DNA of 64,000 bases from Microbacterium sp. YJN-G. Its GTDB lineage: Bacteria > Actinomycetota > Actinomycetes > Actinomycetales > Microbacteriaceae. The notes beneath the pieces were generated by a model that ran no database searches, was not told the DNA's origin, and was given only the letters and a program-made list of their open reading frames with translations. Numbering within the stretch: position 1 is the stretch's first letter; each line of letters starts with the position of its first letter. Below, piece by piece: positions 1-64,000 of this stretch. Location of the stretch: positions 2,170,001 through 2,234,000 of the forward strand of contig NZ_CP060402.1 in NCBI RefSeq assembly GCF_015040615.1, given 5' to 3'. Made by a program: the position numbers and the translations under genes.

Positions 1-79
1 CCACCTTCCGCACAGACGCCGCTCGTGCCCCCGCACCTCGGCGCGCAGCACCGCCGAACAACGAACGACGGGAACCACC

Positions 80-871
80 TTGCTCCAGACGATCATCCAG
101 GCGCCGACGGCACTCATCCCCTGGCTGGACCCCGAGACGATCATCAGCGCCGCCGGCCCCTGGGCGCTGCTGGTGGTGTGCTTCATCGTCTTCGCCGAGA
201 CCGGTCTGCTCATCGGGTTCCTGCTGCCCGGCGACACGCTGCTGGTGATCTCCGGGCTGCTGTCGCACCCGATCGGGCAGTCTGAGCACGGCGTGTTCGG
301 ACTGAGCGTCTGGGTGGTCGCGCTGCTGATCGGGCTGGCGGCCTTCGTCGGCGGTGAGGTCGGGTACTTCATCGGCCACAAGGGCGGACCCGCGGTCTTC
401 GAGCGCAGGGAGTCCGGGCTGTTCAGCCGCAAGAACGTCGAACGCACCAATACGTTCTTCGAGCGGTTCGGCGGCATCACGGTCATCCTCGCCCGCTTCG
501 TGCCGATCGTGCGCACCTTCGCGCCGGTCGCTGCGGGTGTCGGGCACATGCCGTGGAAGCGCTATTCGCTGTACAACTTCATCGGTGCGGTCATCTGGGG
601 ATTCGGGCTGACCATGTTCGGCTACCTCATCGGCTTCATCCCGCCGGTCGCCGAGTTCGTCGAGAACTACATCGACCTGATCCTGCTCGCCGCCGTCGGC
701 GGCACCGCGCTGGTCACGCTGTGGCACTACCTCAGCGAGCGCCACAAGGCGAAGAAGGCCGCGGCTGCGGGAACGGACGTCGACACGGATGCCGCCGAGG
801 CGCGTGAGCTCAAGCTCGACGCCGAGGTGTTCGACCGTGCCCCCGACATCGACGGCGACGGCGAGCGCTGA
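80..871 (+). CDS. DedA family membrane protein
   Basis: Polytopic membrane protein of the DedA (SNARE-associated) family; characterised members move undecaprenyl phosphate or phosphatidylethanolamine across the membrane. 263 aa from a TTG start. The family's key residues are visible at the expected spacing: acidic E40 and D52 in ETGLLIGFLLPGD, and R139 and R145 in the amphipathic segment ARFVPIVRTFAP. Hydrophobic segments lie at about 24-62, 73-98, 135-152, 160-185 and 195-215, followed by a charged cytoplasmic tail rich in Lys, Asp and Glu. Convergent with ku. The family is certain; the substrate is inferred only. The TTG start has just a weak GGGAA ribosome site, so the first few residues are uncertain. 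Confidence 0.88.
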   Translation: MLQTIIQAPTALIPWLDPETIISAAGPWALLVVCFIVFAETGLLIGFLLPGDTLLVISGLLSHPIGQSEHGVFGLSVWVVALLIGLAAFVGGEVGYFIGHKGGPAVFERRESGLFSRKNVERTNTFFERFGGITVILARFVPIVRTFAPVAAGVGHMPWKRYSLYNFIGAVIWGFGLTMFGYLIGFIPPVAEFVENYIDLILLAAVGGTALVTLWHYLSERHKAKKAAAAGTDVDTDAAEARELKLDAEVFDRAPDIDGDGER

Positions 872-887
872 CAGCCGCTGGGCCGCC

Positions 888-920
888 TGCGCTTCGCGCG
901 GGAATCTGCGCTTCGCGCGG
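888..920. repeat. 14-bp direct repeat between dedA and ku
   Basis: TGCGCTTCGCGCGG occurs twice (888-901 and 907-920) in the convergent gap. Each copy can fold into a tiny GCGC-TTC-GCGC hairpin. It may be a decayed transcription end; no T-run follows. Confidence 0.5.
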
Positions 921-1016
921 ACGGAATCCCTGATCCGATCCGCGTCAAGCGCATTTCTCCGCGCCAAGCGCACGGCATCCGCCCCCGACGCAGTCGAACT
1001 CAGCCGGTCTTAGGAC

Positions 1017-1874
1017 TCAGCCGGCCTTCTTCTTGCCGCCCGACTTCTTCCCGGACTCCTTCGCATCGGAGCCGCCGCCCTTGCGCGCAGCCTTCGTGCG
1101 CTCGACGCTGGCGCGCAGCGCCTCCATCAGGTCGATGACCTCGCCGCCTGCACCCTCACCCTCCTCGGCGAAGGTCTCGGCGACGTCGAAGGTCTCGCCG
1201 GCCTCGATCTTCGCCTCGATGAGCGTGCGCAGCTCCTTCTGGTACTCGTCGATGTACTCCTCGGGGTCGAAGTCGCTGGAGTAGCTCTCGACGAGCGACG
1301 CCGACAGCTCGAGCTCCTTGGCGCTGACCTTCACATCCTCGTCCAGCGCCGGGAAGGCGGCCTCGCGCACCTCGTCGGCCCACAGCAGCGTCTGCAGCAC
1401 GAGCACGTCTCCGCGCACCCGCAGGGCTGCCAGGCGCGTCTTCTGCCGCAGCGTGAACCGCACGATCGCCGTGCGGTCGGTCTGCTCGAGCGTCTTGCGC
1501 AGCAGCACGTACGCCTTGGGCGACTTCGAGTCGGGTTCGAGGTAGTACGGCCGGTCGAGGGTGAGCAGGTCGATCTGGTCGCTCGGCACGAACTCGACCA
1601 CGTCGATCTCACGGCTCTTCTCCGCCGGCAGCGCCGCGAGATCGTCCTTGGTGAGCACGACGGTCTGCCCGTCGTCGTCGACGTACGCCCGGTCGATGTC
1701 GGCATAGGCGACGGTCTGGCCGCACACCTCGCAGGTGCGCTGGTACCGGATGCGGCCGCCGTCCTCGTCGTGCACCTGGTGCAGCGAGACGTCGTGGTCC
1801 TCGGTGGCCGAATACACCTTGACCGGCACGTTCACCAGGCCGAAGGTCACGGCGCCCTTCCAGATGCTCCTCAT
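1017..1874 (-). CDS. ku: Ku, non-homologous end-joining DNA-end-binding protein
   Basis: Bacterial Ku forms a homodimeric ring on double-strand DNA ends and recruits LigD. 285 aa: the Ku core begins with MRSIWKGAVTFGLVNVPVK and runs to about residue 250; the tail GKKSGGKKKAG is the lysine-rich extension of many actinobacterial Ku proteins, used for DNA binding and LigD stimulation. The ATG at 1874 is preferred over a GTG at 1895 because the conserved core starts there and a -10-like GATACT lies exactly 6 nt upstream. Divergent from ligD, which begins 67 bp away, so the two NHEJ genes share one short promoter region. Confidence 0.95.
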   Translation of the reverse strand: MRSIWKGAVTFGLVNVPVKVYSATEDHDVSLHQVHDEDGGRIRYQRTCEVCGQTVAYADIDRAYVDDDGQTVVLTKDDLAALPAEKSREIDVVEFVPSDQIDLLTLDRPYYLEPDSKSPKAYVLLRKTLEQTDRTAIVRFTLRQKTRLAALRVRGDVLVLQTLLWADEVREAAFPALDEDVKVSAKELELSASLVESYSSDFDPEEYIDEYQKELRTLIEAKIEAGETFDVAETFAEEGEGAGGEVIDLMEALRASVERTKAARKGGGSDAKESGKKSGGKKKAG

Positions 1875-1880
1875 CACACC

Positions 1881-1886
1881 AGTATC
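1881..1886 (-). promoter_or_regulatory. Putative leaderless -10 box of ku
   Basis: GATACT on the minus strand, 6 nt before the ATG at 1874. It departs from TAnnnT at the first base. Confidence 0.45.
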
Positions 1887-1929
1887 ACGAGCCACACCCC
1901 GTCGGGCCAGCCTCTTGACCCTCGCCGAC

Positions 1930-1935
1930 TAATCT
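1930..1935 (+). promoter_or_regulatory. Putative leaderless -10 box of ligD
   Basis: TAATCT followed by a 6-nt spacer and the ATG at 1942. This decides between that ATG and the in-frame GTG at 1936. Confidence 0.6.
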
Positions 1936-1941
1936 GTGTGC

Positions 1942-4434
1942 ATGGCAGCGAGCGGGCGGGTCGTGCAGGTCGACGGCCGTCGCCTGCGCGTCACGAACCT
2001 CGACAAGGTCGTCTACCCCGAGACCGGCACCACCAAGGGCGAGATCCTCGCCTACTACTCGCGCGTCGCCCCGGTGATGCTGCCGCATCTGCGGGGACGA
2101 CCGGTGACCCGCAAGCGCTGGGTGGACGGCGTCGGCACGGCAGAGCATCCCGCCGAGAGCTTCTTCACCAAGCAGCTCGAGCAGGGCGCCCCCGACTGGG
2201 TGCGACGGATGCCGATCGAGCACTCCGACGGCCCGAAGGACTATCCGCTCGCCGATGACGTCGCCACCCTGGTGTGGTTCGCGCAGATCGCCGCGCTCGA
2301 GCTGCACGTGCCGCAGTGGCGGTTCACGCATTTCGGCGGGCGGGGACGGCCAGACCGCCTGGTGCTCGACCTGGATCCAGGCCCCGGTGTGGGCTTGCCC
2401 GAGTGCGCGGAGATCGCGCGGGTCGCGCGCGGCATCCTGACCGGTATGGGACTGGAACCGCTGCCGGTGACCAGCGGCAGCAAGGGTATCCATCTGTACG
2501 CGAGGCTGCCCACCACCGATGACGGCACCGGGCGCCAGACCAGCGACGAGGTCTCGGCGGTCGCGAAGGAGCTGGCCCGGCTGATCGAGGCCGACCATCC
2601 CGACCTCGCCACGCACGTCATGGCCAAGTCCGCCCGCGGCGGCCGGGTGTTCATCGACTGGAGTCAGAACAGCGCCTCGAAGACGACGATCGCGCCGTAC
2701 TCGCTGCGCGGACGCGCCCGTCCGTGGGTCGCCGCCCCGCGCACCTGGGAGGAGCTCGACGACCCCGGCCTGCGGCATCTCGAGTTCGCCGAGGTGCTCG
2801 ACCGGGTGGACGCCGGGATCGATCCGTTCGCGGCGCTCGCGCCGCCCAGCCCGGCGCTTGCCGCCTACCTCGCCAAACGGGATGCCGCGAAGACCCCCGA
2901 ACCGATGCCGAGCACGGCATACGTCGGTTCGGGCGGGGCGCCGCGCTTCGTCATCCAGGAGCATCACGCCAGCCGCCTGCACTACGACCTGCGCATCGAG
3001 CGCGACGGGGTGCTGTTCAGCTGGGCGGTGCCCAAGGGCGTGCCCGAGACGACCGAGCGCAACCATCTCGCGGTGATGACGGAGCCGCATCCGATGGAGT
3101 ACCTCACGTTCGAGGGTGAGATCCCGCGCGGCGAGTACGGCGCGGGTTCGATGACGGTGTGGGACACCGGCACCGTCGCGCTGGAGAAATGGCGCGATGA
3201 CGAGGTCATCGGCACCTTCACGGGACAACCGGGCGGGCGGCTGGGCGCGGCACGTCTCGCGCTGATCCGCACCGAGGGCGAGGGTGAGAAGTCGCAGTGG
3301 CTGCTGCACCGCATGAAGGATCCGGCCGCTCGCCCGGTTCCTGAGCGCCCTTCGTCTCGCCCGGTTCCTGAGCGCCCTTCGTCTCGCACGGTTCGGGAGC
3401 GCCCTTCGTCTCGCTCCGCTCCCTCAGGAGCCGAGGAGCACGAAAGCGCCGTGCCGCCACCGCGGATCGAGCCGATGCTCGCCGAGGCGGGCACGCCGGC
3501 GCTCGCCCGATCGCTGGGCCCCTCCCCCTGGGCCGAGGTCAAGTGGGACGGCATCCGCGCCATCGGCACCTGGCAGACCACAGCATCCGGCGGCCGGTTC
3601 ACGCTGCACACCCGCAACGGCAACGACGTCACCGCCCGGTACCCCGAGCTCACCGCCGACGGCGCTCCGCACCTGCCCGCGACCGGAGCCGTCGTCGACG
3701 GCGAGATCGTCGCCTTCGACGCGCAGGGGCGGCCGAGCTTCGCGCGGCTGCAGCAGCGCATGCACCTCACTCGCGGGCGCGACATCGAGCGTGAGGTGGT
3801 GCGTACCCCGATCGTCTACCTGCTCTTCGACCTGCTGCACCTCGACGGCCACGACCTCACCCGCGTGCCGCTGCGCGAGCGTCGCGAGCTGCTCGAGCAG
3901 CTCGCCGCCGGCCTCGACGCGCCGGTGCAGGTGCCGCCGGTGTTCGAGGATCTGGATGCCGCTCTGGAGCTGAGCCGGCAGCACGGGCTCGAGGGCGTCG
4001 TCGCCAAGGACCCCCGCTCGTCATACCGTCCCGGTCGTCGCTCGTCGTCCTGGCTGAAGCTGAAGAACACGCGCACGCAGGAGGTCGTGATCGTCGGCAT
4101 CCGGCCCGGTCAGGGCAACCGGCGCGAGGGCATCGGCTCGCTGCTGCTCGCCGTGCCCGGTGACGACGGCGCACTCGCCTACGTCGGGCGCGTCGGCACC
4201 GGATTCAGCGATCGGATGCTGCGCGACCTGGCCGAACAGCTCGAACCGCTGCGGACGATGAAACCCGCGCTGGAGGTACCGCCCCCCGACGCTTCCGACG
4301 CGCTGTGGGTGCGTCCGGAACTGGTGGGCGAGGTCGAGTTCGCGAACTGGTCGCCCGGCGGCATCCTGCGGCATTCCCGCTGGCGCGGACTGCGCCCCGA
4401 CAAGTCCCCCGGCGACGTGCGCCGCGAGCCCTGA
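1942..4434 (+). CDS. ligD: LigD, multifunctional NHEJ ligase (POL-PE-LIG)
   Basis: ATP-dependent DNA ligase D of bacterial NHEJ, partner of Ku. 830 aa in the order polymerase (about 10-300, metal-binding D143 and D145 in LDLDPGPGVG), 3'-phosphoesterase (about 325-455, HHASRLHYD at 341-349), then ligase (about 505-825, nucleotidyl-accepting K534 in EVKWDGIR, OB fold at the end). This is the mycobacterial domain order. The linker between phosphoesterase and ligase (464-500) holds three in-frame nonapeptide repeats and looks like a repeat insertion. All catalytic motifs are present. A -10-like TAATCT 6 nt before the ATG points to a leaderless transcript. Confidence 0.96.
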   Translation: MAASGRVVQVDGRRLRVTNLDKVVYPETGTTKGEILAYYSRVAPVMLPHLRGRPVTRKRWVDGVGTAEHPAESFFTKQLEQGAPDWVRRMPIEHSDGPKDYPLADDVATLVWFAQIAALELHVPQWRFTHFGGRGRPDRLVLDLDPGPGVGLPECAEIARVARGILTGMGLEPLPVTSGSKGIHLYARLPTTDDGTGRQTSDEVSAVAKELARLIEADHPDLATHVMAKSARGGRVFIDWSQNSASKTTIAPYSLRGRARPWVAAPRTWEELDDPGLRHLEFAEVLDRVDAGIDPFAALAPPSPALAAYLAKRDAAKTPEPMPSTAYVGSGGAPRFVIQEHHASRLHYDLRIERDGVLFSWAVPKGVPETTERNHLAVMTEPHPMEYLTFEGEIPRGEYGAGSMTVWDTGTVALEKWRDDEVIGTFTGQPGGRLGAARLALIRTEGEGEKSQWLLHRMKDPAARPVPERPSSRPVPERPSSRTVRERPSSRSAPSGAEEHESAVPPPRIEPMLAEAGTPALARSLGPSPWAEVKWDGIRAIGTWQTTASGGRFTLHTRNGNDVTARYPELTADGAPHLPATGAVVDGEIVAFDAQGRPSFARLQQRMHLTRGRDIEREVVRTPIVYLLFDLLHLDGHDLTRVPLRERRELLEQLAAGLDAPVQVPPVFEDLDAALELSRQHGLEGVVAKDPRSSYRPGRRSSSWLKLKNTRTQEVVIVGIRPGQGNRREGIGSLLLAVPGDDGALAYVGRVGTGFSDRMLRDLAEQLEPLRTMKPALEVPPPDASDALWVRPELVGEVEFANWSPGGILRHSRWRGLRPDKSPGDVRREP
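3334..3414 (+). repeat. Three 27-bp in-frame tandem repeats in the ligD linker
   Basis: Units 3334-3360, 3361-3387 and 3388-3414 encode PVPERPSSR, PVPERPSSR and TVRERPSSR. The DNA carries CCTGAG and CCCTTCG blocks like those of the dispersed intergenic repeat of this window, so it may come from a related element. It lies between two folded domains, where extra length is tolerated. Confidence 0.85.
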
Positions 4435-4435
4435 G

Positions 4436-4572
4436 CCTGCCTGGGCCCCTGAGCCCGTCGAAGGGCCTGGGTCCCTGAGCGGGGCCCACGCGGCCAGAGG
4501 CTCCGCGCAGCGCGGAGCGGTGCGTGGAGGGGCCGTGGGGAGCGAAGGGCCTGGCCTGTCGAAGGGGCCAGA
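4436..4572. repeat. REP-like repeats in the ligD / cation-efflux gap
   Basis: Copies of the dispersed element (core CCTGAGCCYGTCGAAGGGCC) fill much of the gap at about 4446-4480, with a diverged copy at 4547-4570. The gap is convergent and non-coding. Confidence 0.75.
4500..4518. terminator. GC hairpin between convergent genes
   Basis: Perfect 8-bp stem GCTCCGCG / CGCGGAGC with a 3-nt CAG loop and no T-run. It could end transcription from ligD and from the cation-efflux gene, or be part of the repeat cluster around it. Confidence 0.4.
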
Positions 4573-4576
4573 GACG

Positions 4577-5497
4577 TCAGGCGTGCGCGGCCTCGCAGTC
4601 GTCGTGATCCGCGGGCTCGAGCTGGAAGGTCGAGTGCTCGACGTCGAAGTGCTCGGCCAGGCACGACTGCAGCTCCTGCAGCAGCTGAGACGAGCGCCCT
4701 GCGGCCAGCGCCGCCGGATCGACCTTGACGTGCGCGGTGAACACCGGCGCGCCGCGGGTCAGCTGCCACACGTGCACGTCATGCACGTCGACGACTCCGG
4801 GATACACCTTCAGGTGCTCACGGATCTCGCTGACGGCCATGCCCTTGGGGGCCGACTCGGCGAGCACCGAGAAGACCTCGCGCAGCAGGGAGACCGCCCG
4901 CGGCAGGATCATCACCGCGATCAGCAGCGAGGCGATCGCGTCGGCGGGCATCCATCCCGTGGTCACGATCACGATCGCGGCGATGATCACCATGACCGAG
5001 CCGATGAGGTCGCCCATCACCTCGAGGTAGGCGCCCCGCACGTTGATGCTGGTCTTCTGCGCGCGGCTGAGCACCCACATCGAGACCGCGTTGGCGATCA
5101 TGCCGACCACTGCGACGACGAGCATGAGGGGACCCGCGACCTCGACCTCGCCCGGATCGACCAGCCGCTGGATGCCCTGCACCGCCACGACGACCATGAG
5201 CACGATGAGGATGATCGCGTTGATCAGCGCCCCGAAGACCTCGGCCCGCTGGTAGCCGAAGGTGCGTCGATCGTCGGCCGGGCGTGCGGCGACCGCCGTG
5301 GCGATCAGGGCGACGACCAGCGCCGACGAGTCGGTGAACATGTGCGCGGCGTCGGCGAGCAGCGCAAGCGAGCCGGAGAGAATCGCGCCGATGACCTGCA
5401 CCACCATGACGGTGGCGGTCAGGCTCAGCGAGATCGTCAGCAGGCGCCGGTGGCCGGCGTCGCGGAGTCCCCCGGGGGCGGGTGCGTGATCGTGCAT
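4577..5497 (-). CDS. Cation diffusion facilitator (CzcD/ZitB type)
   Basis: Proton-coupled exporter of divalent metal (Zn, Co, Cd or similar). 306 aa, six membrane segments and a C-terminal cytoplasmic dimerisation domain (about 215-300). The transport site is H52xxxD56 in TM2 (HMFTD) and E159xxxD163 in TM5 (EVMGD). Most zinc transporters of the family have His where E159 stands, so metal preference may differ. His-containing ends (MHDHAP; DHDDCEAAHA) could bind metal. The start ATG has both a GGAGG and a TAGCCT box 6 nt upstream, so this is its own transcription unit. No metal regulator lies beside it. Confidence 0.92.
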   Translation of the reverse strand: MHDHAPAPGGLRDAGHRRLLTISLSLTATVMVVQVIGAILSGSLALLADAAHMFTDSSALVVALIATAVAARPADDRRTFGYQRAEVFGALINAIILIVLMVVVAVQGIQRLVDPGEVEVAGPLMLVVAVVGMIANAVSMWVLSRAQKTSINVRGAYLEVMGDLIGSVMVIIAAIVIVTTGWMPADAIASLLIAVMILPRAVSLLREVFSVLAESAPKGMAVSEIREHLKVYPGVVDVHDVHVWQLTRGAPVFTAHVKVDPAALAAGRSSQLLQELQSCLAEHFDVEHSTFQLEPADHDDCEAAHA

Positions 5498-5503
5498 GCC
5501 TCC

Positions 5504-5509
5504 AGGCTA
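5504..5509 (-). promoter_or_regulatory. Putative -10 box of the cation-efflux gene
   Basis: TAGCCT on the minus strand with a 6-nt spacer (GGAGGC) to the ATG at 5497. Confidence 0.55.
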
Positions 5510-5593
5510 GGCCGATGTCCCGGCCCCGAAGGCCCGTGTCCCGCAGTCGGGAACGGTAACGGTTCTCAACATCGCGGGTGAGGCGATCGGATG

Positions 5594-6187
5594 CTACAGA
5601 TCGGCGAGCAGCGGGATGAGCGCCTGGAACGCGCGGGCGCGGTGCGACTGGGACTGCTTCTCGGCATCCGAGAAGTCGCCGACCGTGCGCTCGGCCGCCG
5701 GATCCTGCCCGTCGGGGATGAAGATCGGGTCGTACCCGAACCCGCCGGCGCCGGATGCCGTGCGCGCAAGACGCCCCGGCCACACGCCCTCGACGATGTG
5801 CTCGGCACCGTCGGCCGCGACCAGCGCGATGGTCGAGCGGAACTGCGCGGCGCGGTGCGGGTCGGCGATGTCGTGCAGCTGATCGAGCAGCAGCTCGAGG
5901 TTGGCGGCGGCATCCTTGCGCTGCCCCGCCCAGTACGCCGAGAACACTCCGGGCGAACCACCCAGGACGTCGACGCAGATGCCGGAGTCGTCGGCGAGCG
6001 CGGGCAGGCCTGTGTGCGCGGCGGCGGCGCGGGCCTTGATGAGCGCGTTCTCGGCGAACGTCACGCCGTCCTCGACGGGCTCGGGTCCGTCGTAGCCGAC
6101 GACCTCGAGATCGGGACGGGTCGCTGCGACGATCTGCTGGAACTCGGCGACCTTGTGCGGGTTGTGCGTGGCGAGGACAACTTTCAT
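5594..6187 (-). CDS. rdgB: dITP/XTP pyrophosphatase (HAM1/RdgB)
   Basis: Hydrolyses deaminated purine triphosphates (dITP, ITP, XTP) to monophosphates, keeping them out of DNA and RNA. 197 aa starting [16 protein letters not shown], with the family motifs THNPHK (substrate loop), ADDSGICVD (metal and base contact) and SHRARAF near the C-terminus. The ATG at 6187 shares one base with the TGA of rph, so the two are translationally coupled; an upstream extension would run through rph and is rejected. Last gene of the nagZ-murQ-murI-rph-rdgB operon; the rph-rdgB pairing is common in bacteria. Confidence 0.95.
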   Translation of the reverse strand: MKVVLATHNPHKVAEFQQIVAATRPDLEVVGYDGPEPVEDGVTFAENALIKARAAAAHTGLPALADDSGICVDVLGGSPGVFSAYWAGQRKDAAANLELLLDQLHDIADPHRAAQFRSTIALVAADGAEHIVEGVWPGRLARTASGAGGFGYDPIFIPDGQDPAAERTVGDFSDAEKQSQSHRARAFQALIPLLADL

Positions 6188-6945
6188 CAGGCCTGGGCCC
6201 CTGAGCCTGTCGAAGGGTCCAGTGCCGCGAGCTGGTGCTCCTTCAGGGTCGCGCAGCCGTTCACGCCCAGTTCGAGCAGAGCGTCGAGCTCGCGCTTGTC
6301 GAACGGCGCACCCTCGGCGGTGCCCTGCACCTCGACGAACAGGCCGCGGCCGGTGACGACCACGTTCATGTCGGTCTCGGCGCGTACGTCCTCGACGTAT
6401 GCCAGGTCGAGCATGGGCTCGCCGTCGATGATTCCCACCGAGACCGCGGCGACGGTGTCGAGCAGCGGCGTGGAGTTCTTGCCGATGAACTTCTGCGCCC
6501 GGCCCCACTCGATGGCGTCTGCCAGGGCGACGTAGGCTCCGGTGATCGCGGCGGTGCGGGTGCCACCGTCTGCCTGCAGCACGTCGCAGTCGATGACGAT
6601 GGTGTTCTCGCCGAGCGCCTTGGTGTCGACCACGGCGCGCAGCGCCCGGCCGATCAGGCGCGAGATCTCGTGCGTGCGCCCGCCGATGCGGCCCTTCACG
6701 CTCTCGCGGTCGTTACGGCTGTTGGTGGCCCGGGGCAGCATCGCGTACTCGGCGGTGACCCAGCCCTTGCCCTTGCCGGTCAGCCAGCGCGGCACCCCGT
6801 TGGTGAACGAGGCCGTGCACAGCACCTTGGTGCCGCCGAAGCTGATCAGCGCGGATCCCTCGGCGTGCGCGGACCAGCCGCGCTCGATGGTGATCTCGCG
6901 GAGCTGATCGGGGCGTCGGCCGTCGGCGCGGACGATGTCTGACAT
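6187..6945 (-). CDS. rph: Ribonuclease PH
   Basis: Phosphorolytic 3'-exoribonuclease that trims the 3' ends of tRNA precursors. 252 aa, starting [16 protein letters not shown]. RNase PH signatures are clear: [37 protein letters not shown] and the phosphate-binding ADGGTRTAA. The last ten residues, [10 protein letters not shown] (243-252), are encoded by a copy of the dispersed REP-like repeat, so the native C-terminus has been replaced or extended by it; the catalytic core is intact. A GAGAGGA ribosome site precedes the ATG. Twenty bases separate it from murI, inside one operon. Confidence 0.96.
6193..6220. repeat. REP-like repeat forming the 3' end of rph
   Basis: Copy of the dispersed element, here translated as the RNase PH tail and running up to the rph stop and rdgB start. 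Confidence 0.8.
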
Positions 6946-6965
6946 GGGGTCCTCTCGGGTGGGGT

Positions 6966-7877
6966 TCAGGAGCGGTCGGCGGGCGCCGGGTCGACGGAGT
7001 CTGAGTCGGAGTCGGTGACGGCGGGTTCGGTGACGTCGGAGTCGAGCCCCGCCTCAGACAGGTCGGGCAGCGTGATGACGCCGGTCTGCACGAGTTGCAC
7101 GTCGCGCACCTCCCGGCCCATCAGGCGGTTGGCGAGCACGGTGAAGTCGTCGGCGGACTGGCCTGTCGCCTCGTACACGTAGGCGGGCACGGCGTCGGGC
7201 GAGGCGAGCAGGTCACGGCGCACGAGCTGGCGGTACACGTCGGCGGCGGTCTCATCGTCGCTGGAGACCAGCGAGACGCCGTCGCCCATCACGTAGCTGA
7301 TCGCACCGCGCAGGAACGGGTAGTGGGTGCATCCGAGCACGAGCGTGTCGACTCCGGCCTCCCGCAGCGGCGCGAGGTACTCCTCCGCGACCGCGAGCAC
7401 CTCGGGGGTGCCGGTGATGCCGGCCTCGACGAACTCGACGAAGCGCGGGCAGGCGGCCGTGAACACCTCCAGGCGCTCGTTGACCTCGAGCATGTCCTGG
7501 TAGGCGCGCGAGCTGATGGTCCCGACCGTGCCGATCACGCCGATGCGGCCGTTGCGGGTGGTCGAGACCGCCCGCCGCACGGCGGGGCCGATGACCTCGA
7601 CGACCGGCACGTCGTAGCGTTCCCGCGCGTCGCGCAGCATCGCGGCGGATGCCGTGTTGCAGGCGATCACGAGCATCTTCACGCCCTGCTCGACGAGGGT
7701 GTCGAGCACCTCGAGGCTGTACCGGCGTACGTCGGCGATGGGCTTTGGCCCGTAGGGCGAGTGCGCGGTGTCGCCGATGTAGAGGAAGGATTCCTGCGGC
7801 AGCTGAGCCCGGATGGCGCGGGCGACCGTGAGCCCGCCGACGCCGGAGTCGAAGATGCCGATGGGCGCGTCGTTCAT
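6966..7877 (-). CDS. murI: Glutamate racemase
   Basis: Makes D-glutamate for peptidoglycan from L-glutamate with two cysteine acid/base catalysts. 303 aa from the ATG at 7877 ([15 protein letters not shown]). Catalytic cysteines are visible in VIACNTASA and LGCTHYPFL, and the FDSGVGG loop is intact. The last 30 or so residues are acidic and Ser/Asp-rich (DSDSDSVDP) and look disordered, making the protein longer than the usual 265-280 aa. It begins 11 nt after murQ in the same operon, linking cell-wall precursor synthesis to recycling. Confidence 0.94.
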
Positions 7878-7888
7878 GATGCTCAAGC

Positions 7889-8824
7889 CTAGCCCGCGGC
7901 TCCCGCGCCCCGGGTCGCGGCGAGCGCCTGGCGCAGGTTCCCGCCGGCCGCATCCAGAGCGCGGCGGGCGGTGTCGGCATCCGCGCCCGTCTCGACGATC
8001 GCGATCGCGAGCTTCACCGACCCGGATGCCGACTGCAGCGCCCGCGCCGCCTCGGCGGCGTCGCAACCCGTGGCATGCATGACGGTGCGCTCGGCGCGGG
8101 CGCGGAGCTTCTCGTTGGTGGACTGCACGTCGACCATGAGGTTGCCGTACACCTTGCCCGACTGCACCATCGCCAGAGTCGAGAGCGTGTTCAGCACGAG
8201 CTTCTGCGCGGTGCCCGCCTTCAGCCGGGTGGATCCGGCGACCACCTCAGGGCCGGTGACGACCTCGATCGGCGCGTCGGCGAGCCCCGAGATCTCCGCG
8301 TCCCGGTTGCTGGCCACGCTCACGGTGAACGCGCCCTGTGCCCGGGCGGCGCGCAGCGCGCCGACGACGTACGGAGTGCGTCCGGATGCCGAGATACCGA
8401 CGATCACGTCATCCGGACCGAGCTCACGGCCGGCGCTCTCTCCCGCGCGGACATCGTCCTCGGCGTTCTCGATGGCGCGGTGCAGAGCATCCGCGCCACC
8501 CGCGATGAGCCCGGTGACCAGTGCGGGATCGGTGCCGTACGTCGGCGGGATCTCGCTGGCATCCAGTACGCCCATCCGCCCCGCCGTGCCGGCGCCGATG
8601 TACACCAGGCGCCCGCCGCGGCGCAGCCTGCCCACGATGCCGTCGACGGCCCGGGCGATGCTGTCGCGCTCGGCGGCGACGGCCTGCGATGCGACGACGC
8701 CCTGCTCGGCCATCAGCGCCACCTGATCGGCGGTGGCGAGCAGGTCGAGCTCGGCGAATGCCGGGTCGACCGCCTCGGTCGAGAACGTCTCGAGGGCGGA
8801 TCGCAGGTCATCGCGGTCGGTCAT
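7889..8824 (-). CDS. murQ: N-acetylmuramic acid 6-phosphate etherase
   Basis: Cleaves the lactyl ether of MurNAc-6-phosphate to GlcNAc-6-phosphate and D-lactate, in peptidoglycan recycling. 311 aa, SIS (sugar isomerase) fold at about 55-215. The conserved [14 protein letters not shown] carries catalytic E91, and [10 protein letters not shown] is the MurQ signature near residue 240. An AGGAAGAGGAA ribosome site precedes the ATG. It sits between nagZ and murI. No MurNAc kinase or MurP-type PTS is visible in the window, so the source of the phosphorylated substrate is not shown here. Confidence 0.95.
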
Positions 8825-8864
8825 GGTTCCTCTTCCTGATCGGTTGGTGCGGCAGCGGGCGTCT

Positions 8865-10340
8865 TCAGCGTGCCGGGCCCAGCAGTGCGCGGCGCGCAGC
8901 CCTGGCCGCCACCAGGCTCGCAGCGGATGCCGTGATCACGCCTCCGGCTCCGGCGACCGGGAGTCCGACGTTCACGGCCGGGATGTCGGGCCTGACGGCG
9001 CGGATGCGGTCGAGCGCCGCACGCTGTGCGGCATCCGCATCGAGCCGGTCGACGAGCACGACGGCCTGGTCGGCGCCCGCTGCCGCGGCGTCGATGCGGG
9101 CATCCGTCGCCGTCTCGGGCTCGAGCCGCACGAAGGCGCCGCCGGCGGCGATCGCGAGGGCGACATGGGATGCCGCGCTGTCGACGGCGAGACTGGACGA
9201 GCGACGCAGATCGATCACCGTGGTCGGGATGTCAGCGAGCGGGGCGATCTCACCGTCGATGCGCAATGCACGGTCGGAGATCGCATCGCCGTCGAAGGGC
9301 GTGCCGATGACGTCTGCGATCGGGGCACGCCCGCGGACCGCCTCGGCCATCGCGGCCACGCGCCTGGCAGCCTCCTCGACCCGCGACCGGGGCAGCTCTC
9401 CCGCACGGATCGCGGCGACCACCGCGTCCCTCGCGGATCGGTAGTCGCGCTCATCCTGGTCCGGCAGCATCGCCGCGCCGGGATTGGTCGGGTTGCCGAT
9501 GCAGAAAAGATCGGCGCCCGCGGCGAGCGCGCGAACGGCTCCCCCGCCGATGCCGATCGTCTCGCGGATGGCGGCCATGTCGAGCGCGTCGGTGACGATC
9601 ACGCCTTCGAAGCCCCGCTCGCGCAGCCCGCCCAGCACGAGCGGGTTGAGCGTCGCGGGAACGTCTCCCCAGTGCGACGCGCAGATGTGGGCGGTCATGA
9701 TGGCTCTCACGCCCGCGCGCACCGCCGCGTCGAACGGCGGGAGGTGCACCCGCTCGATCTCGCCCTGATCGAGTGCGATCCGTGGCAGGTCGTGGTGCGA
9801 GTCGGTGTGGGTGTCGCCGTGCCCGGGATAGTGCTTGGCGCACGCGGCGAGCCCGGTGGACTGGATGCCGTCCACCGCCGCGGCGACGTGCCGGGAGACG
9901 AGTTCGGTCGTGGAGCCGAATGCGCGCACTCCGATGACGGGGTTGCGCGGGTCTGTGTTGACGTCGGCGACCGGGGCGATGACGACGTCGGCGCCGATCG
10001 CATCGACGCGGCGTCCGATCTCGCGGCCGGTCGCGCGAGTGGCATCCGTATCGTCGAGCATCCCGAGCTCGGCCGCTCCCGGGACTGTGGAACCGGTGCG
10101 CGTCTCGAGGCGCGTCACGCTGCCGCCCTCCTCGTCGATGCCGATGAGGGCGTGCGGGGCGATGCGGTGGATATCGGCGCTCAGCGCCGCAGTGTCGCCG
10201 TCGAGGTTCTGGGCGAAGTAGACGACGCCGGCGAGTCCGTCACCGAGAGCTTCCGCGAGCCATCCGGGCACATCGCCGCCGAGGAATCCGGGCCACAGCA
10301 CTCCGTTGACCAGCCGCTCCAGCTCGTCGGCGTGTGCCAT
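8865..10340 (-). CDS. nagZ: Beta-N-acetylhexosaminidase, glycoside hydrolase family 3
   Basis: Probably releases GlcNAc from muropeptides or wall fragments. 491 aa from the ATG at 10340, chosen because GGAGGAG stands 6 nt upstream. GH3 N-terminal domain about 5-340 with the NagZ signature KHYPGHGDTHTDSHHD (K169, H170, Asp-His dyad near 178-181) and nucleophile D251 in VTDALDM; a small C-terminal domain (about 370-490) may be a degenerate GH3 C domain. No signal peptide, so cytoplasmic action is likely. First gene of nagZ-murQ-murI-rph-rdgB, divergent from pncB. The murQ link supports wall recycling rather than a plant or chitin glycan. Confidence 0.9.
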   Translation of the reverse strand: MAHADELERLVNGVLWPGFLGGDVPGWLAEALGDGLAGVVYFAQNLDGDTAALSADIHRIAPHALIGIDEEGGSVTRLETRTGSTVPGAAELGMLDDTDATRATGREIGRRVDAIGADVVIAPVADVNTDPRNPVIGVRAFGSTTELVSRHVAAAVDGIQSTGLAACAKHYPGHGDTHTDSHHDLPRIALDQGEIERVHLPPFDAAVRAGVRAIMTAHICASHWGDVPATLNPLVLGGLRERGFEGVIVTDALDMAAIRETIGIGGGAVRALAAGADLFCIGNPTNPGAAMLPDQDERDYRSARDAVVAAIRAGELPRSRVEEAARRVAAMAEAVRGRAPIADVIGTPFDGDAISDRALRIDGEIAPLADIPTTVIDLRRSSSLAVDSAASHVALAIAAGGAFVRLEPETATDARIDAAAAGADQAVVLVDRLDADAAQRAALDRIRAVRPDIPAVNVGLPVAGAGGVITASAASLVAARAARRALLGPAR

Positions 10341-10413
10341 CGTCGGCTCCTCCTGCATCTCGGTTGCCGATTCTCCCGGCACGCTGATCAGTATTCCCGA
10401 TCCGCCGCCTGGA

Positions 10414-10419
10414 TACACT
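10414..10419 (+). promoter_or_regulatory. Putative leaderless -10 box of pncB
   Basis: TACACT followed by 6 nt and the ATG at 10426. Confidence 0.55.
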
Positions 10420-10425
10420 GGCCGG

Positions 10426-11745
10426 ATGAGCTCCGCGTTCCTCACCGACCGCTACGAACTGACCATGCTCGCCGCGTCGCTGCGCGACGGAACAGCCGCG
10501 CGACCGAGCGTCTTCGAGCTGTTCTCGCGGCGGCTCTCCGGCGGTCGCCGCTTCGGCGTGGTCGCAGGCACCGGCCGCCTGCTCTCGCTGCTGCGCGAGT
10601 TCCACTTCGGCGACGACGAGCTGCGGTTCCTGCGCGACAACGACGTGGTGGATGCCGAGGCGCTGCGCTACCTGGAGAACTACCGCTTCACCGGAAGCAT
10701 CCGCGGCTACCGCGAGGGCGAACTGTACTTCCCCGGCTCCCCCATCCTCACCGTGGAGGGCACCTTCGCGGATGCCGTCGTACTCGAGACGATCGCGCTG
10801 AGCGTGCTCAATCACGACTCTGCCGTGGCGACGGCCGCATCGCGGATGAGCATCGCTGCCGGTGATCGCCCGCTGGCCGAGATGGGATCGCGGCGCGCGG
10901 CCGAGCAGTCCGCCGTCGCCGCCGCCCGCGCCGCCTACATCGCAGGATTCGGCGCGACCAGCAACCTCGAAGCGGGCCGCCGCTGGGGCATCCCTACCAT
11001 GGGCACCGCCGCGCACTCCTGGACGCTGCTGCACGACAGCGAGGAGGACGCCTTCCGCGCGCAGGTGGAGAGCCTGGGCGTGGAGACCACGCTGCTCGTG
11101 GACACCTACGACATCCGCACGGGCGTCGAGACCGCGATCCGCGTCGCCGGCACCAGGCTCGGCGGCGTGCGCCTGGACTCCGGCGACCTGCCGATCGTCG
11201 CGGGCGAAGTGCGCGCGCACCTCGACGAGCTGGGCGCCACCGAGACGCGGATCACCGTGACCAGCGACCTCGACGAGTACGCGATCGCCGCGCTCGCCGC
11301 CTCACCCGTGGACTCGTACGGAGTGGGGACGTCCGTGGTCACCGGATCCGGGTACCCGACAGCCGGGATGGTCTACAAGCTCGTGGCCAGACAGGATGCC
11401 GCAGCTGGCTGGGTGGCCGTGGCCAAGGCGTCGGCCGACAAGGGCTCGAAGGGCGGCCGCAAGTCGGCGTTCCGCAGCATCCAGGACGGCGTCGCCGTCT
11501 CGGAGACGATCAGCGTCGCCGACGGCTTCGAGCAGGTCCACGCGACCTCAGACCACCCGGGTTCGCGTGCACTGCAGGTCACGCTCGTCGACAACGGCGA
11601 CATCGATGCGTCCTACGAGGGCGCGTCGGGTACGGCATCCGCTCGGGAGCACCACCTGCGCGTGCGTGAGGAGCTGCCGGTGCGCGCGCTGGCGCTCAGC
11701 AAGTCCGACCCGGCGATCCCGACGGTCTTCGTCGACGTCGCCTGA
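10426..11745 (+). CDS. pncB: Nicotinate phosphoribosyltransferase
   Basis: Converts nicotinate and PRPP to nicotinate mononucleotide, first step of the Preiss-Handler NAD salvage route. 439 aa. The N-terminal FLTDRYELTMLAA and the internal GTAAHSW, LLVDTYD and VRLDSGDL are diagnostic of the NAPRTase family. The ATG at 10426 is preferred over upstream in-frame starts that would overlap nagZ: a TACACT box lies 6 nt before it and the conserved YELTM begins soon after. Monocistronic; its 3' side is a REP-like repeat facing the convergent DUF3039 gene. Confidence 0.95.
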   Translation: MSSAFLTDRYELTMLAASLRDGTAARPSVFELFSRRLSGGRRFGVVAGTGRLLSLLREFHFGDDELRFLRDNDVVDAEALRYLENYRFTGSIRGYREGELYFPGSPILTVEGTFADAVVLETIALSVLNHDSAVATAASRMSIAAGDRPLAEMGSRRAAEQSAVAAARAAYIAGFGATSNLEAGRRWGIPTMGTAAHSWTLLHDSEEDAFRAQVESLGVETTLLVDTYDIRTGVETAIRVAGTRLGGVRLDSGDLPIVAGEVRAHLDELGATETRITVTSDLDEYAIAALAASPVDSYGVGTSVVTGSGYPTAGMVYKLVARQDAAAGWVAVAKASADKGSKGGRKSAFRSIQDGVAVSETISVADGFEQVHATSDHPGSRALQVTLVDNGDIDASYEGASGTASAREHHLRVREELPVRALALSKSDPAIPTVFVDVA

Positions 11746-11757
11746 CCGGTCCCTCTC

Positions 11758-11808
11758 GGCCCCTGGAGCTCTCGAAGTGCCTGGGTCCCTGAGGCTCTCG
11801 AAGGGCCT
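11758..11808. repeat. REP-like repeat pair between pncB and the DUF3039 gene
   Basis: Two adjacent copies (ending CTCTCGAAGTGCC and CTCTCGAAGGGCC) of the dispersed element in a convergent gap. Confidence 0.75.
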
Positions 11809-11830
11809 CAGCCCCCTCGCCTGACCGCTG

Positions 11831-12097
11831 TTACGCGACCATGCTCTCGTAGATCTCCTTGCAGGTCGGGCAGATCGGGAACTTCTCGGGGTCGCGCCCC
11901 GGGGTCCACTTCTTGCCGCAGAGAGCGCGCACCGGCTTGCCGGTGATCGCGGACTCGAGGATCTTGTCCTTCTTCACGTAGTGCGAGAAGCGCTCATGGT
12001 CGCCGGGCTCGAGGTTCTCCTCGCGGAGGAGCTCTTCGAGTTCGCGATCAAGTGTTGCCACGCCACCCTGATCGGGGCTGTCCAGCGGAGTACTCAT
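11831..12097 (-). CDS. DUF3039 family protein
   Basis: Small conserved actinobacterial protein of unknown function, 88 aa. A charged N-terminal half (EELLREENLEPGD, KDKILES) leads into a zinc-ribbon-like module with three cysteines, ALCGKKW and ICPTCKE; the fourth ligand could be a His or another residue. Metal binding is inferred from the pattern. A TAGAAT box stands 6 nt before the ATG, so the gene probably has its own leaderless transcript. The stop faces pncB. Recognised from the sequence pattern; no function should be assumed. Confidence 0.88.
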   Translation of the reverse strand: MSTPLDSPDQGGVATLDRELEELLREENLEPGDHERFSHYVKKDKILESAITGKPVRALCGKKWTPGRDPEKFPICPTCKEIYESMVA

Positions 12098-12103
12098 GCC
12101 GTG

Positions 12104-12109
12104 ATTCTA
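12104..12109 (-). promoter_or_regulatory. Putative leaderless -10 box of the DUF3039 gene
   Basis: TAGAAT on the minus strand, 6 nt before the ATG at 12097. Confidence 0.6.
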
Positions 12110-12137
12110 GTCGCCGTACGGCCGCCGGGATCGGTCG

Positions 12138-12191
12138 TCTCAGCATCCGGTCCGGTCATCTCAGCATCCGGTTCGGTATCTCAGCATCAGG
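12138..12191. repeat. Short tandem repeat, period 20-21 bp
   Basis: Three copies of TCTCAGCATCMGGT start at 12138, 12159 and 12179, the last running into the 3' end of the permease gene. It lies just upstream of the DUF3039 -10 box on the minus strand, so it may carry regulatory sites or be simple slippage. Confidence 0.6.
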
Positions 12192-13752
12192 TCGTCTCGA
12201 CGAACTCCATCAGCCGCTCACCGCTGCGCTCGAAGATCGCCGCTCCGATCGCCGCGCCGCCGAACAGCACGAGAGTGCCCGTGATGGCGCCGGTCCAGAA
12301 CGCGGCGGGCGCGTGCTGATCGCCCTCGACCATGGTCAGGCCGAACAGCCACAGCGTGGGCGCGCTGAACAGCAGCGCTCCGAGGAAGGTGCCGGCCGCT
12401 CCGAACGATCCGTGCGCCGACGAGCGCTGCGGCTGCTGGAACGGGCTGTCGCCCGGCCGAGACACGGCGTACGGCGCGACCACCGACGCGATGCTCGACA
12501 TCCCGAGCCCCGTCAGCAGCAGCGCCGCCGCGACGCCGATGAGCGGCAGCAGCAGATCCCATCTGCCGATGTAGGCCAGCGTCACCGACACGGCGACAGC
12601 CAGCACCGGGATCGACACCAGCAGCACGGGGATCAGGCGTCCCAGCCGGTCGGGCAGGCCGCGCACTCCGCTGGCGATGTGGATCCACAGCGCGGTCGAA
12701 TCGTAGGCGACGTCGTTGTGCGGCAGCCAGCCGAAGAACAGCGCCATGAGCGGCACCGGTACGAGCGCCGCGATCCACAGCGGGACCCCGGCGACCATCA
12801 GCGGGAAGACGGTGAGCACCCCGGCGATGGGCACGACGATGATGTTGACGATGTAGCGCCGGTCGCGCAGCCAGTACACGAGGCTGCGAGCGCCGATGGC
12901 GCCGAACGCGTTGCCCGGCAGGGATCCGAACCACCCGAGTCCGGAGCGCTCGCGGGTCGCGTAGGGCCGCTCGGTCGTGGTCAGCAGGCGGCGGACCAGG
13001 TACGCCCACAGCGCGAGAAGCCCGCCCACCGTGGCGAGGGCGATCAGCCCGCTCGCCCAGGCTGCTGCCGTCTCACCCGCAGCGACATGGAAGAGGAAGG
13101 CCTGCGGCGCCGCCAGTGGCGAGAAGCCGATGATCGAGCGGGCGGCGTCGACGCCCGCGGGCACCTGACCATCCCACTCCAGAGATGCGAAGTAGGCGGC
13201 GACGGGGAACGCGACGACGATCACGGGGATGGTGAACAGCACGGTCAGCTCGCGCGAACGGCGCTCGGGCAGCGCGATCGCGCTGACCGCCATGCCGATC
13301 CGCGCGGCCAGCACGGTCGAGATCACACCGACGATGCCCGCCAGCACCGCGACCGGCCAGGGCGCGCCGGCGCTGACGGCGGCGATCACGAAGCAGGTGC
13401 TGACGGCGATGAGCGCGAAGCTGGGCACGCTGACCAGGGCGGCGAGCGCGAGGATCCACGGCATCCGCTTCTCGTCCACGCCGAACGGCGCGAACCGGCG
13501 CGGGTCGAGCTGGTCCGGGGTGCCGATGATCATGGGCGCCAGGAAGAAGGCGACGAAGGCGGCGGCGGCGCTGAGCACGGTGACGGTGCGGGCGGTCGCG
13601 AGCGGCGCGGCGCCGAGGCCGAGCACGGCGATGCAGACCGAGACGGTGACGGCGATGGTTGCGAGCAGGGCGATCGCGCTGCGACCGGGACGCTCACCGC
13701 GCAGGGCACCCGCGAGCAGGTCGAGCCTCAGTCGGAGAACGTGTGCAACCAC
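12187..13752 (-). CDS. ABC-2 type transporter, large permease subunit
   Basis: Integral membrane partner of the ATPase encoded just upstream. About 521 aa from a GTG at 13752, which has GGAGGGG a few bases upstream and overlaps the ATPase 3' end by 25 nt, so translation is coupled. About twelve hydrophobic segments, arranged as two similar halves (about 25-290 and 330-510), separated by a charged loop (RRLLTTTERPYATRERSG). The length and layout suit an export-type permease acting as one polypeptide. Substrate unknown. A start at 13887 would overlap the ATPase much further and gives an arginine-rich, non-membrane leader, so it is rejected. Confidence 0.8.
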   Translation of the reverse strand: MVAHVLRLRLDLLAGALRGERPGRSAIALLATIAVTVSVCIAVLGLGAAPLATARTVTVLSAAAAFVAFFLAPMIIGTPDQLDPRRFAPFGVDEKRMPWILALAALVSVPSFALIAVSTCFVIAAVSAGAPWPVAVLAGIVGVISTVLAARIGMAVSAIALPERRSRELTVLFTIPVIVVAFPVAAYFASLEWDGQVPAGVDAARSIIGFSPLAAPQAFLFHVAAGETAAAWASGLIALATVGGLLALWAYLVRRLLTTTERPYATRERSGLGWFGSLPGNAFGAIGARSLVYWLRDRRYIVNIIVVPIAGVLTVFPLMVAGVPLWIAALVPVPLMALFFGWLPHNDVAYDSTALWIHIASGVRGLPDRLGRLIPVLLVSIPVLAVAVSVTLAYIGRWDLLLPLIGVAAALLLTGLGMSSIASVVAPYAVSRPGDSPFQQPQRSSAHGSFGAAGTFLGALLFSAPTLWLFGLTMVEGDQHAPAAFWTGAITGTLVLFGGAAIGAAIFERSGERLMEFVETT

Positions 13753-15668
13753 TCCAGCCCCTCCACTTCTCCGCCGGTGCCGGACAGCTCGACGAATCGC
13801 GCTGCCAGGGTCTGGCCTGCCCGCACCTCGTCGATGGTCCCCTCGGCGAGCACCTCGCCGCCGACGATGACCGCGACGCGCGAGCACACCCGCTCGACCA
13901 GGTCCATGCCGTGGCTGGAGAGGATCACCGTGCCGCCGTGCGCGACGTACGAGCGCAGGATGTCGAGGATCACCCCGGATGAGACCGGGTCGACCGCCTC
14001 GAACGGCTCGTCGAGCACGAGCACCCGCGGGGAATGGATCAGTGCGCCGGCGAGCATGACCTTCTTGGTCATGCCGGCCGAGTAGTCCGACACGACGCGG
14101 CTGAGTGCCTCGGTGAGGTCGAAGGCGCGCGCGAGGTCGGCGACGCGCTTCTCGATCACGGCGCGGTCCAGGCGCCGCAGCTGCCCGTAGTAGTGCAGCA
14201 GCTGCCGCCCGGTGAGCCGGTCGAAGGTGCGCAGCCGGTCGGGCAGCACGCCCATGACGCGCTTGGCGCCCAGCGGATCGGCGCGCTGGTCGATGCCGGC
14301 GATGTGCACGGTGCCCTCATCGGGGCGCAGCAGGCCGGCGATGATCGACAGCGTCGTGGTCTTGCCGGCTCCGTTCGGGCCGACCAACCCGTAGAACGTG
14401 CCGGCGGGGACCGTGAGGTCGATGCCGTCGACGGCATGGGTCTCGCCGAAGCGCTTGACGAGCCCGCGGATGCGGATCGCGTCGGTGCGCGGCGCGGAAT
14501 CCTCGTCCGTCGCCTCCGGCGCGGGGACGCCGGATACGGCGTCGTCGAGTGCGGTGGCGTCCGCGGATGCGGTGTCGTCGGATGCTGTGGCATCCAGAGC
14601 CGTTTCGTCGATCGCGATGTCGGCCCGTGCAGCGTCAACGGGTGCGGCTTCCTCCGCGGCAGCCTCGTACGGCGCCGTCGTCGTGATCGCGGCATCCGCT
14701 TCCGCCTCTGCGGACGTCGCGTCCTCTCCAGCCGTCTCGGCGACCGCCGGTTTCCCGGCGACATCCTGCGCAGGCTCGGCTGCGGCCGGGCCTGTCTCGG
14801 CAGCGGCATCCGGGACGACAGGCGGAGCGGCTGCCGCCCTGGCGGCAGATCCGCGTGGAGGACGCGCCTCGGTCGGCGTCGCGGCGCTGTTCGACGCCGC
14901 CGTCAGCCGACGCGCGGGAGCCGTCGATTCATCGGTCACGGATTGAACATCGAGCTGCTGGACCGGGGCGATCGACGATGCATCCACGGCATCCGTCGTG
15001 CTGGCTGCTGCCGTCTCAGCGGGGGCGGGCTTCGTCGTGCGCTTCGCGGGGGTCTTCCGGGCGGGCGCGGGTTCCGGCGAGGTCGTCTTCGCGGCAGTGG
15101 TCCGCTTCGCCGGCGTCTTCCTGGCCTGTGCGGACTTCTCACCGGATGCCGTCGCGGGCGTGGCCGTCTTCTTGGCCGCCGCGGTCGACTTCGCTGAGGT
15201 GGTCGACTTCGCTGAGGCGGATGACTTCGCGGACGCGGATGAATTCGCGGCCGAGGCGGTCCTCTTCGTCGCAGTGGCCGTCTTGTCCGCGTCGGCGCTC
15301 TTGGCGTCGGCCTTCACTGCGGTGGATGCGGCCGCGGCCTTCTTCACCGCCGCCGTCTTCGCCGCGCTGGTCGTGGCGGTGCGCTTAGCGGCGGCGGTCT
15401 TCGACTCGCTCGCTGCGGACGCGGCCTTCTTGGCCGCGGCGGTCTTCGCCGCCGTCGACTTCGCGGCAGCCGACTTTGCGGCGGGTGACTTCGCGGCGGG
15501 TGACTTCGCGGTCGCCGGCTTCGCGGCGGGCGACTTCGCAGGAGACTTCTTCGCCGCAGGCTTCTTCGCAGCCGGAGCCTTCTGGGTTTCAGGCGCCTTG
15601 ACGGCATCCGCATACTCGTTCTGAGTGTTCTCGATGCGGTCGTCTCCAGAGGCGAGATCAGCAGTCAC
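13728..15668 (-). CDS. ABC transporter ATPase with H1-like basic and acidic N-terminal extension
   Basis: ATP-binding subunit of an ABC-2 exporter with an unusual 390-residue extension. 646 aa. Residues 24-215 are a low-complexity Ala/Lys/Pro/Ser/Thr segment of AAK, SPAAK and TPAKR units, like histone H1 tails; 216-392 are Ala/Glu/Asp/Thr-rich and acidic; 396-615 are a standard ABC domain with Walker A GPNGAGKT (430-437), signature YSAGM (529-533), Walker B VLVLDEPF (549-556) and H586. The GTG start at 15668 has TACCGT 6 nt upstream, which supports the full-length form. The ATPase alone would be about 250 aa. The permease overlaps its 3' end. Confidence 0.85.
   Translation of the reverse strand: MTADLASGDDRIENTQNEYADAVKAPETQKAPAAKKPAAKKSPAKSPAAKPATAKSPAAKSPAAKSAAAKSTAAKTAAAKKAASAASESKTAAAKRTATTSAAKTAAVKKAAAASTAVKADAKSADADKTATATKRTASAANSSASAKSSASAKSTTSAKSTAAAKKTATPATASGEKSAQARKTPAKRTTAAKTTSPEPAPARKTPAKRTTKPAPAETAAASTTDAVDASSIAPVQQLDVQSVTDESTAPARRLTAASNSAATPTEARPPRGSAARAAAAPPVVPDAAAETGPAAAEPAQDVAGKPAVAETAGEDATSAEAEADAAITTTAPYEAAAEEAAPVDAARADIAIDETALDATASDDTASADATALDDAVSGVPAPEATDEDSAPRTDAIRIRGLVKRFGETHAVDGIDLTVPAGTFYGLVGPNGAGKTTTLSIIAGLLRPDEGTVHIAGIDQRADPLGAKRVMGVLPDRLRTFDRLTGRQLLHYYGQLRRLDRAVIEKRVADLARAFDLTEALSRVVSDYSAGMTKKVMLAGALIHSPRVLVLDEPFEAVDPVSSGVILDILRSYVAHGGTVILSSHGMDLVERVCSRVAVIVGGEVLAEGTIDEVRAGQTLAARFVELSGTGGEVEGLEWLHTFSD
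15024..15599 (-). repeat. Low-complexity Ala/Lys coding repeats (H1-like tail)
   Basis: Codons 24-215 of the ABC ATPase are degenerate repeats of GCC/GCG and AAG codons in 9-15-bp units, densest at 15460-15560. They keep one open frame with G or C at third positions, as expected for selected coding sequence. Confidence 0.8.
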
Positions 15669-15674
15669 AGGTAT

Positions 15675-15680
15675 ACGGTA
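15675..15680 (-). promoter_or_regulatory. Putative leaderless -10 box of the ABC ATPase
   Basis: TACCGT on the minus strand, 6 nt before the GTG at 15668. Confidence 0.55.
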
Positions 15681-15927
15681 TCAAGCAGATAACGATCATC
15701 CCGCGACGGCATCCGCACTGCGTAACAGGCGGCGTGGCGGCGCGACGATCGACCTCGAAGCGGAGGGTGCAGACCCTGAGCGGAAGGTGTGCAAACGATC
15801 ACGAAACGGCAACGGCGACGCCGCAGCCCCGGATGCTCACAGGTGCCATCACTAGCATTGCCCTGGCACGAAGAGGTGTCCCGTCGATGAATCGACAGTG
15901 AACACAAGTTCTTTCTAGGAGAAAATC

Positions 15928-16620
15928 GTGACTCTTCAGACCGTCATCCTGGCCGCAGGCATGGGCTCGCGCCTGGGCCGTGCGCTGCCCAAGCCGCTCA
16001 CCGAGCTGAGCGACGGCCGCACGATCATGCAGCAGCAGCACGACAACATCCGCAGCGCCTTCGGGTCCGAGGCCCGCATCACCGCCGTCGTCGGCTACCG
16101 TGCCGAGACCATCATCGAGGCGTTCCCGACCGCGAAGTACGTGCACAACGAGCGTTACGACGTGACCAACACCTCCAAGAGCCTGCTGCGCGCGCTGAGC
16201 GTGACCGGCAAGAGCGGCGTGCTGTGGATGAACGGCGACGTCGTCTTCGACCCGCGCATCCTGGGCCGTGCGATCGAGTTCATCGAGCGCGATCAGTCGT
16301 TCGTCACCGTCAACACCTCGAAGGTGAGCGACGAAGAGGTCAAGTACACCGTCACCGCAGAGGGCTTCATCAAGGAGCTGTCGAAGACGGTCAAGGGCGG
16401 CCTAGGCGAGGCCGTGGGCATCAACTACATCTCGTCGGCCGACAAGGCGGCGTTCGTGCGCCAGCTGCAGCGCGTCGACGACCAGGACTACTTCGAGCGC
16501 GGTCTCGAGCTCGCGATCGCCGAGAACGGACTGCTGCTCGAGCCGATGGACGTCTCCGACCTGTACGCGGTCGAGGTCGACTTCGCCGAGGACCTCGAGC
16601 GCGCCAACCTCTTCGTCTGA
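15928..16620 (+). CDS. NTP transferase, phosphocholine cytidylyltransferase (LicC)-like
   Basis: Nucleotidyltransferase of the GT-A-like NTP_transferase family, closest in look to LicC and related cytidylyl/uridylyl transferases that activate small phosphorylated alcohols or sugars for surface polymers. 230 aa; N-terminal VILAAGMGSRLG is the nucleotide-binding loop, PKPL a conserved contact, and WMNGDVVFD the metal-binding Asp region. GTG start with a strong AGGAGAAA ribosome site, so this mRNA has a leader, unlike many neighbours. No choline kinase or polymer genes adjoin it, so the substrate is open. A clear terminator follows. Confidence 0.8.
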   Translation: MTLQTVILAAGMGSRLGRALPKPLTELSDGRTIMQQQHDNIRSAFGSEARITAVVGYRAETIIEAFPTAKYVHNERYDVTNTSKSLLRALSVTGKSGVLWMNGDVVFDPRILGRAIEFIERDQSFVTVNTSKVSDEEVKYTVTAEGFIKELSKTVKGGLGEAVGINYISSADKAAFVRQLQRVDDQDYFERGLELAIAENGLLLEPMDVSDLYAVEVDFAEDLERANLFV

Positions 16621-16626
16621 CCCTCT

Positions 16627-16668
16627 GGATCCCTGAGCCCGCTGGGTCCCTGAGGCTCTCGAAGGGCC
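16627..16668. repeat. REP-like repeat downstream of the nucleotidyltransferase
   Basis: One partial and one complete copy of the dispersed element, abutting the terminator stem. Confidence 0.7.
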
Positions 16669-16693
16669 GCCTCCCCCTCCGGGAGGCGGCTTT
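16666..16693 (+). terminator. Rho-independent terminator of the nucleotidyltransferase gene
   Basis: 10-bp perfect stem GCCGCCTCCC / GGGAGGCGGC with a 5-nt loop, followed by TTTCGGCTTT. Confidence 0.8.
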
Positions 16694-16717
16694 CGGCTTT
16701 CTCGCGGGCACCGCGCA

Positions 16718-16723
16718 TAGGAT
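16718..16723 (+). promoter_or_regulatory. Putative leaderless -10 box of the gene at 16730
   Basis: TAGGAT followed by 6 nt and the ATG at 16730. Confidence 0.6.
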
Positions 16724-16729
16724 CACCGC

Positions 16730-17716
16730 ATGCCCGAGAAGGTCCACAAGCTCCACATCCTCCCGGACGAGACCGCGCCGAGCGCGCCGGTCCCGCCCGC
16801 AGGCGGCGAGCGCCCCTTCTCCGTCCGCGGCATCGAACGGGTTCTCGCGGTGCAGCGTCCGCTCGTGGTCGCGCACATCCGCAGTATCCGTCTTCGGTCT
16901 CCGGATGCGACGCCGCAGCAGATCGTGAGCATCCTCGAGACCCGGTATCTCGCCGCCGTGACGACCGGCGGAGCCGCGGTCGGCGCGACGGCGGTGATCC
17001 CCGGCATCGGCACAGGCGTCACACTCGCGCTGTCCGGCGTCGAGACGGTCGGCTTCATGGAGTCGACGGCGCTGTTCGCGCAGTCGGTGGCCGAGGTGCA
17101 CGGCATCGCGATCGAGAACCCCGAGCGGGCCCGCGCGCTCGTGATGACACTCATGCTCGGCAAGGAGGGCGTGGATCTCGTCTCGCAGCTGGCGAGTCAG
17201 GCGGCGGGCAAGGGCGGAAACCGTGCGTCTTACTGGGGCGAGCTGGTGACGAAGTCGCTGCCGCGTGCGGCGATGGGCCCGCTGGTGGACCGGCTGAAGT
17301 CGGCGTTCATCCGGCAGTTCGCCTCGCGCGGCGGGGCGTCGTTCATCGGCAAGGCGCTGCCGTTCGGCGTGGGCGCGGTGATCGGCGGAGCCGGCAACCA
17401 CCTGCTGGGCCGTCGCGTGCTGAACAACTCGCGTCGCGCCTTCGGTGCAGCGCCAGCGGTGCTGCCGCCCGAGCTCGAGCCCGTTCCGGGCAGTGAGAAG
17501 CTCGAACGGCGGATGCTGGACGGCGCACGCGTGGTCGGTGGCGGACTCGTGACCAGTCTCGGTCGAGGAGCGAGCGCGGTGGGTCGCGGTGCGGGCGCGT
17601 TAGGCCGCGGCATCGGGGCGGCGGGGCGCGGGATCGGCGCGAAGCTCGGCCGGTCCCGGGATTCGGATGCCGATGGCGATGGCGATGGCGATTCGTCCTC
17701 CACATCCGAGGGCTGA
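16730..17716 (+). CDS. Conserved hypothetical protein, possible EcsC-like membrane-associated protein
   Basis: Not firmly recognised. 328 aa: polar N-terminus (1-80), a Gly/Ala-rich hydrophobic stretch at about 84-118 (GVTLALSGVETVGF), an amphipathic middle, a second Gly-rich hydrophobic patch at about 215-235, then a Gly/Arg-rich tail of GRGxGA units and an acidic end of Asp-Gly repeats. The middle recalls the EcsC family, a weak match by eye. No signal peptide. A TAGGAT box 6 nt before the ATG indicates its own leaderless transcript and supports the start. Confidence 0.72.
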   Translation: MPEKVHKLHILPDETAPSAPVPPAGGERPFSVRGIERVLAVQRPLVVAHIRSIRLRSPDATPQQIVSILETRYLAAVTTGGAAVGATAVIPGIGTGVTLALSGVETVGFMESTALFAQSVAEVHGIAIENPERARALVMTLMLGKEGVDLVSQLASQAAGKGGNRASYWGELVTKSLPRAAMGPLVDRLKSAFIRQFASRGGASFIGKALPFGVGAVIGGAGNHLLGRRVLNNSRRAFGAAPAVLPPELEPVPGSEKLERRMLDGARVVGGGLVTSLGRGASAVGRGAGALGRGIGAAGRGIGAKLGRSRDSDADGDGDGDSSSTSEG

Positions 17717-17794
17717 GGGCGACTTCTCCACAGCATCCGCCGTCGAGGTCGCTGCAGGCCCGTCCGCGTCGGCGCACGTCCTCAGCATGGTGGG

Positions 17795-18100
17795 ATGCTG
17801 CACCCGATCGACCCGTCCCAGTCGCCTCCGCCGTCCGCCTACTGCGTGCCGTGGGTGATCACCCGGCGTGACCGCGCGCATCCGGTGGTGATGAACGCGG
17901 GGCGCGAGGCCGTCGACTTCGTGCGCGTGCTGCGCAGCGACGCATCGCAACAGGAGCTCGTCGACCTGTGGGGCCAGGTGCTGCCCGCCGAGACGGTGGA
18001 GCTGTGCCTGTGCGAGTCCGACCTCGACGCCGTCGTCATCACGATCGCCTGGTTCCGCCAGCACGACGGCCTCGAGTACGTCTGGCGTTTCGTCGTCTGA
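17795..18100 (+). CDS. Small hypothetical protein
   Basis: 101 aa, not recognised. Predicted soluble and alpha/beta, with the hydrophobic strand VELCLCESDLDAVVITIAWF and a C-terminal DGLEYVWRFVV. Contains three cysteines (C17, C92-region none; two in LCLCES). Coding potential is supported by G/C at third positions and a clean open frame between two other plus-strand genes. Neither a -10 box nor a clear ribosome site precedes the ATG, so the start is uncertain. It could be co-transcribed with the gene ending at 17716, 78 nt upstream. Confidence 0.55.
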   Translation: MLHPIDPSQSPPPSAYCVPWVITRRDRAHPVVMNAGREAVDFVRVLRSDASQQELVDLWGQVLPAETVELCLCESDLDAVVITIAWFRQHDGLEYVWRFVV

Positions 18101-18104
18101 TGCT

Positions 18105-18130
18105 TGGGTCCCTGAGCCTGTCGAAGGGCC
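18105..18130. repeat. REP-like repeat, single copy
   Basis: One complete copy of the dispersed element directly after the stop of the gene ending at 18100. Confidence 0.8.
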
Positions 18131-18196
18131 TCGGGCTGTCCCTCTCGTGGGTACAAGGCCTGTGGAAAACTCCTGCGCGGAACCGCCGGTTCGGGC

Positions 18197-18202
18197 TACC
18201 GT
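18197..18202 (+). promoter_or_regulatory. Putative leaderless -10 box of the lipoprotein gene
   Basis: TACCGT followed by 6 nt and the GTG at 18209. Confidence 0.55.
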
Positions 18203-18208
18203 GGCCGG

Positions 18209-18754
18209 GTGACTCTCGCCGCATCGTCCGTCCGCGCCATCGGGGTGCTGTCCACCGGGCTGCTGGCCCTCGGAATGCTCGCCGCCTGTGCCCCAGCGCC
18301 GGAGCCTGAGCCGGAACCGACAGAGACCGCCCTGTTCTCATCCGATGAGGAAGCATTCGCCGCGGCCGAGGAGACGTATCGGGCATACACGGATGCGCAA
18401 AACGATGCTCGCCAAGGCGATGCGGACCCTAACGACTACCTGGTCGGCAGTGCTCTGGAAGGCGCAATCGATGGGAAGCGTGCGCTCGAAGAGGCCGGTC
18501 TGCAACTCGACGGTTCGGTCGGGCTCGCAGAGTTTCGGCCGATACCGGAGTCGATCGATCCAGGTCGCGAGGAGCTTGTCGCCATCGTGTGCCTCGATCT
18601 TACGGCGCTGCGAACGCTGAACGATCAAGGTGAAGACGTCACCCCAGCGAACCGGCCCGACGTCATCGCCATGAATGTCACCATGCGCTGGACGAAGACC
18701 AGCTACATGATCTCCGAAGAGCGCGACGAGGATAACGCACAGTGCGCCGCTTAG
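18209..18754 (+). CDS. Predicted lipoprotein of unknown function
   Basis: 181 aa. The N-terminus is a lipoprotein signal (charged MTLAASSVR, hydrophobic core, lipobox LAAC with C27), then a Pro/Glu spacer (APAPEPEPEPTE), typical of actinobacterial surface lipoproteins. The mature domain (about 40-181) has two cysteines (IVCLDL and DNAQC) that could form a disulfide. No domain recognised. The next secreted gene overlaps its end by 13 nt, so the two are translationally coupled and probably work together at the cell surface. Codons from about 18350 on use more A/T at third positions than neighbours, hinting at a different history. Confidence 0.78.
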   Translation: MTLAASSVRAIGVLSTGLLALGMLAACAPAPEPEPEPTETALFSSDEEAFAAAEETYRAYTDAQNDARQGDADPNDYLVGSALEGAIDGKRALEEAGLQLDGSVGLAEFRPIPESIDPGREELVAIVCLDLTALRTLNDQGEDVTPANRPDVIAMNVTMRWTKTSYMISEERDEDNAQCAA

Positions 18755-19587
18755 CAGCTCTTCTGAGCGCGGTGATCGTATTGTCCGGCACGGTAGTGCT
18801 GACCGTCGCGGCGCCTGCTCATGCTGGCGACACCTGCACGGCCGAGGTCAAACAGGCCCTCGGATACTGCCCGACTGGTACCACGAATGGCGACTTCGTC
18901 GAGGTAATAGCTTCCAAGTCGTCGCGGGGGCAAGGGGGCGGCAAGCACGCCACCCCCGTGGTCAACATCGACAACTACACCCCGCCGCCTCCGCCGCCCT
19001 CGCCATTCGAGGTGTGTCTCGACGCGTGGGAGAAGAACCGCTCCTGCTACGCACCGCTGGAGCCGACCGAACCGGGAGAAGAAGCTCCGGAACCGGTGGA
19101 GATTCCCCCGATCACGATCACCGACCTCGCGTCCTTCGCTCCGGAAACCAGCCTCCTGACGGGAGAGCCCGAGAACCTCGGCGTCGCAGGGCTCCCCGCG
19201 AACTTCGTCGCCACCGCCGAACAGCACACCCAGCACGGCACGCTCTTCGGCTTCCCGATCAGCGTCCGGTTCACCCCTGCCGCCTTCACCTTCCACTACG
19301 GCGACGGCCAGACGCTCACCAACGACACCGGCGGGCAGAGCTGGGAGGCGCTCCGCCTTCCGCAGTTCACCCCGACCGACACCAGCCACACGTACACGGA
19401 ACGCGGCACCTACACCGCTCGCGTCGACGTCGCCTACACCGCCGAGATCGACCTCGGCGGTGGCTGGTTCTCCATCACCGGTGAGCTCACCACGACCGGC
19501 GCCGGCCAGGACATCCGCATCTACGAAGCGCACACTGCGCTCGTCGCCCACACCTGCACGGAAGATCCCGACGGACCCGGCTGCTGA
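18742..19587 (+). CDS. Secreted protein with PKD-like domain
   Basis: 281 aa from a GTG inside the end of the lipoprotein gene. Sec signal peptide (MRRLAALLSAVIVLSG... with AHA before residue 29). A proline run PPPPPPSPF marks a linker at about 80; residues 160-265 resemble a PKD or Ig-like beta domain (FTFHYGDGQTLTN, SHTYTERGTYTARVDVAYTA). Four or more Cys suggest extracellular disulfides. Exported or wall-associated; function unknown. Forms a two-gene unit with the lipoprotein. The first third shows atypical, less G/C-rich codons. Downstream lies a repeat island instead of a gene. Confidence 0.78.
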   Translation: MRRLAALLSAVIVLSGTVVLTVAAPAHAGDTCTAEVKQALGYCPTGTTNGDFVEVIASKSSRGQGGGKHATPVVNIDNYTPPPPPPSPFEVCLDAWEKNRSCYAPLEPTEPGEEAPEPVEIPPITITDLASFAPETSLLTGEPENLGVAGLPANFVATAEQHTQHGTLFGFPISVRFTPAAFTFHYGDGQTLTNDTGGQSWEALRLPQFTPTDTSHTYTERGTYTARVDVAYTAEIDLGGGWFSITGELTTTGAGQDIRIYEAHTALVAHTCTEDPDGPGC

Positions 19588-19602
19588 ACGTCCGGGGGCT
19601 GG

Positions 19603-19782
19603 GGCCCTTCGACAGGCTCAGGGACCCAAAGTGGGTACGGCCCTTCGAGAGCCTCAGGGACCCAAAGTGGGTACGGCCCTTCGAGAGCCGCAGGGACCCA
19701 AAGTGGGTACGGCCCTTCGACAGGCTCAGGGACCCAGCGCGGGTACGGACCTTCGACAGGCTCAGGGACCCAGCCTGAGCAC
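19603..19782. repeat. Five tandem 36-bp units of the REP-like repeat
   Basis: Head-to-tail units start at 19603, 19639, 19675, 19711 and 19747. Each has GGCCCTTCGA, a variable CAGGCTCAG / GAGCCTCAG core and GGGACCCA, then a shared AAAGTGGGTAC-type connector. There are no unique spacers, so this is not a CRISPR. It opens the 19588-20079 gap between the secreted protein and accD, which holds repeats and the accD promoter but no gene. Confidence 0.92.
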
Positions 19783-19796
19783 ACGACGAGGGCGGA

Positions 19797-19876
19797 GTGA
19801 GGTCTCCCGGAGTGAGCATCGGGAGGGGCCCGCGCAGCGGGAAGGAGCCCGCTCTGCGAACGAAGGGAGACCTCAC
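19797..19876. repeat. Inverted-repeat element with nested hairpin
   Basis: Perfect 12-bp inverted repeat GTGAGGTCTCCC (19797-19808) and GGGAGACCTCAC (19865-19876) around a 56-bp interior with a smaller dyad, AGCGGG / CCCGCT. No open frame. It may be a small non-autonomous element or a structured RNA; no target-site duplication is obvious. Confidence 0.6.
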
Positions 19877-19901
19877 GCAGCCCGGGCACTCACCAAAACC
19901 C

Positions 19902-19996
19902 CGGGACCCTTCGGCAGGCTCAGGGGCCCAGCGGCACGACTCCGGCCCTTCGAGAGCCTCAGGGACCCAAGCCCGAGAGCCTCAGGGACCCAAGGC
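19902..19996. repeat. Three further REP-like copies before accD
   Basis: Copies near 19904-19930, 19953-19971 and 19975-19993, in the same orientation as the tandem array but not contiguous. Confidence 0.8.
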
Positions 19997-20066
19997 GAGA
20001 GGGCATCGCCAAAGGAACGACGGAGCCGTTGTGGACGACATCCAACGCCTCTCCGGCACCCGGCGA

Positions 20067-20072
20067 TAGGGT
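20067..20072 (+). promoter_or_regulatory. Putative leaderless -10 box of accD
   Basis: TAGGGT followed by 7 nt and the GTG at 20080. Confidence 0.6.
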
Positions 20073-20079
20073 GGAATCC

Positions 20080-21665
<1,586 letters not shown>

Positions 21666-21669
<4 letters not shown>

Positions 21670-21899
21670 CCACCGAAGACACCGCCGGCGCCGAAGAGGC
21701 GCCACGCATCGAGATCACGCGGGGCACCCCCGACGAGGAGGAGCTCGCCGCCCTCATCGCGGTCGTCACCGACGCCTATATGCACGAGGCCGAGGAGGCC
21801 GTGGCCGAGGAGCCGCACGTCTCCGCGTGGCAACTCACGCGGCGCGGCCTGCGCCGTCCGCTGCGCCGCGACATCCCGTGGGGCCGGTTCTCGGGCTGA
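21666..21899 (+). CDS. accE: Acyl-CoA carboxylase epsilon subunit
   Basis: Small actinobacterial subunit that stabilises the AccA-AccD complex. 77 aa from a GTG overlapping the accD stop (GTGA). It shows the family pattern: acidic start ([16 protein letters not shown]), the core [16 protein letters not shown], and a C-terminus with aromatic residues SAWQLTR and IPWGRFSG. The translational overlap with accD and its position before maf and accA match the order accD5-accE5-maf of M. tuberculosis. It is short and lies inside a longer open frame, so it is easily missed. Confidence 0.9.
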
Positions 21900-22229
21900 T
21901 CCCCCGCCCGAGAGGCGTGCTCGGATTCGGGCGGATTTGTCCCCCGAAATACCTACAGACACGGCCCTTGCGAGTCGACAGACTGTTATCAACGCTTCGC
22001 GTTAGGCGGCTGCTCTGTCCCAGGGTAGACAGACGCATCACCGCCCCCTGCGGGACAGTTTTCGGGTAGCTGTTCCGCACTGGCGAGGGGCGGGCGGCTT
22101 CGCCGCCCCTCGCCCACTCTCACTCCCCGCCCCGCGCGGGTGAAGTCGAGACCGTCGCCGCCGAGCAGGCGTCGCCGAACAGGTAACCGCCGAGCGGATG
22201 CCGCTGAGCAACTCATGCCGCGACGCGAC
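21900..22229. other. 330-bp gap between convergent accE and the two-component operon
   Basis: No gene seen. It holds the hairpin at 22082-22114 and an imperfect structure CTGTCCC (22015-22021) / GGGACAG (22052-22058) followed by TTTT, which could end accE transcription. The 21930-22065 stretch is visibly less GC-rich than its surroundings. An 81-codon frame on the minus strand has no start signal and odd composition. Confidence 0.5.
22082..22114. terminator. Strong hairpin, likely bidirectional terminator
   Basis: 12-bp perfect stem GGCGAGGGGCGG / CCGCCCCTCGCC with a 9-nt centre. No T-run. It stands between accE and the end of the two-component operon. Confidence 0.6.
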
Positions 22230-23231
22230 TCACTCCGCGACGCGACGGATCTCGTGCCAGAGGTCGACGGCGTCGTCGTCGTGCGCTCCACCGGCCGCCC
22301 GGCCCACGATGGTCACGGCGATGTGCTCGTCACGCCCGGCACGGATGATCACGCGGTTCGAGCGTGCCCGCGACAGCACGGCGGCGAGCTCATCGCGGAT
22401 CTCGTTCAGCCGCGACTCCTCGGTGCCGTCCAGCCCGCCCTCCTCGAACACGGTGACCACGATCCCCCGCAGCCGGGCATCCGAGATCGCACGCCGGACG
22501 GCGTCGTTGAGCAGGCTCGCCCCGCGCAGCTCATCGCGCAGCGTGCCCTCGGCGAGACGCGCATCCAGACGCTCCTGCTCGGTCAGCTCACCGTGCGCGG
22601 CGACCGTGCGCGTGAGCACCGGTCCCGCGATCGCCAGGGCGCGCTGCGCACGCACCCGGCGCTCCCGCTGCCGCACGAGCTGCGTGGCGTGCCACGCCGA
22701 CACGGCGCGCTGGATGTCTGCCAGCCGCTCGGTGTCGCGCACCGCCCGATCCCAGAACAGCACCAGCAGCTGCGCCACCACGACCCAGGTGATCGACCCG
22801 ACCAGGCCCAGCGTGAACGCCTGCCCGATCCCCAGCGACAGCGACGCGGCGACGATGAGGATCGCGAGGATGCTCCAGCCCGCGAGCGGACTGCGGCGCA
22901 CGATGCACACGACCGCCAGCAGACCTGTCGCACCGATGTACCAGGTCGCGAACGGGGCGCTGCGCATCGGGGGCTGCAGCGCCAGGCTGACCAGCAGGGG
23001 CACCGCCGCGCCTGCGAGCAGCGCGAGGACCACAGCGCCGATCGGCATCCGCACCTCGCCTGTCGGCGAGGCGAGCACAGCCGTGAGGATCGCTGCGAGA
23101 TAGATCGCGATCGCGCCGACCATGAACAGCGGGGCGGTGGGCTGCTCGATCCACCAGATCGCCCGCGCCGCGAAGTACAGCGCGAACCCGAGAGCCAGGG
23201 CGGTCGTGATGCTGCGGACCGTGCGTCTCAT
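22230..23231 (-). CDS. Membrane protein coupled to the two-component system (kinase-like, no catalytic motifs)
   Basis: 333 aa. About five or six membrane segments in the first 160 residues (PLFMVGAIAIYLAAIL, AVVLALLAGAAVPLLVSLAL and others), then a soluble region with a coiled Arg/Gln/Glu-rich helix (LVRQRERRVRAQRALA) and a 110-residue tail ending DLWHEIRRVAE. The architecture imitates a sensor kinase, but no phosphoacceptor His motif, N box or G box can be seen. The ATG overlaps the kinase stop (ATGA), so it is the third gene of response regulator-kinase-membrane protein. It may sense a signal or tune the kinase; this is inference. Confidence 0.75.
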   Translation of the reverse strand: MRRTVRSITTALALGFALYFAARAIWWIEQPTAPLFMVGAIAIYLAAILTAVLASPTGEVRMPIGAVVLALLAGAAVPLLVSLALQPPMRSAPFATWYIGATGLLAVVCIVRRSPLAGWSILAILIVAASLSLGIGQAFTLGLVGSITWVVVAQLLVLFWDRAVRDTERLADIQRAVSAWHATQLVRQRERRVRAQRALAIAGPVLTRTVAAHGELTEQERLDARLAEGTLRDELRGASLLNDAVRRAISDARLRGIVVTVFEEGGLDGTEESRLNEIRDELAAVLSRARSNRVIIRAGRDEHIAVTIVGRAAGGAHDDDAVDLWHEIRRVAE

Positions 23232-24466
23232 GACGGCTCCCAGCTCAGCTCGACGATCGTGCCCTCGGCATCCGAGCGGATGTCGGAGCTGCCGGCGACG
23301 GCCGCCATGCGCGCGACGATCGAGGCGCGGATGCCGAGGCGGTCCTCGCCGATGGCATCCGGATCGAAGCCGGGGCCGGCGTCGATCACGGTGAGGGTGA
23401 GACGGTCGGCGTTCGCGGACTCGGCGATGATGTGCAATCCACGGCCGCCCGCGTGCGCGAGTGCGTTGCCGATGGCCTGCCGCCCCGCGAGCACCATCGC
23501 CCGTGCAACGCGGCCGGGGACGGCGGCGGGGCCGCCGCGCTCCTCGACGACGGCATCCGCCCCCTGCTCGGAGAGGGTGCGACGCAGTTCGGCGACGATC
23601 TGCGAGCGGTGCACCGGTTCGTCGTTGCCCTCCTGGGCGATCGACGCCTCGGTGTTCGCCAGGCGCGTCAGCGCCTCGCGTGCCATGGCCACGGCGAGCG
23701 TGCGCTCGCGCTCCGATCCGGCGCGCTCCGCGGCGATCAGCGCGGCGAGCACGCTGTCGTGCATGAGCGCCGCCATCGCGACCCGCTCCTCCTCCGAAGC
23801 GGATGCCGCCGCCGCGGCGGCGTAGGACTCCACCGCCTTCGCCCTGGCGTCATCGACGCCCGCAGCGATCTGGCGGAACATCCACGCCAGCGAGATGATC
23901 ACCATGCCGAGGATGACCGTGAACGATACGTCGAACCCGGTGGTGATCCAGTACCCCTGCGTGAAATCGCCCTGCTCGAGACGCACGTAGCCGTACACGA
24001 GTGGCACGCCCAGCGCCCACGCGAACTGCAGCCGCGGCGGGAACGCCAGCATCGCCGCGACCACGCCGATGTTGACGAGGAAGAAGATCCAGGGCTGATT
24101 CGACGCCTCGCCCGCCGACCGGTCGACGACGACCGGCCAGAGCAGCAGCGCCAGCACGTACACCACGGCGAAGGTTCCGCTCGCCTGCCTCACCCAGCGT
24201 CCGGCCACGCAGGCCGCGATCATCCACAGCAGGGGCCCGAACACCATGATGAGGATCGCCAGGTGCGGGGCGTCCAGCCGGTTCAGGCGCGTGATCGCCC
24301 CGAGCAGCGCCTGCACGCCGAGCGCGGCGGATCCGATCGCCCCGACGATGGCGAGGATGCGCTCCATGCGCTGCCCGGTGAAGCGCTCCAGGCCGACCCC
24401 GACCTCGCCCGGCGAGGGGATGCTGTTCCAGGCCTCCCGGATGCTGCGGGCAGCCTCATCCGGCAC
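23228..24466 (-). CDS. Sensor histidine kinase, NarL-partner type
   Basis: Autophosphorylating membrane kinase for the regulator encoded upstream. 412 aa from a GTG at 24466 that overlaps the regulator stop by 11 nt. Six membrane segments at about 37-200 form a MASE-like sensor without a large outside loop; the HisKA_3-like helix has MHDSVLAAL with H236; the ATPase domain shows GNALAHAGG (N box variant) and DAGPGFDPDAIGEDRLGI (G boxes). The signal is unknown. Neighbours are acc genes and an RNA methyltransferase; no obvious target gene lies beside it. Confidence 0.88.
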   Translation of the reverse strand: MPDEAARSIREAWNSIPSPGEVGVGLERFTGQRMERILAIVGAIGSAALGVQALLGAITRLNRLDAPHLAILIMVFGPLLWMIAACVAGRWVRQASGTFAVVYVLALLLWPVVVDRSAGEASNQPWIFFLVNIGVVAAMLAFPPRLQFAWALGVPLVYGYVRLEQGDFTQGYWITTGFDVSFTVILGMVIISLAWMFRQIAAGVDDARAKAVESYAAAAAASASEEERVAMAALMHDSVLAALIAAERAGSERERTLAVAMAREALTRLANTEASIAQEGNDEPVHRSQIVAELRRTLSEQGADAVVEERGGPAAVPGRVARAMVLAGRQAIGNALAHAGGRGLHIIAESANADRLTLTVIDAGPGFDPDAIGEDRLGIRASIVARMAAVAGSSDIRSDAEGTIVELSWEPS

Positions 24467-25118
24467 TGGTGACCCCGTCGGGCGCGACGATGCCGTCCTC
24501 CATCGCACGACGCAGCAGGTCGACCTTGGTCGGCGCGGGGCGCCCCACCTCGACGTACTTCACGCGGATGCGGGTGATGTTCTCCTTGGCGGTCGAGTAC
24601 GCGACGCCGAGCCGCTCGGCGACCGCCTTCAACGGCAGCCCCGTCGCGTACAGTCGCAGCACCTCGCGCTCGCGGGTCGACAGCTGGGCGTCGGCGAACT
24701 CACGGTCGCCGTCGACCGCACTGGCCCATTCCACGTTGTTCAGCGCGTCACCGCGGGCGACCGTGCGGATCGCATCCAGCACGTCGTCGAGTGCGGATGA
24801 CTTGCTCACCACGCCCGCCGCACCGGCCACGAGCGCCTCGCGCACGGCCGCGGGCCGGTCGGCGACGCTGTGGATCACGACGCTCGCCCCGTCGGCGACG
24901 AGGGTGGCGACGTTCTCGGTGACGGTCGTACCGTCGCCCAGCGTCAGATCGAGCACGACCACGTCGGCCGGGGCCGCTCCGCTGGCGGCGCGCCAGGTCA
25001 GATACTCCTTGACAGTCGCCCCCGAGAAGACGACGTTCTGCTCGCCGTCGCGCATACAGGCGGCTTCGAGGCCCAGACGAACGGACTCGTGATCGTCGAT
25101 GAGGGCGACTGTGCTCAT
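24456..25118 (-). CDS. Response regulator, NarL/LuxR family
   Basis: DNA-binding regulator of the two-component pair. 220 aa: receiver domain 1-125 with acidic pocket D8/D9, phosphoacceptor D57 in VVLDLTLGDG and Lys in VVSKSS; LuxR-type helix-turn-helix at about 145-205 (LSTREREVLRLYATGLPLKAVAERLG). First gene of a three-gene operon, with a perfect TAGGCT box 6 nt before the ATG. It may autoregulate, but no repeated operator is visible. Confidence 0.93.
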   Translation of the reverse strand: MSTVALIDDHESVRLGLEAACMRDGEQNVVFSGATVKEYLTWRAASGAAPADVVVLDLTLGDGTTVTENVATLVADGASVVIHSVADRPAAVREALVAGAAGVVSKSSALDDVLDAIRTVARGDALNNVEWASAVDGDREFADAQLSTREREVLRLYATGLPLKAVAERLGVAYSTAKENITRIRVKYVEVGRPAPTKVDLLRRAMEDGIVAPDGVTSAG

Positions 25119-25124
25119 CCCGTC

Positions 25125-25130
25125 AGCCTA
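25125..25130 (-). promoter_or_regulatory. Putative leaderless -10 box of the response regulator operon
   Basis: TAGGCT on the minus strand, 6 nt before the ATG at 25118. Confidence 0.65.
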
Positions 25131-25149
25131 CCCAGTGCCCGTCGCCGGC

Positions 25150-26358
25150 TCAGCGCGTGAGCAGCGCGACGGCCTCGAGGTGGTGCGAATGCGGGAACAG
25201 ATCGAAGGCTCGCAGGGATGCCGTCTGCCAGCCCAGCTCGCGGAACGTGCCGAGATCACGTGCCAGGGCGACGGGATCGCACGCCACGTACACGACGGCC
25301 TCGGGTTCGAGCGCGTGGATGGACTCCACGACCCCGCGTCCCGCACCCGACCGCGGCGGGTCGAGCACGACAGCGCCCGCCCTGGTGCCGTCGGGGAGCC
25401 CGGAGAGGAACCGGTCGACCCGCGCGGTCACCGCCTGCGCGTCCAGATCCGCGAGGTTCTCCGCGGCGTACGCGGTCGCACGGCGGTCCGACTCGACCGT
25501 GACGATGTCGGTCGCGCCCTGCTCACCGAGCGTGGCCGCGAACAGGCCGACACCGCCGTAGAGGTCGAAGTGCGTGGCGTCCTCGTCGACGCGGCCCGCG
25601 AGCGCCTCGGCGACCGCCTGCTGCAAGGTCTCGGCCGCGCGCGGGTGCACCTGCCAGAAGCCACCGGCGTCGACCTGGAATCGCCGGCCGCCTGCCCGCT
25701 CGAACACGGTCTCCTGCTTGCCGCGGCGGGCGCCCTCCGGTCGGGGCAGCACGCGTACCCGGCCATCGCCCGGCTCGACGAGGTCCACCCGGCCCGGCTT
25801 CTGCGCACGCAGCGCGAAGGCGGCCTCCGCCACCCCCGGACGCGCCAGCGGCAGCGTGGCGACGTCGATGACGCGGTGACTACGCGCGGCATACGGCCCG
25901 ACGCGGCCGTCGGCGTCCACGTGCAGCGAGACCCTCGTGCGCCATCCGGTGCCGTCGCCCTCGTCGACCGCGGTGACCTCCGGGGCCGTCAGGCCCGGCC
26001 CCGCGAACTTGTCCAGCGCCTCCTGCAGCACCCGGCGCTTCAGCATCCGCTGCTCTCCCAGTTCGATGTGGCCGAGGTCGGCACCGCCGACCCGGTCCTC
26101 CGGGGCGCGCGAGACGTCGGCCTCGGCCCACACGTGCGGGCGACGGTGCGGCGACGCCTCGAGCACCTCGAGCGTCTCGGCACGCCAGAAGCTGCGCTTG
26201 TCAGCACGCTCATCAGGGTCGGTGATGCGCACCCGCACGCGCTCACCCGGGATCGCGTCGGGGACGAAGACGACCCGCCCCTCGTGGCGGGCGATGAAGG
26301 TGCCGCCGTGGGCGATGCCGGTGATGTCGAGGTCGAGCGTGGGCTGCCGGGAGGTCAT
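25150..26358 (-). CDS. RNA m5U methyltransferase (TrmA/RlmC/RlmD family), cluster-free
   Basis: SAM-dependent methyltransferase of RNA uridines. 402 aa: N-terminal TRAM domain (about 1-60), central domain, and Rossmann methyltransferase domain with FDLYGGVGLFA (SAM loop), DPPRSGAGRG, and nucleophile C360 in VYVACDPVALARD. The Fe-S cluster cysteines of E. coli RlmD are absent: its CGGCxxQ-like region here reads VGGADLGHI. It is therefore a cluster-free version; whether tRNA or 23S rRNA is the target cannot be told. Start from ATG 26358, where TSRQPTLDLDITGIAHGG opens the TRAM domain; GATCCT lies 6 nt upstream. Divergent from maf. Confidence 0.9.
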   Translation of the reverse strand: MTSRQPTLDLDITGIAHGGTFIARHEGRVVFVPDAIPGERVRVRITDPDERADKRSFWRAETLEVLEASPHRRPHVWAEADVSRAPEDRVGGADLGHIELGEQRMLKRRVLQEALDKFAGPGLTAPEVTAVDEGDGTGWRTRVSLHVDADGRVGPYAARSHRVIDVATLPLARPGVAEAAFALRAQKPGRVDLVEPGDGRVRVLPRPEGARRGKQETVFERAGGRRFQVDAGGFWQVHPRAAETLQQAVAEALAGRVDEDATHFDLYGGVGLFAATLGEQGATDIVTVESDRRATAYAAENLADLDAQAVTARVDRFLSGLPDGTRAGAVVLDPPRSGAGRGVVESIHALEPEAVVYVACDPVALARDLGTFRELGWQTASLRAFDLFPHSHHLEAVALLTR

Positions 26359-26364
26359 CGTTCC

Positions 26365-26370
26365 AGGATC
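26365..26370 (-). promoter_or_regulatory. Possible leaderless -10 box of the m5U methyltransferase
   Basis: GATCCT on the minus strand, 6 nt before the ATG at 26358; first base off consensus. Confidence 0.4.
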
Positions 26371-26380
26371 CCACACCGGA

Positions 26381-26386
26381 TAGCGT
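26381..26386 (+). promoter_or_regulatory. Putative leaderless -10 box of maf
   Basis: TAGCGT followed by 6 nt and the ATG at 26393. Confidence 0.55.
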
Positions 26387-26392
26387 GGGTTC

Positions 26393-27040
26393 ATGCGCGT
26401 CTGCCTGGCCTCCACCTCCCCCGCCCGCCTCATGCTGCTGCGGCAGGCGGGCATCGAGCCGCTGACGCTGGCTCCCGAGGTCGACGAGGATGCCGTCGCC
26501 GCGGCCGCGGAGGCCGAGCGCGGCGCACCGCTGCCGCCGGACGAGCTCGTGCTGCTGCTGGCACGCGCCAAGGCCGCCGATGTCGCCCGGCGGCTGCCCG
26601 AGCGGCATCCGGACTTCGACGGGATCGTCATCGGCGGTGACTCGATGTTCGAACTGGACGGGCGGGTGCATGGCAAGCCGTACACGGCCGAGGTCGCCCG
26701 CGAGCGCTGGGAGCGGATGCGGGGAACCACCGGCGTGCTGCACTCGGGCCACTCGGTCTTCCGGGTGCGCCCGGATGCCGCAGCCACCGAGGCGACCGCG
26801 GTCGCGGAGGCGCGCGTCACCTTCGCTGCGGACATCAGCGATGCCGAGCTGGACGCGTACATCGCCAGCGGCGAACCGCTGCTCGTCGCCGGCGCCTTCA
26901 CCGTCGACAGCCTGGGCGGGGCGTTCATCACCCGCGTGGAGGGCGACCCGTCGACGGTGGTCGGCATGTCACTGTCGACCCTGCGCACCCTCGCCGCCGA
27001 GCTCGGCGTCACCTGGACCGATCTGTGGACGTCTCCCTGA
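26393..27040 (+). CDS. maf: Maf family nucleotide pyrophosphatase
   Basis: Hydrolyses nucleoside triphosphates, typically dTTP/UTP or modified pyrimidines, and is linked to septum control in some bacteria. 215 aa. The signature VCLASTSPARLMLLRQAGI opens the protein; conserved Asp/Lys positions appear in VIGGDSM and HGKP, and VEGDPSTVVGMSL is typical near the end. GGDSM replaces the commoner ADT. It stands between accE and accA in the order known for mycobacteria, here with its own leaderless promoter. Confidence 0.93.
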   Translation: MRVCLASTSPARLMLLRQAGIEPLTLAPEVDEDAVAAAAEAERGAPLPPDELVLLLARAKAADVARRLPERHPDFDGIVIGGDSMFELDGRVHGKPYTAEVARERWERMRGTTGVLHSGHSVFRVRPDAAATEATAVAEARVTFAADISDAELDAYIASGEPLLVAGAFTVDSLGGAFITRVEGDPSTVVGMSLSTLRTLAAELGVTWTDLWTSP

Positions 27041-27139
27041 GACTGACGAACCGCCAGCACCACGCGGTACGTGACCTCCCGACGACAGATCCGCGTGTTT
27101 CTTGTGGAGAGTCGTCAAAAATGTGAGGCCCGCACTCGT

Positions 27140-27145
27140 TAGGCT
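27140..27145 (+). promoter_or_regulatory. Putative leaderless -10 box of accA
   Basis: TAGGCT followed by 7 nt and the ATG at 27153. Confidence 0.65.
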
Positions 27146-27152
27146 GGCATTC

Positions 27153-28937
27153 ATGCCCCAGATCGAATCGGCACCCCTCTCCAAGGTCCTCATCGCGAAC
27201 CGCGGCGAGATCGCCGTCCGCATCATCCGCGCCGCGCGGGATTCCGGGATCTCCTCGGTCGCCGTCTACGCCGATCAGGATCGCGATGCCATGCACGCCC
27301 GCCTGGCCGATGAGGCCTACGCGCTCGACGGCTCCACCAGCGCCGAGACCTACCTGCAGATCGACAAGATCCTCTCCATCGCCCGCCGCTCCGGTGCCGA
27401 CTCCGTGCACCCCGGCTACGGCTTCCTCGCCGAGAACGCCGAGTTCGCGCGCGCCGTGATCGCCGCCGGGATGACCTGGATCGGCCCCTCCCCCGAGGCC
27501 ATCGAGGCGCTCGGCGACAAGGTCACCGCCCGTCACGTCGCCGAGAAGGTCGGCGCCCCGCTCGCACCGGGCACCCCGGGCCCTGTCGACACCGCCGAGG
27601 AGGTCGTGACCTTCGCCGAGCAGGTCGGCCTGCCGATCGCCATCAAGGCCGCCTATGGCGGCGGTGGCCGCGGGCTGAAGGTCGCGCGCGAGCTCGACGA
27701 GGTCGCCGAGCTGTTCGAGTCCGCCACCCGTGAGGCTGTCACCGCGTTCGGCCGCGGCGAGTGCTTCGTCGAGAAGTACCTCGACAAGCCGCGTCACGTC
27801 GAGACGCAGTGCCTCGCGGATGCCGCGGGCAACGTCGTCGTCATCTCCACCCGCGACTGCTCGCTGCAGCGCCGCCACCAGAAGCTCGTCGAAGAGGCGC
27901 CCGCGCCGTTCCTCACCGACGAGCAGAACGCGCAGCTGTACTCCGCGTCCAAGGCCATCCTCAAGGAGGTCGGCTACGTCGGCGCCGGCACCTGCGAGTT
28001 CCTCATCGGCGCCGACGGCACCGTGTCGTTCCTCGAGGTGAACACCCGCCTGCAGGTCGAGCACCCGGTCTCCGAGGAGGTCACAGGCATCGACCTGGTC
28101 CGCGAGCAGTTCCGCATCGCCGCCGGTGGTCTCATCGGCTACGACGACCCGACCCCGCAGGGCCACTCGTTCGAGTTCCGCATCAACGGCGAGGACCCGG
28201 GCCGCGGCTTCCTGCCCCAGCCCGGCCCCATCAGCGTGTTCAAGACGTTCGGCGGCCCCGGTGTGCGGCTCGACTCGGGCGTGACCGCGGGCGACACCGT
28301 CTCGGGCGCCTTCGACTCGCTGCTGGCGAAGATCATCGTCACCGGCCGTACCCGCGGCGAGGCGCTGGAGCGCTCGCGTCGCGCCCTCGACGAGTTCGAG
28401 GTCGCAGGGATGCCCACGGTGCTGCCGTTCCACCGCAAGGTGGTGCGCGACCCGGCCTTCACCGCGGAGAACGGCGAGTTCGGCGTCTACACGCGCTGGA
28501 TCGAGACCGAGTTCGTCAACGACATCCCCGCCTGGGACGGCGAGCTCGACGATCCGGCGCCCGCGCTCGGCCGCCACACGGTCGTCGTCGAGGTCGGCGG
28601 CAAGCGCCTCGAGGTGAGCCTGCCCGACCGGGTGACCGCGCCCGTCGCCGGCACCGCCGGCCGCCCCGTCGCCGTGCCGCCCTCGCGCCGTTCGCACGCC
28701 GCGACCGCCAACGCGGGTGCCTCCGGCGACGCGGTGAAGTCGCCCATGCAGGCCACCATCGTCAAGGTCGCCGTCGAGGAGGGCCAGGAGGTCGTCAAGG
28801 GCGACCTGGTCGTCGTGCTCGAGGCGATGAAGATGGAGCAGCCGCTGCAGGCACACAAGGACGGCGTCATCCGCTCGATCGACGCCACTCCCGGCGCGAC
28901 CGTCTCGGCCGGGCACCAGCTGCTCACCATCAGCTGA
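27153..28937 (+). CDS. accA: Acyl-CoA carboxylase alpha subunit (biotin carboxylase plus BCCP)
   Basis: ATP-dependent carboxylation of its own biotin, which then serves AccD. 594 aa: biotin carboxylase N-domain ([19 protein letters not shown]), ATP-grasp with glycine loop [11 protein letters not shown] (about 165-175) and catalytic [15 protein letters not shown]-domain, linker, then the biotinyl domain with EAMKMEQ carrying K560. The ATG at 27153 is set by TAGGCT 7 nt upstream; an upstream GTG at 27102 would include the promoter. Equivalent to mycobacterial AccA3, shared by several AccD subunits. No biotin ligase gene is in the window. Confidence 0.96.
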
Positions 28938-28949
28938 CCGGAGCTATAT

Positions 28950-28985
28950 GAGAAGAGGGGCCGCGCACGCGCGGCCCCTCTTCTC
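28950..28985. terminator. Bidirectional terminator between accA and lpdA
   Basis: Perfect 17-bp stem GAGAAGAGGGGCCGCGC with a 2-nt AC centre between convergent genes; the pyrimidine-rich right arm ends TCTTCTC. The strongest hairpin of the window. Confidence 0.85.
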
Positions 28986-28998
28986 TAGTCTCAGAGTC

Positions 28999-30432
28999 TC
29001 AGATCACCATGTGCATCGCGCGGGTGGCGTCGGTGATGCTCGTCGACAGCGACGGGTAGGCCGCGAACACGCGCGAGACCTGGTCGACGTTCAGCCGTCG
29101 CTCGACGGCGATCGCGAGCGGGTAGATCAGCTCGGATGCCTTCGGTGCGACGATCACGCCGCCGATCACGGTGCCCGAGCCCTTGCGGGCGATCACCTTC
29201 ACGAAGCCGTCCTTGATGCCCATCATCTTCGCGCGCGGGTTCGCCGCCAGCGGCAGCTTGAACGCCACACCCTCGACCACGCCGTTCTCGATGTCCTGCT
29301 CCGAGAAGCCGACGGTCGCGATCTCGGGAGCGGTGAAGATGTTGGCGGTGATCCGGCGCAGCTCGAGCGGGATCACGATGTCGCCGAGCGCGTGGAAGAC
29401 CGCGGTGCGGCCCTGCATCGAGGCGACGGACGCCAGCGGGAAGAAGTTCGTGCAGTCGCCGACCGCGTACACGTTCGGCACCGAGGTGCGCGCCACGCGG
29501 TTCACGCGCACATGACCGGACTCGGTCAGCTCGATCCCGGCCTCCTCCAGGCCGATGCCGGCGGTGTTGGGGATGGAGCCGACCGCCATCAGGCAGTGGC
29601 TGCCCTCGACGGTACGCCCGTCGGCGAGCGTGACGGTCACGCCGTCGCCGGTGCGCTCGACCTTCTCGGCGCGGGCCTTGGAGAGCACCTGCATGCCGCC
29701 GCGCTTGAACACCTGCTCGAGCACCTTGGCGGCATCGCGATCCTCGCCCGGCAGCACCTGATCGCGGCTGGAGACCAGCGTCACCTTGGCACCGAGGTTC
29801 ATGTAGGCCGAGGCGAACTCGGCACCCGTGACGCCGGAGCCGACGACGATGAGATGCTCGGGCAGCGCCTTCATGTCGTACAGCTGAGTCCAGGTGAGGA
29901 TGCGCTCGCCGTCGGGCTTGGCCGAGTCGAGCTCACGGGGCGCTGCGCCCACCGACACCACCACGGTGTCGGCCTCGATGCGGTCGAAGTCGGTGCCGCC
30001 CGGCCCCGTGGCCACGACGATGGCGTTCGGCCCCTCGAGCCGGCCGTGGCCGGACAGGATGCGCACGCCCGCCTCGAGCAGGGTGGCCCGCATGTCCTCG
30101 GACTGCTGGCCGGCCAGGGCGAGCAGCCGCTTGTTGACGGCGGCGAGGTTGATGGCGATCTCGGGCTTGAGCGGCTTGCCGTGCTCGCCCTTCGCGAAGA
30201 ACTGCACGCCCAGGTCGCTGGCCTCGGCGATCGCGACGGCGGCATCCGCGGTGGCGATCAGGCTCTTCGACGGCACCACGTCGGTCAGCACCGCGGAGCC
30301 GCCGACTCCGACGCGCTCGACCAGGGTCACCTCGGCACCCAGCTGCGCGGCGGCGAGGGCTGCCTCGTAGCCGCCGGGGCCGCCGCCGAGGACGGCCACA
30401 CTCTGCCTGTTCGCGAAGGGAGTCTGAGACAT
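28999..30432 (-). CDS. lpdA: LpdA-type flavoprotein (NAD(P)H quinone reductase), no redox disulfide
   Basis: Pyridine nucleotide-disulfide reductase fold. 477 aa from ATG 30432 (an ATG at 30441 would add three residues). FAD loop VAVLGGGPGGYEAALAAAQLG, NAD loop VVGSGVTGAEFASAY, FAD-binding VYAVGDC, C-terminal dimer domain. The GGxCxNxGC redox motif of lipoamide dehydrogenase is replaced by VGGSAVLTDVVPSK without cysteine, and the C-terminal His-Glu pair is missing (AAYPSLSTS). M. tuberculosis LpdA (Rv3303c) has the same losses and works as a quinone reductase. It is divergent from deoD, as in mycobacteria. Confidence 0.9.
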   Translation of the reverse strand: MSQTPFANRQSVAVLGGGPGGYEAALAAAQLGAEVTLVERVGVGGSAVLTDVVPSKSLIATADAAVAIAEASDLGVQFFAKGEHGKPLKPEIAINLAAVNKRLLALAGQQSEDMRATLLEAGVRILSGHGRLEGPNAIVVATGPGGTDFDRIEADTVVVSVGAAPRELDSAKPDGERILTWTQLYDMKALPEHLIVVGSGVTGAEFASAYMNLGAKVTLVSSRDQVLPGEDRDAAKVLEQVFKRGGMQVLSKARAEKVERTGDGVTVTLADGRTVEGSHCLMAVGSIPNTAGIGLEEAGIELTESGHVRVNRVARTSVPNVYAVGDCTNFFPLASVASMQGRTAVFHALGDIVIPLELRRITANIFTAPEIATVGFSEQDIENGVVEGVAFKLPLAANPRAKMMGIKDGFVKVIARKGSGTVIGGVIVAPKASELIYPLAIAVERRLNVDQVSRVFAAYPSLSTSITDATRAMHMVI

Positions 30433-30441
30433 GGACTCCAT

Positions 30442-30477
30442 TCTTCCGTACTGGCAGCGGTCTTCCGTACTGGCAGC
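30442..30477. repeat. 17-bp direct repeat in the lpdA/deoD promoter region
   Basis: TCTTCCGTACTGGCAGC at 30442-30458 and again at 30461-30477, directly upstream of lpdA on the minus strand and about 16 bp before the deoD -10 box. It could be a pair of operator sites on one DNA face (19-bp pitch) or a recent duplication. Confidence 0.7.
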
Positions 30478-30493
30478 CGGGCCCGCACGTTCC

Positions 30494-30499
30494 TAGAGT
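30494..30499 (+). promoter_or_regulatory. Putative leaderless -10 box of deoD
   Basis: TAGAGT followed by 6 nt and the ATG at 30506. Confidence 0.6.
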
Positions 30500-30505
30500 G
30501 GACAC

Positions 30506-31339
30506 ATGCCAGACACTTTCGCGCACCCCCTCGACGACCCGAACGCGAACCCGTTCGACGTCGCCGCCCGAGCCGCCGATGACATCGCGCGGCTGACCGG
30601 GGTCGACCATCACGACATCGCCCTCACGCTCGGTTCGGGCTGGGGCAAGGCCGCCGAGCTCATCGGCGAGACCATCGCATCCGTTCCCGCCACCGAGGTC
30701 ACGGGGTTCTCCAAGCCCGCCCTCGAAGGGCACGTGGGCACGCTGCGCAGCATCCGCACCCCCGGCGGGCGCAACGTCCTGGTCATCGGGGCGCGCACGC
30801 ACTACTACGAGAGCCACGGCGTGCGCCGCGTCGTGCACAGCGTGCGCACCGCCGCCGCCACGGGGGCGAAGATCATGGTGCTCACCAACGGCGCGGGCGG
30901 CGTGCGCGAGACCTGGACGCCCGGTCAGCCGGTGCTCATCAGCGACCACATCAACCTGACCGCCGACTCCCCGCTCGAGGGGGCCACCTTCGTCGATCTC
31001 ACCGACCTGTACGCGCAGCGTCTGCGCGACATCGCCCGCACCGTCGACCCGAGCCTCGACGAGGGCGTGTACACCCAGTTCCGCGGCCCCCACTACGAGA
31101 CCCCGGCCGAGGTGCAGATGGCCAAGGCCATCGGCGGCCACATCGTCGGCATGTCGACGGCCCTCGAGGCGATCGCCGCCCGCGAGGCGGGCATGGAGGT
31201 GCTCGGGTTCTCGCTCATCACGAACCTCGCCGCCGGCATCCAGAAGACCCCGCTCAGCCACGACGAGGTCATCGAGGCGGGCCGTCAGGCGGAGCCGGTG
31301 ATCTCGGCCCTGCTCGCCCGCGTGATCGAGGCGCTGTGA
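30506..31339 (+). CDS. deoD: Purine nucleoside phosphorylase, trimeric class
   Basis: Phosphorolysis of (deoxy)inosine and guanosine to base and (deoxy)ribose-1-phosphate. 277 aa. Typical of the trimeric class: LTLGSGWGKAAEL (phosphate loop), GRTHYYE-equivalent ARTHYYESHG, VLTNGAGG, and GPHYETPAEV with the base-contacting Glu; NLAAGI near the C-terminus. The stop overlaps pmmB (GTGA), whose product can convert the pentose or hexose 1-phosphates. Same position and direction as Rv3307 in M. tuberculosis. Confidence 0.95.
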   Translation: MPDTFAHPLDDPNANPFDVAARAADDIARLTGVDHHDIALTLGSGWGKAAELIGETIASVPATEVTGFSKPALEGHVGTLRSIRTPGGRNVLVIGARTHYYESHGVRRVVHSVRTAAATGAKIMVLTNGAGGVRETWTPGQPVLISDHINLTADSPLEGATFVDLTDLYAQRLRDIARTVDPSLDEGVYTQFRGPHYETPAEVQMAKAIGGHIVGMSTALEAIAAREAGMEVLGFSLITNLAAGIQKTPLSHDEVIEAGRQAEPVISALLARVIEAL

Positions 31340-33012
31340 GCACCGTGGCGGGTGAGCGCCTCACGCAGGCGCGCGCCTGGCTGCGGCAGGATCCGGATGC
31401 CGAGACCCGCGACGAGCTCGCCGGTCTCATCACCCGTGCGGCCAGCGGCGACACCACCGCGATCGCCGAGCTCGACGACCGCTTCTCGACGCGGCTGTCG
31501 TTCGGCACGGCGGGGCTGCGCGGCGCACTCGGCGCAGGCAGCAGCCGGATGAACCGGGTTCTCGTCGCCCAGGCTGCGGCCGGCTTCGCCGGGTACCTGC
31601 TGCAGCGCTCGGGCAGCACGCCGACGGTCGTGATCGGCTACGACGGGCGCCGCAACTCGCGCCGGTTCGCCCTGGACTCCGCCGAGCTGTTCGCCGGCGC
31701 CGGACTGCGCGCGATCCTGCTGCCTCGGCTGCTGCCGACGCCGGTGCTCGCGTTCGCCGTGCGCCATCTCGGCGCCGACGCCGGGGTCATGGTCACCGCC
31801 AGCCACAACCCCTCGCAGGACAACGGCTACAAGGTGTACCTGGGCGGCGCGGATGCCGGCTCGCAGATCGTCGCCCCGGCGGATGCCGAGATCGCCGCGC
31901 ACATCCAGCGCGTGGCCGATGCCGGCGACGTGGGGCTGCTGCCGCGGTCGGAGGGCTACGAGATCGCCGGCGAGGACGTGGTCGACGCGTACATCGCGGC
32001 GACCGCAGAGGTCGCCCGCGCCCCGTTCGGGGTGCAGGAGATGCGCTGGGTGTACACGGCCATGCACGGCGTGGGCTGGGAGACGTTCGCCCGGGTGCTC
32101 AAGAGCGCCGGGTACCCGGCCCCGCGCGTCGTCGACGAGCAGCGCGATCCGGATCCGACGTTCCGCACGGCCTCGTTCCCGAACCCGGAGGAGCCGGGTG
32201 CAATGGATCTCGCCTTCGCGCGCGCCCGCGCCGTCGATGCGGAATTCATCCTCGCCACTGATCCCGACGCCGACCGGCTCGCGGTCGCGATCCCCGACGA
32301 GACCGTCGAGGGTGGCTGGCGCCGCCTGACCGGCAACGAGGTCGGGCTGCTGCTGGGCCGCCGGGCCGCGCAGGCCGCTCAGGGCGCGCCAGGAGCGTCG
32401 CTGGCCTGCTCGCTCGTCTCCTCCCCCGGGCTGGCCGCGGTGGCCGCGCACTACGGCCTCGGCTTCCACGAGACGCTGACCGGTTTCAAGTGGATCTCGC
32501 GCGCCCCGGGCATGGTGTTCGGCTTCGAAGAGGCGCTCGGCTACCTCGTCAACCCCGGCACGGTGCGCGACAAGGACGGCATCTCGGCCGCCATCGCCAT
32601 GCTCGGCCTCGCGGCCGACGCCCGCGTGCGCGGCACGAGCATCGCCGGGCTCCTCGCAGAGATCGGCGAGGAGATCGGCCACTTCGCGAGCGGCCAGGTC
32701 TCGATCCGCGTGGACGACCTGTCGGAGATCGCCGACACGATGCTGTGGCTGCGCACGCAGCCGCCTGCGGCATTCGGCACGCGCGCCGTGACCGGCGCCG
32801 AGGATCTCGCCGCAGGCGGCTCCGGCGTCCCGGCCGGCGACGTGCTGCGCTACCGGCTCTCCGACGGCTCGCGGGTGATCGTGCGTCCCAGCGGCACCGA
32901 GCCGAAGCTGAAGGTGTACCTCGATGTCACCGCGGCATCCGCCGCCGAGGCGACCGCTGCGGTCGCCGAGCTCGAGGCCGCCGTGCGGCAGCTGCTGGCG
33001 GAGCGGGGATGA
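31336..33012 (+). CDS. pmmB: Phosphohexomutase / phosphopentomutase-like (PmmB)
   Basis: Alpha-D-phosphohexomutase family; interconverts sugar 1- and 6-phosphates (or pentose 1-/5-phosphates) via a phosphoserine. 558 aa in four domains: catalytic S156 in TASHNPSQDNGYKVYLGG, metal loop DPDADR, sugar-binding GFEEALGY, and phosphate-binding RPSGTEPKLKVYLDV. It follows deoD by a 4-nt overlap; a role in channelling ribose-1-phosphate from nucleosides is therefore likely, while mannose use (manC at 50853) is also possible. GTG start. Its TGA overlaps the downstream HPr-like gene. Confidence 0.93.
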   Translation: MSTVAGERLTQARAWLRQDPDAETRDELAGLITRAASGDTTAIAELDDRFSTRLSFGTAGLRGALGAGSSRMNRVLVAQAAAGFAGYLLQRSGSTPTVVIGYDGRRNSRRFALDSAELFAGAGLRAILLPRLLPTPVLAFAVRHLGADAGVMVTASHNPSQDNGYKVYLGGADAGSQIVAPADAEIAAHIQRVADAGDVGLLPRSEGYEIAGEDVVDAYIAATAEVARAPFGVQEMRWVYTAMHGVGWETFARVLKSAGYPAPRVVDEQRDPDPTFRTASFPNPEEPGAMDLAFARARAVDAEFILATDPDADRLAVAIPDETVEGGWRRLTGNEVGLLLGRRAAQAAQGAPGASLACSLVSSPGLAAVAAHYGLGFHETLTGFKWISRAPGMVFGFEEALGYLVNPGTVRDKDGISAAIAMLGLAADARVRGTSIAGLLAEIGEEIGHFASGQVSIRVDDLSEIADTMLWLRTQPPAAFGTRAVTGAEDLAAGGSGVPAGDVLRYRLSDGSRVIVRPSGTEPKLKVYLDVTAASAAEATAAVAELEAAVRQLLAERG

Positions 33013-33275
33013 CCACGCTGCGCAGGCGGGTGAGGGTCGGCGTCGGCGATGGCGCGCACGCGCGCCCCGTCGCCGAACTCGCCCGCCTCGCGCAGGCGCA
33101 CGGCTCGCCCGTGCTGCTGTCGACGGATGCCGGTGAGACGGCCGAGCTCTCCAGCGTGCTCGCCGTGATGGATCTCGCGATACGCGCCGGCGACGAGGTG
33201 ACCTTCGAGGTCGCCGACTCCCCCGGGGCCCCGGCACTGCTCGACGCGATCGCGGCGGTGCTGCGAGCCCGCTGA
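33009..33275 (+). CDS. HPr-like phosphocarrier paralogue coupled to pmmB
   Basis: 88 aa from an ATG overlapping the pmmB stop (ATGA). HPr fold: strand RRRVRVGVGDGA, active-site H17 in DGAHARPVAELA, and the SSVLAVMDLAIRAGDEV segment that corresponds to HPr residues around Ser46. It differs from the second HPr at 35692 in most positions (for instance GDGAHARPV versus SHGLHARPA) and has an Arg-rich N-terminus. Phosphotransfer by EI is possible but unproved; a regulatory role is an alternative. Convergent with mtlR 25 nt away. The gene is easily overlooked because a longer frame covers it. Confidence 0.82.
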   Translation: MTTLRRRVRVGVGDGAHARPVAELARLAQAHGSPVLLSTDAGETAELSSVLAVMDLAIRAGDEVTFEVADSPGAPALLDAIAAVLRAR

Positions 33276-33300
33276 CGGGCCCCGCCTGATCGGGCGCTGC

Positions 33301-35217
33301 TCAGCCGTCGATCACGGCGACGAGCTCGTCGAGGAACGTGTCGAAGCCGGTCGAGCGGCGCACGATCCGCTGCACGCTGTCACGTTCGCTGAACACCTCG
33401 ACGAACTGCTCGAACACGGTCTGGAACGCAGCCCGGTCGCCCTCGCTGAACGCGGCGAGCGCGACGACCTGCACGCGTCCGCTCCCCCAGGCGACCGAGC
33501 CGTCGGCGATGCCGATCGCGATGGCGGTGCGCTCAGCGGTCATCTGCAGGGCGTGGGGCACGGCGAGCGCGTCGGTGAATGCGGTCGACGACATGCGCTC
33601 GCGCAGGATGGTGTTCTCGACGTAGTCCTCGCCGATGCGGCCGGATGCCGTGAGCAGGGCGCCGAGGGTGCGGATGATCTGCTCCTCGCCGACGTCGGGC
33701 ACCGGCACGAGGAACGCGTCGGCGGAGAAGTAGCGCTGCAGCTCCTCACGCAGGCGGCTCAGCCGCCGTGCCCGGCGGATGCGGGCGGCGGCCTGCTGCA
33801 CGCGTTCGATGTCGGCCTCGGCCAGGAACGGGGTGATCCGCACGATCCGCTCGTCGCTGCCGGCGACCGGCACGGTGCTGAGCACCAGGTCGGTGTCGAG
33901 CGACGCCCAGTCGGGGTCGACGCTGGTGTCCACGCGCACGACCTCGATCAGCCGGCCCAGCGACCGGTCGACGCTCGAGCGCAGCAGGTCCTGCAGTTCG
34001 CGGTAGCCGGGGCAGACGATCGTCGCGGAGAGGATGGCATCCGCCGCCCTGCTGCGCTCCAGCCGCCCGCCCACGTGCATGGCGATGTAGGCGATCTCGT
34101 CCTCCTGCAGCGGGGCGCCCAGCCGGTCATGCAGTCCGCTGGCGATCGAGACGGCCACGTCGAAGATCATCGGATACGACGACTTCAGCGACTGGGTGAG
34201 CGGGTTGCGGGTCCACGCCTGCTCGCGCGAGCGCAGCAGCAGGTTCTGCACGTGCAGCGCGAGCCGCTCGATGAAGGCGTCGTCGACGAGGTCGACCTGG
34301 TAGTCGTGCGCGGCCTGCTCGATCTCGGCGCGGACCGCGTTCACGACCTCGGGGTCGACTCGGCTCGGCGCACGCCGCCGGCCCGGCTCACCCGGGGTGA
34401 CGACGCGGGTGAGCACGAGGTTCGCGAGGTGCTCGCGGTCGCCGTCGCCGAGTGCGACGCCGAAGTGCTCGGCGGCCAGCCTCACGATGGTCTCGCCGAC
34501 CGCGGCGACGGCGTCGTCGGCGGCATCCGCGCGCTGTTCCAGGGCCCGCCCCACGGCGACGCGCTCCGCCGCGATGGTGATGTGCAGCAGCACGTCGCTG
34601 ATCGCGAGCTCGTTGACGTAGTACCCCAGCTCACCGAGCTCGCGCACGAGATCCGCCTTGAACGGGCCGACCGCGCGGGCAGGCACCGCCTCGGGGGCGA
34701 GCGCGCGCTGCAGGGCGTCGGCACGCAGCGGCCCGGCATCCATCTCGTCCTGCGCGAGCCTGCTCAGCAGCCGGCGCAGCGACTGCTCGTCACCGCGCAG
34801 CCGCACCACGTCACGGTCGCGCTCCAGCTGCACGCCGCCGCCGTCGAGCAGCGCGCGCACGCGTGCCAGATCGTTCTCGAGCGTGGTCTCGCTGACGTGC
34901 AGTGCCAGCGCGGTGTCGTACACGTCGATGCCGTCGGCCTCATCGATCAGGGTGCGGGCGAGCCGGTGCAGGCGCGCCCGCGGGGTGCCGAGATCGTCGG
35001 GCCGGCCGGCGGCATCCGCTGCCCCCGCGCCCGCGCGGTATCCGGCGGGACCCGACTCCACGGCATCCGAACCGGGGGTGCGGGCGTTCAGCGCCGCGAC
35101 ATAGGAGCGGATGCTGCGCGGGGTCACCCCGAGCTGATCCGCCAGACTCGCCGCGGTCGCCCAGGAGTCCTGCCGCAGGAGCACGGCGAGAAGCCGATCC
35201 TGGCGCTGACGCGACAT
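33301..35217 (-). CDS. mtlR: MtlR-like PRD transcriptional activator with EIIB/EIIA-like domains
   Basis: PTS-controlled activator expected to act on the divergent mannitol operon. 638 aa: DeoR/HTH_11 helix-turn-helix (about 5-60, WATAASLADQLGVTPRSIRSYV), a second HTH-like part, PRD1 and PRD2 with regulatory His (about 180-400; IAYIAMHVGG in PRD2), an EIIB-Gat-like domain with Cys in IVCPGYRELQD, and a C-terminal EIIA-Mtl-like domain with active-site His in LAVPHALQ. The ATG at 35217 is chosen for the GAGGAGGG ribosome site 7 nt upstream. Phosphorylation by HPr and EI or EIIB would set its activity. Confidence 0.88.
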   Translation of the reverse strand: MSRQRQDRLLAVLLRQDSWATAASLADQLGVTPRSIRSYVAALNARTPGSDAVESGPAGYRAGAGAADAAGRPDDLGTPRARLHRLARTLIDEADGIDVYDTALALHVSETTLENDLARVRALLDGGGVQLERDRDVVRLRGDEQSLRRLLSRLAQDEMDAGPLRADALQRALAPEAVPARAVGPFKADLVRELGELGYYVNELAISDVLLHITIAAERVAVGRALEQRADAADDAVAAVGETIVRLAAEHFGVALGDGDREHLANLVLTRVVTPGEPGRRRAPSRVDPEVVNAVRAEIEQAAHDYQVDLVDDAFIERLALHVQNLLLRSREQAWTRNPLTQSLKSSYPMIFDVAVSIASGLHDRLGAPLQEDEIAYIAMHVGGRLERSRAADAILSATIVCPGYRELQDLLRSSVDRSLGRLIEVVRVDTSVDPDWASLDTDLVLSTVPVAGSDERIVRITPFLAEADIERVQQAAARIRRARRLSRLREELQRYFSADAFLVPVPDVGEEQIIRTLGALLTASGRIGEDYVENTILRERMSSTAFTDALAVPHALQMTAERTAIAIGIADGSVAWGSGRVQVVALAAFSEGDRAAFQTVFEQFVEVFSERDSVQRIVRRSTGFDTFLDELVAVIDG

Positions 35218-35282
35218 CCGTCCGCCCTCCTCGTCGATGACCCGGGTGCTCTCCCATGATGCCAGCCGCGCCACCGGCATGC

Positions 35283-35333
35283 GCGGAAGGCCACGTTCCG
35301 CAGGGGCGGAAGGAACCTTGCTGGAAGGAACCT
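35283..35333. promoter_or_regulatory. Repeated sites in the mtlR / mannitol operon control region
   Basis: GGAAGGAACCT occurs at 35308-35318 and 35323-35333 (15-bp pitch), and GCGGAA / TTCCGC form a dyad at 35283-35301. They lie in the 154-bp divergent region and are candidates for MtlR binding. Confidence 0.5.
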
Positions 35334-35371
35334 GTGAGCCGCCGACACACTGAGGGTGGAAAGGAAGATCG

Positions 35372-35695
35372 ATGCGGATTCTCGTGGTGTGCGGCGCCGG
35401 GGCGTCGAGCACGTTCGTCGCACAGCGACTCGCCCGCGCGGCGACCCAGGCGGGACTCGCATGGTCCACCGAAGCCGGCACCGAGCACACCGCGCTGTCG
35501 GCGGTCGGTGTCGACGTCGTGCTGGTCGGTCCGCATCTCGCGGATCGCGCCGAGAGCATCCGCACCGCCCTCGCCGGGCACTCCCGCGTCATCGGCCTTC
35601 CCGACGACGCCTTCGCCGACCTCGACGGCAGCCGCACGCTGCTGCTCGTCCGCGACGCGCTTGCCGCGCCGCACGACCGGAAGGAAATCCCATGA
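35372..35695 (+). CDS. Stand-alone PTS EIIB-like protein (lactose/cellobiose type)
   Basis: 107 aa. N-terminal ILVVCGAGASST is the phosphocysteine loop (C7) of lactose/cellobiose-type EIIB; DVVLVGPHLAD and VIGLPDDAFADLDG align by eye with ChbB of E. coli. No EIIA or EIIC of that class is present in the window; it opens the mannitol operon, whose transporter already has its own EIIB. The TGA overlaps ptsH (ATGA). It may be a regulatory phospho-acceptor, for example towards MtlR, or a relic of another transporter. AAAGGAAG precedes the ATG. Confidence 0.8.
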   Translation: MRILVVCGAGASSTFVAQRLARAATQAGLAWSTEAGTEHTALSAVGVDVVLVGPHLADRAESIRTALAGHSRVIGLPDDAFADLDGSRTLLLVRDALAAPHDRKEIP

Positions 35696-35970
35696 CCGCT
35701 CTCACCCGCACCGTGCGCGTCGGCTCTTCGCACGGTCTGCACGCCCGCCCCGCCAAGCTCTTCGCGCAGAAGGCGAAGGAAGCCGGCATCCCGGTGACCA
35801 TCGCCAAGGATGCCGGCAAGGCCGTGAACGCCGCCAGCATCCTCGCTGTCGTCGCCCTCGGGATCGACTTCGGAGATCACGTCGTGCTGAGCGCCGAGGG
35901 CGCCAACGCCGAAGCCGTGCTCGACGAGCTGGTCGAGGTGCTCACCACCGATCACGACGAGGACGCATGA
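35692..35970 (+). CDS. ptsH: HPr phosphocarrier
   Basis: General PTS phosphocarrier between EI and EIIA. 92 aa with SSHGLHARPAKLFAQKA (active H17) and KAVNAASILAVVALGI containing S49, the equivalent of regulatory Ser46. Overlaps the EIIB-like gene before it and ptsI after it (both ATGA), so all three are translationally coupled. AAGGAAA serves as ribosome site. It is the more canonical of the two HPr proteins here. Confidence 0.94.
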   Translation: MTALTRTVRVGSSHGLHARPAKLFAQKAKEAGIPVTIAKDAGKAVNAASILAVVALGIDFGDHVVLSAEGANAEAVLDELVEVLTTDHDEDA

Positions 35971-37622
35971 GCATCCTGCGCGGGGTCGGGATCGGACAGG
36001 GCGTCGCCTCGGGCCCGGTCGTGCGGATGGCCGAGGCGCTGCCCGCCCCGGAGAAGACCGACAGCACCGCCGGAGCGGACGCCGAGCGCGCCCGCGTGCG
36101 CGAGGCAGTCGCCGCCGTGGCCGCCGATCTGCAGCAGCGGGCGGACGCCGCGGGCGGCGCGGCGCAGGAGGTGCTCGAAGCCCAGGCGATGATCGCAGAG
36201 GACCCGACGCTCATGGACGAGGTCGACGCCCGCATCGACGATGGGGCGACGGCCGAGTGGGCCGTGCACGACGCCTTCGCCGGCTTCCGCGCCACCCTCG
36301 AGGCAGTCGGCGGTTACCTCGGCGAGCGCGCCGCCGATCTGGAGGACATCGCCCAGCGGGTTCTCGCGCACCTGAACGGCGTCGCAGCCCCCGGCGTGCC
36401 CGACCCCGGTCACCCGTTCGTGCTGGTGGCCCGGGATCTCGCGCCCGCCGACACCGCGCTGCTGAACCTCGAGCAGGTGCTCGCGCTGGTCACCTCCGAC
36501 GGCGGCCCCACTTCGCACACCGCGATCCTGGCCCGCGAGAAGGGCATCGTCGCCGTGGTCGGCGCCGCCGAGGCCGCCGCACTCGCCAACGGGGCGACCG
36601 TCATCGTGGACGCCGCAGCCGGTACGGTCAACGACGCTCCGACCGAGAGCGAGCTGGCTTCGGTCGCGGAGCGGATCGCGGCGCGCGCCGCCGAGGATGC
36701 CGCACCCGCGGCGCCCGGGGCCCTCGCGGACGGCACACCGATCAGCCTGCTCGCCAACCTCGGCAAGCCCGGCGACGCGGCGGATGCCGTGGCGCGCGGT
36801 GCGGAGGGCGTGGGGCTGTTCCGCACCGAGTTCCTGTTCCTCTCGGCGGCGCAGGCGCCCACCATCGCGCAGCAGCAGGCCGCGTACACCGAGCTGCTCT
36901 CGGCATTCGAGGGCAAGAAGGTCGTCGTGCGGCTGCTGGACGCCGGCGCCGACAAGCCACTGGCGTTCCTCAACGACGCGCACGAGGAGAACCCCGCCCT
37001 GGGGTTGAGAGGACTGCGCGCGCTGCGCGCCAGCGAGGACATCCTGCGCGAGCAGCTCACCGCCCTCGCACAGGCGGATGCCGCCACCTCGGCCGACCTG
37101 TGGGTCATGGCGCCCATGGTCACCACCGTCGAGGAGACCGCGTACTTCACCGCCCTCGCGCGCGAGTTCGGCCTGAAGACGGCCGGGGTGATGGTGGAGG
37201 TGCCGGCGAGCGCACTGCTGGCCGACCGGGTGCTCGCGCACGCCGACTTCGCCTCGATCGGCACGAACGACCTGACCCAGTACACGATGGCGGCGGACCG
37301 GCTGCTCGGCTCGGTCGCCTCGTTCCAGGACCCGTGGCACCCCGCGGTGCTGCGCCTGGTGCGCGAGGTGGGCGAGGCGGGAGCCCGCACCGGCAAGCCG
37401 GTCGGCATCTGCGGCGAGGCCGCCGCCGACCCGCTGCTGGCCGTCGTGCTCGTGGGGCTCGGCGCGACCAGCCTGTCCATGGCACCCGCGGCGCTGGCCG
37501 ACGTGCGCCGCTCGATCGCGCAGCACACCCTCGACGACGCCAGGCGCATCGCCGCGGCCGCCCTCACCGCCGACGACGCAGCCGGCGCCCGTGCCGCCGC
37601 GCAGGCCGCAGCTCCGAACTGA
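35967..37622 (+). CDS. ptsI: PTS enzyme I
   Basis: Phosphoenolpyruvate-protein phosphotransferase, first enzyme of all PTS routes. 551 aa, slightly shorter than the usual 570. N-terminal swivel domain with H184 in SDGGPTSHTAILARE; C-terminal TIM barrel with GLFRTEFLFL, LDAGADKPLAF, the metal site EVPASALLADRV, and catalytic C482 in GICGEAAADP. Overlaps ptsH by 4 nt. Finding ptsH and ptsI inside a sugar-specific operon suggests PTS use is tied to hexitol growth. Confidence 0.95.
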   Translation: MSILRGVGIGQGVASGPVVRMAEALPAPEKTDSTAGADAERARVREAVAAVAADLQQRADAAGGAAQEVLEAQAMIAEDPTLMDEVDARIDDGATAEWAVHDAFAGFRATLEAVGGYLGERAADLEDIAQRVLAHLNGVAAPGVPDPGHPFVLVARDLAPADTALLNLEQVLALVTSDGGPTSHTAILAREKGIVAVVGAAEAAALANGATVIVDAAAGTVNDAPTESELASVAERIAARAAEDAAPAAPGALADGTPISLLANLGKPGDAADAVARGAEGVGLFRTEFLFLSAAQAPTIAQQQAAYTELLSAFEGKKVVVRLLDAGADKPLAFLNDAHEENPALGLRGLRALRASEDILREQLTALAQADAATSADLWVMAPMVTTVEETAYFTALAREFGLKTAGVMVEVPASALLADRVLAHADFASIGTNDLTQYTMAADRLLGSVASFQDPWHPAVLRLVREVGEAGARTGKPVGICGEAAADPLLAVVLVGLGATSLSMAPAALADVRRSIAQHTLDDARRIAAAALTADDAAGARAAAQAAAPN

Positions 37623-37666
37623 ATCCCCTGTCCATCGACGACACCCGAAAAAGAAAGAGAACAATC

Positions 37667-39754
37667 ATGACGACGACGTCAGCACCAGGAGCGGGCCTCG
37701 GCAGAGCCCGCGTGCACGTGCAGAGGTTCGGCACGTTCCTCTCCGGCATGATCATGCCGAACATCGCCGCCTTCATCGCCTGGGGCTTCATCACGATGCT
37801 CTTCATCTCCGCCGGCTGGCTGGGCGGATGGCATCCCGTCTCCGACCTGCTCGGCGGATTCGGCGACGCAGGCCAGATCAACTGGCCCGGCGCCATGACG
37901 GCCCTCGCCCAGGCTGAGGACGGCACGACCTTCCAGCAGTACGTCGGCCTGGTCGGCCCGATGATCACCTACCTGCTTCCGCTGCTCATCGCGAACACCG
38001 CCGGCCGGATGGTGTACGGCGAGCGCGGCGGCGTGGTCGCGACGATCGCGACCATGGGCGTGATCGTCGGCACCAGCATCCCGATGTTCCTGGGTGCGAT
38101 GATCATGGGCCCGTTCGCGGCCTACGTCACCAAGTGGATGGACCGCATCTGGGAGGGCCGGATCAAGCCGGGCTTCGAGATGCTCGTGAACAACTTCTCG
38201 GCCGGCATCCTCGGCATGCTGCTCGCCATCCTCGGCTTCTTCGTCTTCGGGCCGCTGATCATCGGCCTGAGCGCCATTCTCGGCGGCGCGGTCGGCTGGC
38301 TCGTCTCGCTGCAGCTGCTGCCGATCGCCTCGGTCATCGTCGAGCCGGCCAAGGTGCTGTTCCTGAACAACGCCATCAACCACGGTGTCTTCACCCCGCT
38401 CGGCATCGAGCAGGTCACCGAGGCGGGCAAGTCGATCCTGTTCCTCATCGAGGCCAACCCCGGCCCCGGTGTCGGTCTGCTGCTGGCGTTCACCTTCTTC
38501 GGTGTCGGCCAGGCCCGCTCGTCCGCTCCGGGCGCCGCGATCATCCAGTTCCTCGGTGGCATCCACGAGATCTACTTCCCGTACGCGCTGAGCAAGCCGG
38601 CCACGATCCTCGCCCTGATCGCCGGTGGCGCCACGGGCGTGGCGACCAACATGATCTTCGGCGGTGGCCTGGCCTTCCCCGCAGCCCCCGGAAGCATCAT
38701 CGCCGTGACGGCTGCCGCGTCGAGCCCCGCCGCGGGCGGCATCGGCAACCTGCTGATCGTGTACCTGTCGGTGGTGCTCGCAGCGACCGTGACCTTCCTG
38801 ATCACCGCGGTGATCCTGCGCGCCTCGCGCAAGCGCGACCTCGCCGCAGAGGCGGCGGGCGCCGACACCTTCGGCGCGGCGATCTCGCAGACGCAGGCGA
38901 ACAAGGGCAAGGAGTCCAGCGTGCTGGGCAGCCTGGGCGGCGCGACCGCCGGGGCCGCGACCACCGCGGTCGCGACCGCGCCGATCCGCTCGATCGTGTT
39001 CGCGTGCGACGCGGGCATGGGCTCCTCGGCGATGGGCGCGAGCGTGCTGCGCAACAAGATCAAGAGCGCCGGCATCGACGGCATCACGGTCACCAACGCG
39101 GCGATCGCGAACCTCGACGGCTCGGCCGACCTGGTCATCACGCAGCAGCAGCTCACCGACCGCGCACGCGCGAAGTCGCCGGGCTCGATGCACCTCTCGG
39201 TCGACAACTTCATGAACTCGCCGAAGTACGACGAGGTCGTACAGCTCGTCAGCGCGCAGGCGCAGGCTCCCGCAGGCGCGGCCGACGCCGGCGCCGCTTC
39301 CGCCGCGGCCACCGGCAGTGCCGGTGTGCTGACCCTCGACCGGGTGCGCATCCACTCCGGATCCGCCACCCGTGACGAGGCGCTCAAGGAGGCGGCCGAC
39401 GCGCTCGTCGCGGCAGGCGCGGTCACGCCCGCGTACCTGCAGGCGATGCACGACCGCGAGCAGTCGGTCTCGACATTCATGGGCAACGGCCTGGCCATCC
39501 CGCACGGCACCAACGACGCCAAGGATGCCGTGCTCGGCTCGGCGCTGAGCGTGGTGCGCTACGACGGCGGAGTCGACTGGGACGGTGACCGCGCGACCTT
39601 CGTGATCGGCATCGCCGGCAAGGACGGCGACCACCTGCAGATCCTGTCGCAGATCGCCGAGCTGTTCTCGGACGAGGACGACGTGGCACGGCTGAACGCC
39701 GCCGCCACGCCCGAGGAGCTCTACGAGCTGCTGTCGGCGGTGAACAGGGCATGA
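37667..39754 (+). CDS. mtlA: PTS mannitol transporter EIICBA
   Basis: Imports and phosphorylates D-mannitol to mannitol-1-phosphate. 695 aa in order EIIC (about 15-385, [43 protein letters not shown]), EIIB (about 440-540, C447 in [18 protein letters not shown]) and EIIA (about 555-695, H613 in [12 protein letters not shown]), with an Ala/Gly-rich linker near 545. E. coli MtlA is 637 aa with the same order. AAAGAGAA ribosome site before the ATG; 44 nt separate it from ptsI. Its stop overlaps mtlD. Confidence 0.96.
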
Positions 39755-40908
39755 AGGCCGTCCACTTCGGCGCCGGCAACATCGGCCGCGGCTTCGTCGG
39801 TCTGCTGCTGCACCAGGGCGGCTACGAGCTGGTGTTCTCCGACGTCGCCGCCCCGCTCGTCGACGCGATCAACGCGTCAGACAGCTACACGGTGCACGAG
39901 GTGGGCGAAGGCGGCGGCGACACGGTGGTCACCGGGTTCCGGGCGATCAACAGCGCCCAGGACCCGGAGGGCCTGATCGCCGAGATCGCGGATGCCGATG
40001 TGGTGACCACTGCGGTCGGACCGACCGTGCTGCGGTTCGTCGCCGCCCCCATCCTCGACGCCCTGCGGCGCCGGGATGCGGGGGCGGCACCGCTGCAGAT
40101 CATGGCCTGCGAGAACGCGATCGGCGCCACCGATCTGCTCAAGCAGGAGATCATCGACCGCGCCGGCGAGGATTGGGAAGGCCTCGCCGGGCGGGCGGTG
40201 TTCGCCAACACCGCCGTCGACCGGATCGTGCCGGGGCAGCCCTCAGGCGCCGGCGTCGACGTCACCGTCGAGCCGTTCTTCGAGTGGGCGATCGAACGAG
40301 GGCCGTTCGGCGGGAACCCGCCGCACATCCCCGGCGCTCACTTCGTCGACGACCTGGCGCCGTACATCGAGCGCAAGCTCTTCACGGTGAACACCGGCCA
40401 CGCCACCACCGCGTACCTGGGCGCCCAGGCCTGCATCGAGCGCATCTCCGACGCACTGGCCGACCAGGCGATCGCCGGCCGGGTCGCGGCGACGCTCGAG
40501 GAGACCTCGGCGCTGCTGGCTGCCAAGCACGGCCTCGATCCGCAGGAGCTGGCCGAGTACCGGGCCACGATCCTGCGCCGCTTCGCCAACCCGGCTCTGC
40601 CGGACACGGTGTGGCGGGTGGGACGCCAGCCGCTGCGCAAGCTGTCGCGGCATGAGCGCTTCATCGGCCCGGCGGCCGAGGCCGCCGAGCGCGGCCTGTC
40701 CGTCGATGCGCTGCTCGTCGCAGTGGGCGCCGCCCTCGCATTCGACGACGCCGAGGACGAGCAGTCCGTCGACCTGCAGCGCCGGCTGCGCACCGACGAC
40801 CCGGAGGTGCTCGCCGCCGAGGTCACGGGGCTGCCGGCGCAGCATCCGCTGTTCCCGGCCGTCCGCGCGACGTTCGCCGCCCGCGCGGCGGAGGTGGCCG
40901 GGTCCTGA
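39751..40908 (+). CDS. mtlD: Mannitol-1-phosphate 5-dehydrogenase
   Basis: NAD-dependent oxidation of mannitol-1-phosphate to fructose-6-phosphate, completing entry into glycolysis. 385 aa. Opens with [17 protein letters not shown] (NAD loop); carries the conserved catalytic Lys region ([18 protein letters not shown]) and the polyol dehydrogenase fold to the end. ATGA overlap with mtlA. Followed by a long hairpin that may end the operon. Confidence 0.96.
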
Positions 40909-40913
40909 TCGAC

Positions 40914-40919
40914 TAGGCT
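40914..40919 (+). promoter_or_regulatory. Putative -10 box of the TSUP permease gene
   Basis: TAGGCT, 43 nt before the ATG at 40963. This gene would have a leader, unlike the other TAGGCT genes here. Confidence 0.45.
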
Positions 40920-40960
40920 CCCTGGGGACCTTCCGACCCGCGGATGGTCTCCAGGGAGCC
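40916..40960 (+). promoter_or_regulatory. Leader hairpin covering the ribosome site of the TSUP gene
   Basis: 15-bp arms at 40916-40930 and 40946-40960, paired except for one G-U, with a 15-nt loop. The right arm contains AGGGAG, the ribosome site for the ATG at 40963, so the fold would hide it. It could instead be the mtl operon terminator, but no T-run follows. Confidence 0.65.
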
Positions 40961-40962
40961 GG

Positions 40963-41682
40963 ATGCTTGTCGTCACCGCGATCGCGACCGTGATCGCCGC
41001 GATCATCCAGCGGGTCACCGGCCTCGCCTTCGTGCTCGTGCTGATCGGCCCGATCGTGCTCGCCTACGGCCCCGTCGAGGGCGTGACGATCGCGGTGTCC
41101 CTCGCGGTGGTCGCGTCGCTGTTCGCCGTTCCGGGCGCCTGGCGCGACGTCGACTGGTCGCGCACCCTCTGGCTGCTCGGCGCGGGACTGGCCGCAGCAC
41201 CGCTCGGCGCGCTGACGGCATCCGCTCTGCCCGAGCCGCTGCTGCTCCTGCTCATCGGGCTGATCGGTGTGATCGCCCTCAGCGCGCAGCGTCTCGGCCC
41301 GATCGCACGGCACGTGCGCGGGCGCCCCGGCGCGATCGGCGCCGGCGCCGTGGCCGGGTTCATGCACGCCTCCAGCGGATTGTCGGGGCCTGCACTGGCG
41401 TCCTTCGCCCTGGGCGACGACTGGCCGCAGCGCCGGTTCGCGGCAAGCGCGCAGATCGTCTTCCTCGGCTACGGTCTCGTGTCGGTCGCGCTGCGTGGTC
41501 TGCCCAGCACGCCCGCGCCCGACCTGCTGATCCTGGCCGCCTGCACCGCCGGAGGGATGCTGCTGGGTGCTCTGGCGGCACGTCGCGTGCCGCTCGTCCT
41601 CGCCAGACGGGTCATGCTGCTGTGCGCGTGGGCGGGTGTGATCGTCGTCCTCGGGCGTGCGATCGCGTCGCTGCTCGGCTGA
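40963..41682 (+). CDS. TSUP (TauE/SafE) family permease
   Basis: Small membrane protein of the sulfite exporter TauE/SafE family, which move sulfur compounds or organic anions. 239 aa with about seven or eight hydrophobic segments in two halves; GAVAGFMHASSGLSGPALASF is the characteristic Gly/Ser-rich segment of the second half, IQRVTGLAFVLVLIGP that of the first. Substrate unknown. It lies 54 nt after mtlD on the same strand, behind its own -10-like box and a strong leader hairpin. Convergent with the kinase gene, 8 nt apart. Confidence 0.85.
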   Translation: MLVVTAIATVIAAIIQRVTGLAFVLVLIGPIVLAYGPVEGVTIAVSLAVVASLFAVPGAWRDVDWSRTLWLLGAGLAAAPLGALTASALPEPLLLLLIGLIGVIALSAQRLGPIARHVRGRPGAIGAGAVAGFMHASSGLSGPALASFALGDDWPQRRFAASAQIVFLGYGLVSVALRGLPSTPAPDLLILAACTAGGMLLGALAARRVPLVLARRVMLLCAWAGVIVVLGRAIASLLG

Positions 41683-41690
41683 GCGGGAGG

Positions 41691-42557
41691 TCAGCTCCGC
41701 GCCGGATCCAGCACGGGATCGAGGAGCGGATGCAGGTGCCGGGTGGTCAGCACCTGCGAGGCGGCCTGCGCGCCGGCATGCAGCGCGGCGGGCACGGCGG
41801 CTCCGCCGAGCACGGCATCCAGAACCCCGGCGAGGAACGCATCGCCGGCGCCGTTGGTGTCGATGACCTCGACCGGCACCGCGGGCACGCGGTGCACGTC
41901 GCCGGCGGCATCCACCGCCACCGCGCCGTCGGCGCCGAGCGTGCACACCGCGAGCGAGGCACCGGCGTCGATCCGCGAGCGCAGGAACGCGACCGGATCG
42001 GCGAGCTTGTCGGCGTTGCAGAAGACCGCGTCGGCTGCCGCGAGGAACGGACGGTGGAACTCGGCCTCGCCGTCGTAGTCGTGCACGTCGACCCAGATCG
42101 GCCGTCCCGTGCTGCGGGCGAGTGGCAGCAGCCGCAGCGGCTCGGCGGCGAGGTCGAGCACCAGCACGTCGGCGGACGCCATCGCCGCGACGAGCTGCTC
42201 GTCATGCGCGGCATCCGCTTCCGACGGCGCGGCGAGGTAGAGCGAGACCCGCTCCCCCGCCCGGGTCATGAGGTTCAGGTGCTGCTCGGTCACCGCGGCG
42301 TCGCGCCAGCGCGCGTTCACGCCCGCAGCCGCCAGTGCGTCGCGCACCCGCAGCCCCGGCTCGTCGACGGCGCTGAGCGCGTACAGCAGCGTCTCGCGTC
42401 TGAGTGCGGTCAGCGTGAGCGCCTTCCCCGCGCTGGTGCCGCCGATGGTCTGCCAGGACTCCTCGGCGAACTGCATGTGCGGCACCGGCTCGGGCAGCCG
42501 GTCGAGCACGACCAGCGAGTTCCACGAGGCGGGTCCCGCGATGAACACCGAGCTCAT
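41691..42557 (-). CDS. PfkB family carbohydrate or nucleoside kinase
   Basis: Ribokinase-like kinase, last gene of the nucleoside operon. 288 aa from ATG 42557; a TTG at 42578 overlapping add is an alternative. Glycine motif TIGGTSAGKALTLTAL near the N-terminus and the C-terminal anion-hole signature IDTNGAGDAFLAGVL with the catalytic Asp. The substrate could be ribose, deoxyribose or a nucleoside; operon context favours a nucleoside-derived sugar or nucleoside. Starts 10 nt after the add stop. Confidence 0.85.
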   Translation of the reverse strand: MSSVFIAGPASWNSLVVLDRLPEPVPHMQFAEESWQTIGGTSAGKALTLTALRRETLLYALSAVDEPGLRVRDALAAAGVNARWRDAAVTEQHLNLMTRAGERVSLYLAAPSEADAAHDEQLVAAMASADVLVLDLAAEPLRLLPLARSTGRPIWVDVHDYDGEAEFHRPFLAAADAVFCNADKLADPVAFLRSRIDAGASLAVCTLGADGAVAVDAAGDVHRVPAVPVEVIDTNGAGDAFLAGVLDAVLGGAAVPAALHAGAQAASQVLTTRHLHPLLDPVLDPARS

Positions 42558-42567
42558 AGTCGGCCGC

Positions 42568-43683
42568 TCAGCGCTCAAAGCCCTCGCCGATCATCTCCAC
42601 CAGCTCCTCGCGCTCCTCGACGGGGAGGAAGGCGGCCGAGGCGGCGTTGAACTGGAAGGCCTCGAGGTCGTCGAGGTCGTAGCCGAAGGCATCGACGAGC
42701 AGCGCGAGCTCGCGCGTGAGCGAGGTGCCGCTCATCGTGCGGTTGTCGGTGTTGACGGTCACGGCGAAGCCCAGCTGGTAGAGCAGGTCGAAGGGGTGGT
42801 CGGCGAGCTCGTCGCCCCACGGCGCGATCGCCGCGGTCTGCACGTTCGAGGACGGCGACATCTCCAGCGGGATCTCGCGGTCGCGCACCCAGCGCGCCAG
42901 GTCGCCGAACTGCACCTGCACCTCGTCGCCCTCGCGCTCGATGATCTGCAGGTCCTCGGCGACGCGGACTCCGTGTCCCAGGCGCAGTGCGCGGCCGTCG
43001 ATGAGCGCGGAGCGCACGGACGCAGGCCCCGCCGCCTCACCGGCGTGCACCGTCACCGGCAGGAACTCGGCGGCCAGGTGGTCGAAGGCGGCGCGGTGGC
43101 GGGATGCCGGGTGGCCGTCCTCGGGCCCGGCGATGTCGAACCCGACCACGCCGCGCTCACGATGGGCCACGGCCAGCTTCGCGATCTCGAGCGACCGGTC
43201 GGCGTGCCGCATCGCGGAGAGGATCTGGCCGACGCGGATGCTGTAGCCGGCGGCATCCGCCTCATCCTCGCCCTCCTCGATGCCGCGCTGCACGGCGGCC
43301 ACTGCACGGTCGAGGCTCAGGCCGCCCGCGAGGTGCTGCTCGGGCGCCCAGCGCACCTCGCCGTAGATCACGCCGTCGGCCGCGAGGTCGGCGACGTACT
43401 CCCGCGCCACGCGGGTCAGCGCCGCCTCGGTCTGCAGCAGCGGCAGGACCAGGTCGAAGCCGGTCAGGAACTCCACCAGCGATCCGGAGTCGCTGCGGTC
43501 GGCGAACCAGCGGCGCAGGCCGGCGGCATCCTGCGCCGGCGTCTCGACGCCCGTGGCGGAGGCGAGTTCGAGGATCGTCTCCGGGCGCAGCCCGCCGTCC
43601 AGATGGTCGTGCAGGGAGATCTTCGGCAGGGCGCGCAGCGAGACGCCCTGCACCTTCCTGTCGCCGTTCGGCTCGATGCTCAT
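42568..43683 (-). CDS. add: Adenosine deaminase
   Basis: Zinc enzyme converting (deoxy)adenosine to (deoxy)inosine, feeding DeoD. 371 aa with the metal ligands and catalytic motifs in ISLHDHLDGGLRP, VTVHAGEAAG (catalytic Glu), LRLGHGVRV and VNTDNRTMSGTSL. 17 nt after deoA and immediately before the kinase. Same direction and order (add, deoA, cdd with 'c' orientation) as Rv3313c-Rv3315c of M. tuberculosis. Confidence 0.95.
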   Translation of the reverse strand: MSIEPNGDRKVQGVSLRALPKISLHDHLDGGLRPETILELASATGVETPAQDAAGLRRWFADRSDSGSLVEFLTGFDLVLPLLQTEAALTRVAREYVADLAADGVIYGEVRWAPEQHLAGGLSLDRAVAAVQRGIEEGEDEADAAGYSIRVGQILSAMRHADRSLEIAKLAVAHRERGVVGFDIAGPEDGHPASRHRAAFDHLAAEFLPVTVHAGEAAGPASVRSALIDGRALRLGHGVRVAEDLQIIEREGDEVQVQFGDLARWVRDREIPLEMSPSSNVQTAAIAPWGDELADHPFDLLYQLGFAVTVNTDNRTMSGTSLTRELALLVDAFGYDLDDLEAFQFNAASAAFLPVEEREELVEMIGEGFER

Positions 43684-43700
43684 GGTGTCCTCCGGTGGGG

Positions 43701-45020
43701 TCAGGCGGTGATGCGCTCGCGCACGATCGGGGGCCGCTGCAGATGGGTTGCTGAGCCTGTCGAAGCATGGCCGACCTCGTAGGCGCCGTCGAGCGCCTGC
43801 AGGGCGCGGGCGAAGCGGGCGTCGTCATCGGCCGACAGGGTGAACAGGGTCTGACCCGCGCTCACCCGGGCGCCGGGCTTGACGGCCAGGTCGATGCCGG
43901 CGGCGTGGATCACCGGGTCCTGGGCGCGGGCACGGCCGGCGCCCAGGCGCCAGGCCGCGACGCCGAACGGCAGCGCGTCCATCCGCGTGACGACGCCGTC
44001 GACCGCCGAGCGGACGACGTGGGTCTCGCGAGCGGTGGGCAGCGGCGCATCGGGGTCGCCGTCCTGCGCGCGGATCATCGCGTTCCAGCGGTCCATGGCG
44101 CGACCGTCGTCCAGCGCCGCCTCGACATCGGCATCCGGCTGTCCTGCCAGCGCGAGCATCTCGCGGGCGAGGGCGACCGTCAGCTCGCGCACGTCGCCCG
44201 GCCCGCCGCCGGCGAGCACCTCGACCGACTCGCGCACCTCGTTGGCGTTGCCGATCGCAAGACCGAGCGGCACGTTCATGTCGGTCAGCAGCGCGGTGGT
44301 CGCCACCCCCGAATCGGTGCCCAGGGCGACCATGGTGCGCGCCAGTTCGCGGGCCCGGTCGATGTCCTGCATGAACGCCCCGTTGCCGAACTTCACATCC
44401 AGCACCAGCGCGTCGGTGCCCTCTGCGATCTTCTTCGACATGATGCTCGAGGCGATCAGCGGGATCGCCTCGACCGTGCCTGTCACATCGCGCAGCGCGT
44501 AGAGCTTCTTGTCGGCGGGGGCCAGACCCGAGCCTGCGGCGCAGATGACCGCGCCGACCTCGCCCTGCATCTGCGCGAACATCTCGTCGTTCGACAGCGC
44601 CGCCCGCCAGCCGGGGATCGACTCGAGCTTGTCGAGCGTGCCGCCCGTGTGGCCCAGGCCCCGGCCGCTCAGCTGCGGCACGGCGACGCCGAAGACGGCG
44701 ACCAGCGGCGCCAGCGGCAGCGTGATCTTGTCGCCCACGCCGCCCGTGGAGTGCTTGTCGACGGTGCGCTTGCCGAGATCGGCGAAGCTCATCCGCTCCC
44801 CCGTCGCGATCATCGCATCCGTCATCACGCGGATCTCGTCGCGCTCCATGCCGCGCTGGAAGATCGCCATCGCGAACGAGGCCATCTGCGCGTCGGAGAC
44901 GTACCCGCGGGTGTACGCGTCGATCATCCACCGCAACGCCGCCTCGCCGACGGCGCCGCCGTCGCGCTTGGCGCGGATGACGTCGACGGCGTCGAACGGC
45001 TCGATCACCGGTGCATTCAT
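43701..45020 (-). CDS. deoA: Thymidine / pyrimidine-nucleoside phosphorylase
   Basis: Phosphorolysis of thymidine and deoxyuridine (and possibly uridine) to base and sugar-1-phosphate. 439 aa; starts MNAPVIEPFDAVDVIRAKRDGG, with the signature KHSTGGVGDKITLPLAPLVA, SGRGLGHTGGTLDKLESIPG and GNANEVRES. Residues 419-424 (ASTGSA) near the C-terminus are encoded by a copy of the dispersed repeat, after which 15 native-looking residues remain. ATG overlaps the cdd stop (ATGA). Confidence 0.95.
   Translation of the reverse strand: MNAPVIEPFDAVDVIRAKRDGGAVGEAALRWMIDAYTRGYVSDAQMASFAMAIFQRGMERDEIRVMTDAMIATGERMSFADLGKRTVDKHSTGGVGDKITLPLAPLVAVFGVAVPQLSGRGLGHTGGTLDKLESIPGWRAALSNDEMFAQMQGEVGAVICAAGSGLAPADKKLYALRDVTGTVEAIPLIASSIMSKKIAEGTDALVLDVKFGNGAFMQDIDRARELARTMVALGTDSGVATTALLTDMNVPLGLAIGNANEVRESVEVLAGGGPGDVRELTVALAREMLALAGQPDADVEAALDDGRAMDRWNAMIRAQDGDPDAPLPTARETHVVRSAVDGVVTRMDALPFGVAAWRLGAGRARAQDPVIHAAGIDLAVKPGARVSAGQTLFTLSADDDARFARALQALDGAYEVGHASTGSATHLQRPPIVRERITA
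43751..43765. repeat. REP-like core inside the deoA coding end
   Basis: CTGAGCCTGTCGAAG on the plus strand, the conserved centre of the dispersed element, read in frame as STGSA by deoA. Confidence 0.75.
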
Positions 45021-45415
45021 CGGGCGTCCTCCAGATCGCGCGGCCCGAACGCGTCGGGCAGCACCTCGTCGATGGTGCGGATGCCCGACACCGTCTCCAG
45101 CAGCATCCCCGGGCTGGCGTGCTCGAACAGCAGCTGGCGGCATCGGCCGCAGGGCATGATCGTCTGCCCGTCGCCGTTCACGCAGGTGAAGGCGACCAGG
45201 CGCCCGCCACCCGACATGAAAAGATCGCCCACCATGGTGCACTCCGCGCACAGCGTGACCCCGTAGGACGCGTTCTCGATGTTGCAGCCCGAGACCACGC
45301 GGCCGTCGTCGACGAGCGCGGCCGCACCCACCCGGTAATGCGAGTACGGCACGTACGCCCGGTGCATCGCCTCCGTGGCGACCTGACGCAGATCGTCCCA
45401 GTCGATGTCGGTCAT
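45017..45415 (-). CDS. cdd: Cytidine deaminase
   Basis: Converts (deoxy)cytidine to (deoxy)uridine, supplying DeoA. 132 aa, the small tetrameric class, with zinc ligands in CNIENASYGVTLCAECT (catalytic Glu in CAE) and MPCGRCRQLL. It sits 8 nt downstream of the permease gene and overlaps deoA by 4 nt. Uptake, deamination and phosphorolysis genes are thus contiguous. Confidence 0.96.
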   Translation of the reverse strand: MTDIDWDDLRQVATEAMHRAYVPYSHYRVGAAALVDDGRVVSGCNIENASYGVTLCAECTMVGDLFMSGGGRLVAFTCVNGDGQTIMPCGRCRQLLFEHASPGMLLETVSGIRTIDEVLPDAFGPRDLEDAR

Positions 45416-45423
45416 GCTCCTCC

Positions 45424-46694
45424 TCAGGACTTGATGTAGGGCTGGCCGTCAGCGGCGGGTGCGCGGGACTTGCCCACCAGCCCGGCCACGGCGAAGATCG
45501 TCACGACGTACGGCAGCATCAGCATGAACTGGCTCGGCACCGGCGAGCCGATGACACTCAGCACGCCCTGCAGGTTCGTCGCGAAGCCGAACAGCAGCGC
45601 TGCCAGGGTCGCCTTGATGGGATCCCACTTGCCGAAGATGACGGCGGCCAGCGCGATGAAGCCCGCGCCTGCGGTCATCTCGGGGTTGAACCGGGGAACC
45701 GAGACGAGCGTGTAGAACGCACCGCCCATACCCGCGATGGCACCGGCTATGAGCACGTTCATGTAGCGCGTGCGTGCCACGTTGATGCCGACCGTGTCGG
45801 CCGCCTGCGGGTGCTCGCCGACCGCGCGCATGCGCAGACCCCAGCGGGTGCGGTACATGCCGAACCAGACGACGAAGACGACGACGTACATCAGGTACAC
45901 GACGATCGTCTGGCGGAACAGGATCGGCCCGAGGATCGGGATCTCGCTCAGCAGCGGCAGCGGCAGCACCGGGAACGGGGTGACGGTGTTCATGGTGGCC
46001 TGGTTCGGCGCGAGCACCTGGCGGAACAGGAACGTGGTCAGGCCGATCACGAGCACGTTCAGCACGACACCGACGATGACCTGGTCGACGTAGTAGGTGA
46101 TGGCGAACACGCCCAGCACCAGCGCCACGAGCACGCCCGCTGCCATCGCGGCGATCAGACCGACCCACGGCGACCCGCTCAGCGAGCCGGCGATCGCGGC
46201 GGTGAAGGCGCCGGCGAGCAGCTGCGCCTCGATGGCGATGTTCACCACGCCGGCGCGCTCGCCGATCACGCCGCCCAGGGCGCCGAAGATCAGCGGCGTC
46301 GCCAGGGCCAGCGCACCACCGAGCAGGCCGACCATCGGCAGGGTGCCGGTGCTCCCGGCAGCCGCCCAGGCGAGGAAGCCGAAGATGACCGCGACGACGA
46401 GCACCGCGGTCAGCCACAGCGGAACGGTGCGCCGGCGCGAGACGAGCACGAAGGCGACGGCCGCGATGATCGCACCGATCACGACTGCGGCCCAGGCCGT
46501 ACCGGTGCCCGGCACGACCAACTCGGGCAGCTGGATCGCGTCGCGGCCCGATGAGAACCGGAAGGTGGCATCGCCCGGACGAGGGACGAGGATCGGCAGC
46601 AGCGCGAATAGCACGGTGACGACGGCGAGGATGACCGGGGTCTTCCACGACACGACGGTCACGGCGCGCGGCTGCGCGTCGAGGGCGACGGCGC

Positions 46695-46698
<4 letters not shown>
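45424..46698 (-). CDS. Nucleoside ABC transporter permease (NupQ type)
   Basis: Membrane subunit of a BmpA/NupNOPQ-type nucleoside importer. 424 aa with about ten hydrophobic segments; the binding-protein-dependent transport domain (BPD_transp_2) spans about 125-405 with GGVIGERAGVVNIAIEAQLL and the coupling motif AVGEHPQAADTVGINV facing the ATPase. The first 120 residues add three extra segments. ATGA overlap with the second permease upstream; cdd follows after 8 nt. Confidence 0.92.
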
Positions 46699-49501
<2,803 letters not shown>

Positions 49502-49554
49502 GTGTCGATCCTATTCATCGCGGGTGACGTCGCCCAGACTGCGCCGGGCAGACG

Positions 49555-49588
49555 ACAGCGGGGAGGCCGGTGGCGGCCTCCCCGCTGT
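49555..49588 (-). terminator. Hairpin between BMP gene and transporter ATPase
   Basis: 14-bp perfect stem ACAGCGGGGAGGCC / GGCCTCCCCGCTGT with a 6-nt loop. It lies inside the operon, so partial termination or 3'-end protection of the BMP mRNA is more likely than full stop. Confidence 0.75.
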
Positions 49589-49597
49589 GCAGTGACC

Positions 49598-50704
49598 TCA
49601 GTTGCTGAGGTAGGAGGTGACGGTGATGGTGCCGTCGATGATCTCCTGCTTGATCTTGTCGACCTGGCTCATCAGCTCGGCGTCGACCTTGTCCTCGAAG
49701 TTGTGCAGCGGCGCGATGCCGACGCCCTCGTTCTCGAGCGTTCCGATGTAGGCGTCACCGCTGAACTCGCCGTCAGCGCTGGACATGACAGCCTCGTACA
49801 CCGAGATGTCCATCGCCTTGAGCACCGAGGTCAGCACGACATCCTGCGTGGTCGGGTCGGTGTTGTAGAGGTCGGCGTCGACGCCGACCAGCGCGACGTC
49901 GCGGCCCGACTCGGTGATCGCCTGCAGAGCCGACTGGTAGATCGGACCGCCGACGGGCATGATGACGTCCACGCCCTGGTCGAGGATGTTCTTGGCGACG
50001 GTCTTGGCATCCTGGTTGGCCTCGAAGCCACCCGTGAACGAGCCGGTCTTGCCGTCCCAGCCGATGACCTGCACCGAGGTGCCGTTCTCGCTGTTGTAGT
50101 GGTCGACCCCCTGCTTGAAGCCGTCCATGAAGATGGTCACCGTCGGGAACTCCATGCCGCCGAAGGTGCCGACCTTGCCTGCCTCGGAGTAACCCGCCGA
50201 CAGGTAGCCGGCCAGGAACGCGGCCTCAGCCGTGTTGTACAGCAGCGGCTTGACGTTCTCGGCGTCCTTGTTGCCGTCGAAGTCGTTGTCGGCGGCGTCG
50301 TCGACGAGGATGAAGTCGGTGTCGGGGTTGGCGTTGGCCGCATCGACCGTCGCCTGCGACAGCGCGAAGCCGACCGCGACGATCGCATTGCAGCCCTCGG
50401 AGACCATGTTGTCGATGTTGGGGCCGTACTCGGTCTCGGCGTTCGACTCGGCCTTCTTGACCTCGACGCCCAGCTCGTCGGCGGCCTTGACGACACCCTC
50501 GTAGGAGAGCTGGTTGAACGACTTGTCGTCGAATCCGCCCGCGTCCGAGACGATGCAGGGGATGAAGTCGGAAGCCGCCTCGCCGCCGCCGCCGTTGTTG
50601 TCACCGCCGGGTTCGGTGGGGGCCTGGCCGCAGCCGGCCAGGGCGAAGATCACGCCCGCGGCGATCGTTGCGCCGACGAGCTTCTTGGTGGTGGAGATGG
50701 TCAA
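49598..50704 (-). CDS. BMP family nucleoside-binding lipoprotein
   Basis: Surface-anchored substrate-binding protein of the nucleoside importer. 368 aa from a TTG start with GGGAGG 8 nt upstream (the nearby ATG is followed by a stop). Signal and lipobox ALAGC with C25, Gly-rich spacer, then a BMP domain: SDAGGFDDKSFNQLSYEGV, FILVDDAAD, AAFLAGYLSAGYS, VGTFGGMEFPTV, VIMPVGGPIYQSAL. First gene of the eight-gene operon. Purine versus pyrimidine preference cannot be read with certainty. Confidence 0.94.
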   Translation of the reverse strand: MTISTTKKLVGATIAAGVIFALAGCGQAPTEPGGDNNGGGGEAASDFIPCIVSDAGGFDDKSFNQLSYEGVVKAADELGVEVKKAESNAETEYGPNIDNMVSEGCNAIVAVGFALSQATVDAANANPDTDFILVDDAADNDFDGNKDAENVKPLLYNTAEAAFLAGYLSAGYSEAGKVGTFGGMEFPTVTIFMDGFKQGVDHYNSENGTSVQVIGWDGKTGSFTGGFEANQDAKTVAKNILDQGVDVIMPVGGPIYQSALQAITESGRDVALVGVDADLYNTDPTTQDVVLTSVLKAMDISVYEAVMSSADGEFSGDAYIGTLENEGVGIAPLHNFEDKVDAELMSQVDKIKQEIIDGTITVTSYLSN

Positions 50705-50748
50705 CTCATGCCTCCCTCAGCGTGACCGCGGCCATCGCGGATCGATCA

Positions 50749-50754
50749 AAGTTA
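50749..50754 (-). promoter_or_regulatory. Possible -10 box of the nucleoside operon
   Basis: TAACTT on the minus strand, 44 nt before the TTG at 50704, in an AT-richer patch (50745-50780). The gap 50705-50852 holds this and the manC 3' hairpin, no gene. Confidence 0.4.
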
Positions 50755-50830
50755 CCGGTTGTTTCGACGTTTTTGCGTCCTCGTCCAGGCTGTGCTGGGG
50801 AAAGGTTACAAAGCCGAAACCAACCCGGCG

Positions 50831-50854
50831 GATGAGCAGAGGGTAGCGCTCATC
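50831..50854 (-). terminator. Small hairpin at the manC 3' end
   Basis: 7-bp stem GATGAGC / GCTCATC overlapping the manC stop codon. Weak; no T-run. Confidence 0.3.
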
Positions 50855-51965
50855 AGAGCACGTCGCCCCTGCCGGTGAGCTTGAGCGATTCGACGACGCC
50901 CTTCACGCGCTGGGCGTGCTCGACCGTCGTCACCAGCAGCGCGTCCTCGGTGTCGACCACGACGATGTCCTGCACGCCGACCAGGCTGATCACGCGGGAG
51001 GTCTGGCTGACGAGGATGCCGCTGGCGGCGTCCGAGAGCACGCGCGCGTTCGGCCCGAGCACCGCGAGGTCGTTCTTGCGTCCGTGGGTGATGAGCTTGG
51101 TGAGCGAGGCGAAGTCGCCCACGTCGTCCCAGTCGAAGTGCCCGGGGATCACGGCCAGCCTCCCCCGCGCGGCGGCGGGCTCGGCGACCGCGTAGTCGAT
51201 CGCGACCTTCTTCAGGTTCGGCCAGATGCGGTCCACGGCCGGGCCCCGCAGGTCGCGGTCGTCCCAGGCCTCGGCGAGTTCGAGCAGCCCCGCGTGCAGC
51301 TCGGGCTCGTTCGCCGCCAGCTCGTCGAGCAGCACGCTCGCCTTGGCGATGAACATGCCGGCGTTCCAGAGGTAGTCGCGATCCGCGAGGTACTCGCGTG
51401 CGGTCTCGAGGTCGGGCTTTTCGACGAAGCGCTCGACGAGCGTCGCCTCAGGCGCCCCTTCGACCACCAGCTCGCCCGCGCGCTTGATGTAGCCGAAGCC
51501 GACCGAGGGCTCGGTCGGCGGGATGCCGATCGTGACGATATAGTCCTGCCGCGCCACCTGCACCGCCTGCTGCACGGCCCATTCGAACACCTGCGTGCCG
51601 CGGATGACATGGTCGGCGCTGAACGAGCCGATGATGACGTCAGGGTCGCGACGGTGCAGCACGGCCGCGGCCAGGCCGATCGCCGCGGCCGACTCGCGCG
51701 GCTCGGACTCCAGGAAGACATTGGCATCCGTGATGCCGGGCAGCTGCCCCTCGACGGCGGCGCGATGCGCGCGGCCGGTGACGACGGCGATCCGGTCGGC
51801 CCCGGTCAGCGGCTCGAGGCGATCCCAGGTGTCGCGCAGCAGCGAGTGGCCGGAGCCGGTCAGGTCGTGCAGGAACTTCGGCGCGTCCGCGCGCGAGAGC
51901 GGCCAGAGCCTGCTGCCGATGCCGCCGGCCGGGATCACTGCGTAGAAGTCGTCGATTCGCCCCAT
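50853..51965 (-). CDS. manC: Mannose-1-phosphate guanylyltransferase
   Basis: Makes GDP-mannose from mannose-1-phosphate and GTP, for glycolipids, glycans or protein mannosylation. 370 aa. N-terminal AVIPAGGIGSRLWPLSRADAPKF is the nucleotide-binding signature, FSADHVIRG and FVEKPDLETA are conserved sugar-nucleotide contacts, and GHFDWDDVGDF is the family's metal-site region. No C-terminal isomerase fusion. Start ATG 51965 has TAGGTT 7 nt upstream. Divergent from sdhCDAB. Mannose-1-phosphate could come from the pmmB product. Confidence 0.93.
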   Translation of the reverse strand: MGRIDDFYAVIPAGGIGSRLWPLSRADAPKFLHDLTGSGHSLLRDTWDRLEPLTGADRIAVVTGRAHRAAVEGQLPGITDANVFLESEPRESAAAIGLAAAVLHRRDPDVIIGSFSADHVIRGTQVFEWAVQQAVQVARQDYIVTIGIPPTEPSVGFGYIKRAGELVVEGAPEATLVERFVEKPDLETAREYLADRDYLWNAGMFIAKASVLLDELAANEPELHAGLLELAEAWDDRDLRGPAVDRIWPNLKKVAIDYAVAEPAAARGRLAVIPGHFDWDDVGDFASLTKLITHGRKNDLAVLGPNARVLSDAASGILVSQTSRVISLVGVQDIVVVDTEDALLVTTVEHAQRVKGVVESLKLTGRGDVL

Positions 51966-51972
51966 GCGCTCC

Positions 51973-51978
51973 AACCTA
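51973..51978 (-). promoter_or_regulatory. Putative leaderless -10 box of manC
   Basis: TAGGTT on the minus strand, 7 nt before the ATG at 51965. Confidence 0.55.
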
Positions 51979-52048
51979 TCGGCATGCTCGCACCCGCTGC
52001 GGACCGCGCTAAGGGTCGCCTTCGTCGCACCCAGCGTTCTGACAGGAA

Positions 52049-52054
52049 TAGGAT
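52049..52054 (+). promoter_or_regulatory. Putative -10 box of the sdh operon
   Basis: TAGGAT, 62 nt before the sdhC GTG. The sdh mRNA would carry a leader of about 56 nt. Confidence 0.45.
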
Positions 52055-52116
52055 GGATGAGGTCGGGCGTGCCCGGATGCACGGACCTGACGACGCATAG
52101 GAGCAGGGAGGACGAC

Positions 52117-52551
52117 GTGTCCACGAGCACACGCTTGACACCGTCGATTTCGGAGACGACCTCGAAGTCGCCACGTGGCACGCTCTACCGGGGCAGTCAT
52201 GGGATGTGGTCCTGGGTGCTGCACCGCATCACGGGGGTGGCGATCTTCTTCTTCCTCCTGGTGCACGTGCTCGACACCGCGCTGATCCGCGTCTCGCCCG
52301 AGGCGTACGACGCGGTCATCGGCACCTACAAGAACCCGATCATGGCGTTCGGCGAACTCGTGCTGGTCGCCGGCATCGCGTATCACGCGTTCAACGGGCT
52401 GCGCATCATCCTGGTCGACTTCTGGTCGAAGGGCGCCAAGTACCAGCGTCAGCTGTTCTGGATCGTGATCGGCGTGTGGGTTGTCGTCATGGCCGGCTTC
52501 GCGCCGCGCCACCTGTCGCTCGCATTCGCCGGCTTCGGAGGGGGTCACTGA
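52117..52551 (+). CDS. sdhC: Succinate dehydrogenase cytochrome b subunit
   Basis: Membrane anchor of complex II. 144 aa from a GTG with GGGAGGA upstream. Three membrane helices after a polar start; GMWSWVLHRITGVAIFFFLLVHV carries the HRxTG heme/quinone motif, and YHAFNGLRIILVDF a second conserved His segment. One-base TGATG overlap with sdhD. Matches Rv3316 by position. Confidence 0.92.
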   Translation: MSTSTRLTPSISETTSKSPRGTLYRGSHGMWSWVLHRITGVAIFFFLLVHVLDTALIRVSPEAYDAVIGTYKNPIMAFGELVLVAGIAYHAFNGLRIILVDFWSKGAKYQRQLFWIVIGVWVVVMAGFAPRHLSLAFAGFGGGH

Positions 52552-52994
52552 TGTCGACGCAGACCGTCGCACCCGTCGCGCGCCGTCAGCGCGGAGTCAA
52601 CCTCGAGAAGTGGGGCTGGCTGTTCATGCGCGGCTCGGGCGTGCTGCTCGTCGTGCTGATCTTCGGCCACCTCTTCGTCAACCTCATGCTCGGCGAAGGC
52701 GTCCACCAGCTCGACTTCGCGTTCATCGCCGGCAAGTTCGCCAACCCGTTCTGGCAGTGGTGGGACGTGCTGATGCTGTGGCTCGCACTCATCCACGGCG
52801 CCAACGGCATGCGCACCATCATCAACGACTACGTCACGACCGAGAAGGCGCGCGTCGTGCTCGTGTGGGCGGTCGGCCTGGCCGCGGCGCTCCTGATCAT
52901 CCTTGGCACTCTCGTGGTGTTCACGTTCGACCCCTGCGCGGGCGTCCTGGAGGACGGCTCGATGTGGGAGACCTGCCAGGCGCTGGGCAAGTAG
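52551..52994 (+). CDS. sdhD: Succinate dehydrogenase hydrophobic anchor subunit
   Basis: Second membrane anchor of complex II. 147 aa, three helices: [20 protein letters not shown] (likely heme His), [20 protein letters not shown], and [19 protein letters not shown]-terminal basic stretch [15 protein letters not shown] faces the cytoplasm. The one-base overlap with sdhC couples the two anchors. Confidence 0.9.
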
Positions 52995-53007
52995 ACAAAG
53001 AAGGCAG

Positions 53008-54819
53008 ATGACTGTGACAACGCAGACCCCTGACTCCGTCGTGCGCGACGGTGTGCACTACCACGAGTTCGACATCGTCATCGTCGGCGCCGGCGGCGCC
53101 GGCATGCGCGCCGCGATCGAAGCGGGCCCCGGTGCCCGCACCGCGGTGATCAGCAAGCTGTACCCGACCCGCTCGCACACCGGTGCGGCGCAGGGCGGCA
53201 TGGCTGCGGCGCTGGCGAACGTCGAGGACGACAACTGGGAGTGGCACACCTACGACACCGTCAAGGGCGGCGACTACCTCGTCGACCAGGATGCCGCTGA
53301 GATCCTCGCCAGGGAGGCCATCGACGCGGTCATCGACCTCGAGAACATGGGGCTGCCGTTCAACCGCACCCCCGAGGGCAAGATCGACCAGCGGCGCTTC
53401 GGCGGCCACACCGCCGAGCACGGCAAGACCCCCGTGCGCCGCGCCTGCTACGCGGCCGACCGCACGGGTCATATGATCCTGCAGACGCTGTTCCAGAACT
53501 GCGTCAAGCTCGGCATCAACTTCTTCAACGAGTACTACGTGCTCGACCTGATCACGGTGAAGGATGCCGCGGGCGCGACCCAGGTCGCCGGCGTCGTGGC
53601 GTACGACCTGGCCACGGGCGAGCTGCACGTGTTCCACTCGAAGGCCGTGATCTTCGCCACCGGCGGGTTCGGCAAGATCTTCAAGACCACCTCCAACGCG
53701 CACACCCTCACCGGTGACGGCGTCGGCATCGTGTGGCGCAAGGGACTGCCGCTGGAGGACCTGGAGTTCTTCCAGTTCCACCCGACCGGCCTCGCCGGCC
53801 TCGGCATCCTTCTCACCGAGGGCGCCCGCGGTGAGGGCGCGATCCTGCGCAACGCCTCGGGTGAGCGCTTCATGGAGCGCTACGCCCCCACCATCAAGGA
53901 TCTCGCACCGCGCGACATCGTGGCGCGCAGCATGGTGCAGGAGGTCGCCGAGGGCCGCGGCGCCGGACCGCACCGGGACTACGTGCTGCTGGACTGCACG
54001 CACCTGGGCGCCGAGGTGCTCGAGACCAAGCTCCCCGACATCACCGAGTTCGCGCGCACCTATCTGGGTGTCGACCCGGTCGTCGAGCCGGTGCCTGTCA
54101 TGCCGACCGCGCACTACGCGATGGGCGGCATCCCCACCAACAACGACGCCGAGGTGCTCGCCGACAACAGCACCGTCGTCCCCGGGCTGTACGCCGCCGG
54201 TGAGTGCGCGTGCGTCTCGGTGCACGGCTCGAACCGCCTGGGCACCAACTCGCTGCTCGACATCAACGTCTTCGGCAAGCGCGCCGGCCGCAACGCAGTC
54301 GAGTACGTCAAGACCGCCGAGTTCGTGCCGCTGCCCGAGAACCCCGCCGGGTTCGTGCACGACATGATCGAGGGTCTGCGCTCCGGCAACGGCACCGAGC
54401 GCGTCGCCGTGCTGCGCAAGAAGCTGCAGGACGAGATGGACAAGGGCGCGCAGGTGTTCCGCACCGACGAGTCGCTCACCCACGTGCTGGGCGTCATCGA
54501 AGAACTGCGCGAGCGCTACAAGAACGTGCACGTCGACGACAAGGGCCGCCGGTTCAACACCGACCTGCTCGAGGCCGTCGAGCTGGGCTTCCTGCTCGAC
54601 ATCGCCGAGGTCGTCGTCTACGCCGCGCGCAACCGCAAGGAGAGCCGCGGCGGCCACATGCGCGACGACTACCCCAAGCGCGACGACGAGAACTACATGG
54701 TTCACACCATGGCCTACCTGGTCGGCGACGCGCACTCGGCCGACGCCACGGATCACATCAAGCTGGACTGGAAGCCCGTGGTGATCACGAACTACCAGCC
54801 GATGGAGAGGAAGTACTGA
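53008..54819 (+). CDS. sdhA: Succinate dehydrogenase flavoprotein subunit
   Basis: Oxidises succinate to fumarate with covalent FAD. 603 aa: FAD loop [18 protein letters not shown], flavinylation H57 in [14 protein letters not shown], substrate-binding [20 protein letters not shown], and [25 protein letters not shown] ribosome site. Two bases separate its stop from the sdhB start. TCA cycle and respiratory chain. Confidence 0.97.
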
Positions 54820-54821
54820 GC

Positions 54822-55580
54822 ATGTCAACCGCCGTCGCCGAAGCACCCGTGAACGACTCGGGCGTGCAGTCCTTCCTGGTCACGTTCAACATCCGCCGCT
54901 TCGACCCCGAGGTCGACTCGGAGCCGCGCTGGGTGGACTACGACGTCGAGCTGTACCCCACCGACCGCGTGCTCGACGCCCTGCACAAGATCAAGTGGGA
55001 GCTCGACGGCTCGCTGAGCTTCCGCCGTTCGTGCGCCCACGGCATCTGCGGCTCCGACGCGATGCGCATCAACGGGCGCAACCGCCTGGCGTGCAAGACC
55101 CTGATCAAGGACCTCGACATCTCCAAGCCGATCTATGTCGAGGCGATCAAGGGCCTGCCGCTGGAGAAGGATCTCATCGTCGACATGGAGCCGTTCTTCG
55201 CCTCCTACCGCGAGGTGCAGCCGTTCCTCATCGCGAACTCCACCCCTGAGAAGGGCAAGGAGCGCCTGCAGACGATCGCCGATCGCGCGATCTTCGACGA
55301 CACCACCAAGTGCATCCTGTGCGCCGCGTGCACGTCGTCATGCCCGGTGTTCTGGACCGACGGGCAGTACTTCGGCCCGGCCGCGATCGTGAACGCACAC
55401 CGCTTCATCTTCGACTCGCGCGACGACGCGGGCGATGTGCGCCTGGACATCCTGAACGACAAGGAGGGCGTGTGGCGCTGCCGCACGACCTTCAACTGCA
55501 CCGAGGCGTGCCCTCGTGGCATCGAGGTCACCAAGGCCATCGCCGAGGTCAAGCAGGCCATCCTTCGCAACGGTCGCTGA
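54822..55580 (+). CDS. sdhB: Succinate dehydrogenase iron-sulfur subunit
   Basis: Electron wire of complex II. 252 aa: [2Fe-2S] domain with SCAHGICGSDAMRINGRNRLAC, then [4Fe-4S] CILCAACTSSCP and [3Fe-4S]-type CRTTFNCTEACPRGI clusters. All expected cysteines are present. Ends the sdhCDAB operon before a strong terminator. Same order and direction as Rv3316-Rv3319. Confidence 0.97.
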   Translation: MSTAVAEAPVNDSGVQSFLVTFNIRRFDPEVDSEPRWVDYDVELYPTDRVLDALHKIKWELDGSLSFRRSCAHGICGSDAMRINGRNRLACKTLIKDLDISKPIYVEAIKGLPLEKDLIVDMEPFFASYREVQPFLIANSTPEKGKERLQTIADRAIFDDTTKCILCAACTSSCPVFWTDGQYFGPAAIVNAHRFIFDSRDDAGDVRLDILNDKEGVWRCRTTFNCTEACPRGIEVTKAIAEVKQAILRNGR

Positions 55581-55598
55581 CCCCTCTGCGGTCTTCAC

Positions 55599-55631
55599 GC
55601 GCGCCCGGCTGACGAGTTCAGCCGGGCGCGC
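55599..55631 (+). terminator. Terminator of sdhCDAB
   Basis: 14-bp perfect stem GCGCGCCCGGCTGA / TCAGCCGGGCGCGC with a 5-nt loop, 18 nt after the sdhB stop. Confidence 0.75.
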
Positions 55632-55668
55632 AGCCGTTCGTGCGGACGGCGATGTCCGTGCCCGTCGT

Positions 55669-55674
55669 TAGGCT
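55669..55674 (+). promoter_or_regulatory. Putative leaderless -10 box of xthA
   Basis: TAGGCT followed by 6 nt and the ATG at 55681. Confidence 0.65.
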
Positions 55675-55680
55675 GGAATC

Positions 55681-56526
55681 ATGCCTCACCTGCGTATCGC
55701 CTCGGTCAATGTCAACGGGATCCGCGCGGCGGTCCGCAACGGGATGCACACCTGGCTGGATGCCGCGGACGTCGACATCCTCACCCTGCAGGAGGTCCGT
55801 GGCCAGGACGAGCACCTCGAGGATGCATTCCCCGGCTGGTCGATGCTGCACGACCCCGCCACGGCCAAGGGCCGTGCGGGTGTCGCGGTGCTGAGCAGGA
55901 ATCCCGCCGTCTCCTCCCGCACGGCGCTGGGCGCGGATGACTTCGACTCGGCCGGGCGCTGGCTGGAGGCTGATTTCGAGATCGGTGGACGGCCGCTCAC
56001 GGTCGTCAGCGCGTACGTGCACAGCGGGGAGGCCGACACCCCCAAGCAGGACGAGAAGTGGAAGTTCCTGGACGCGATGACCACGCGCCTGGGCGAGCTG
56101 GCCGCCGATGACGCACTCGCGCTCGTCACCGGCGACCTCAATGTCGGTCACCGTGAACTCGACATCCGCAACTGGCGCGGCAACCGCAAGAAGGCGGGGT
56201 TCCTGCCCCGCGAGCGCGCCTACTTCGACCGCTTCCTGGGGGCGGCGGGCACCTCGATCGCGGGCGTCGACGGCACCACCGGCCCCGGCCTCGGCTGGAT
56301 CGACATCGGCCGCACGGCCCACGGCGAGGTCGACGGCCCGTACACGTGGTGGTCCATGCGCGGACAGGCATTCGACAACGACAGCGGCTGGCGCATCGAC
56401 TACCACCTGGCGACCCCCGCCCTCGCTGCCCGCGCCACCGGCTACACCGTCGCCCGTGCCGCCAGCTACTCCGAGCGGTGGAGCGACCACGCCCCGGTGA
56501 TCGTCGACTACACGTACGAACAATAG
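55681..56526 (+). CDS. xthA: Exodeoxyribonuclease III / AP endonuclease
   Basis: Base-excision repair enzyme: AP endonuclease and 3'-5' exonuclease on duplex DNA. 281 aa of the EEP fold: RIASVNVNGIRAA (first metal contact), TLQEVRGQDEH with catalytic Glu, TGDLNVGHRELDIRN with Asp/Asn, and C-terminal RIDYHLATP and ERWSDHAPVIVDY with the catalytic His. Leaderless-type promoter; trpS begins 9 nt after its stop with its own -10 box. Confidence 0.95.
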   Translation: MPHLRIASVNVNGIRAAVRNGMHTWLDAADVDILTLQEVRGQDEHLEDAFPGWSMLHDPATAKGRAGVAVLSRNPAVSSRTALGADDFDSAGRWLEADFEIGGRPLTVVSAYVHSGEADTPKQDEKWKFLDAMTTRLGELAADDALALVTGDLNVGHRELDIRNWRGNRKKAGFLPRERAYFDRFLGAAGTSIAGVDGTTGPGLGWIDIGRTAHGEVDGPYTWWSMRGQAFDNDSGWRIDYHLATPALAARATGYTVARAASYSERWSDHAPVIVDYTYEQ

Positions 56527-56529
56527 GAT
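56524..56529 (+). promoter_or_regulatory. Putative leaderless -10 box of trpS
   Basis: TAGGAT overlapping the xthA stop codon, followed by 6 nt and the GTG at 56536. Confidence 0.6.
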
Positions 56530-56535
56530 TGAACG

Positions 56536-57543
56536 GTGACTCAGAAACCACGCCTCTACTCAGGAATGCAGCCCTCCGCCGACTCCCTCCAGGCCGGCAA
56601 CTACATCGGGGCGCTCCTGCAGTGGCGTGACATGCAGTCCTCCTTCGACGCCTTCTTCTCGGTGGTCGACCTGCACGCGATCACCGTGCCGCAGAAGCCC
56701 GACGAGCTGCGCGAGAAGACCCGCCGCACGGCCGCGCAGTACATCGCCGCCGGCATCGAGCCGTCGAAGTCGACCCTGTACGTGCAGTCGCACGTGCGCG
56801 CGCACGCCGAGCTCGCCTGGATCCTCAGCACCATCACCGGCTTCGGCGAGGCCGGCCGGATGACGCAGTTCAAGGACAAGTCGGCCCGGTACGGTCAGGA
56901 CTCCACCTCGGTGGGCCTGTTCACCTACCCGGTGCTCATGGCGGCCGACATCCTGCTGTACCAGAGCGAGCTCGTGCCGGTCGGCGACGATCAGAAGCAG
57001 CATGTCGAGCTGACCCGCGACCTCGCGGAGCGCTTCAACAAGCGTTTCGGCGAGGCCTTCACGATCCCCCAGCCGGTGATCCAGAAGGACACCGCGCGCA
57101 TCTACGACCTGCAGAACCCGACCGCGAAGATGTCGAAGTCGGCCGAGAGCGACGCGGGTGTGCTGTGGCTGCTGGATGACCCGGCCAAGTCGGCGAAGAA
57201 GATCATGCGGGCGGTGACCGACACCGAGGGTTCGGTGCGTTACGACCGCGAGAACAAGCCGGGCGTCTCGAACCTGCTGACCATCTACGCCGCCCTCACC
57301 GGCCGCCAGATCGGCGCCATCGAGGACGAGTACGCGGGCCGCGGCTACGGCGACTTCAAGAAGGGCCTGGCCGAGGTGGTCGTGGAAGAGTTCGGGCCGG
57401 TCCGCGAGCGCGCGAACGCGCTGCTCGACGACCCGGCAGAGCTCGACCGGCTGCTCGCCGTGAACGCGGCCAAGGCCGACGAGGTGGCGGACGCCACTCT
57501 GGCGGACGTCTACGACCGCGTCGGCCTGCTGCGTCGCGTCTGA
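56536..57543 (+). CDS. trpS: Tryptophanyl-tRNA synthetase
   Basis: Charges tRNA-Trp. 335 aa class Ic synthetase, very like the E. coli enzyme: [19 protein letters not shown] stands at the HIGH motif position (QAGN), [13 protein letters not shown] and [12 protein letters not shown] are diagnostic, and AKMSKS is the second signature. GTG start with a TAGGAT box 6 nt before it, so it can be expressed independently of xthA. Confidence 0.97.
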
Positions 57544-57575
57544 CCGCCCGTGCGCCCCGTCCTGAGGAGGATGCC

Positions 57576-58193
57576 GTGACCGATCAGCCGTTCCCCGCTC
57601 CGGGAGGCGCGGCGCCGGGAAACCCCGCGTCGGGAAACCCTGCACCCGGTGGTCCTGCGACCGGAAGGCCTGCGTACGGAAGTCCCGCGCCCGCCGGTTC
57701 CGTACCGGTGCCGCCGGCGCCCGCTCCGCCGCCCGGATCGTACGCCGTTCCCGTCGGCGGCTACCCGGCGGCGATGGGCGCATACCAGGTGCCTTCCGCC
57801 GCCCCGGCGTCATCGAAGCGGACGGGGGCGTTCGCCCTGATCGCATCCCTGCTCGCCGCTGTCGTCGCACCGATCATCGCCGGCATCCTCGCCGTGCGGA
57901 TCGGCACCCAGGTGCTGATCACCGACGTCGTGAGCATCTCCGGTGAGATCGTCTACGCGGCACTGTCGCCGGTGCGCACCGAGGTGCTGTGGGTGGAGAT
58001 CGTGTTCTGGGTCGCGACGATCCTCGGCATCCTGGCACTCGTGCTCGGCATCGTCGCGATCGCGCGGCGCCGGGGCCGCGGCATGGGCATCGCGGCGGTC
58101 GTCCTGGCCGTCGTCGGCCCCGGTGGCTTCTTCCTCGCCGTCTCGCTGCTGTACGGGCTCGGCAACGGCATCGGCTTCGCCGGCTCGTTCTGA
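57576..58193 (+). CDS. Membrane protein with Pro/Gly/Ala-rich N-terminus
   Basis: 205 aa, function unknown. Residues 1-80 are a Pro/Gly/Ala/Ser domain of imperfect GNPASGNPAPGGPA units, followed by three or four hydrophobic segments (AFALIASLLAAVVAPIIAGIL; IVFWVATILGILALVLGIVAI; GIAAVVLAVVGPGGFFLAVSLLY; the longest run here is hydrophobic throughout). The layout matches the many actinobacterial small DUF4190-like membrane proteins, an inference by architecture. GTG start with GAGGAGG 6 nt upstream. Follows trpS by 32 nt and may be co-transcribed. Confidence 0.75.
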   Translation: MTDQPFPAPGGAAPGNPASGNPAPGGPATGRPAYGSPAPAGSVPVPPAPAPPPGSYAVPVGGYPAAMGAYQVPSAAPASSKRTGAFALIASLLAAVVAPIIAGILAVRIGTQVLITDVVSISGEIVYAALSPVRTEVLWVEIVFWVATILGILALVLGIVAIARRRGRGMGIAAVVLAVVGPGGFFLAVSLLYGLGNGIGFAGSF

Positions 58194-58212
58194 GCGCGTC
58201 ACCGATTCTGAG

Positions 58213-58239
58213 CGCGTGAGCCGCTGAGCGGCTCACGCG
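58213..58239. terminator. Bidirectional terminator between convergent genes
   Basis: 12-bp perfect stem CGCGTGAGCCGC / GCGGCTCACGCG with a TGA loop, between the membrane protein and pth. Confidence 0.75.
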
Positions 58240-58245
58240 TCCCGG

Positions 58246-58827
58246 TCAGCTGCGGGAGTGGTGCTTCTGCTGGGCCGCGACCAGTCCCTCGTCGACGAGC
58301 TGCTCGACCGCGTCCGCGGCATCCGAGATGAAGATCGGCAGCGTCTTCTGCTCGCTGCCGCCGAACGGTGCGAGCACCCAGTCCGCGGGGTCCTGGCGCC
58401 CCGGCGGCCGGCCGATGCCGGCGCGCACGCGGGGGAACTCGGGGGTCGCGAGGGCGCGCGCGATGTCGCGCACGCCGTTGTGACCGCCGTGACCGCCGCC
58501 GATCTTGAGCCGGATGCTGTCGAAGGGGATATCGAGCTCATCGTGCACGACCACGACGCGCTCAGGGTCGACCGAGTAGAAGCGCGCGAGGGCGGCGACA
58601 GGCGTGCCCGACACGTTCATGTAGGTGTTGAGCTTGGCGAGCACCAGCTTGTCGCCGCCGGGCCGCAGCCAGGTCTCGACGACGCGCGCACCGGCCTTAT
58701 GCTCGCGGAACCGCTCGCTGCGCCGCTCGGCCAGCTCGTCGACGACCATCTGGCCGATGTTGTGCCTGGTCGCGGCGTAGCGCGGGCCGGGGTTGCCGAG
58801 GCCGACGATGAGCCAGGTGGACGCCAT
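58246..58827 (-). CDS. pth: Peptidyl-tRNA hydrolase
   Basis: Releases tRNA from abortive peptidyl-tRNAs, essential for tRNA recycling. 193 aa. WLIVGLGNPGPRYAATRHNIG holds catalytic His near 22 and Asn contacts; LAKLNTYMNVSG and VVHDELDIPF are signature segments, GGGHGGHNGVRDI the tRNA-binding loop. Downstream of rplY, a pairing frequent in bacteria, but a terminator between them makes it at least partly independent. Confidence 0.96.
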   Translation of the reverse strand: MASTWLIVGLGNPGPRYAATRHNIGQMVVDELAERRSERFREHKAGARVVETWLRPGGDKLVLAKLNTYMNVSGTPVAALARFYSVDPERVVVVHDELDIPFDSIRLKIGGGHGGHNGVRDIARALATPEFPRVRAGIGRPPGRQDPADWVLAPFGGSEQKTLPIFISDAADAVEQLVDEGLVAAQQKHHSRS

Positions 58828-58896
58828 GCGGTGATCCTCTCACGGGATGCGGACGGTGCTGCGGGCGGGTGCCGGCCGTGGTGCCGGCGGGGATGA

Positions 58897-58929
58897 AGAA
58901 GGGGACGCGATGTGCTCGCGTCCCCTTCT
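58897..58929 (-). terminator. Terminator of rplY
   Basis: 14-bp perfect stem AGAAGGGGACGCGA / TCGCGTCCCCTTCT with a 5-nt loop, 17 nt after the rplY stop. Confidence 0.8.
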
Positions 58930-58945
58930 CCGAATCCTCAGCAGA

Positions 58946-59563
58946 TCACTCTGCGGCGGCTTCCTCGGCAGCCGGAGCGGCCTCGGCTGCAGGAGCCTCC
59001 TCGGCGCTCTCCTCGGCGACCTCGGCGGCCGGCAGCGAGACGGCGACGAGCAGCAGCTCGGCGTCGTCGACCAGCGCGGCACCCTTGGGCAGCGTGACGT
59101 CACCGGCGGTGATGTGCGAGCCCTCCTCGAGGCCCTCGACGGAGACCTCGACGTGCTCGGGGATGTGGGTCGCCTCGACCTCGAGCTTGATGGTCGCGAC
59201 GTCGACGGTCACGATGGTGCCCGAGAACGACTCGCCCGAGACGACGATCGGCACCTCGACGATGACCTTCTCGCCCTTCTTCACGACGAGCAGGTCGATG
59301 TGCTCGATGATCTGGCGCACCGGGTCCTTCTGCACGTCCTTGACCAGGACGAGCTGCGACTTGCCGTCGAGCTGCAGGTCGATGACGGCGTTGGCGCGGC
59401 GGATGATCAGCGAGACCTGGTGGCCGGGCAGCGCGACGTGCACCGGGTCGGTGCCGTGGCCGTAGATGACCGCGGGGATCTTGCCCTCGGCGCGCAGGCG
59501 GCGGGCGAAGCCCTTGCCGAAGCTGGTGCGGACGTCGGCGACGACCTTGTTCTCATCGGACAT
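58946..59563 (-). CDS. rplY: Ribosomal protein bL25, CTC form
   Basis: 5S rRNA-binding ribosomal protein with the extra C-terminal TL5/CTC domain. 205 aa: L25 domain about 5-95 (VRTSFGKGFARRLRAEGKIPAVIYG), beta domain about 100-185 (VEVPIVVSGES, LPKGAALVDD), then an acidic Ala/Glu tail. AAGGAGAAC ribosome site before the ATG. Likely -10 box TAGCAT lies about 150 nt upstream near 59718, implying a long leader. Confidence 0.95.
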   Translation of the reverse strand: MSDENKVVADVRTSFGKGFARRLRAEGKIPAVIYGHGTDPVHVALPGHQVSLIIRRANAVIDLQLDGKSQLVLVKDVQKDPVRQIIEHIDLLVVKKGEKVIVEVPIVVSGESFSGTIVTVDVATIKLEVEATHIPEHVEVSVEGLEEGSHITAGDVTLPKGAALVDDAELLLVAVSLPAAEVAEESAEEAPAAEAAPAAEEAAAE

Positions 59564-59737
59564 GTTGTTCTCCTTCAGACGCGCGGGATGGGCCGCGCGG
59601 TGGTCATGGGTTTCGGCACCCTCGGACGCACACGAGAGGCGAGACCACCGGGCTCACATCACCGCGTCGATCACGGATGAGCGCACGCGCGCGTCATCCC
59701 TCGCCGAGGAACGTCTCCATGCTACCGGAAACCTCGA

Positions 59738-59743
59738 TAGGCT
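59738..59743 (+). promoter_or_regulatory. Putative leaderless -10 box of the 41-residue ORF
   Basis: TAGGCT followed by 6 nt and the ATG at 59750. Confidence 0.6.
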
Positions 59744-59749
59744 GTTTGC

Positions 59750-59875
59750 ATGATCGATGCCGCCTTCCTCTCCCACGTCACCTTCTGGGTCATCGGCGCG
59801 ATCGCCGTCTGCGGCGTGGTCTCGTCGTTCGCGGCGATGTTCGCGATGGGTCGCTCGAGCTACCGCAAGGACTGA
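59750..59875 (+). CDS. Small single-span membrane protein
   Basis: 41 aa, not matched to a known family. One hydrophobic helix of about 20 residues (FWVIGAIAVCGVVSSF within residues 12-31) followed by a positive tail MGRSSYRKD, giving a predicted N-out or N-in single-span protein. The evidence for a real gene is the consensus TAGGCT box 6 nt before the ATG, the clean hydrophobic pattern and high G/C third positions. It lies alone between rplY (divergent) and idnD (convergent). Confidence 0.6.
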   Translation: MIDAAFLSHVTFWVIGAIAVCGVVSSFAAMFAMGRSSYRKD

Positions 59876-59895
59876 TCAGCGGGCCGGCGTCGCCC

Positions 59896-59918
59896 GGCCG
59901 GAGCTCAGGCCTCCGGCC
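59896..59918 (-). terminator. Hairpin at the idnD 3' end
   Basis: 8-bp stem GGCCGGAG / CTCCGGCC around the idnD stop codon. It could end the gluconate operon; no T-run. Confidence 0.35.
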
Positions 59919-60921
59919 AGACCGCGACGACGACCTTGCCCGAGGCGTCGGAGTTCTTCGCCGCCTCGAACGCCGCCGCCGTGTCATCGGCGGCGAACTC
60001 GTGCGTGATGACCTGCTCGATCTCGGGACGGTCCGCGAGCAGGCGCACCGCCGCGTCGATCTCGTCCTTGAAGCGGAACGTGCCGCGCACGACCAGCTCC
60101 TTCGAGATGAACGGCGCGAGGTTGACGGGGCGCGGCTCGTTCGGCACCATGCCGACCTGCACCACCGTGCCCGCGGGGCGGGCGGCGGCGAACGCCGTGG
60201 AGACGGATGCCGCGACGCCGGAGCACTCGAAGACCACGTCGAACGTGTTCGCCGGCACCTGCTCCGCCGTCACGTCGTAGGTGCGCTCGGCACCCAGCTG
60301 CGCGGCACGCGCGAGCGGACCCGGCAGCACGTCGGTCGCGGCCACGCTCGCCGCGCCCGCGGCGACGGCTGCGGCCACCGTGAGCAGCCCGATCGGCCCG
60401 GAGCCGGTCACCAGCACGCTGCGGCCGGCCAGGTCGCCGGCTTTGCTGAGCGCATGGAGCGCCACCGCGAGCGGCTCAGCCAGCACGGCGCGGCGCACGG
60501 GAAGAGCTGCGGGCAGGGCGCGCACCATGTCGCGCTCGACGATGAGCAGTTCGCTCAGGCCGCCCTGGGTGTGCGGCCAGGTCGACGCGCTGCCGAGGTA
60601 GGAGCCGCCCGCCCACAGGTGCGGGTCGTCGGGGAAGCGCTCATCGGCCTCGCCGAAGCGGGCCGGGTGCACCGTCACCGGCATCCCCTGCTGCCACTCC
60701 CCCGCCGGGTCGAAATCGATCCGGCCCGATACCTCGTGCCCGGGGATCAGCGGCTCGCGCACGACGAAGGCACCGTTGGCGCCCTCGTAGTAGTAGTGCA
60801 GGTCCGAGCCGCAGATGCCGACGTAGTCGATGCGCACACGCACCTGGCCGGGTCCCGGCTCGGGCGCCGCGCTCTCGCGGATCTCCAGGTTCTGCTTCTC
60901 GACGATGTACGCGGCGCGCAT
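59905..60921 (-). CDS. idnD: L-idonate 5-dehydrogenase-like zinc alcohol dehydrogenase
   Basis: Medium-chain dehydrogenase oxidising a polyol or sugar acid, probably L-idonate to 5-ketogluconate. 338 aa: catalytic zinc site in GICGSDLHYYYEGANGAF and PGHEVSG, Rossmann loop VLVTGSGPIGLLT, then ECSGVAAS. The four cysteines that bind structural zinc in most family members are absent in the region VHPARFGEADERFPDD, so this enzyme appears to hold only catalytic zinc. Last gene of gntP-idnO-idnD; the neighbours support the idonate/gluconate assignment. Confidence 0.85.
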   Translation of the reverse strand: MRAAYIVEKQNLEIRESAAPEPGPGQVRVRIDYVGICGSDLHYYYEGANGAFVVREPLIPGHEVSGRIDFDPAGEWQQGMPVTVHPARFGEADERFPDDPHLWAGGSYLGSASTWPHTQGGLSELLIVERDMVRALPAALPVRRAVLAEPLAVALHALSKAGDLAGRSVLVTGSGPIGLLTVAAAVAAGAASVAATDVLPGPLARAAQLGAERTYDVTAEQVPANTFDVVFECSGVAASVSTAFAAARPAGTVVQVGMVPNEPRPVNLAPFISKELVVRGTFRFKDEIDAAVRLLADRPEIEQVITHEFAADDTAAAFEAAKNSDASGKVVVAVWPEA

Positions 60922-60977
60922 GGCTCCTCCGATGCGTCAGGACGCCGGCGGGCGTCGGGTGTGGATGACGAGTGGGA

Positions 60978-61754
60978 TCACACGACGGCGGTCATGCCGC
61001 CGTCGACGAAGATGTTCTGCCCGGACACGAAGCTCGACGCGTCCGAGGCGAGGAAGAGCAGCGCGCCGGTGAGCTCGTCGAAGGAGCCCCATCGTCCGGC
61101 AGGGGTGCGCTGCGTCAGCCAGGCGCTGAAGGCCTCGTCCTCGACGAGGGCGCGATTCATCTCGGTGGCGAAGTAGCCCGGCGAGATCGCGTTGACCTGG
61201 ATGTTGTGGCGGGCGAGGTCGGCCGCCATGCCCTTGGTGAGCTGGGCGATGCCGCCCTTGGTCGCCGAGTACGGCGCGATGGTCTGCCTGGCCAGCTGGG
61301 ACTGCACCGAGGCGATGTTGATGATCTTGCCCGAGCCGCGCTCGACCATCGCCGGCAGCAGCGGGCGGCTCACGTAGAACGCGCTGGACAGGTTGGCGCC
61401 GATCAGGGCATCCCAGTCGTCCGTGGCGAACTCCTGGATCGGCGCCCGGCGCTGGAGGCCGGCGTTGTTGATCAGGATGTCGGGTGCGCCGTGCTCGGCG
61501 ACGAGGTCGCCGAGCACGGCAGCCGACTCCGCAGCATCCGTGACGTCGAAGCGCAGCGCGAGGGCCTCGCGGCCGCTGCGCTCCTCGGCCACCGCGCGAG
61601 TCTCGGCGATGGCGGCCTCATCCCGGCCATGCACGATCAGGCGGGCGCCGGCGTCGGCGAGGGCCAGGGCGAGGGCACGCCCCAGGCCTCGCGACGAGCC
61701 GGTGACCAGCGCGAGACGGCCGGTGACGTCGAAGAGCGGATGCATTGGTGTCAT
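60978..61754 (-). CDS. idnO: Gluconate 5-dehydrogenase-like short-chain dehydrogenase
   Basis: SDR enzyme that likely reduces 5-keto-D-gluconate to D-gluconate. 258 aa: NAD(P) loop LALVTGSSRGLGRALALALA, DILINNAG, catalytic Ser in NIASVQSQ, YSATKGG (Tyr/Lys), and C-terminal SGQNIFVDGGM. Between gntP and idnD, as in idn clusters. Either cofactor is possible; the RDE-type residue pattern after strand two (VHGRDE) suggests NADPH is not excluded. Confidence 0.87.
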   Translation of the reverse strand: MTPMHPLFDVTGRLALVTGSSRGLGRALALALADAGARLIVHGRDEAAIAETRAVAEERSGREALALRFDVTDAAESAAVLGDLVAEHGAPDILINNAGLQRRAPIQEFATDDWDALIGANLSSAFYVSRPLLPAMVERGSGKIINIASVQSQLARQTIAPYSATKGGIAQLTKGMAADLARHNIQVNAISPGYFATEMNRALVEDEAFSAWLTQRTPAGRWGSFDELTGALLFLASDASSFVSGQNIFVDGGMTAVV

Positions 61755-61787
61755 CTCCTTGGGTGACTGATCAGATCGGGTGACGGA

Positions 61788-63176
61788 TCAGATGAGCGAG
61801 CCGATGAGGTACACGACCAGGACGAGCACGAAGGCCACCACCGATTCCAGCGTCTGCTGGACGGTCCAGGTCTTCAGCGTGGTCTTCACGTCCATGCCCA
61901 TCAGGCGCCCGACCAGCCAGAAGCCCGAGTCGTTCACGTGACCGGCGAACACCGAGCCTGCTGCGGTGGCCAGAGTGATGGCCGCCACCTCGAGCACGTT
62001 GAAGTCGGCTACCAGCACGGCCGGGGCGATCAGGCCCGCGGCGGTGACCAGCGCGACGGTCGCGGAGCCCTGCGCGATGCGCAGGATGACGGCGATCAGG
62101 TAGGCGGCGACGATGACCGGCAGGCCCAGGTCGGACAGGGTGTCGGAGAGCGCGTCGCCGATGCCCGAGGCGCGCAGCACGGCGCCGAACATGCCACCGG
62201 CACCGGTGATCAGCACGACCGAGGCGATCGGGCCGAGCGAGGAGTCGATGATCTTCTCCAGCGCGGTGCCGTTCTCGCCCCGGCGCCAGCCGAGCACGAT
62301 GGTGGCGACGATGACGGTGATGAGCAGGGCGATCGACGAGTTCCCGATGAGGATCAGAGCCTGTGCCCACGCCTGGGTCGTGTCGACAACACCCATCGAG
62401 CCCAGGGTGCTGAGGCCGGTGTTCAGGAAGATGAGCACCATCGGCAGCAGGAGCAGCATGATGACGGTCGACACCTTGGGCGGGTTGACCGGCTGGTCCT
62501 CGTCGACGTCGCCGAACAGCAGCGGCACGGGCAGAAGGTTGCGGGAGGCGACGAACTTACCCCAGACGTAACCGGAGATGTACCAGACGGGGAACACGAT
62601 CACGAGGCCGACGAGCATGACGACGCCGAGGTTCGCGTCGTACGCCTCGATCGCGGTCACCGGGCCCGGGTGCGGGGGCAGGAAGACGTGCATGACCGAG
62701 AAGGCGGCGGCCGCCGGGATGCCGAACAGCAGCACGTTCGCGGAGGAGACACGGCGGGCGATCGCGAAGATGATCGGCAGCATCATGATCAGGCCGGCGT
62801 CGAAGAACATCGGGAAGCCGAGGATCAGCGAGGCGATGCCCAGGGCGAACGGCGCGCGCTTCTCACCGAAGATCTGCACGAACCGCTCGGCGAGCGCGTG
62901 CGCGCCACCGGAGTGCTCGATCAGCCGGCCGAGCATGGCTCCGAGGCCGACCAGCAGGGCCACGGTTCCGAGCGTGCCGCCGAATCCGCCGATCATCGTG
63001 GTGGCGACACCCGCGATCGGGATGCCTGCCATGACGGCGGTGAGCAGCGAGACGAGCACAAGCGTGATGAACGCGTGCACCTTGAACTTGATGATCAGCA
63101 GCAGGATGAGCGCGATCGCGCCGGCTGCGATGAGCAGCAGGGGCCCCGCGTCCAGCGTCTGGGTCCAGTCTTCCAT
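61788..63176 (-). CDS. gntP: GntP family gluconate / idonate permease
   Basis: Proton symporter for gluconate and related sugar acids. 462 aa with twelve to fourteen hydrophobic segments; ASLILGFPMFFDAGLIMMLPI, LPPHPGPVTA and AAGSVFAGHVNDSGFWLV are diagnostic of GntP proteins. GGAGA ribosome site 7 nt before the ATG. First gene of the operon and divergent from its probable regulator. No gluconate kinase is in the window. Confidence 0.93.
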   Translation of the reverse strand: MEDWTQTLDAGPLLLIAAGAIALILLLIIKFKVHAFITLVLVSLLTAVMAGIPIAGVATTMIGGFGGTLGTVALLVGLGAMLGRLIEHSGGAHALAERFVQIFGEKRAPFALGIASLILGFPMFFDAGLIMMLPIIFAIARRVSSANVLLFGIPAAAAFSVMHVFLPPHPGPVTAIEAYDANLGVVMLVGLVIVFPVWYISGYVWGKFVASRNLLPVPLLFGDVDEDQPVNPPKVSTVIMLLLLPMVLIFLNTGLSTLGSMGVVDTTQAWAQALILIGNSSIALLITVIVATIVLGWRRGENGTALEKIIDSSLGPIASVVLITGAGGMFGAVLRASGIGDALSDTLSDLGLPVIVAAYLIAVILRIAQGSATVALVTAAGLIAPAVLVADFNVLEVAAITLATAAGSVFAGHVNDSGFWLVGRLMGMDVKTTLKTWTVQQTLESVVAFVLVLVVYLIGSLI

Positions 63177-63261
63177 TCGTTATCTCCATTGACAGCGGGC
63201 CGAGGCCGATGGCCGCGTGCACCCGCGGGATAGGATTCAAGCGCTCGCGTGCGCGCGAGCA

Positions 63262-63282
63262 TCTAAAGGTAACATCTTTAGA
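63262..63282. promoter_or_regulatory. Palindromic operator for the GntR-type regulator
   Basis: Perfect 7-bp inverted repeat TCTAAAG / CTTTAGA separated by 7 nt (GTAACAT) in the divergent gntP/gntR region. It is the only AT-rich palindrome there and has the size of a FadR/GntR site. Confidence 0.7.
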
Positions 63283-63311
63283 ACTCAATGGTCGTACTTT
63301 AGTGAGGTCAC

Positions 63312-64000
63312 GTGACTGCGGTGTCGCACGGATCCGTGCTCGACGAACTCGGATCCGAGATCGCCAACGGTGTCATTCCGGCGGGCACGGTGCTCACGCT
63401 CGCCACTCTGGAGACCCGCTTCGGCGTTTCGCGCACCATGGTACGGGAGGCCGTGCGCGTTCTCGAAGCACTCGGGATGGTCTCCTCCCGCCGTCGAGTC
63501 GGCCTCACCGTGCTGCCCGACGAACAGTGGAGCTCCCTCGACTCCCGTCTGATCCAGTGGCGCCTGACCGGGGCGCGCAGCCACCAGCAGTTCGTCGCCC
63601 TGACGGAGCTGCGGCTGGCGATCGAGCCCGTGGCCGCACGTCTGGCGGCACTGCGCGCCACGCACTCGCAGCGTCAGCAGTTCGCCGACCTCGCAGCGAC
63701 CCTGCAGCGACTGGGCGATGCGGGCCTGGGCGACAGCGAGGAGTACCTCGCCGCCGACATCGCCTTCCACGATCTGCTGCTCGATGCCAGCGGCAACCTC
63801 ATGCTCGCGGCGATCAAGACACCCATCGCCGAGGTGCTGCGCGGCCGCCATAATCTCGGGCTCACGCCGGGTGACCCGCGTGCCGAAGCGCTGCACAACC
63901 ATGTCGGCGCCGCCTCGGCTGTGCTGCGCGGCGACAGCGATGCCGCCGAGCAGCATGCCCGCCGCTACGTGCTCGCGGTGCTCGACGAGGTGCACACCGG
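63312..64000 (+). CDS. gntR: FadR/GntR family transcriptional regulator (incomplete at window end)
   Basis: Probable sugar-acid-responsive repressor of gntP-idnO-idnD. At least 229 residues are visible from a GTG at 63312; the frame is open to the window edge. Winged HTH at about 8-75 (LATLETRFGVSRTMVREAVRVLEALGMV), then an FCD ligand/metal domain with Asp/His pattern ADIAFHDLLLDASGN and LHNHVGAA. FCD proteins are about 220-240 aa, so little is missing. The 21-bp palindrome 30 bp upstream is a plausible site. The start could also be a later GTG at 63321. Confidence 0.88.
   Translation, partial: MTAVSHGSVLDELGSEIANGVIPAGTVLTLATLETRFGVSRTMVREAVRVLEALGMVSSRRRVGLTVLPDEQWSSLDSRLIQWRLTGARSHQQFVALTELRLAIEPVAARLAALRATHSQRQQFADLAATLQRLGDAGLGDSEEYLAADIAFHDLLLDASGNLMLAAIKTPIAEVLRGRHNLGLTPGDPRAEALHNHVGAASAVLRGDSDAAEQHARRYVLAVLDEVHT

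Follow-up and report, generated by a model that had tools for sequence, protein, structure and literature searches.

The window analysed here, a 64,000-nt stretch of the 3.62-Mb genome of Microbacterium sp. YJN-G, carries a series of genes whose ATG or GTG start codon is preceded at a short and nearly constant distance by the hexamer TAnnnT (Table 1). In what follows, the gap is the number of nucleotides between the last T of this box and the start codon. The first-pass annotation had named sixteen such genes, with a gap of 6 nt (7 for accD, accA and manC), and all sixteen sites were found as described, as were the one-base GAnnnT variants before ku and the m5U methyltransferase gene. A scan of both strands for TAnnnT placed 6 or 7 nt before ATG or GTG gave 18 matches, namely the sixteen, an overlooked seventeenth before the gene of an ABC transporter ATPase at 49501 (-), and one at 56513 (-) that lies antisense within xthA and looks like a chance match. 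Thirteen of the 16 genes have a Pfam family that agrees with their name: ligD, cation efflux, pncB, DUF3039, ABC ATPase, accD (carboxyltransferase), response regulator, Maf, deoD (purine nucleoside phosphorylase family), manC (ManC-type nucleotidyltransferase), xthA (exonuclease/endonuclease family), trpS (class I W/Y tRNA synthetase) and accA, where the match is to the biotin carboxylase chain. For 16730, 18209 and the 41-aa ORF no Pfam family was found.

Table 1. Boxes directly upstream of start codons in the window. Orthologues: those with TAnnnT at gap 6 or 7 relative to an in-frame start that lies no more than 10 codons from the aligned one.
Feature	Position	Strand	Gap and start codon	Gene	Pfam	Orthologues with box	Remark
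Variant -10 box GATACT	1881..1886	-	6 nt, ATG 1874	ku	Ku domain		
-10 box TAATCT	1930..1935	+	6 nt, ATG 1942	ligD	yes		
-10 box TAGCCT	5504..5509	-	6 nt, ATG 5497	cation efflux	yes	5/5	
-10 box TACACT	10414..10419	+	6 nt, ATG 10426	pncB	yes	14/14	
-10 box TAGAAT	12104..12109	-	6 nt, ATG 12097	DUF3039	yes	15/15	
-10 box TACCGT	15675..15680	-	6 nt, GTG 15668	ABC ATPase	yes		
-10 box TAGGAT	16718..16723	+	6 nt, ATG 16730	16730		17/17	
Variant -10 box CAGCAT	17783..17788	+	6 nt, ATG 17795	101-aa ORF			TAnnnT in relatives
-10 box TACCGT	18197..18202	+	6 nt, GTG 18209	18209		1/1	
-10 box TAGGGT	20067..20072	+	7 nt, GTG 20080	accD	yes	77/80	C at -1
-10 box TAGGCT	25125..25130	-	6 nt, ATG 25118	response regulator	yes	66/68	
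Variant -10 box GATCCT	26365..26370	-	6 nt, ATG 26358	m5U methyltransferase			divergent from maf
-10 box TAGCGT	26381..26386	+	6 nt, ATG 26393	maf	yes	55/65	
-10 box TAGGCT	27140..27145	+	7 nt, ATG 27153	accA	yes	60/64	C at -1
-10 box TAGAGT	30494..30499	+	6 nt, ATG 30506	deoD	yes	43/43	
-10 box TAGGAT	49508..49513	-	6 nt, ATG 49501	ABC transporter ATPase	yes		absent from earlier list
-10 box TAGGTT	51973..51978	-	7 nt, ATG 51965	manC	yes		C at -1
-10 box TAGGCT	55669..55674	+	6 nt, ATG 55681	xthA	yes	17/17	
-10 box TAGGAT	56524..56529	+	6 nt, GTG 56536	trpS	yes	21/29	
-10 box TAGGCT	59738..59743	+	6 nt, ATG 59750	41-aa ORF			

Gene starts were called with a codon-usage model that is blind to promoters. 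Based on these starts, the box stands at gap 6 in 10 of 58 genes of the window and at gap 7 in one, while gaps 0-5 and 8-10 have none. As the first-pass annotation had estimated, chance matches are rare: in the first 400-kb sample the density of TAnnnT is 0.00072 per strand position, which predicts about 0.1 gene with the box at gap 6 or 7 for the 59 genes called. At 6 of the 17 sites (1942, 12097, 20080, 26393, 51965 and 56536) the motif-blind caller had another start or missed the gene; for ligD it chose 1963 instead of the box-linked ATG at 1942, and for manC the TTG at 51974 instead of the ATG at 51965. Orthologues back four of these six re-assigned starts, and for the other two, ligD and manC, no orthologue was found in the loci examined.

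The conservation of the boxes was assessed in 80 loci around accD and in 29 relatives' loci around trpS. For xthA and trpS, Table 1 gives relatives alone, one fewer each than a count that also takes in this genome. The accD identity to the 80 best loci is 83-96%, and nearly all of these are titled Microbacterium or another genus of the Microbacteriaceae, with a few vaguer titles and one that reads Planococcus. Left out were tblastn matches beginning after residue 15 (12 of 54 for the control gene 30441, 0-1 for most tested genes, all 29 of 29 for the ABC ATPase at 15668) and matches with under 45 or 80 nt upstream. As Table 1 shows, the same distance is kept in the orthologues while the middle bases of the box vary, and the gap of 7 nt before accD recurs in 69 of the 77 orthologues with a box; these counts come mostly from one genus, and the genomes are not independent. 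The same procedure at 15 other gap pairs (10-39) gave means of 0 to 2.6 matches per gene set; the largest single values (maf 25, 16730 16, trpS 15, response regulator 14) are probably the same box viewed from a second start codon. Eight of twelve control genes had orthologues, and six of these eight had no box in any of them. The remaining two are 21666, with a box in 6 of 69 orthologues, and 17795, which has CAGCAT in the window and TAnnnT at 6 or 7 nt in 9 of 9 relatives. No match to ligD, manC or the 41-aa ORF was found in the accD and trpS loci, and the box was present in 0 of 27 tblastn matches to the ABC transporter ATPase at 49501, which may be paralogues. Outside the family, 0 of 8 trpS orthologues carry TAnnnT. 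By eye, several orthologues counted as lacking TAnnnT have CAnnnT, GAnnnT or AAnnnT 6-7 nt before an in-frame ATG, both for trpS (L123, L124, L125, L129, L130) and for maf (L023, L025, L046, L080, L091).

The first-pass annotation had proposed comparing gene starts across the genome with shuffled upstream regions. In the part of the genome covered, 40 further 20-kb stretches, the peak at gaps 6 and 7 stands far above shuffles: TAnnnT is found at gap 6 in 71 and at gap 7 in 22 of 722 motif-blind starts, compared with a mean of 2.7 and a maximum of 11 for the remaining 58 gaps, and with means of 2.0 (gap 6) and 1.8 (gap 7) and maxima of 7 and 8 in 200 dinucleotide shuffles. The peak also appears in scans made without gene calls and with offset controls, and a count over the complete genome gives 356 for TANNNTN6ATG and 131 for the reversed pattern. 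When nearby in-frame starts were allowed, 155 of 812 genes qualified, with about 15 of the 155 expected as background (7.4 per gap); the box thus stands directly before the start codon of roughly one gene in six. Matches to a -35 element (at least 4 of 6 to TTGACA, at 16-18 bp) occur in 15 of the 155 genes versus 3-11 of 155 at four offsets, and an extended TGn -10 in 8 of the 155, which is little or no result.

The genes with a box differ from the others in several respects. Of the box genes, 8 of 155 have an SD-like 4-mer between -15 and -5, compared with 270 of 625 other genes; the earlier statement that genes with strong ribosome sites lack the box therefore holds as a trend and fails as an absolute rule. 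The companion statement on genes inside operons is borne out as a bias, with a same-strand neighbour at 10 nt or less in 7 of 155 box genes versus 184 of 625 others. The start codons of the 155 are 106 ATG, 49 GTG and 0 TTG, although TTG was permitted in the search; the absence of TTG is weak evidence, since only about 3 would be expected from its share of called starts (8 of 366). Box genes thus look like genes at the head of a transcription unit, each having its own promoter and lacking a ribosome site. In 6 of the 155, the TAG or TAA of the box is the stop codon of the upstream gene. In the window, the TAG of the trpS box doubles as the xthA stop codon, and five similar cases lie in the sampled stretches. 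This overlap was considered as a feature and rejected as incidental, since it recurs in 0 of 16 relatives with a box and a measurable xthA stop.

The box also exists in degenerate form. Of 779 starts, 23 have GAnnnT at gap 6, compared with 8.7 per other gap (maximum 18), and 17 have CAnnnT there, compared with 7.4 (maximum 15); the remaining seven one-base variants of TAnnnT showed no excess at the starts of this genome. For the m5U methyltransferase (2 of 70 rows left out), nAnnnT stands 6-7 nt before the start in 67 of 68 orthologues versus 2-20 of 68 at 16 other gap pairs, and the first base is T in 18, G in 29, C in 15 and A in 5. The A and the last T are therefore held in these orthologues, and the first T is soft. 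It is exactly the A and the last T of a -10 element that sigma region 2 flips out. The start codons of maf and the m5U methyltransferase gene (26358-26393) diverge from an interval of 34 bp that contains both boxes back to back and is too short for separate -35 elements between them.

The base directly before the start codon (-1) varies with both the gap and the start codon. At the gene-called sites with gap 6, it is C in 55, G in 11, T in 10 and A in 0 cases before ATG, and G in 22, C in 9, T in 3 and A in 1 before GTG. With gap 7, the counts are C 23, T 4, G 2 and A 1 before ATG, and C 9, T 2, G 2 and A 1 before GTG. Pyrimidines thus account for 77 of the 111 gap-6 sites and 38 of the 44 gap-7 sites, and the corresponding contrast for purines (34/111 vs 6/44, p 0.04) is weak in this sample. 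A raw scan of 864 kb of the same genome for gap 7 before ATG found G at -1 in 9 cases versus a background of 8.1, and C in 30 versus 4.7. The strong evidence comes from orthologue sequences and from a scan of the genus, two sources that overlap in lineage. Among 333 distinct orthologue sequences, a purine is found at -1 in 71 of 193 at gap 6 versus 4 of 140 at gap 7, where C is present in 130 of the 140. The trpS orthologues show the switch within a single gene, where all 15 gap-6 sequences have G and all 5 gap-7 sequences have C; those of 16730 show no contrast, having a purine at neither gap. The genus scan covered the first 60 of 119 listed Microbacterium genomes, with the excess taken over the reversed pattern. 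Per genome, this excess at gap 6 is 48.4 for purine and 165.4 for pyrimidine; at gap 7 the values are 2.9 and 79.7. Purines thus make up 22.6% of the excess at 6 nt and 3.5% at 7 nt, and their share is greater at gap 6 in 58 of the 60 genomes.

With a purine at -1 and a 7-nt gap, the leader would be a single base long; genes of this kind are nearly absent, as if even so short a leader were disfavoured in the genus. The contrast falls short of proof, since a general preference for C before a start site accounts for part of it. The 'exactly 6-7 nt' of the first-pass annotation stands as a spacing, and can be sharpened to 6 nt, or 7 nt with a pyrimidine at -1.

The start codon enters as well. At gap 6 in this genome, G precedes GTG in 22 of 35 cases versus 11 of 76 for ATG (Fisher 7e-7). 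The other genes of the sample are without this coupling (G at -1 in 143 of 392 ATG and 53 of 217 GTG starts). In four genomes from other families of the order, pooled, the counts are 13 of 25 versus 6 of 46 (Fisher 7e-4), with one of the four, G147, showing no coupling (1 of 4). In scans at gap 6, GGTG occurs 3912 times versus 3320 for the control (above control in 30 of 39 genomes) and CGTG 3265 times versus 3936 (above control in 11 of 39). Both differences go the expected way; the reversed control, however, suits words of this kind badly, and we rely on the gene-called and offset-controlled counts instead.

Each of the four genomes from other families (289 to 350 genes each) has a peak at gap 6, with 6 to 26 starts where the other gaps average 0.3 to 1.1, and an elevated count at gap 7 (3 to 6 starts); 6 to 12% of their genes qualify. 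Gap 8 is raised in two of them, G062 (5 vs 0.3 per gap) and G147 (6 vs 1.1). The purine contrast at -1 is weak in these genomes, with 21 of 71 starts at gap 6 versus 5 of 34 at gap 7, and for ATG alone 8 of 46 versus 2 of 20. In a survey of the phylum (119 genomes, this one included) the excess is not universal, G050 for example having 440 matches versus 524 for the control; no rate is drawn from the survey, whose reversed control is crude for AT-rich genomes.

The motif, its spacing and conservation, the rarity of SD-like sequences and the statistics at -1 are direct counts. We consider it highly probable, at about 0.93, that the boxes belong to housekeeping promoters of the sigma-A type, placed so that transcripts begin with the start codon itself and are leaderless. 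The first-pass annotation had already proposed -10 boxes with the start site on the start codon, and this is supported by the position, the rare SD sequences, the use of ATG and GTG only, the bias towards first genes of operons, the conservation and the pyrimidine at -1. From these sequence features we infer the sigma factor, the start-site positions and leaderless translation, including the missing leader. RNA polymerase would begin at the A or G of the start codon, and ribosomes would translate the message with no leader. The default start would be the seventh base after the last T of the -10 box, whose A and last T are its most firmly held bases. With a 6-nt gap, this seventh base is the A or G of ATG or GTG. 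With a 7-nt gap it is a pyrimidine, nearly always C, and the polymerase would step one base on, again to the start codon; a start codon at the eighth base would require the seventh to be a poor start, hence the C there. It is an even question whether selection on the -1 base fixes the 5' end to a single base, the 7-nt gap being used only with a 'skip' pyrimidine and the 6-nt gap preferring C before ATG and G before GTG, which would point to a start-codon-specific initiator rule.

The same boxes could be promoters with start sites slightly further upstream of the start codon, giving very short leaders of 1-5 nt. The base on which a polymerase starts can shift by one or two positions, and the excess at gap 8 in G062 and G147 fits such leaders. 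Within the genus, however, a 7-nt gap with a purine at -1 is hardly enriched, and C holds that position in nearly all distinct gap-7 orthologue sequences, which makes short leaders very unlikely. An artefact of start choice, in which picking among in-frame ATG and GTG codons creates the pattern, could draw on the 6 of 17 window sites that the motif-blind caller did not pick; since the peak persists with motif-blind starts and in offset-controlled scans without gene calls, we give this hardly any credence. Nor do we give appreciable weight to the TA signal acting as something other than a -10 box, such as a binding site for the ribosome or a regulator. No support for such a site was found in this analysis, and the box matches the -10 consensus reported for actinobacterial start sites, keeps its A and last T while the first base varies, and is nearly exclusive with SD sequences.

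Transcription from the first base of the start codon, the preferred reading, would place these genes in a known class. According to Zheng et al. (2011), TANNNT about 12 bp before the start codon marks leaderless genes in Actinobacteria; such genes were found in 86 of 89 actinobacterial genomes, made up around 20% of genes and were classed apart from SD-led genes (PMC3160421). The Microbacterium boxes differ in nothing in kind from these TA-led genes as described there. The word stems 'microbacteri' and 'leifsonia' are absent from the main text of that paper, and no dependence on the -1 base was found in its account of these genes. Leaderless transcripts with mapped 5' ends are known from M. 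tuberculosis (Cortes 2013, PMC3898074) and M. smegmatis (Shell 2015, PMC4633059), and a 5' ATG or GTG is given as necessary and sufficient. The mycobacterial promoters have a TANNNT -10 box, no conserved -35 element and a purine start with C as the commonest base at -1. The box and the C recur in the present genes, where a -35 element is barely detectable and the purine start is predicted from sequence, whereas start sites were measured in the mycobacteria. Shell et al. found RTG at +1 to be commoner than at +2 to +5 together (PMC4633059), with which the near-absence of one-base leaders here agrees. In C. glutamicum, where 5' ends were mapped, TAnnnT is present in about 97% of start sites and 33% are leaderless (PMC3890552). 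Leaderless starts in that species are only AUG (79%) and GUG (21%), compared with 106 of 155 ATG and 49 of 155 GTG here; the spacer is 3-11 nt for all its start sites, compared with 6-7 nt for the start-codon class here.

Leaderless architecture is therefore a known actinobacterial phenomenon, predicted in 2011, and not a discovery of this work. Among the matches listed for 'leaderless' with 'Microbacterium' in open-licence papers, none is by its title on leaderless mRNA of the genus, and no rule tying together spacing, -1 base and start codon was recognised in such papers from the title and the start of the abstract. What is added here is evolutionary evidence for a precision of nearly a single base, together with an unexplained coupling between the -1 base and the start codon. 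This extends a known gene architecture to Microbacterium and bears on how strictly the ribosome requires a start codon placed right at the 5' end. It also yields a simple rule for correcting start codons: the box is followed by 6 nt, with or without one further pyrimidine, and then by ATG or GTG. The 41-aa ORF at 59750-59875 of the window, called from coding potential, has this leaderless architecture. GG right after the box is found at 40 of 155 sites, compared with 111 of the 1144 TAnnnT hexamers in the sample as a whole; this is a discriminator preference, which can mimic an SD sequence too near the start codon.
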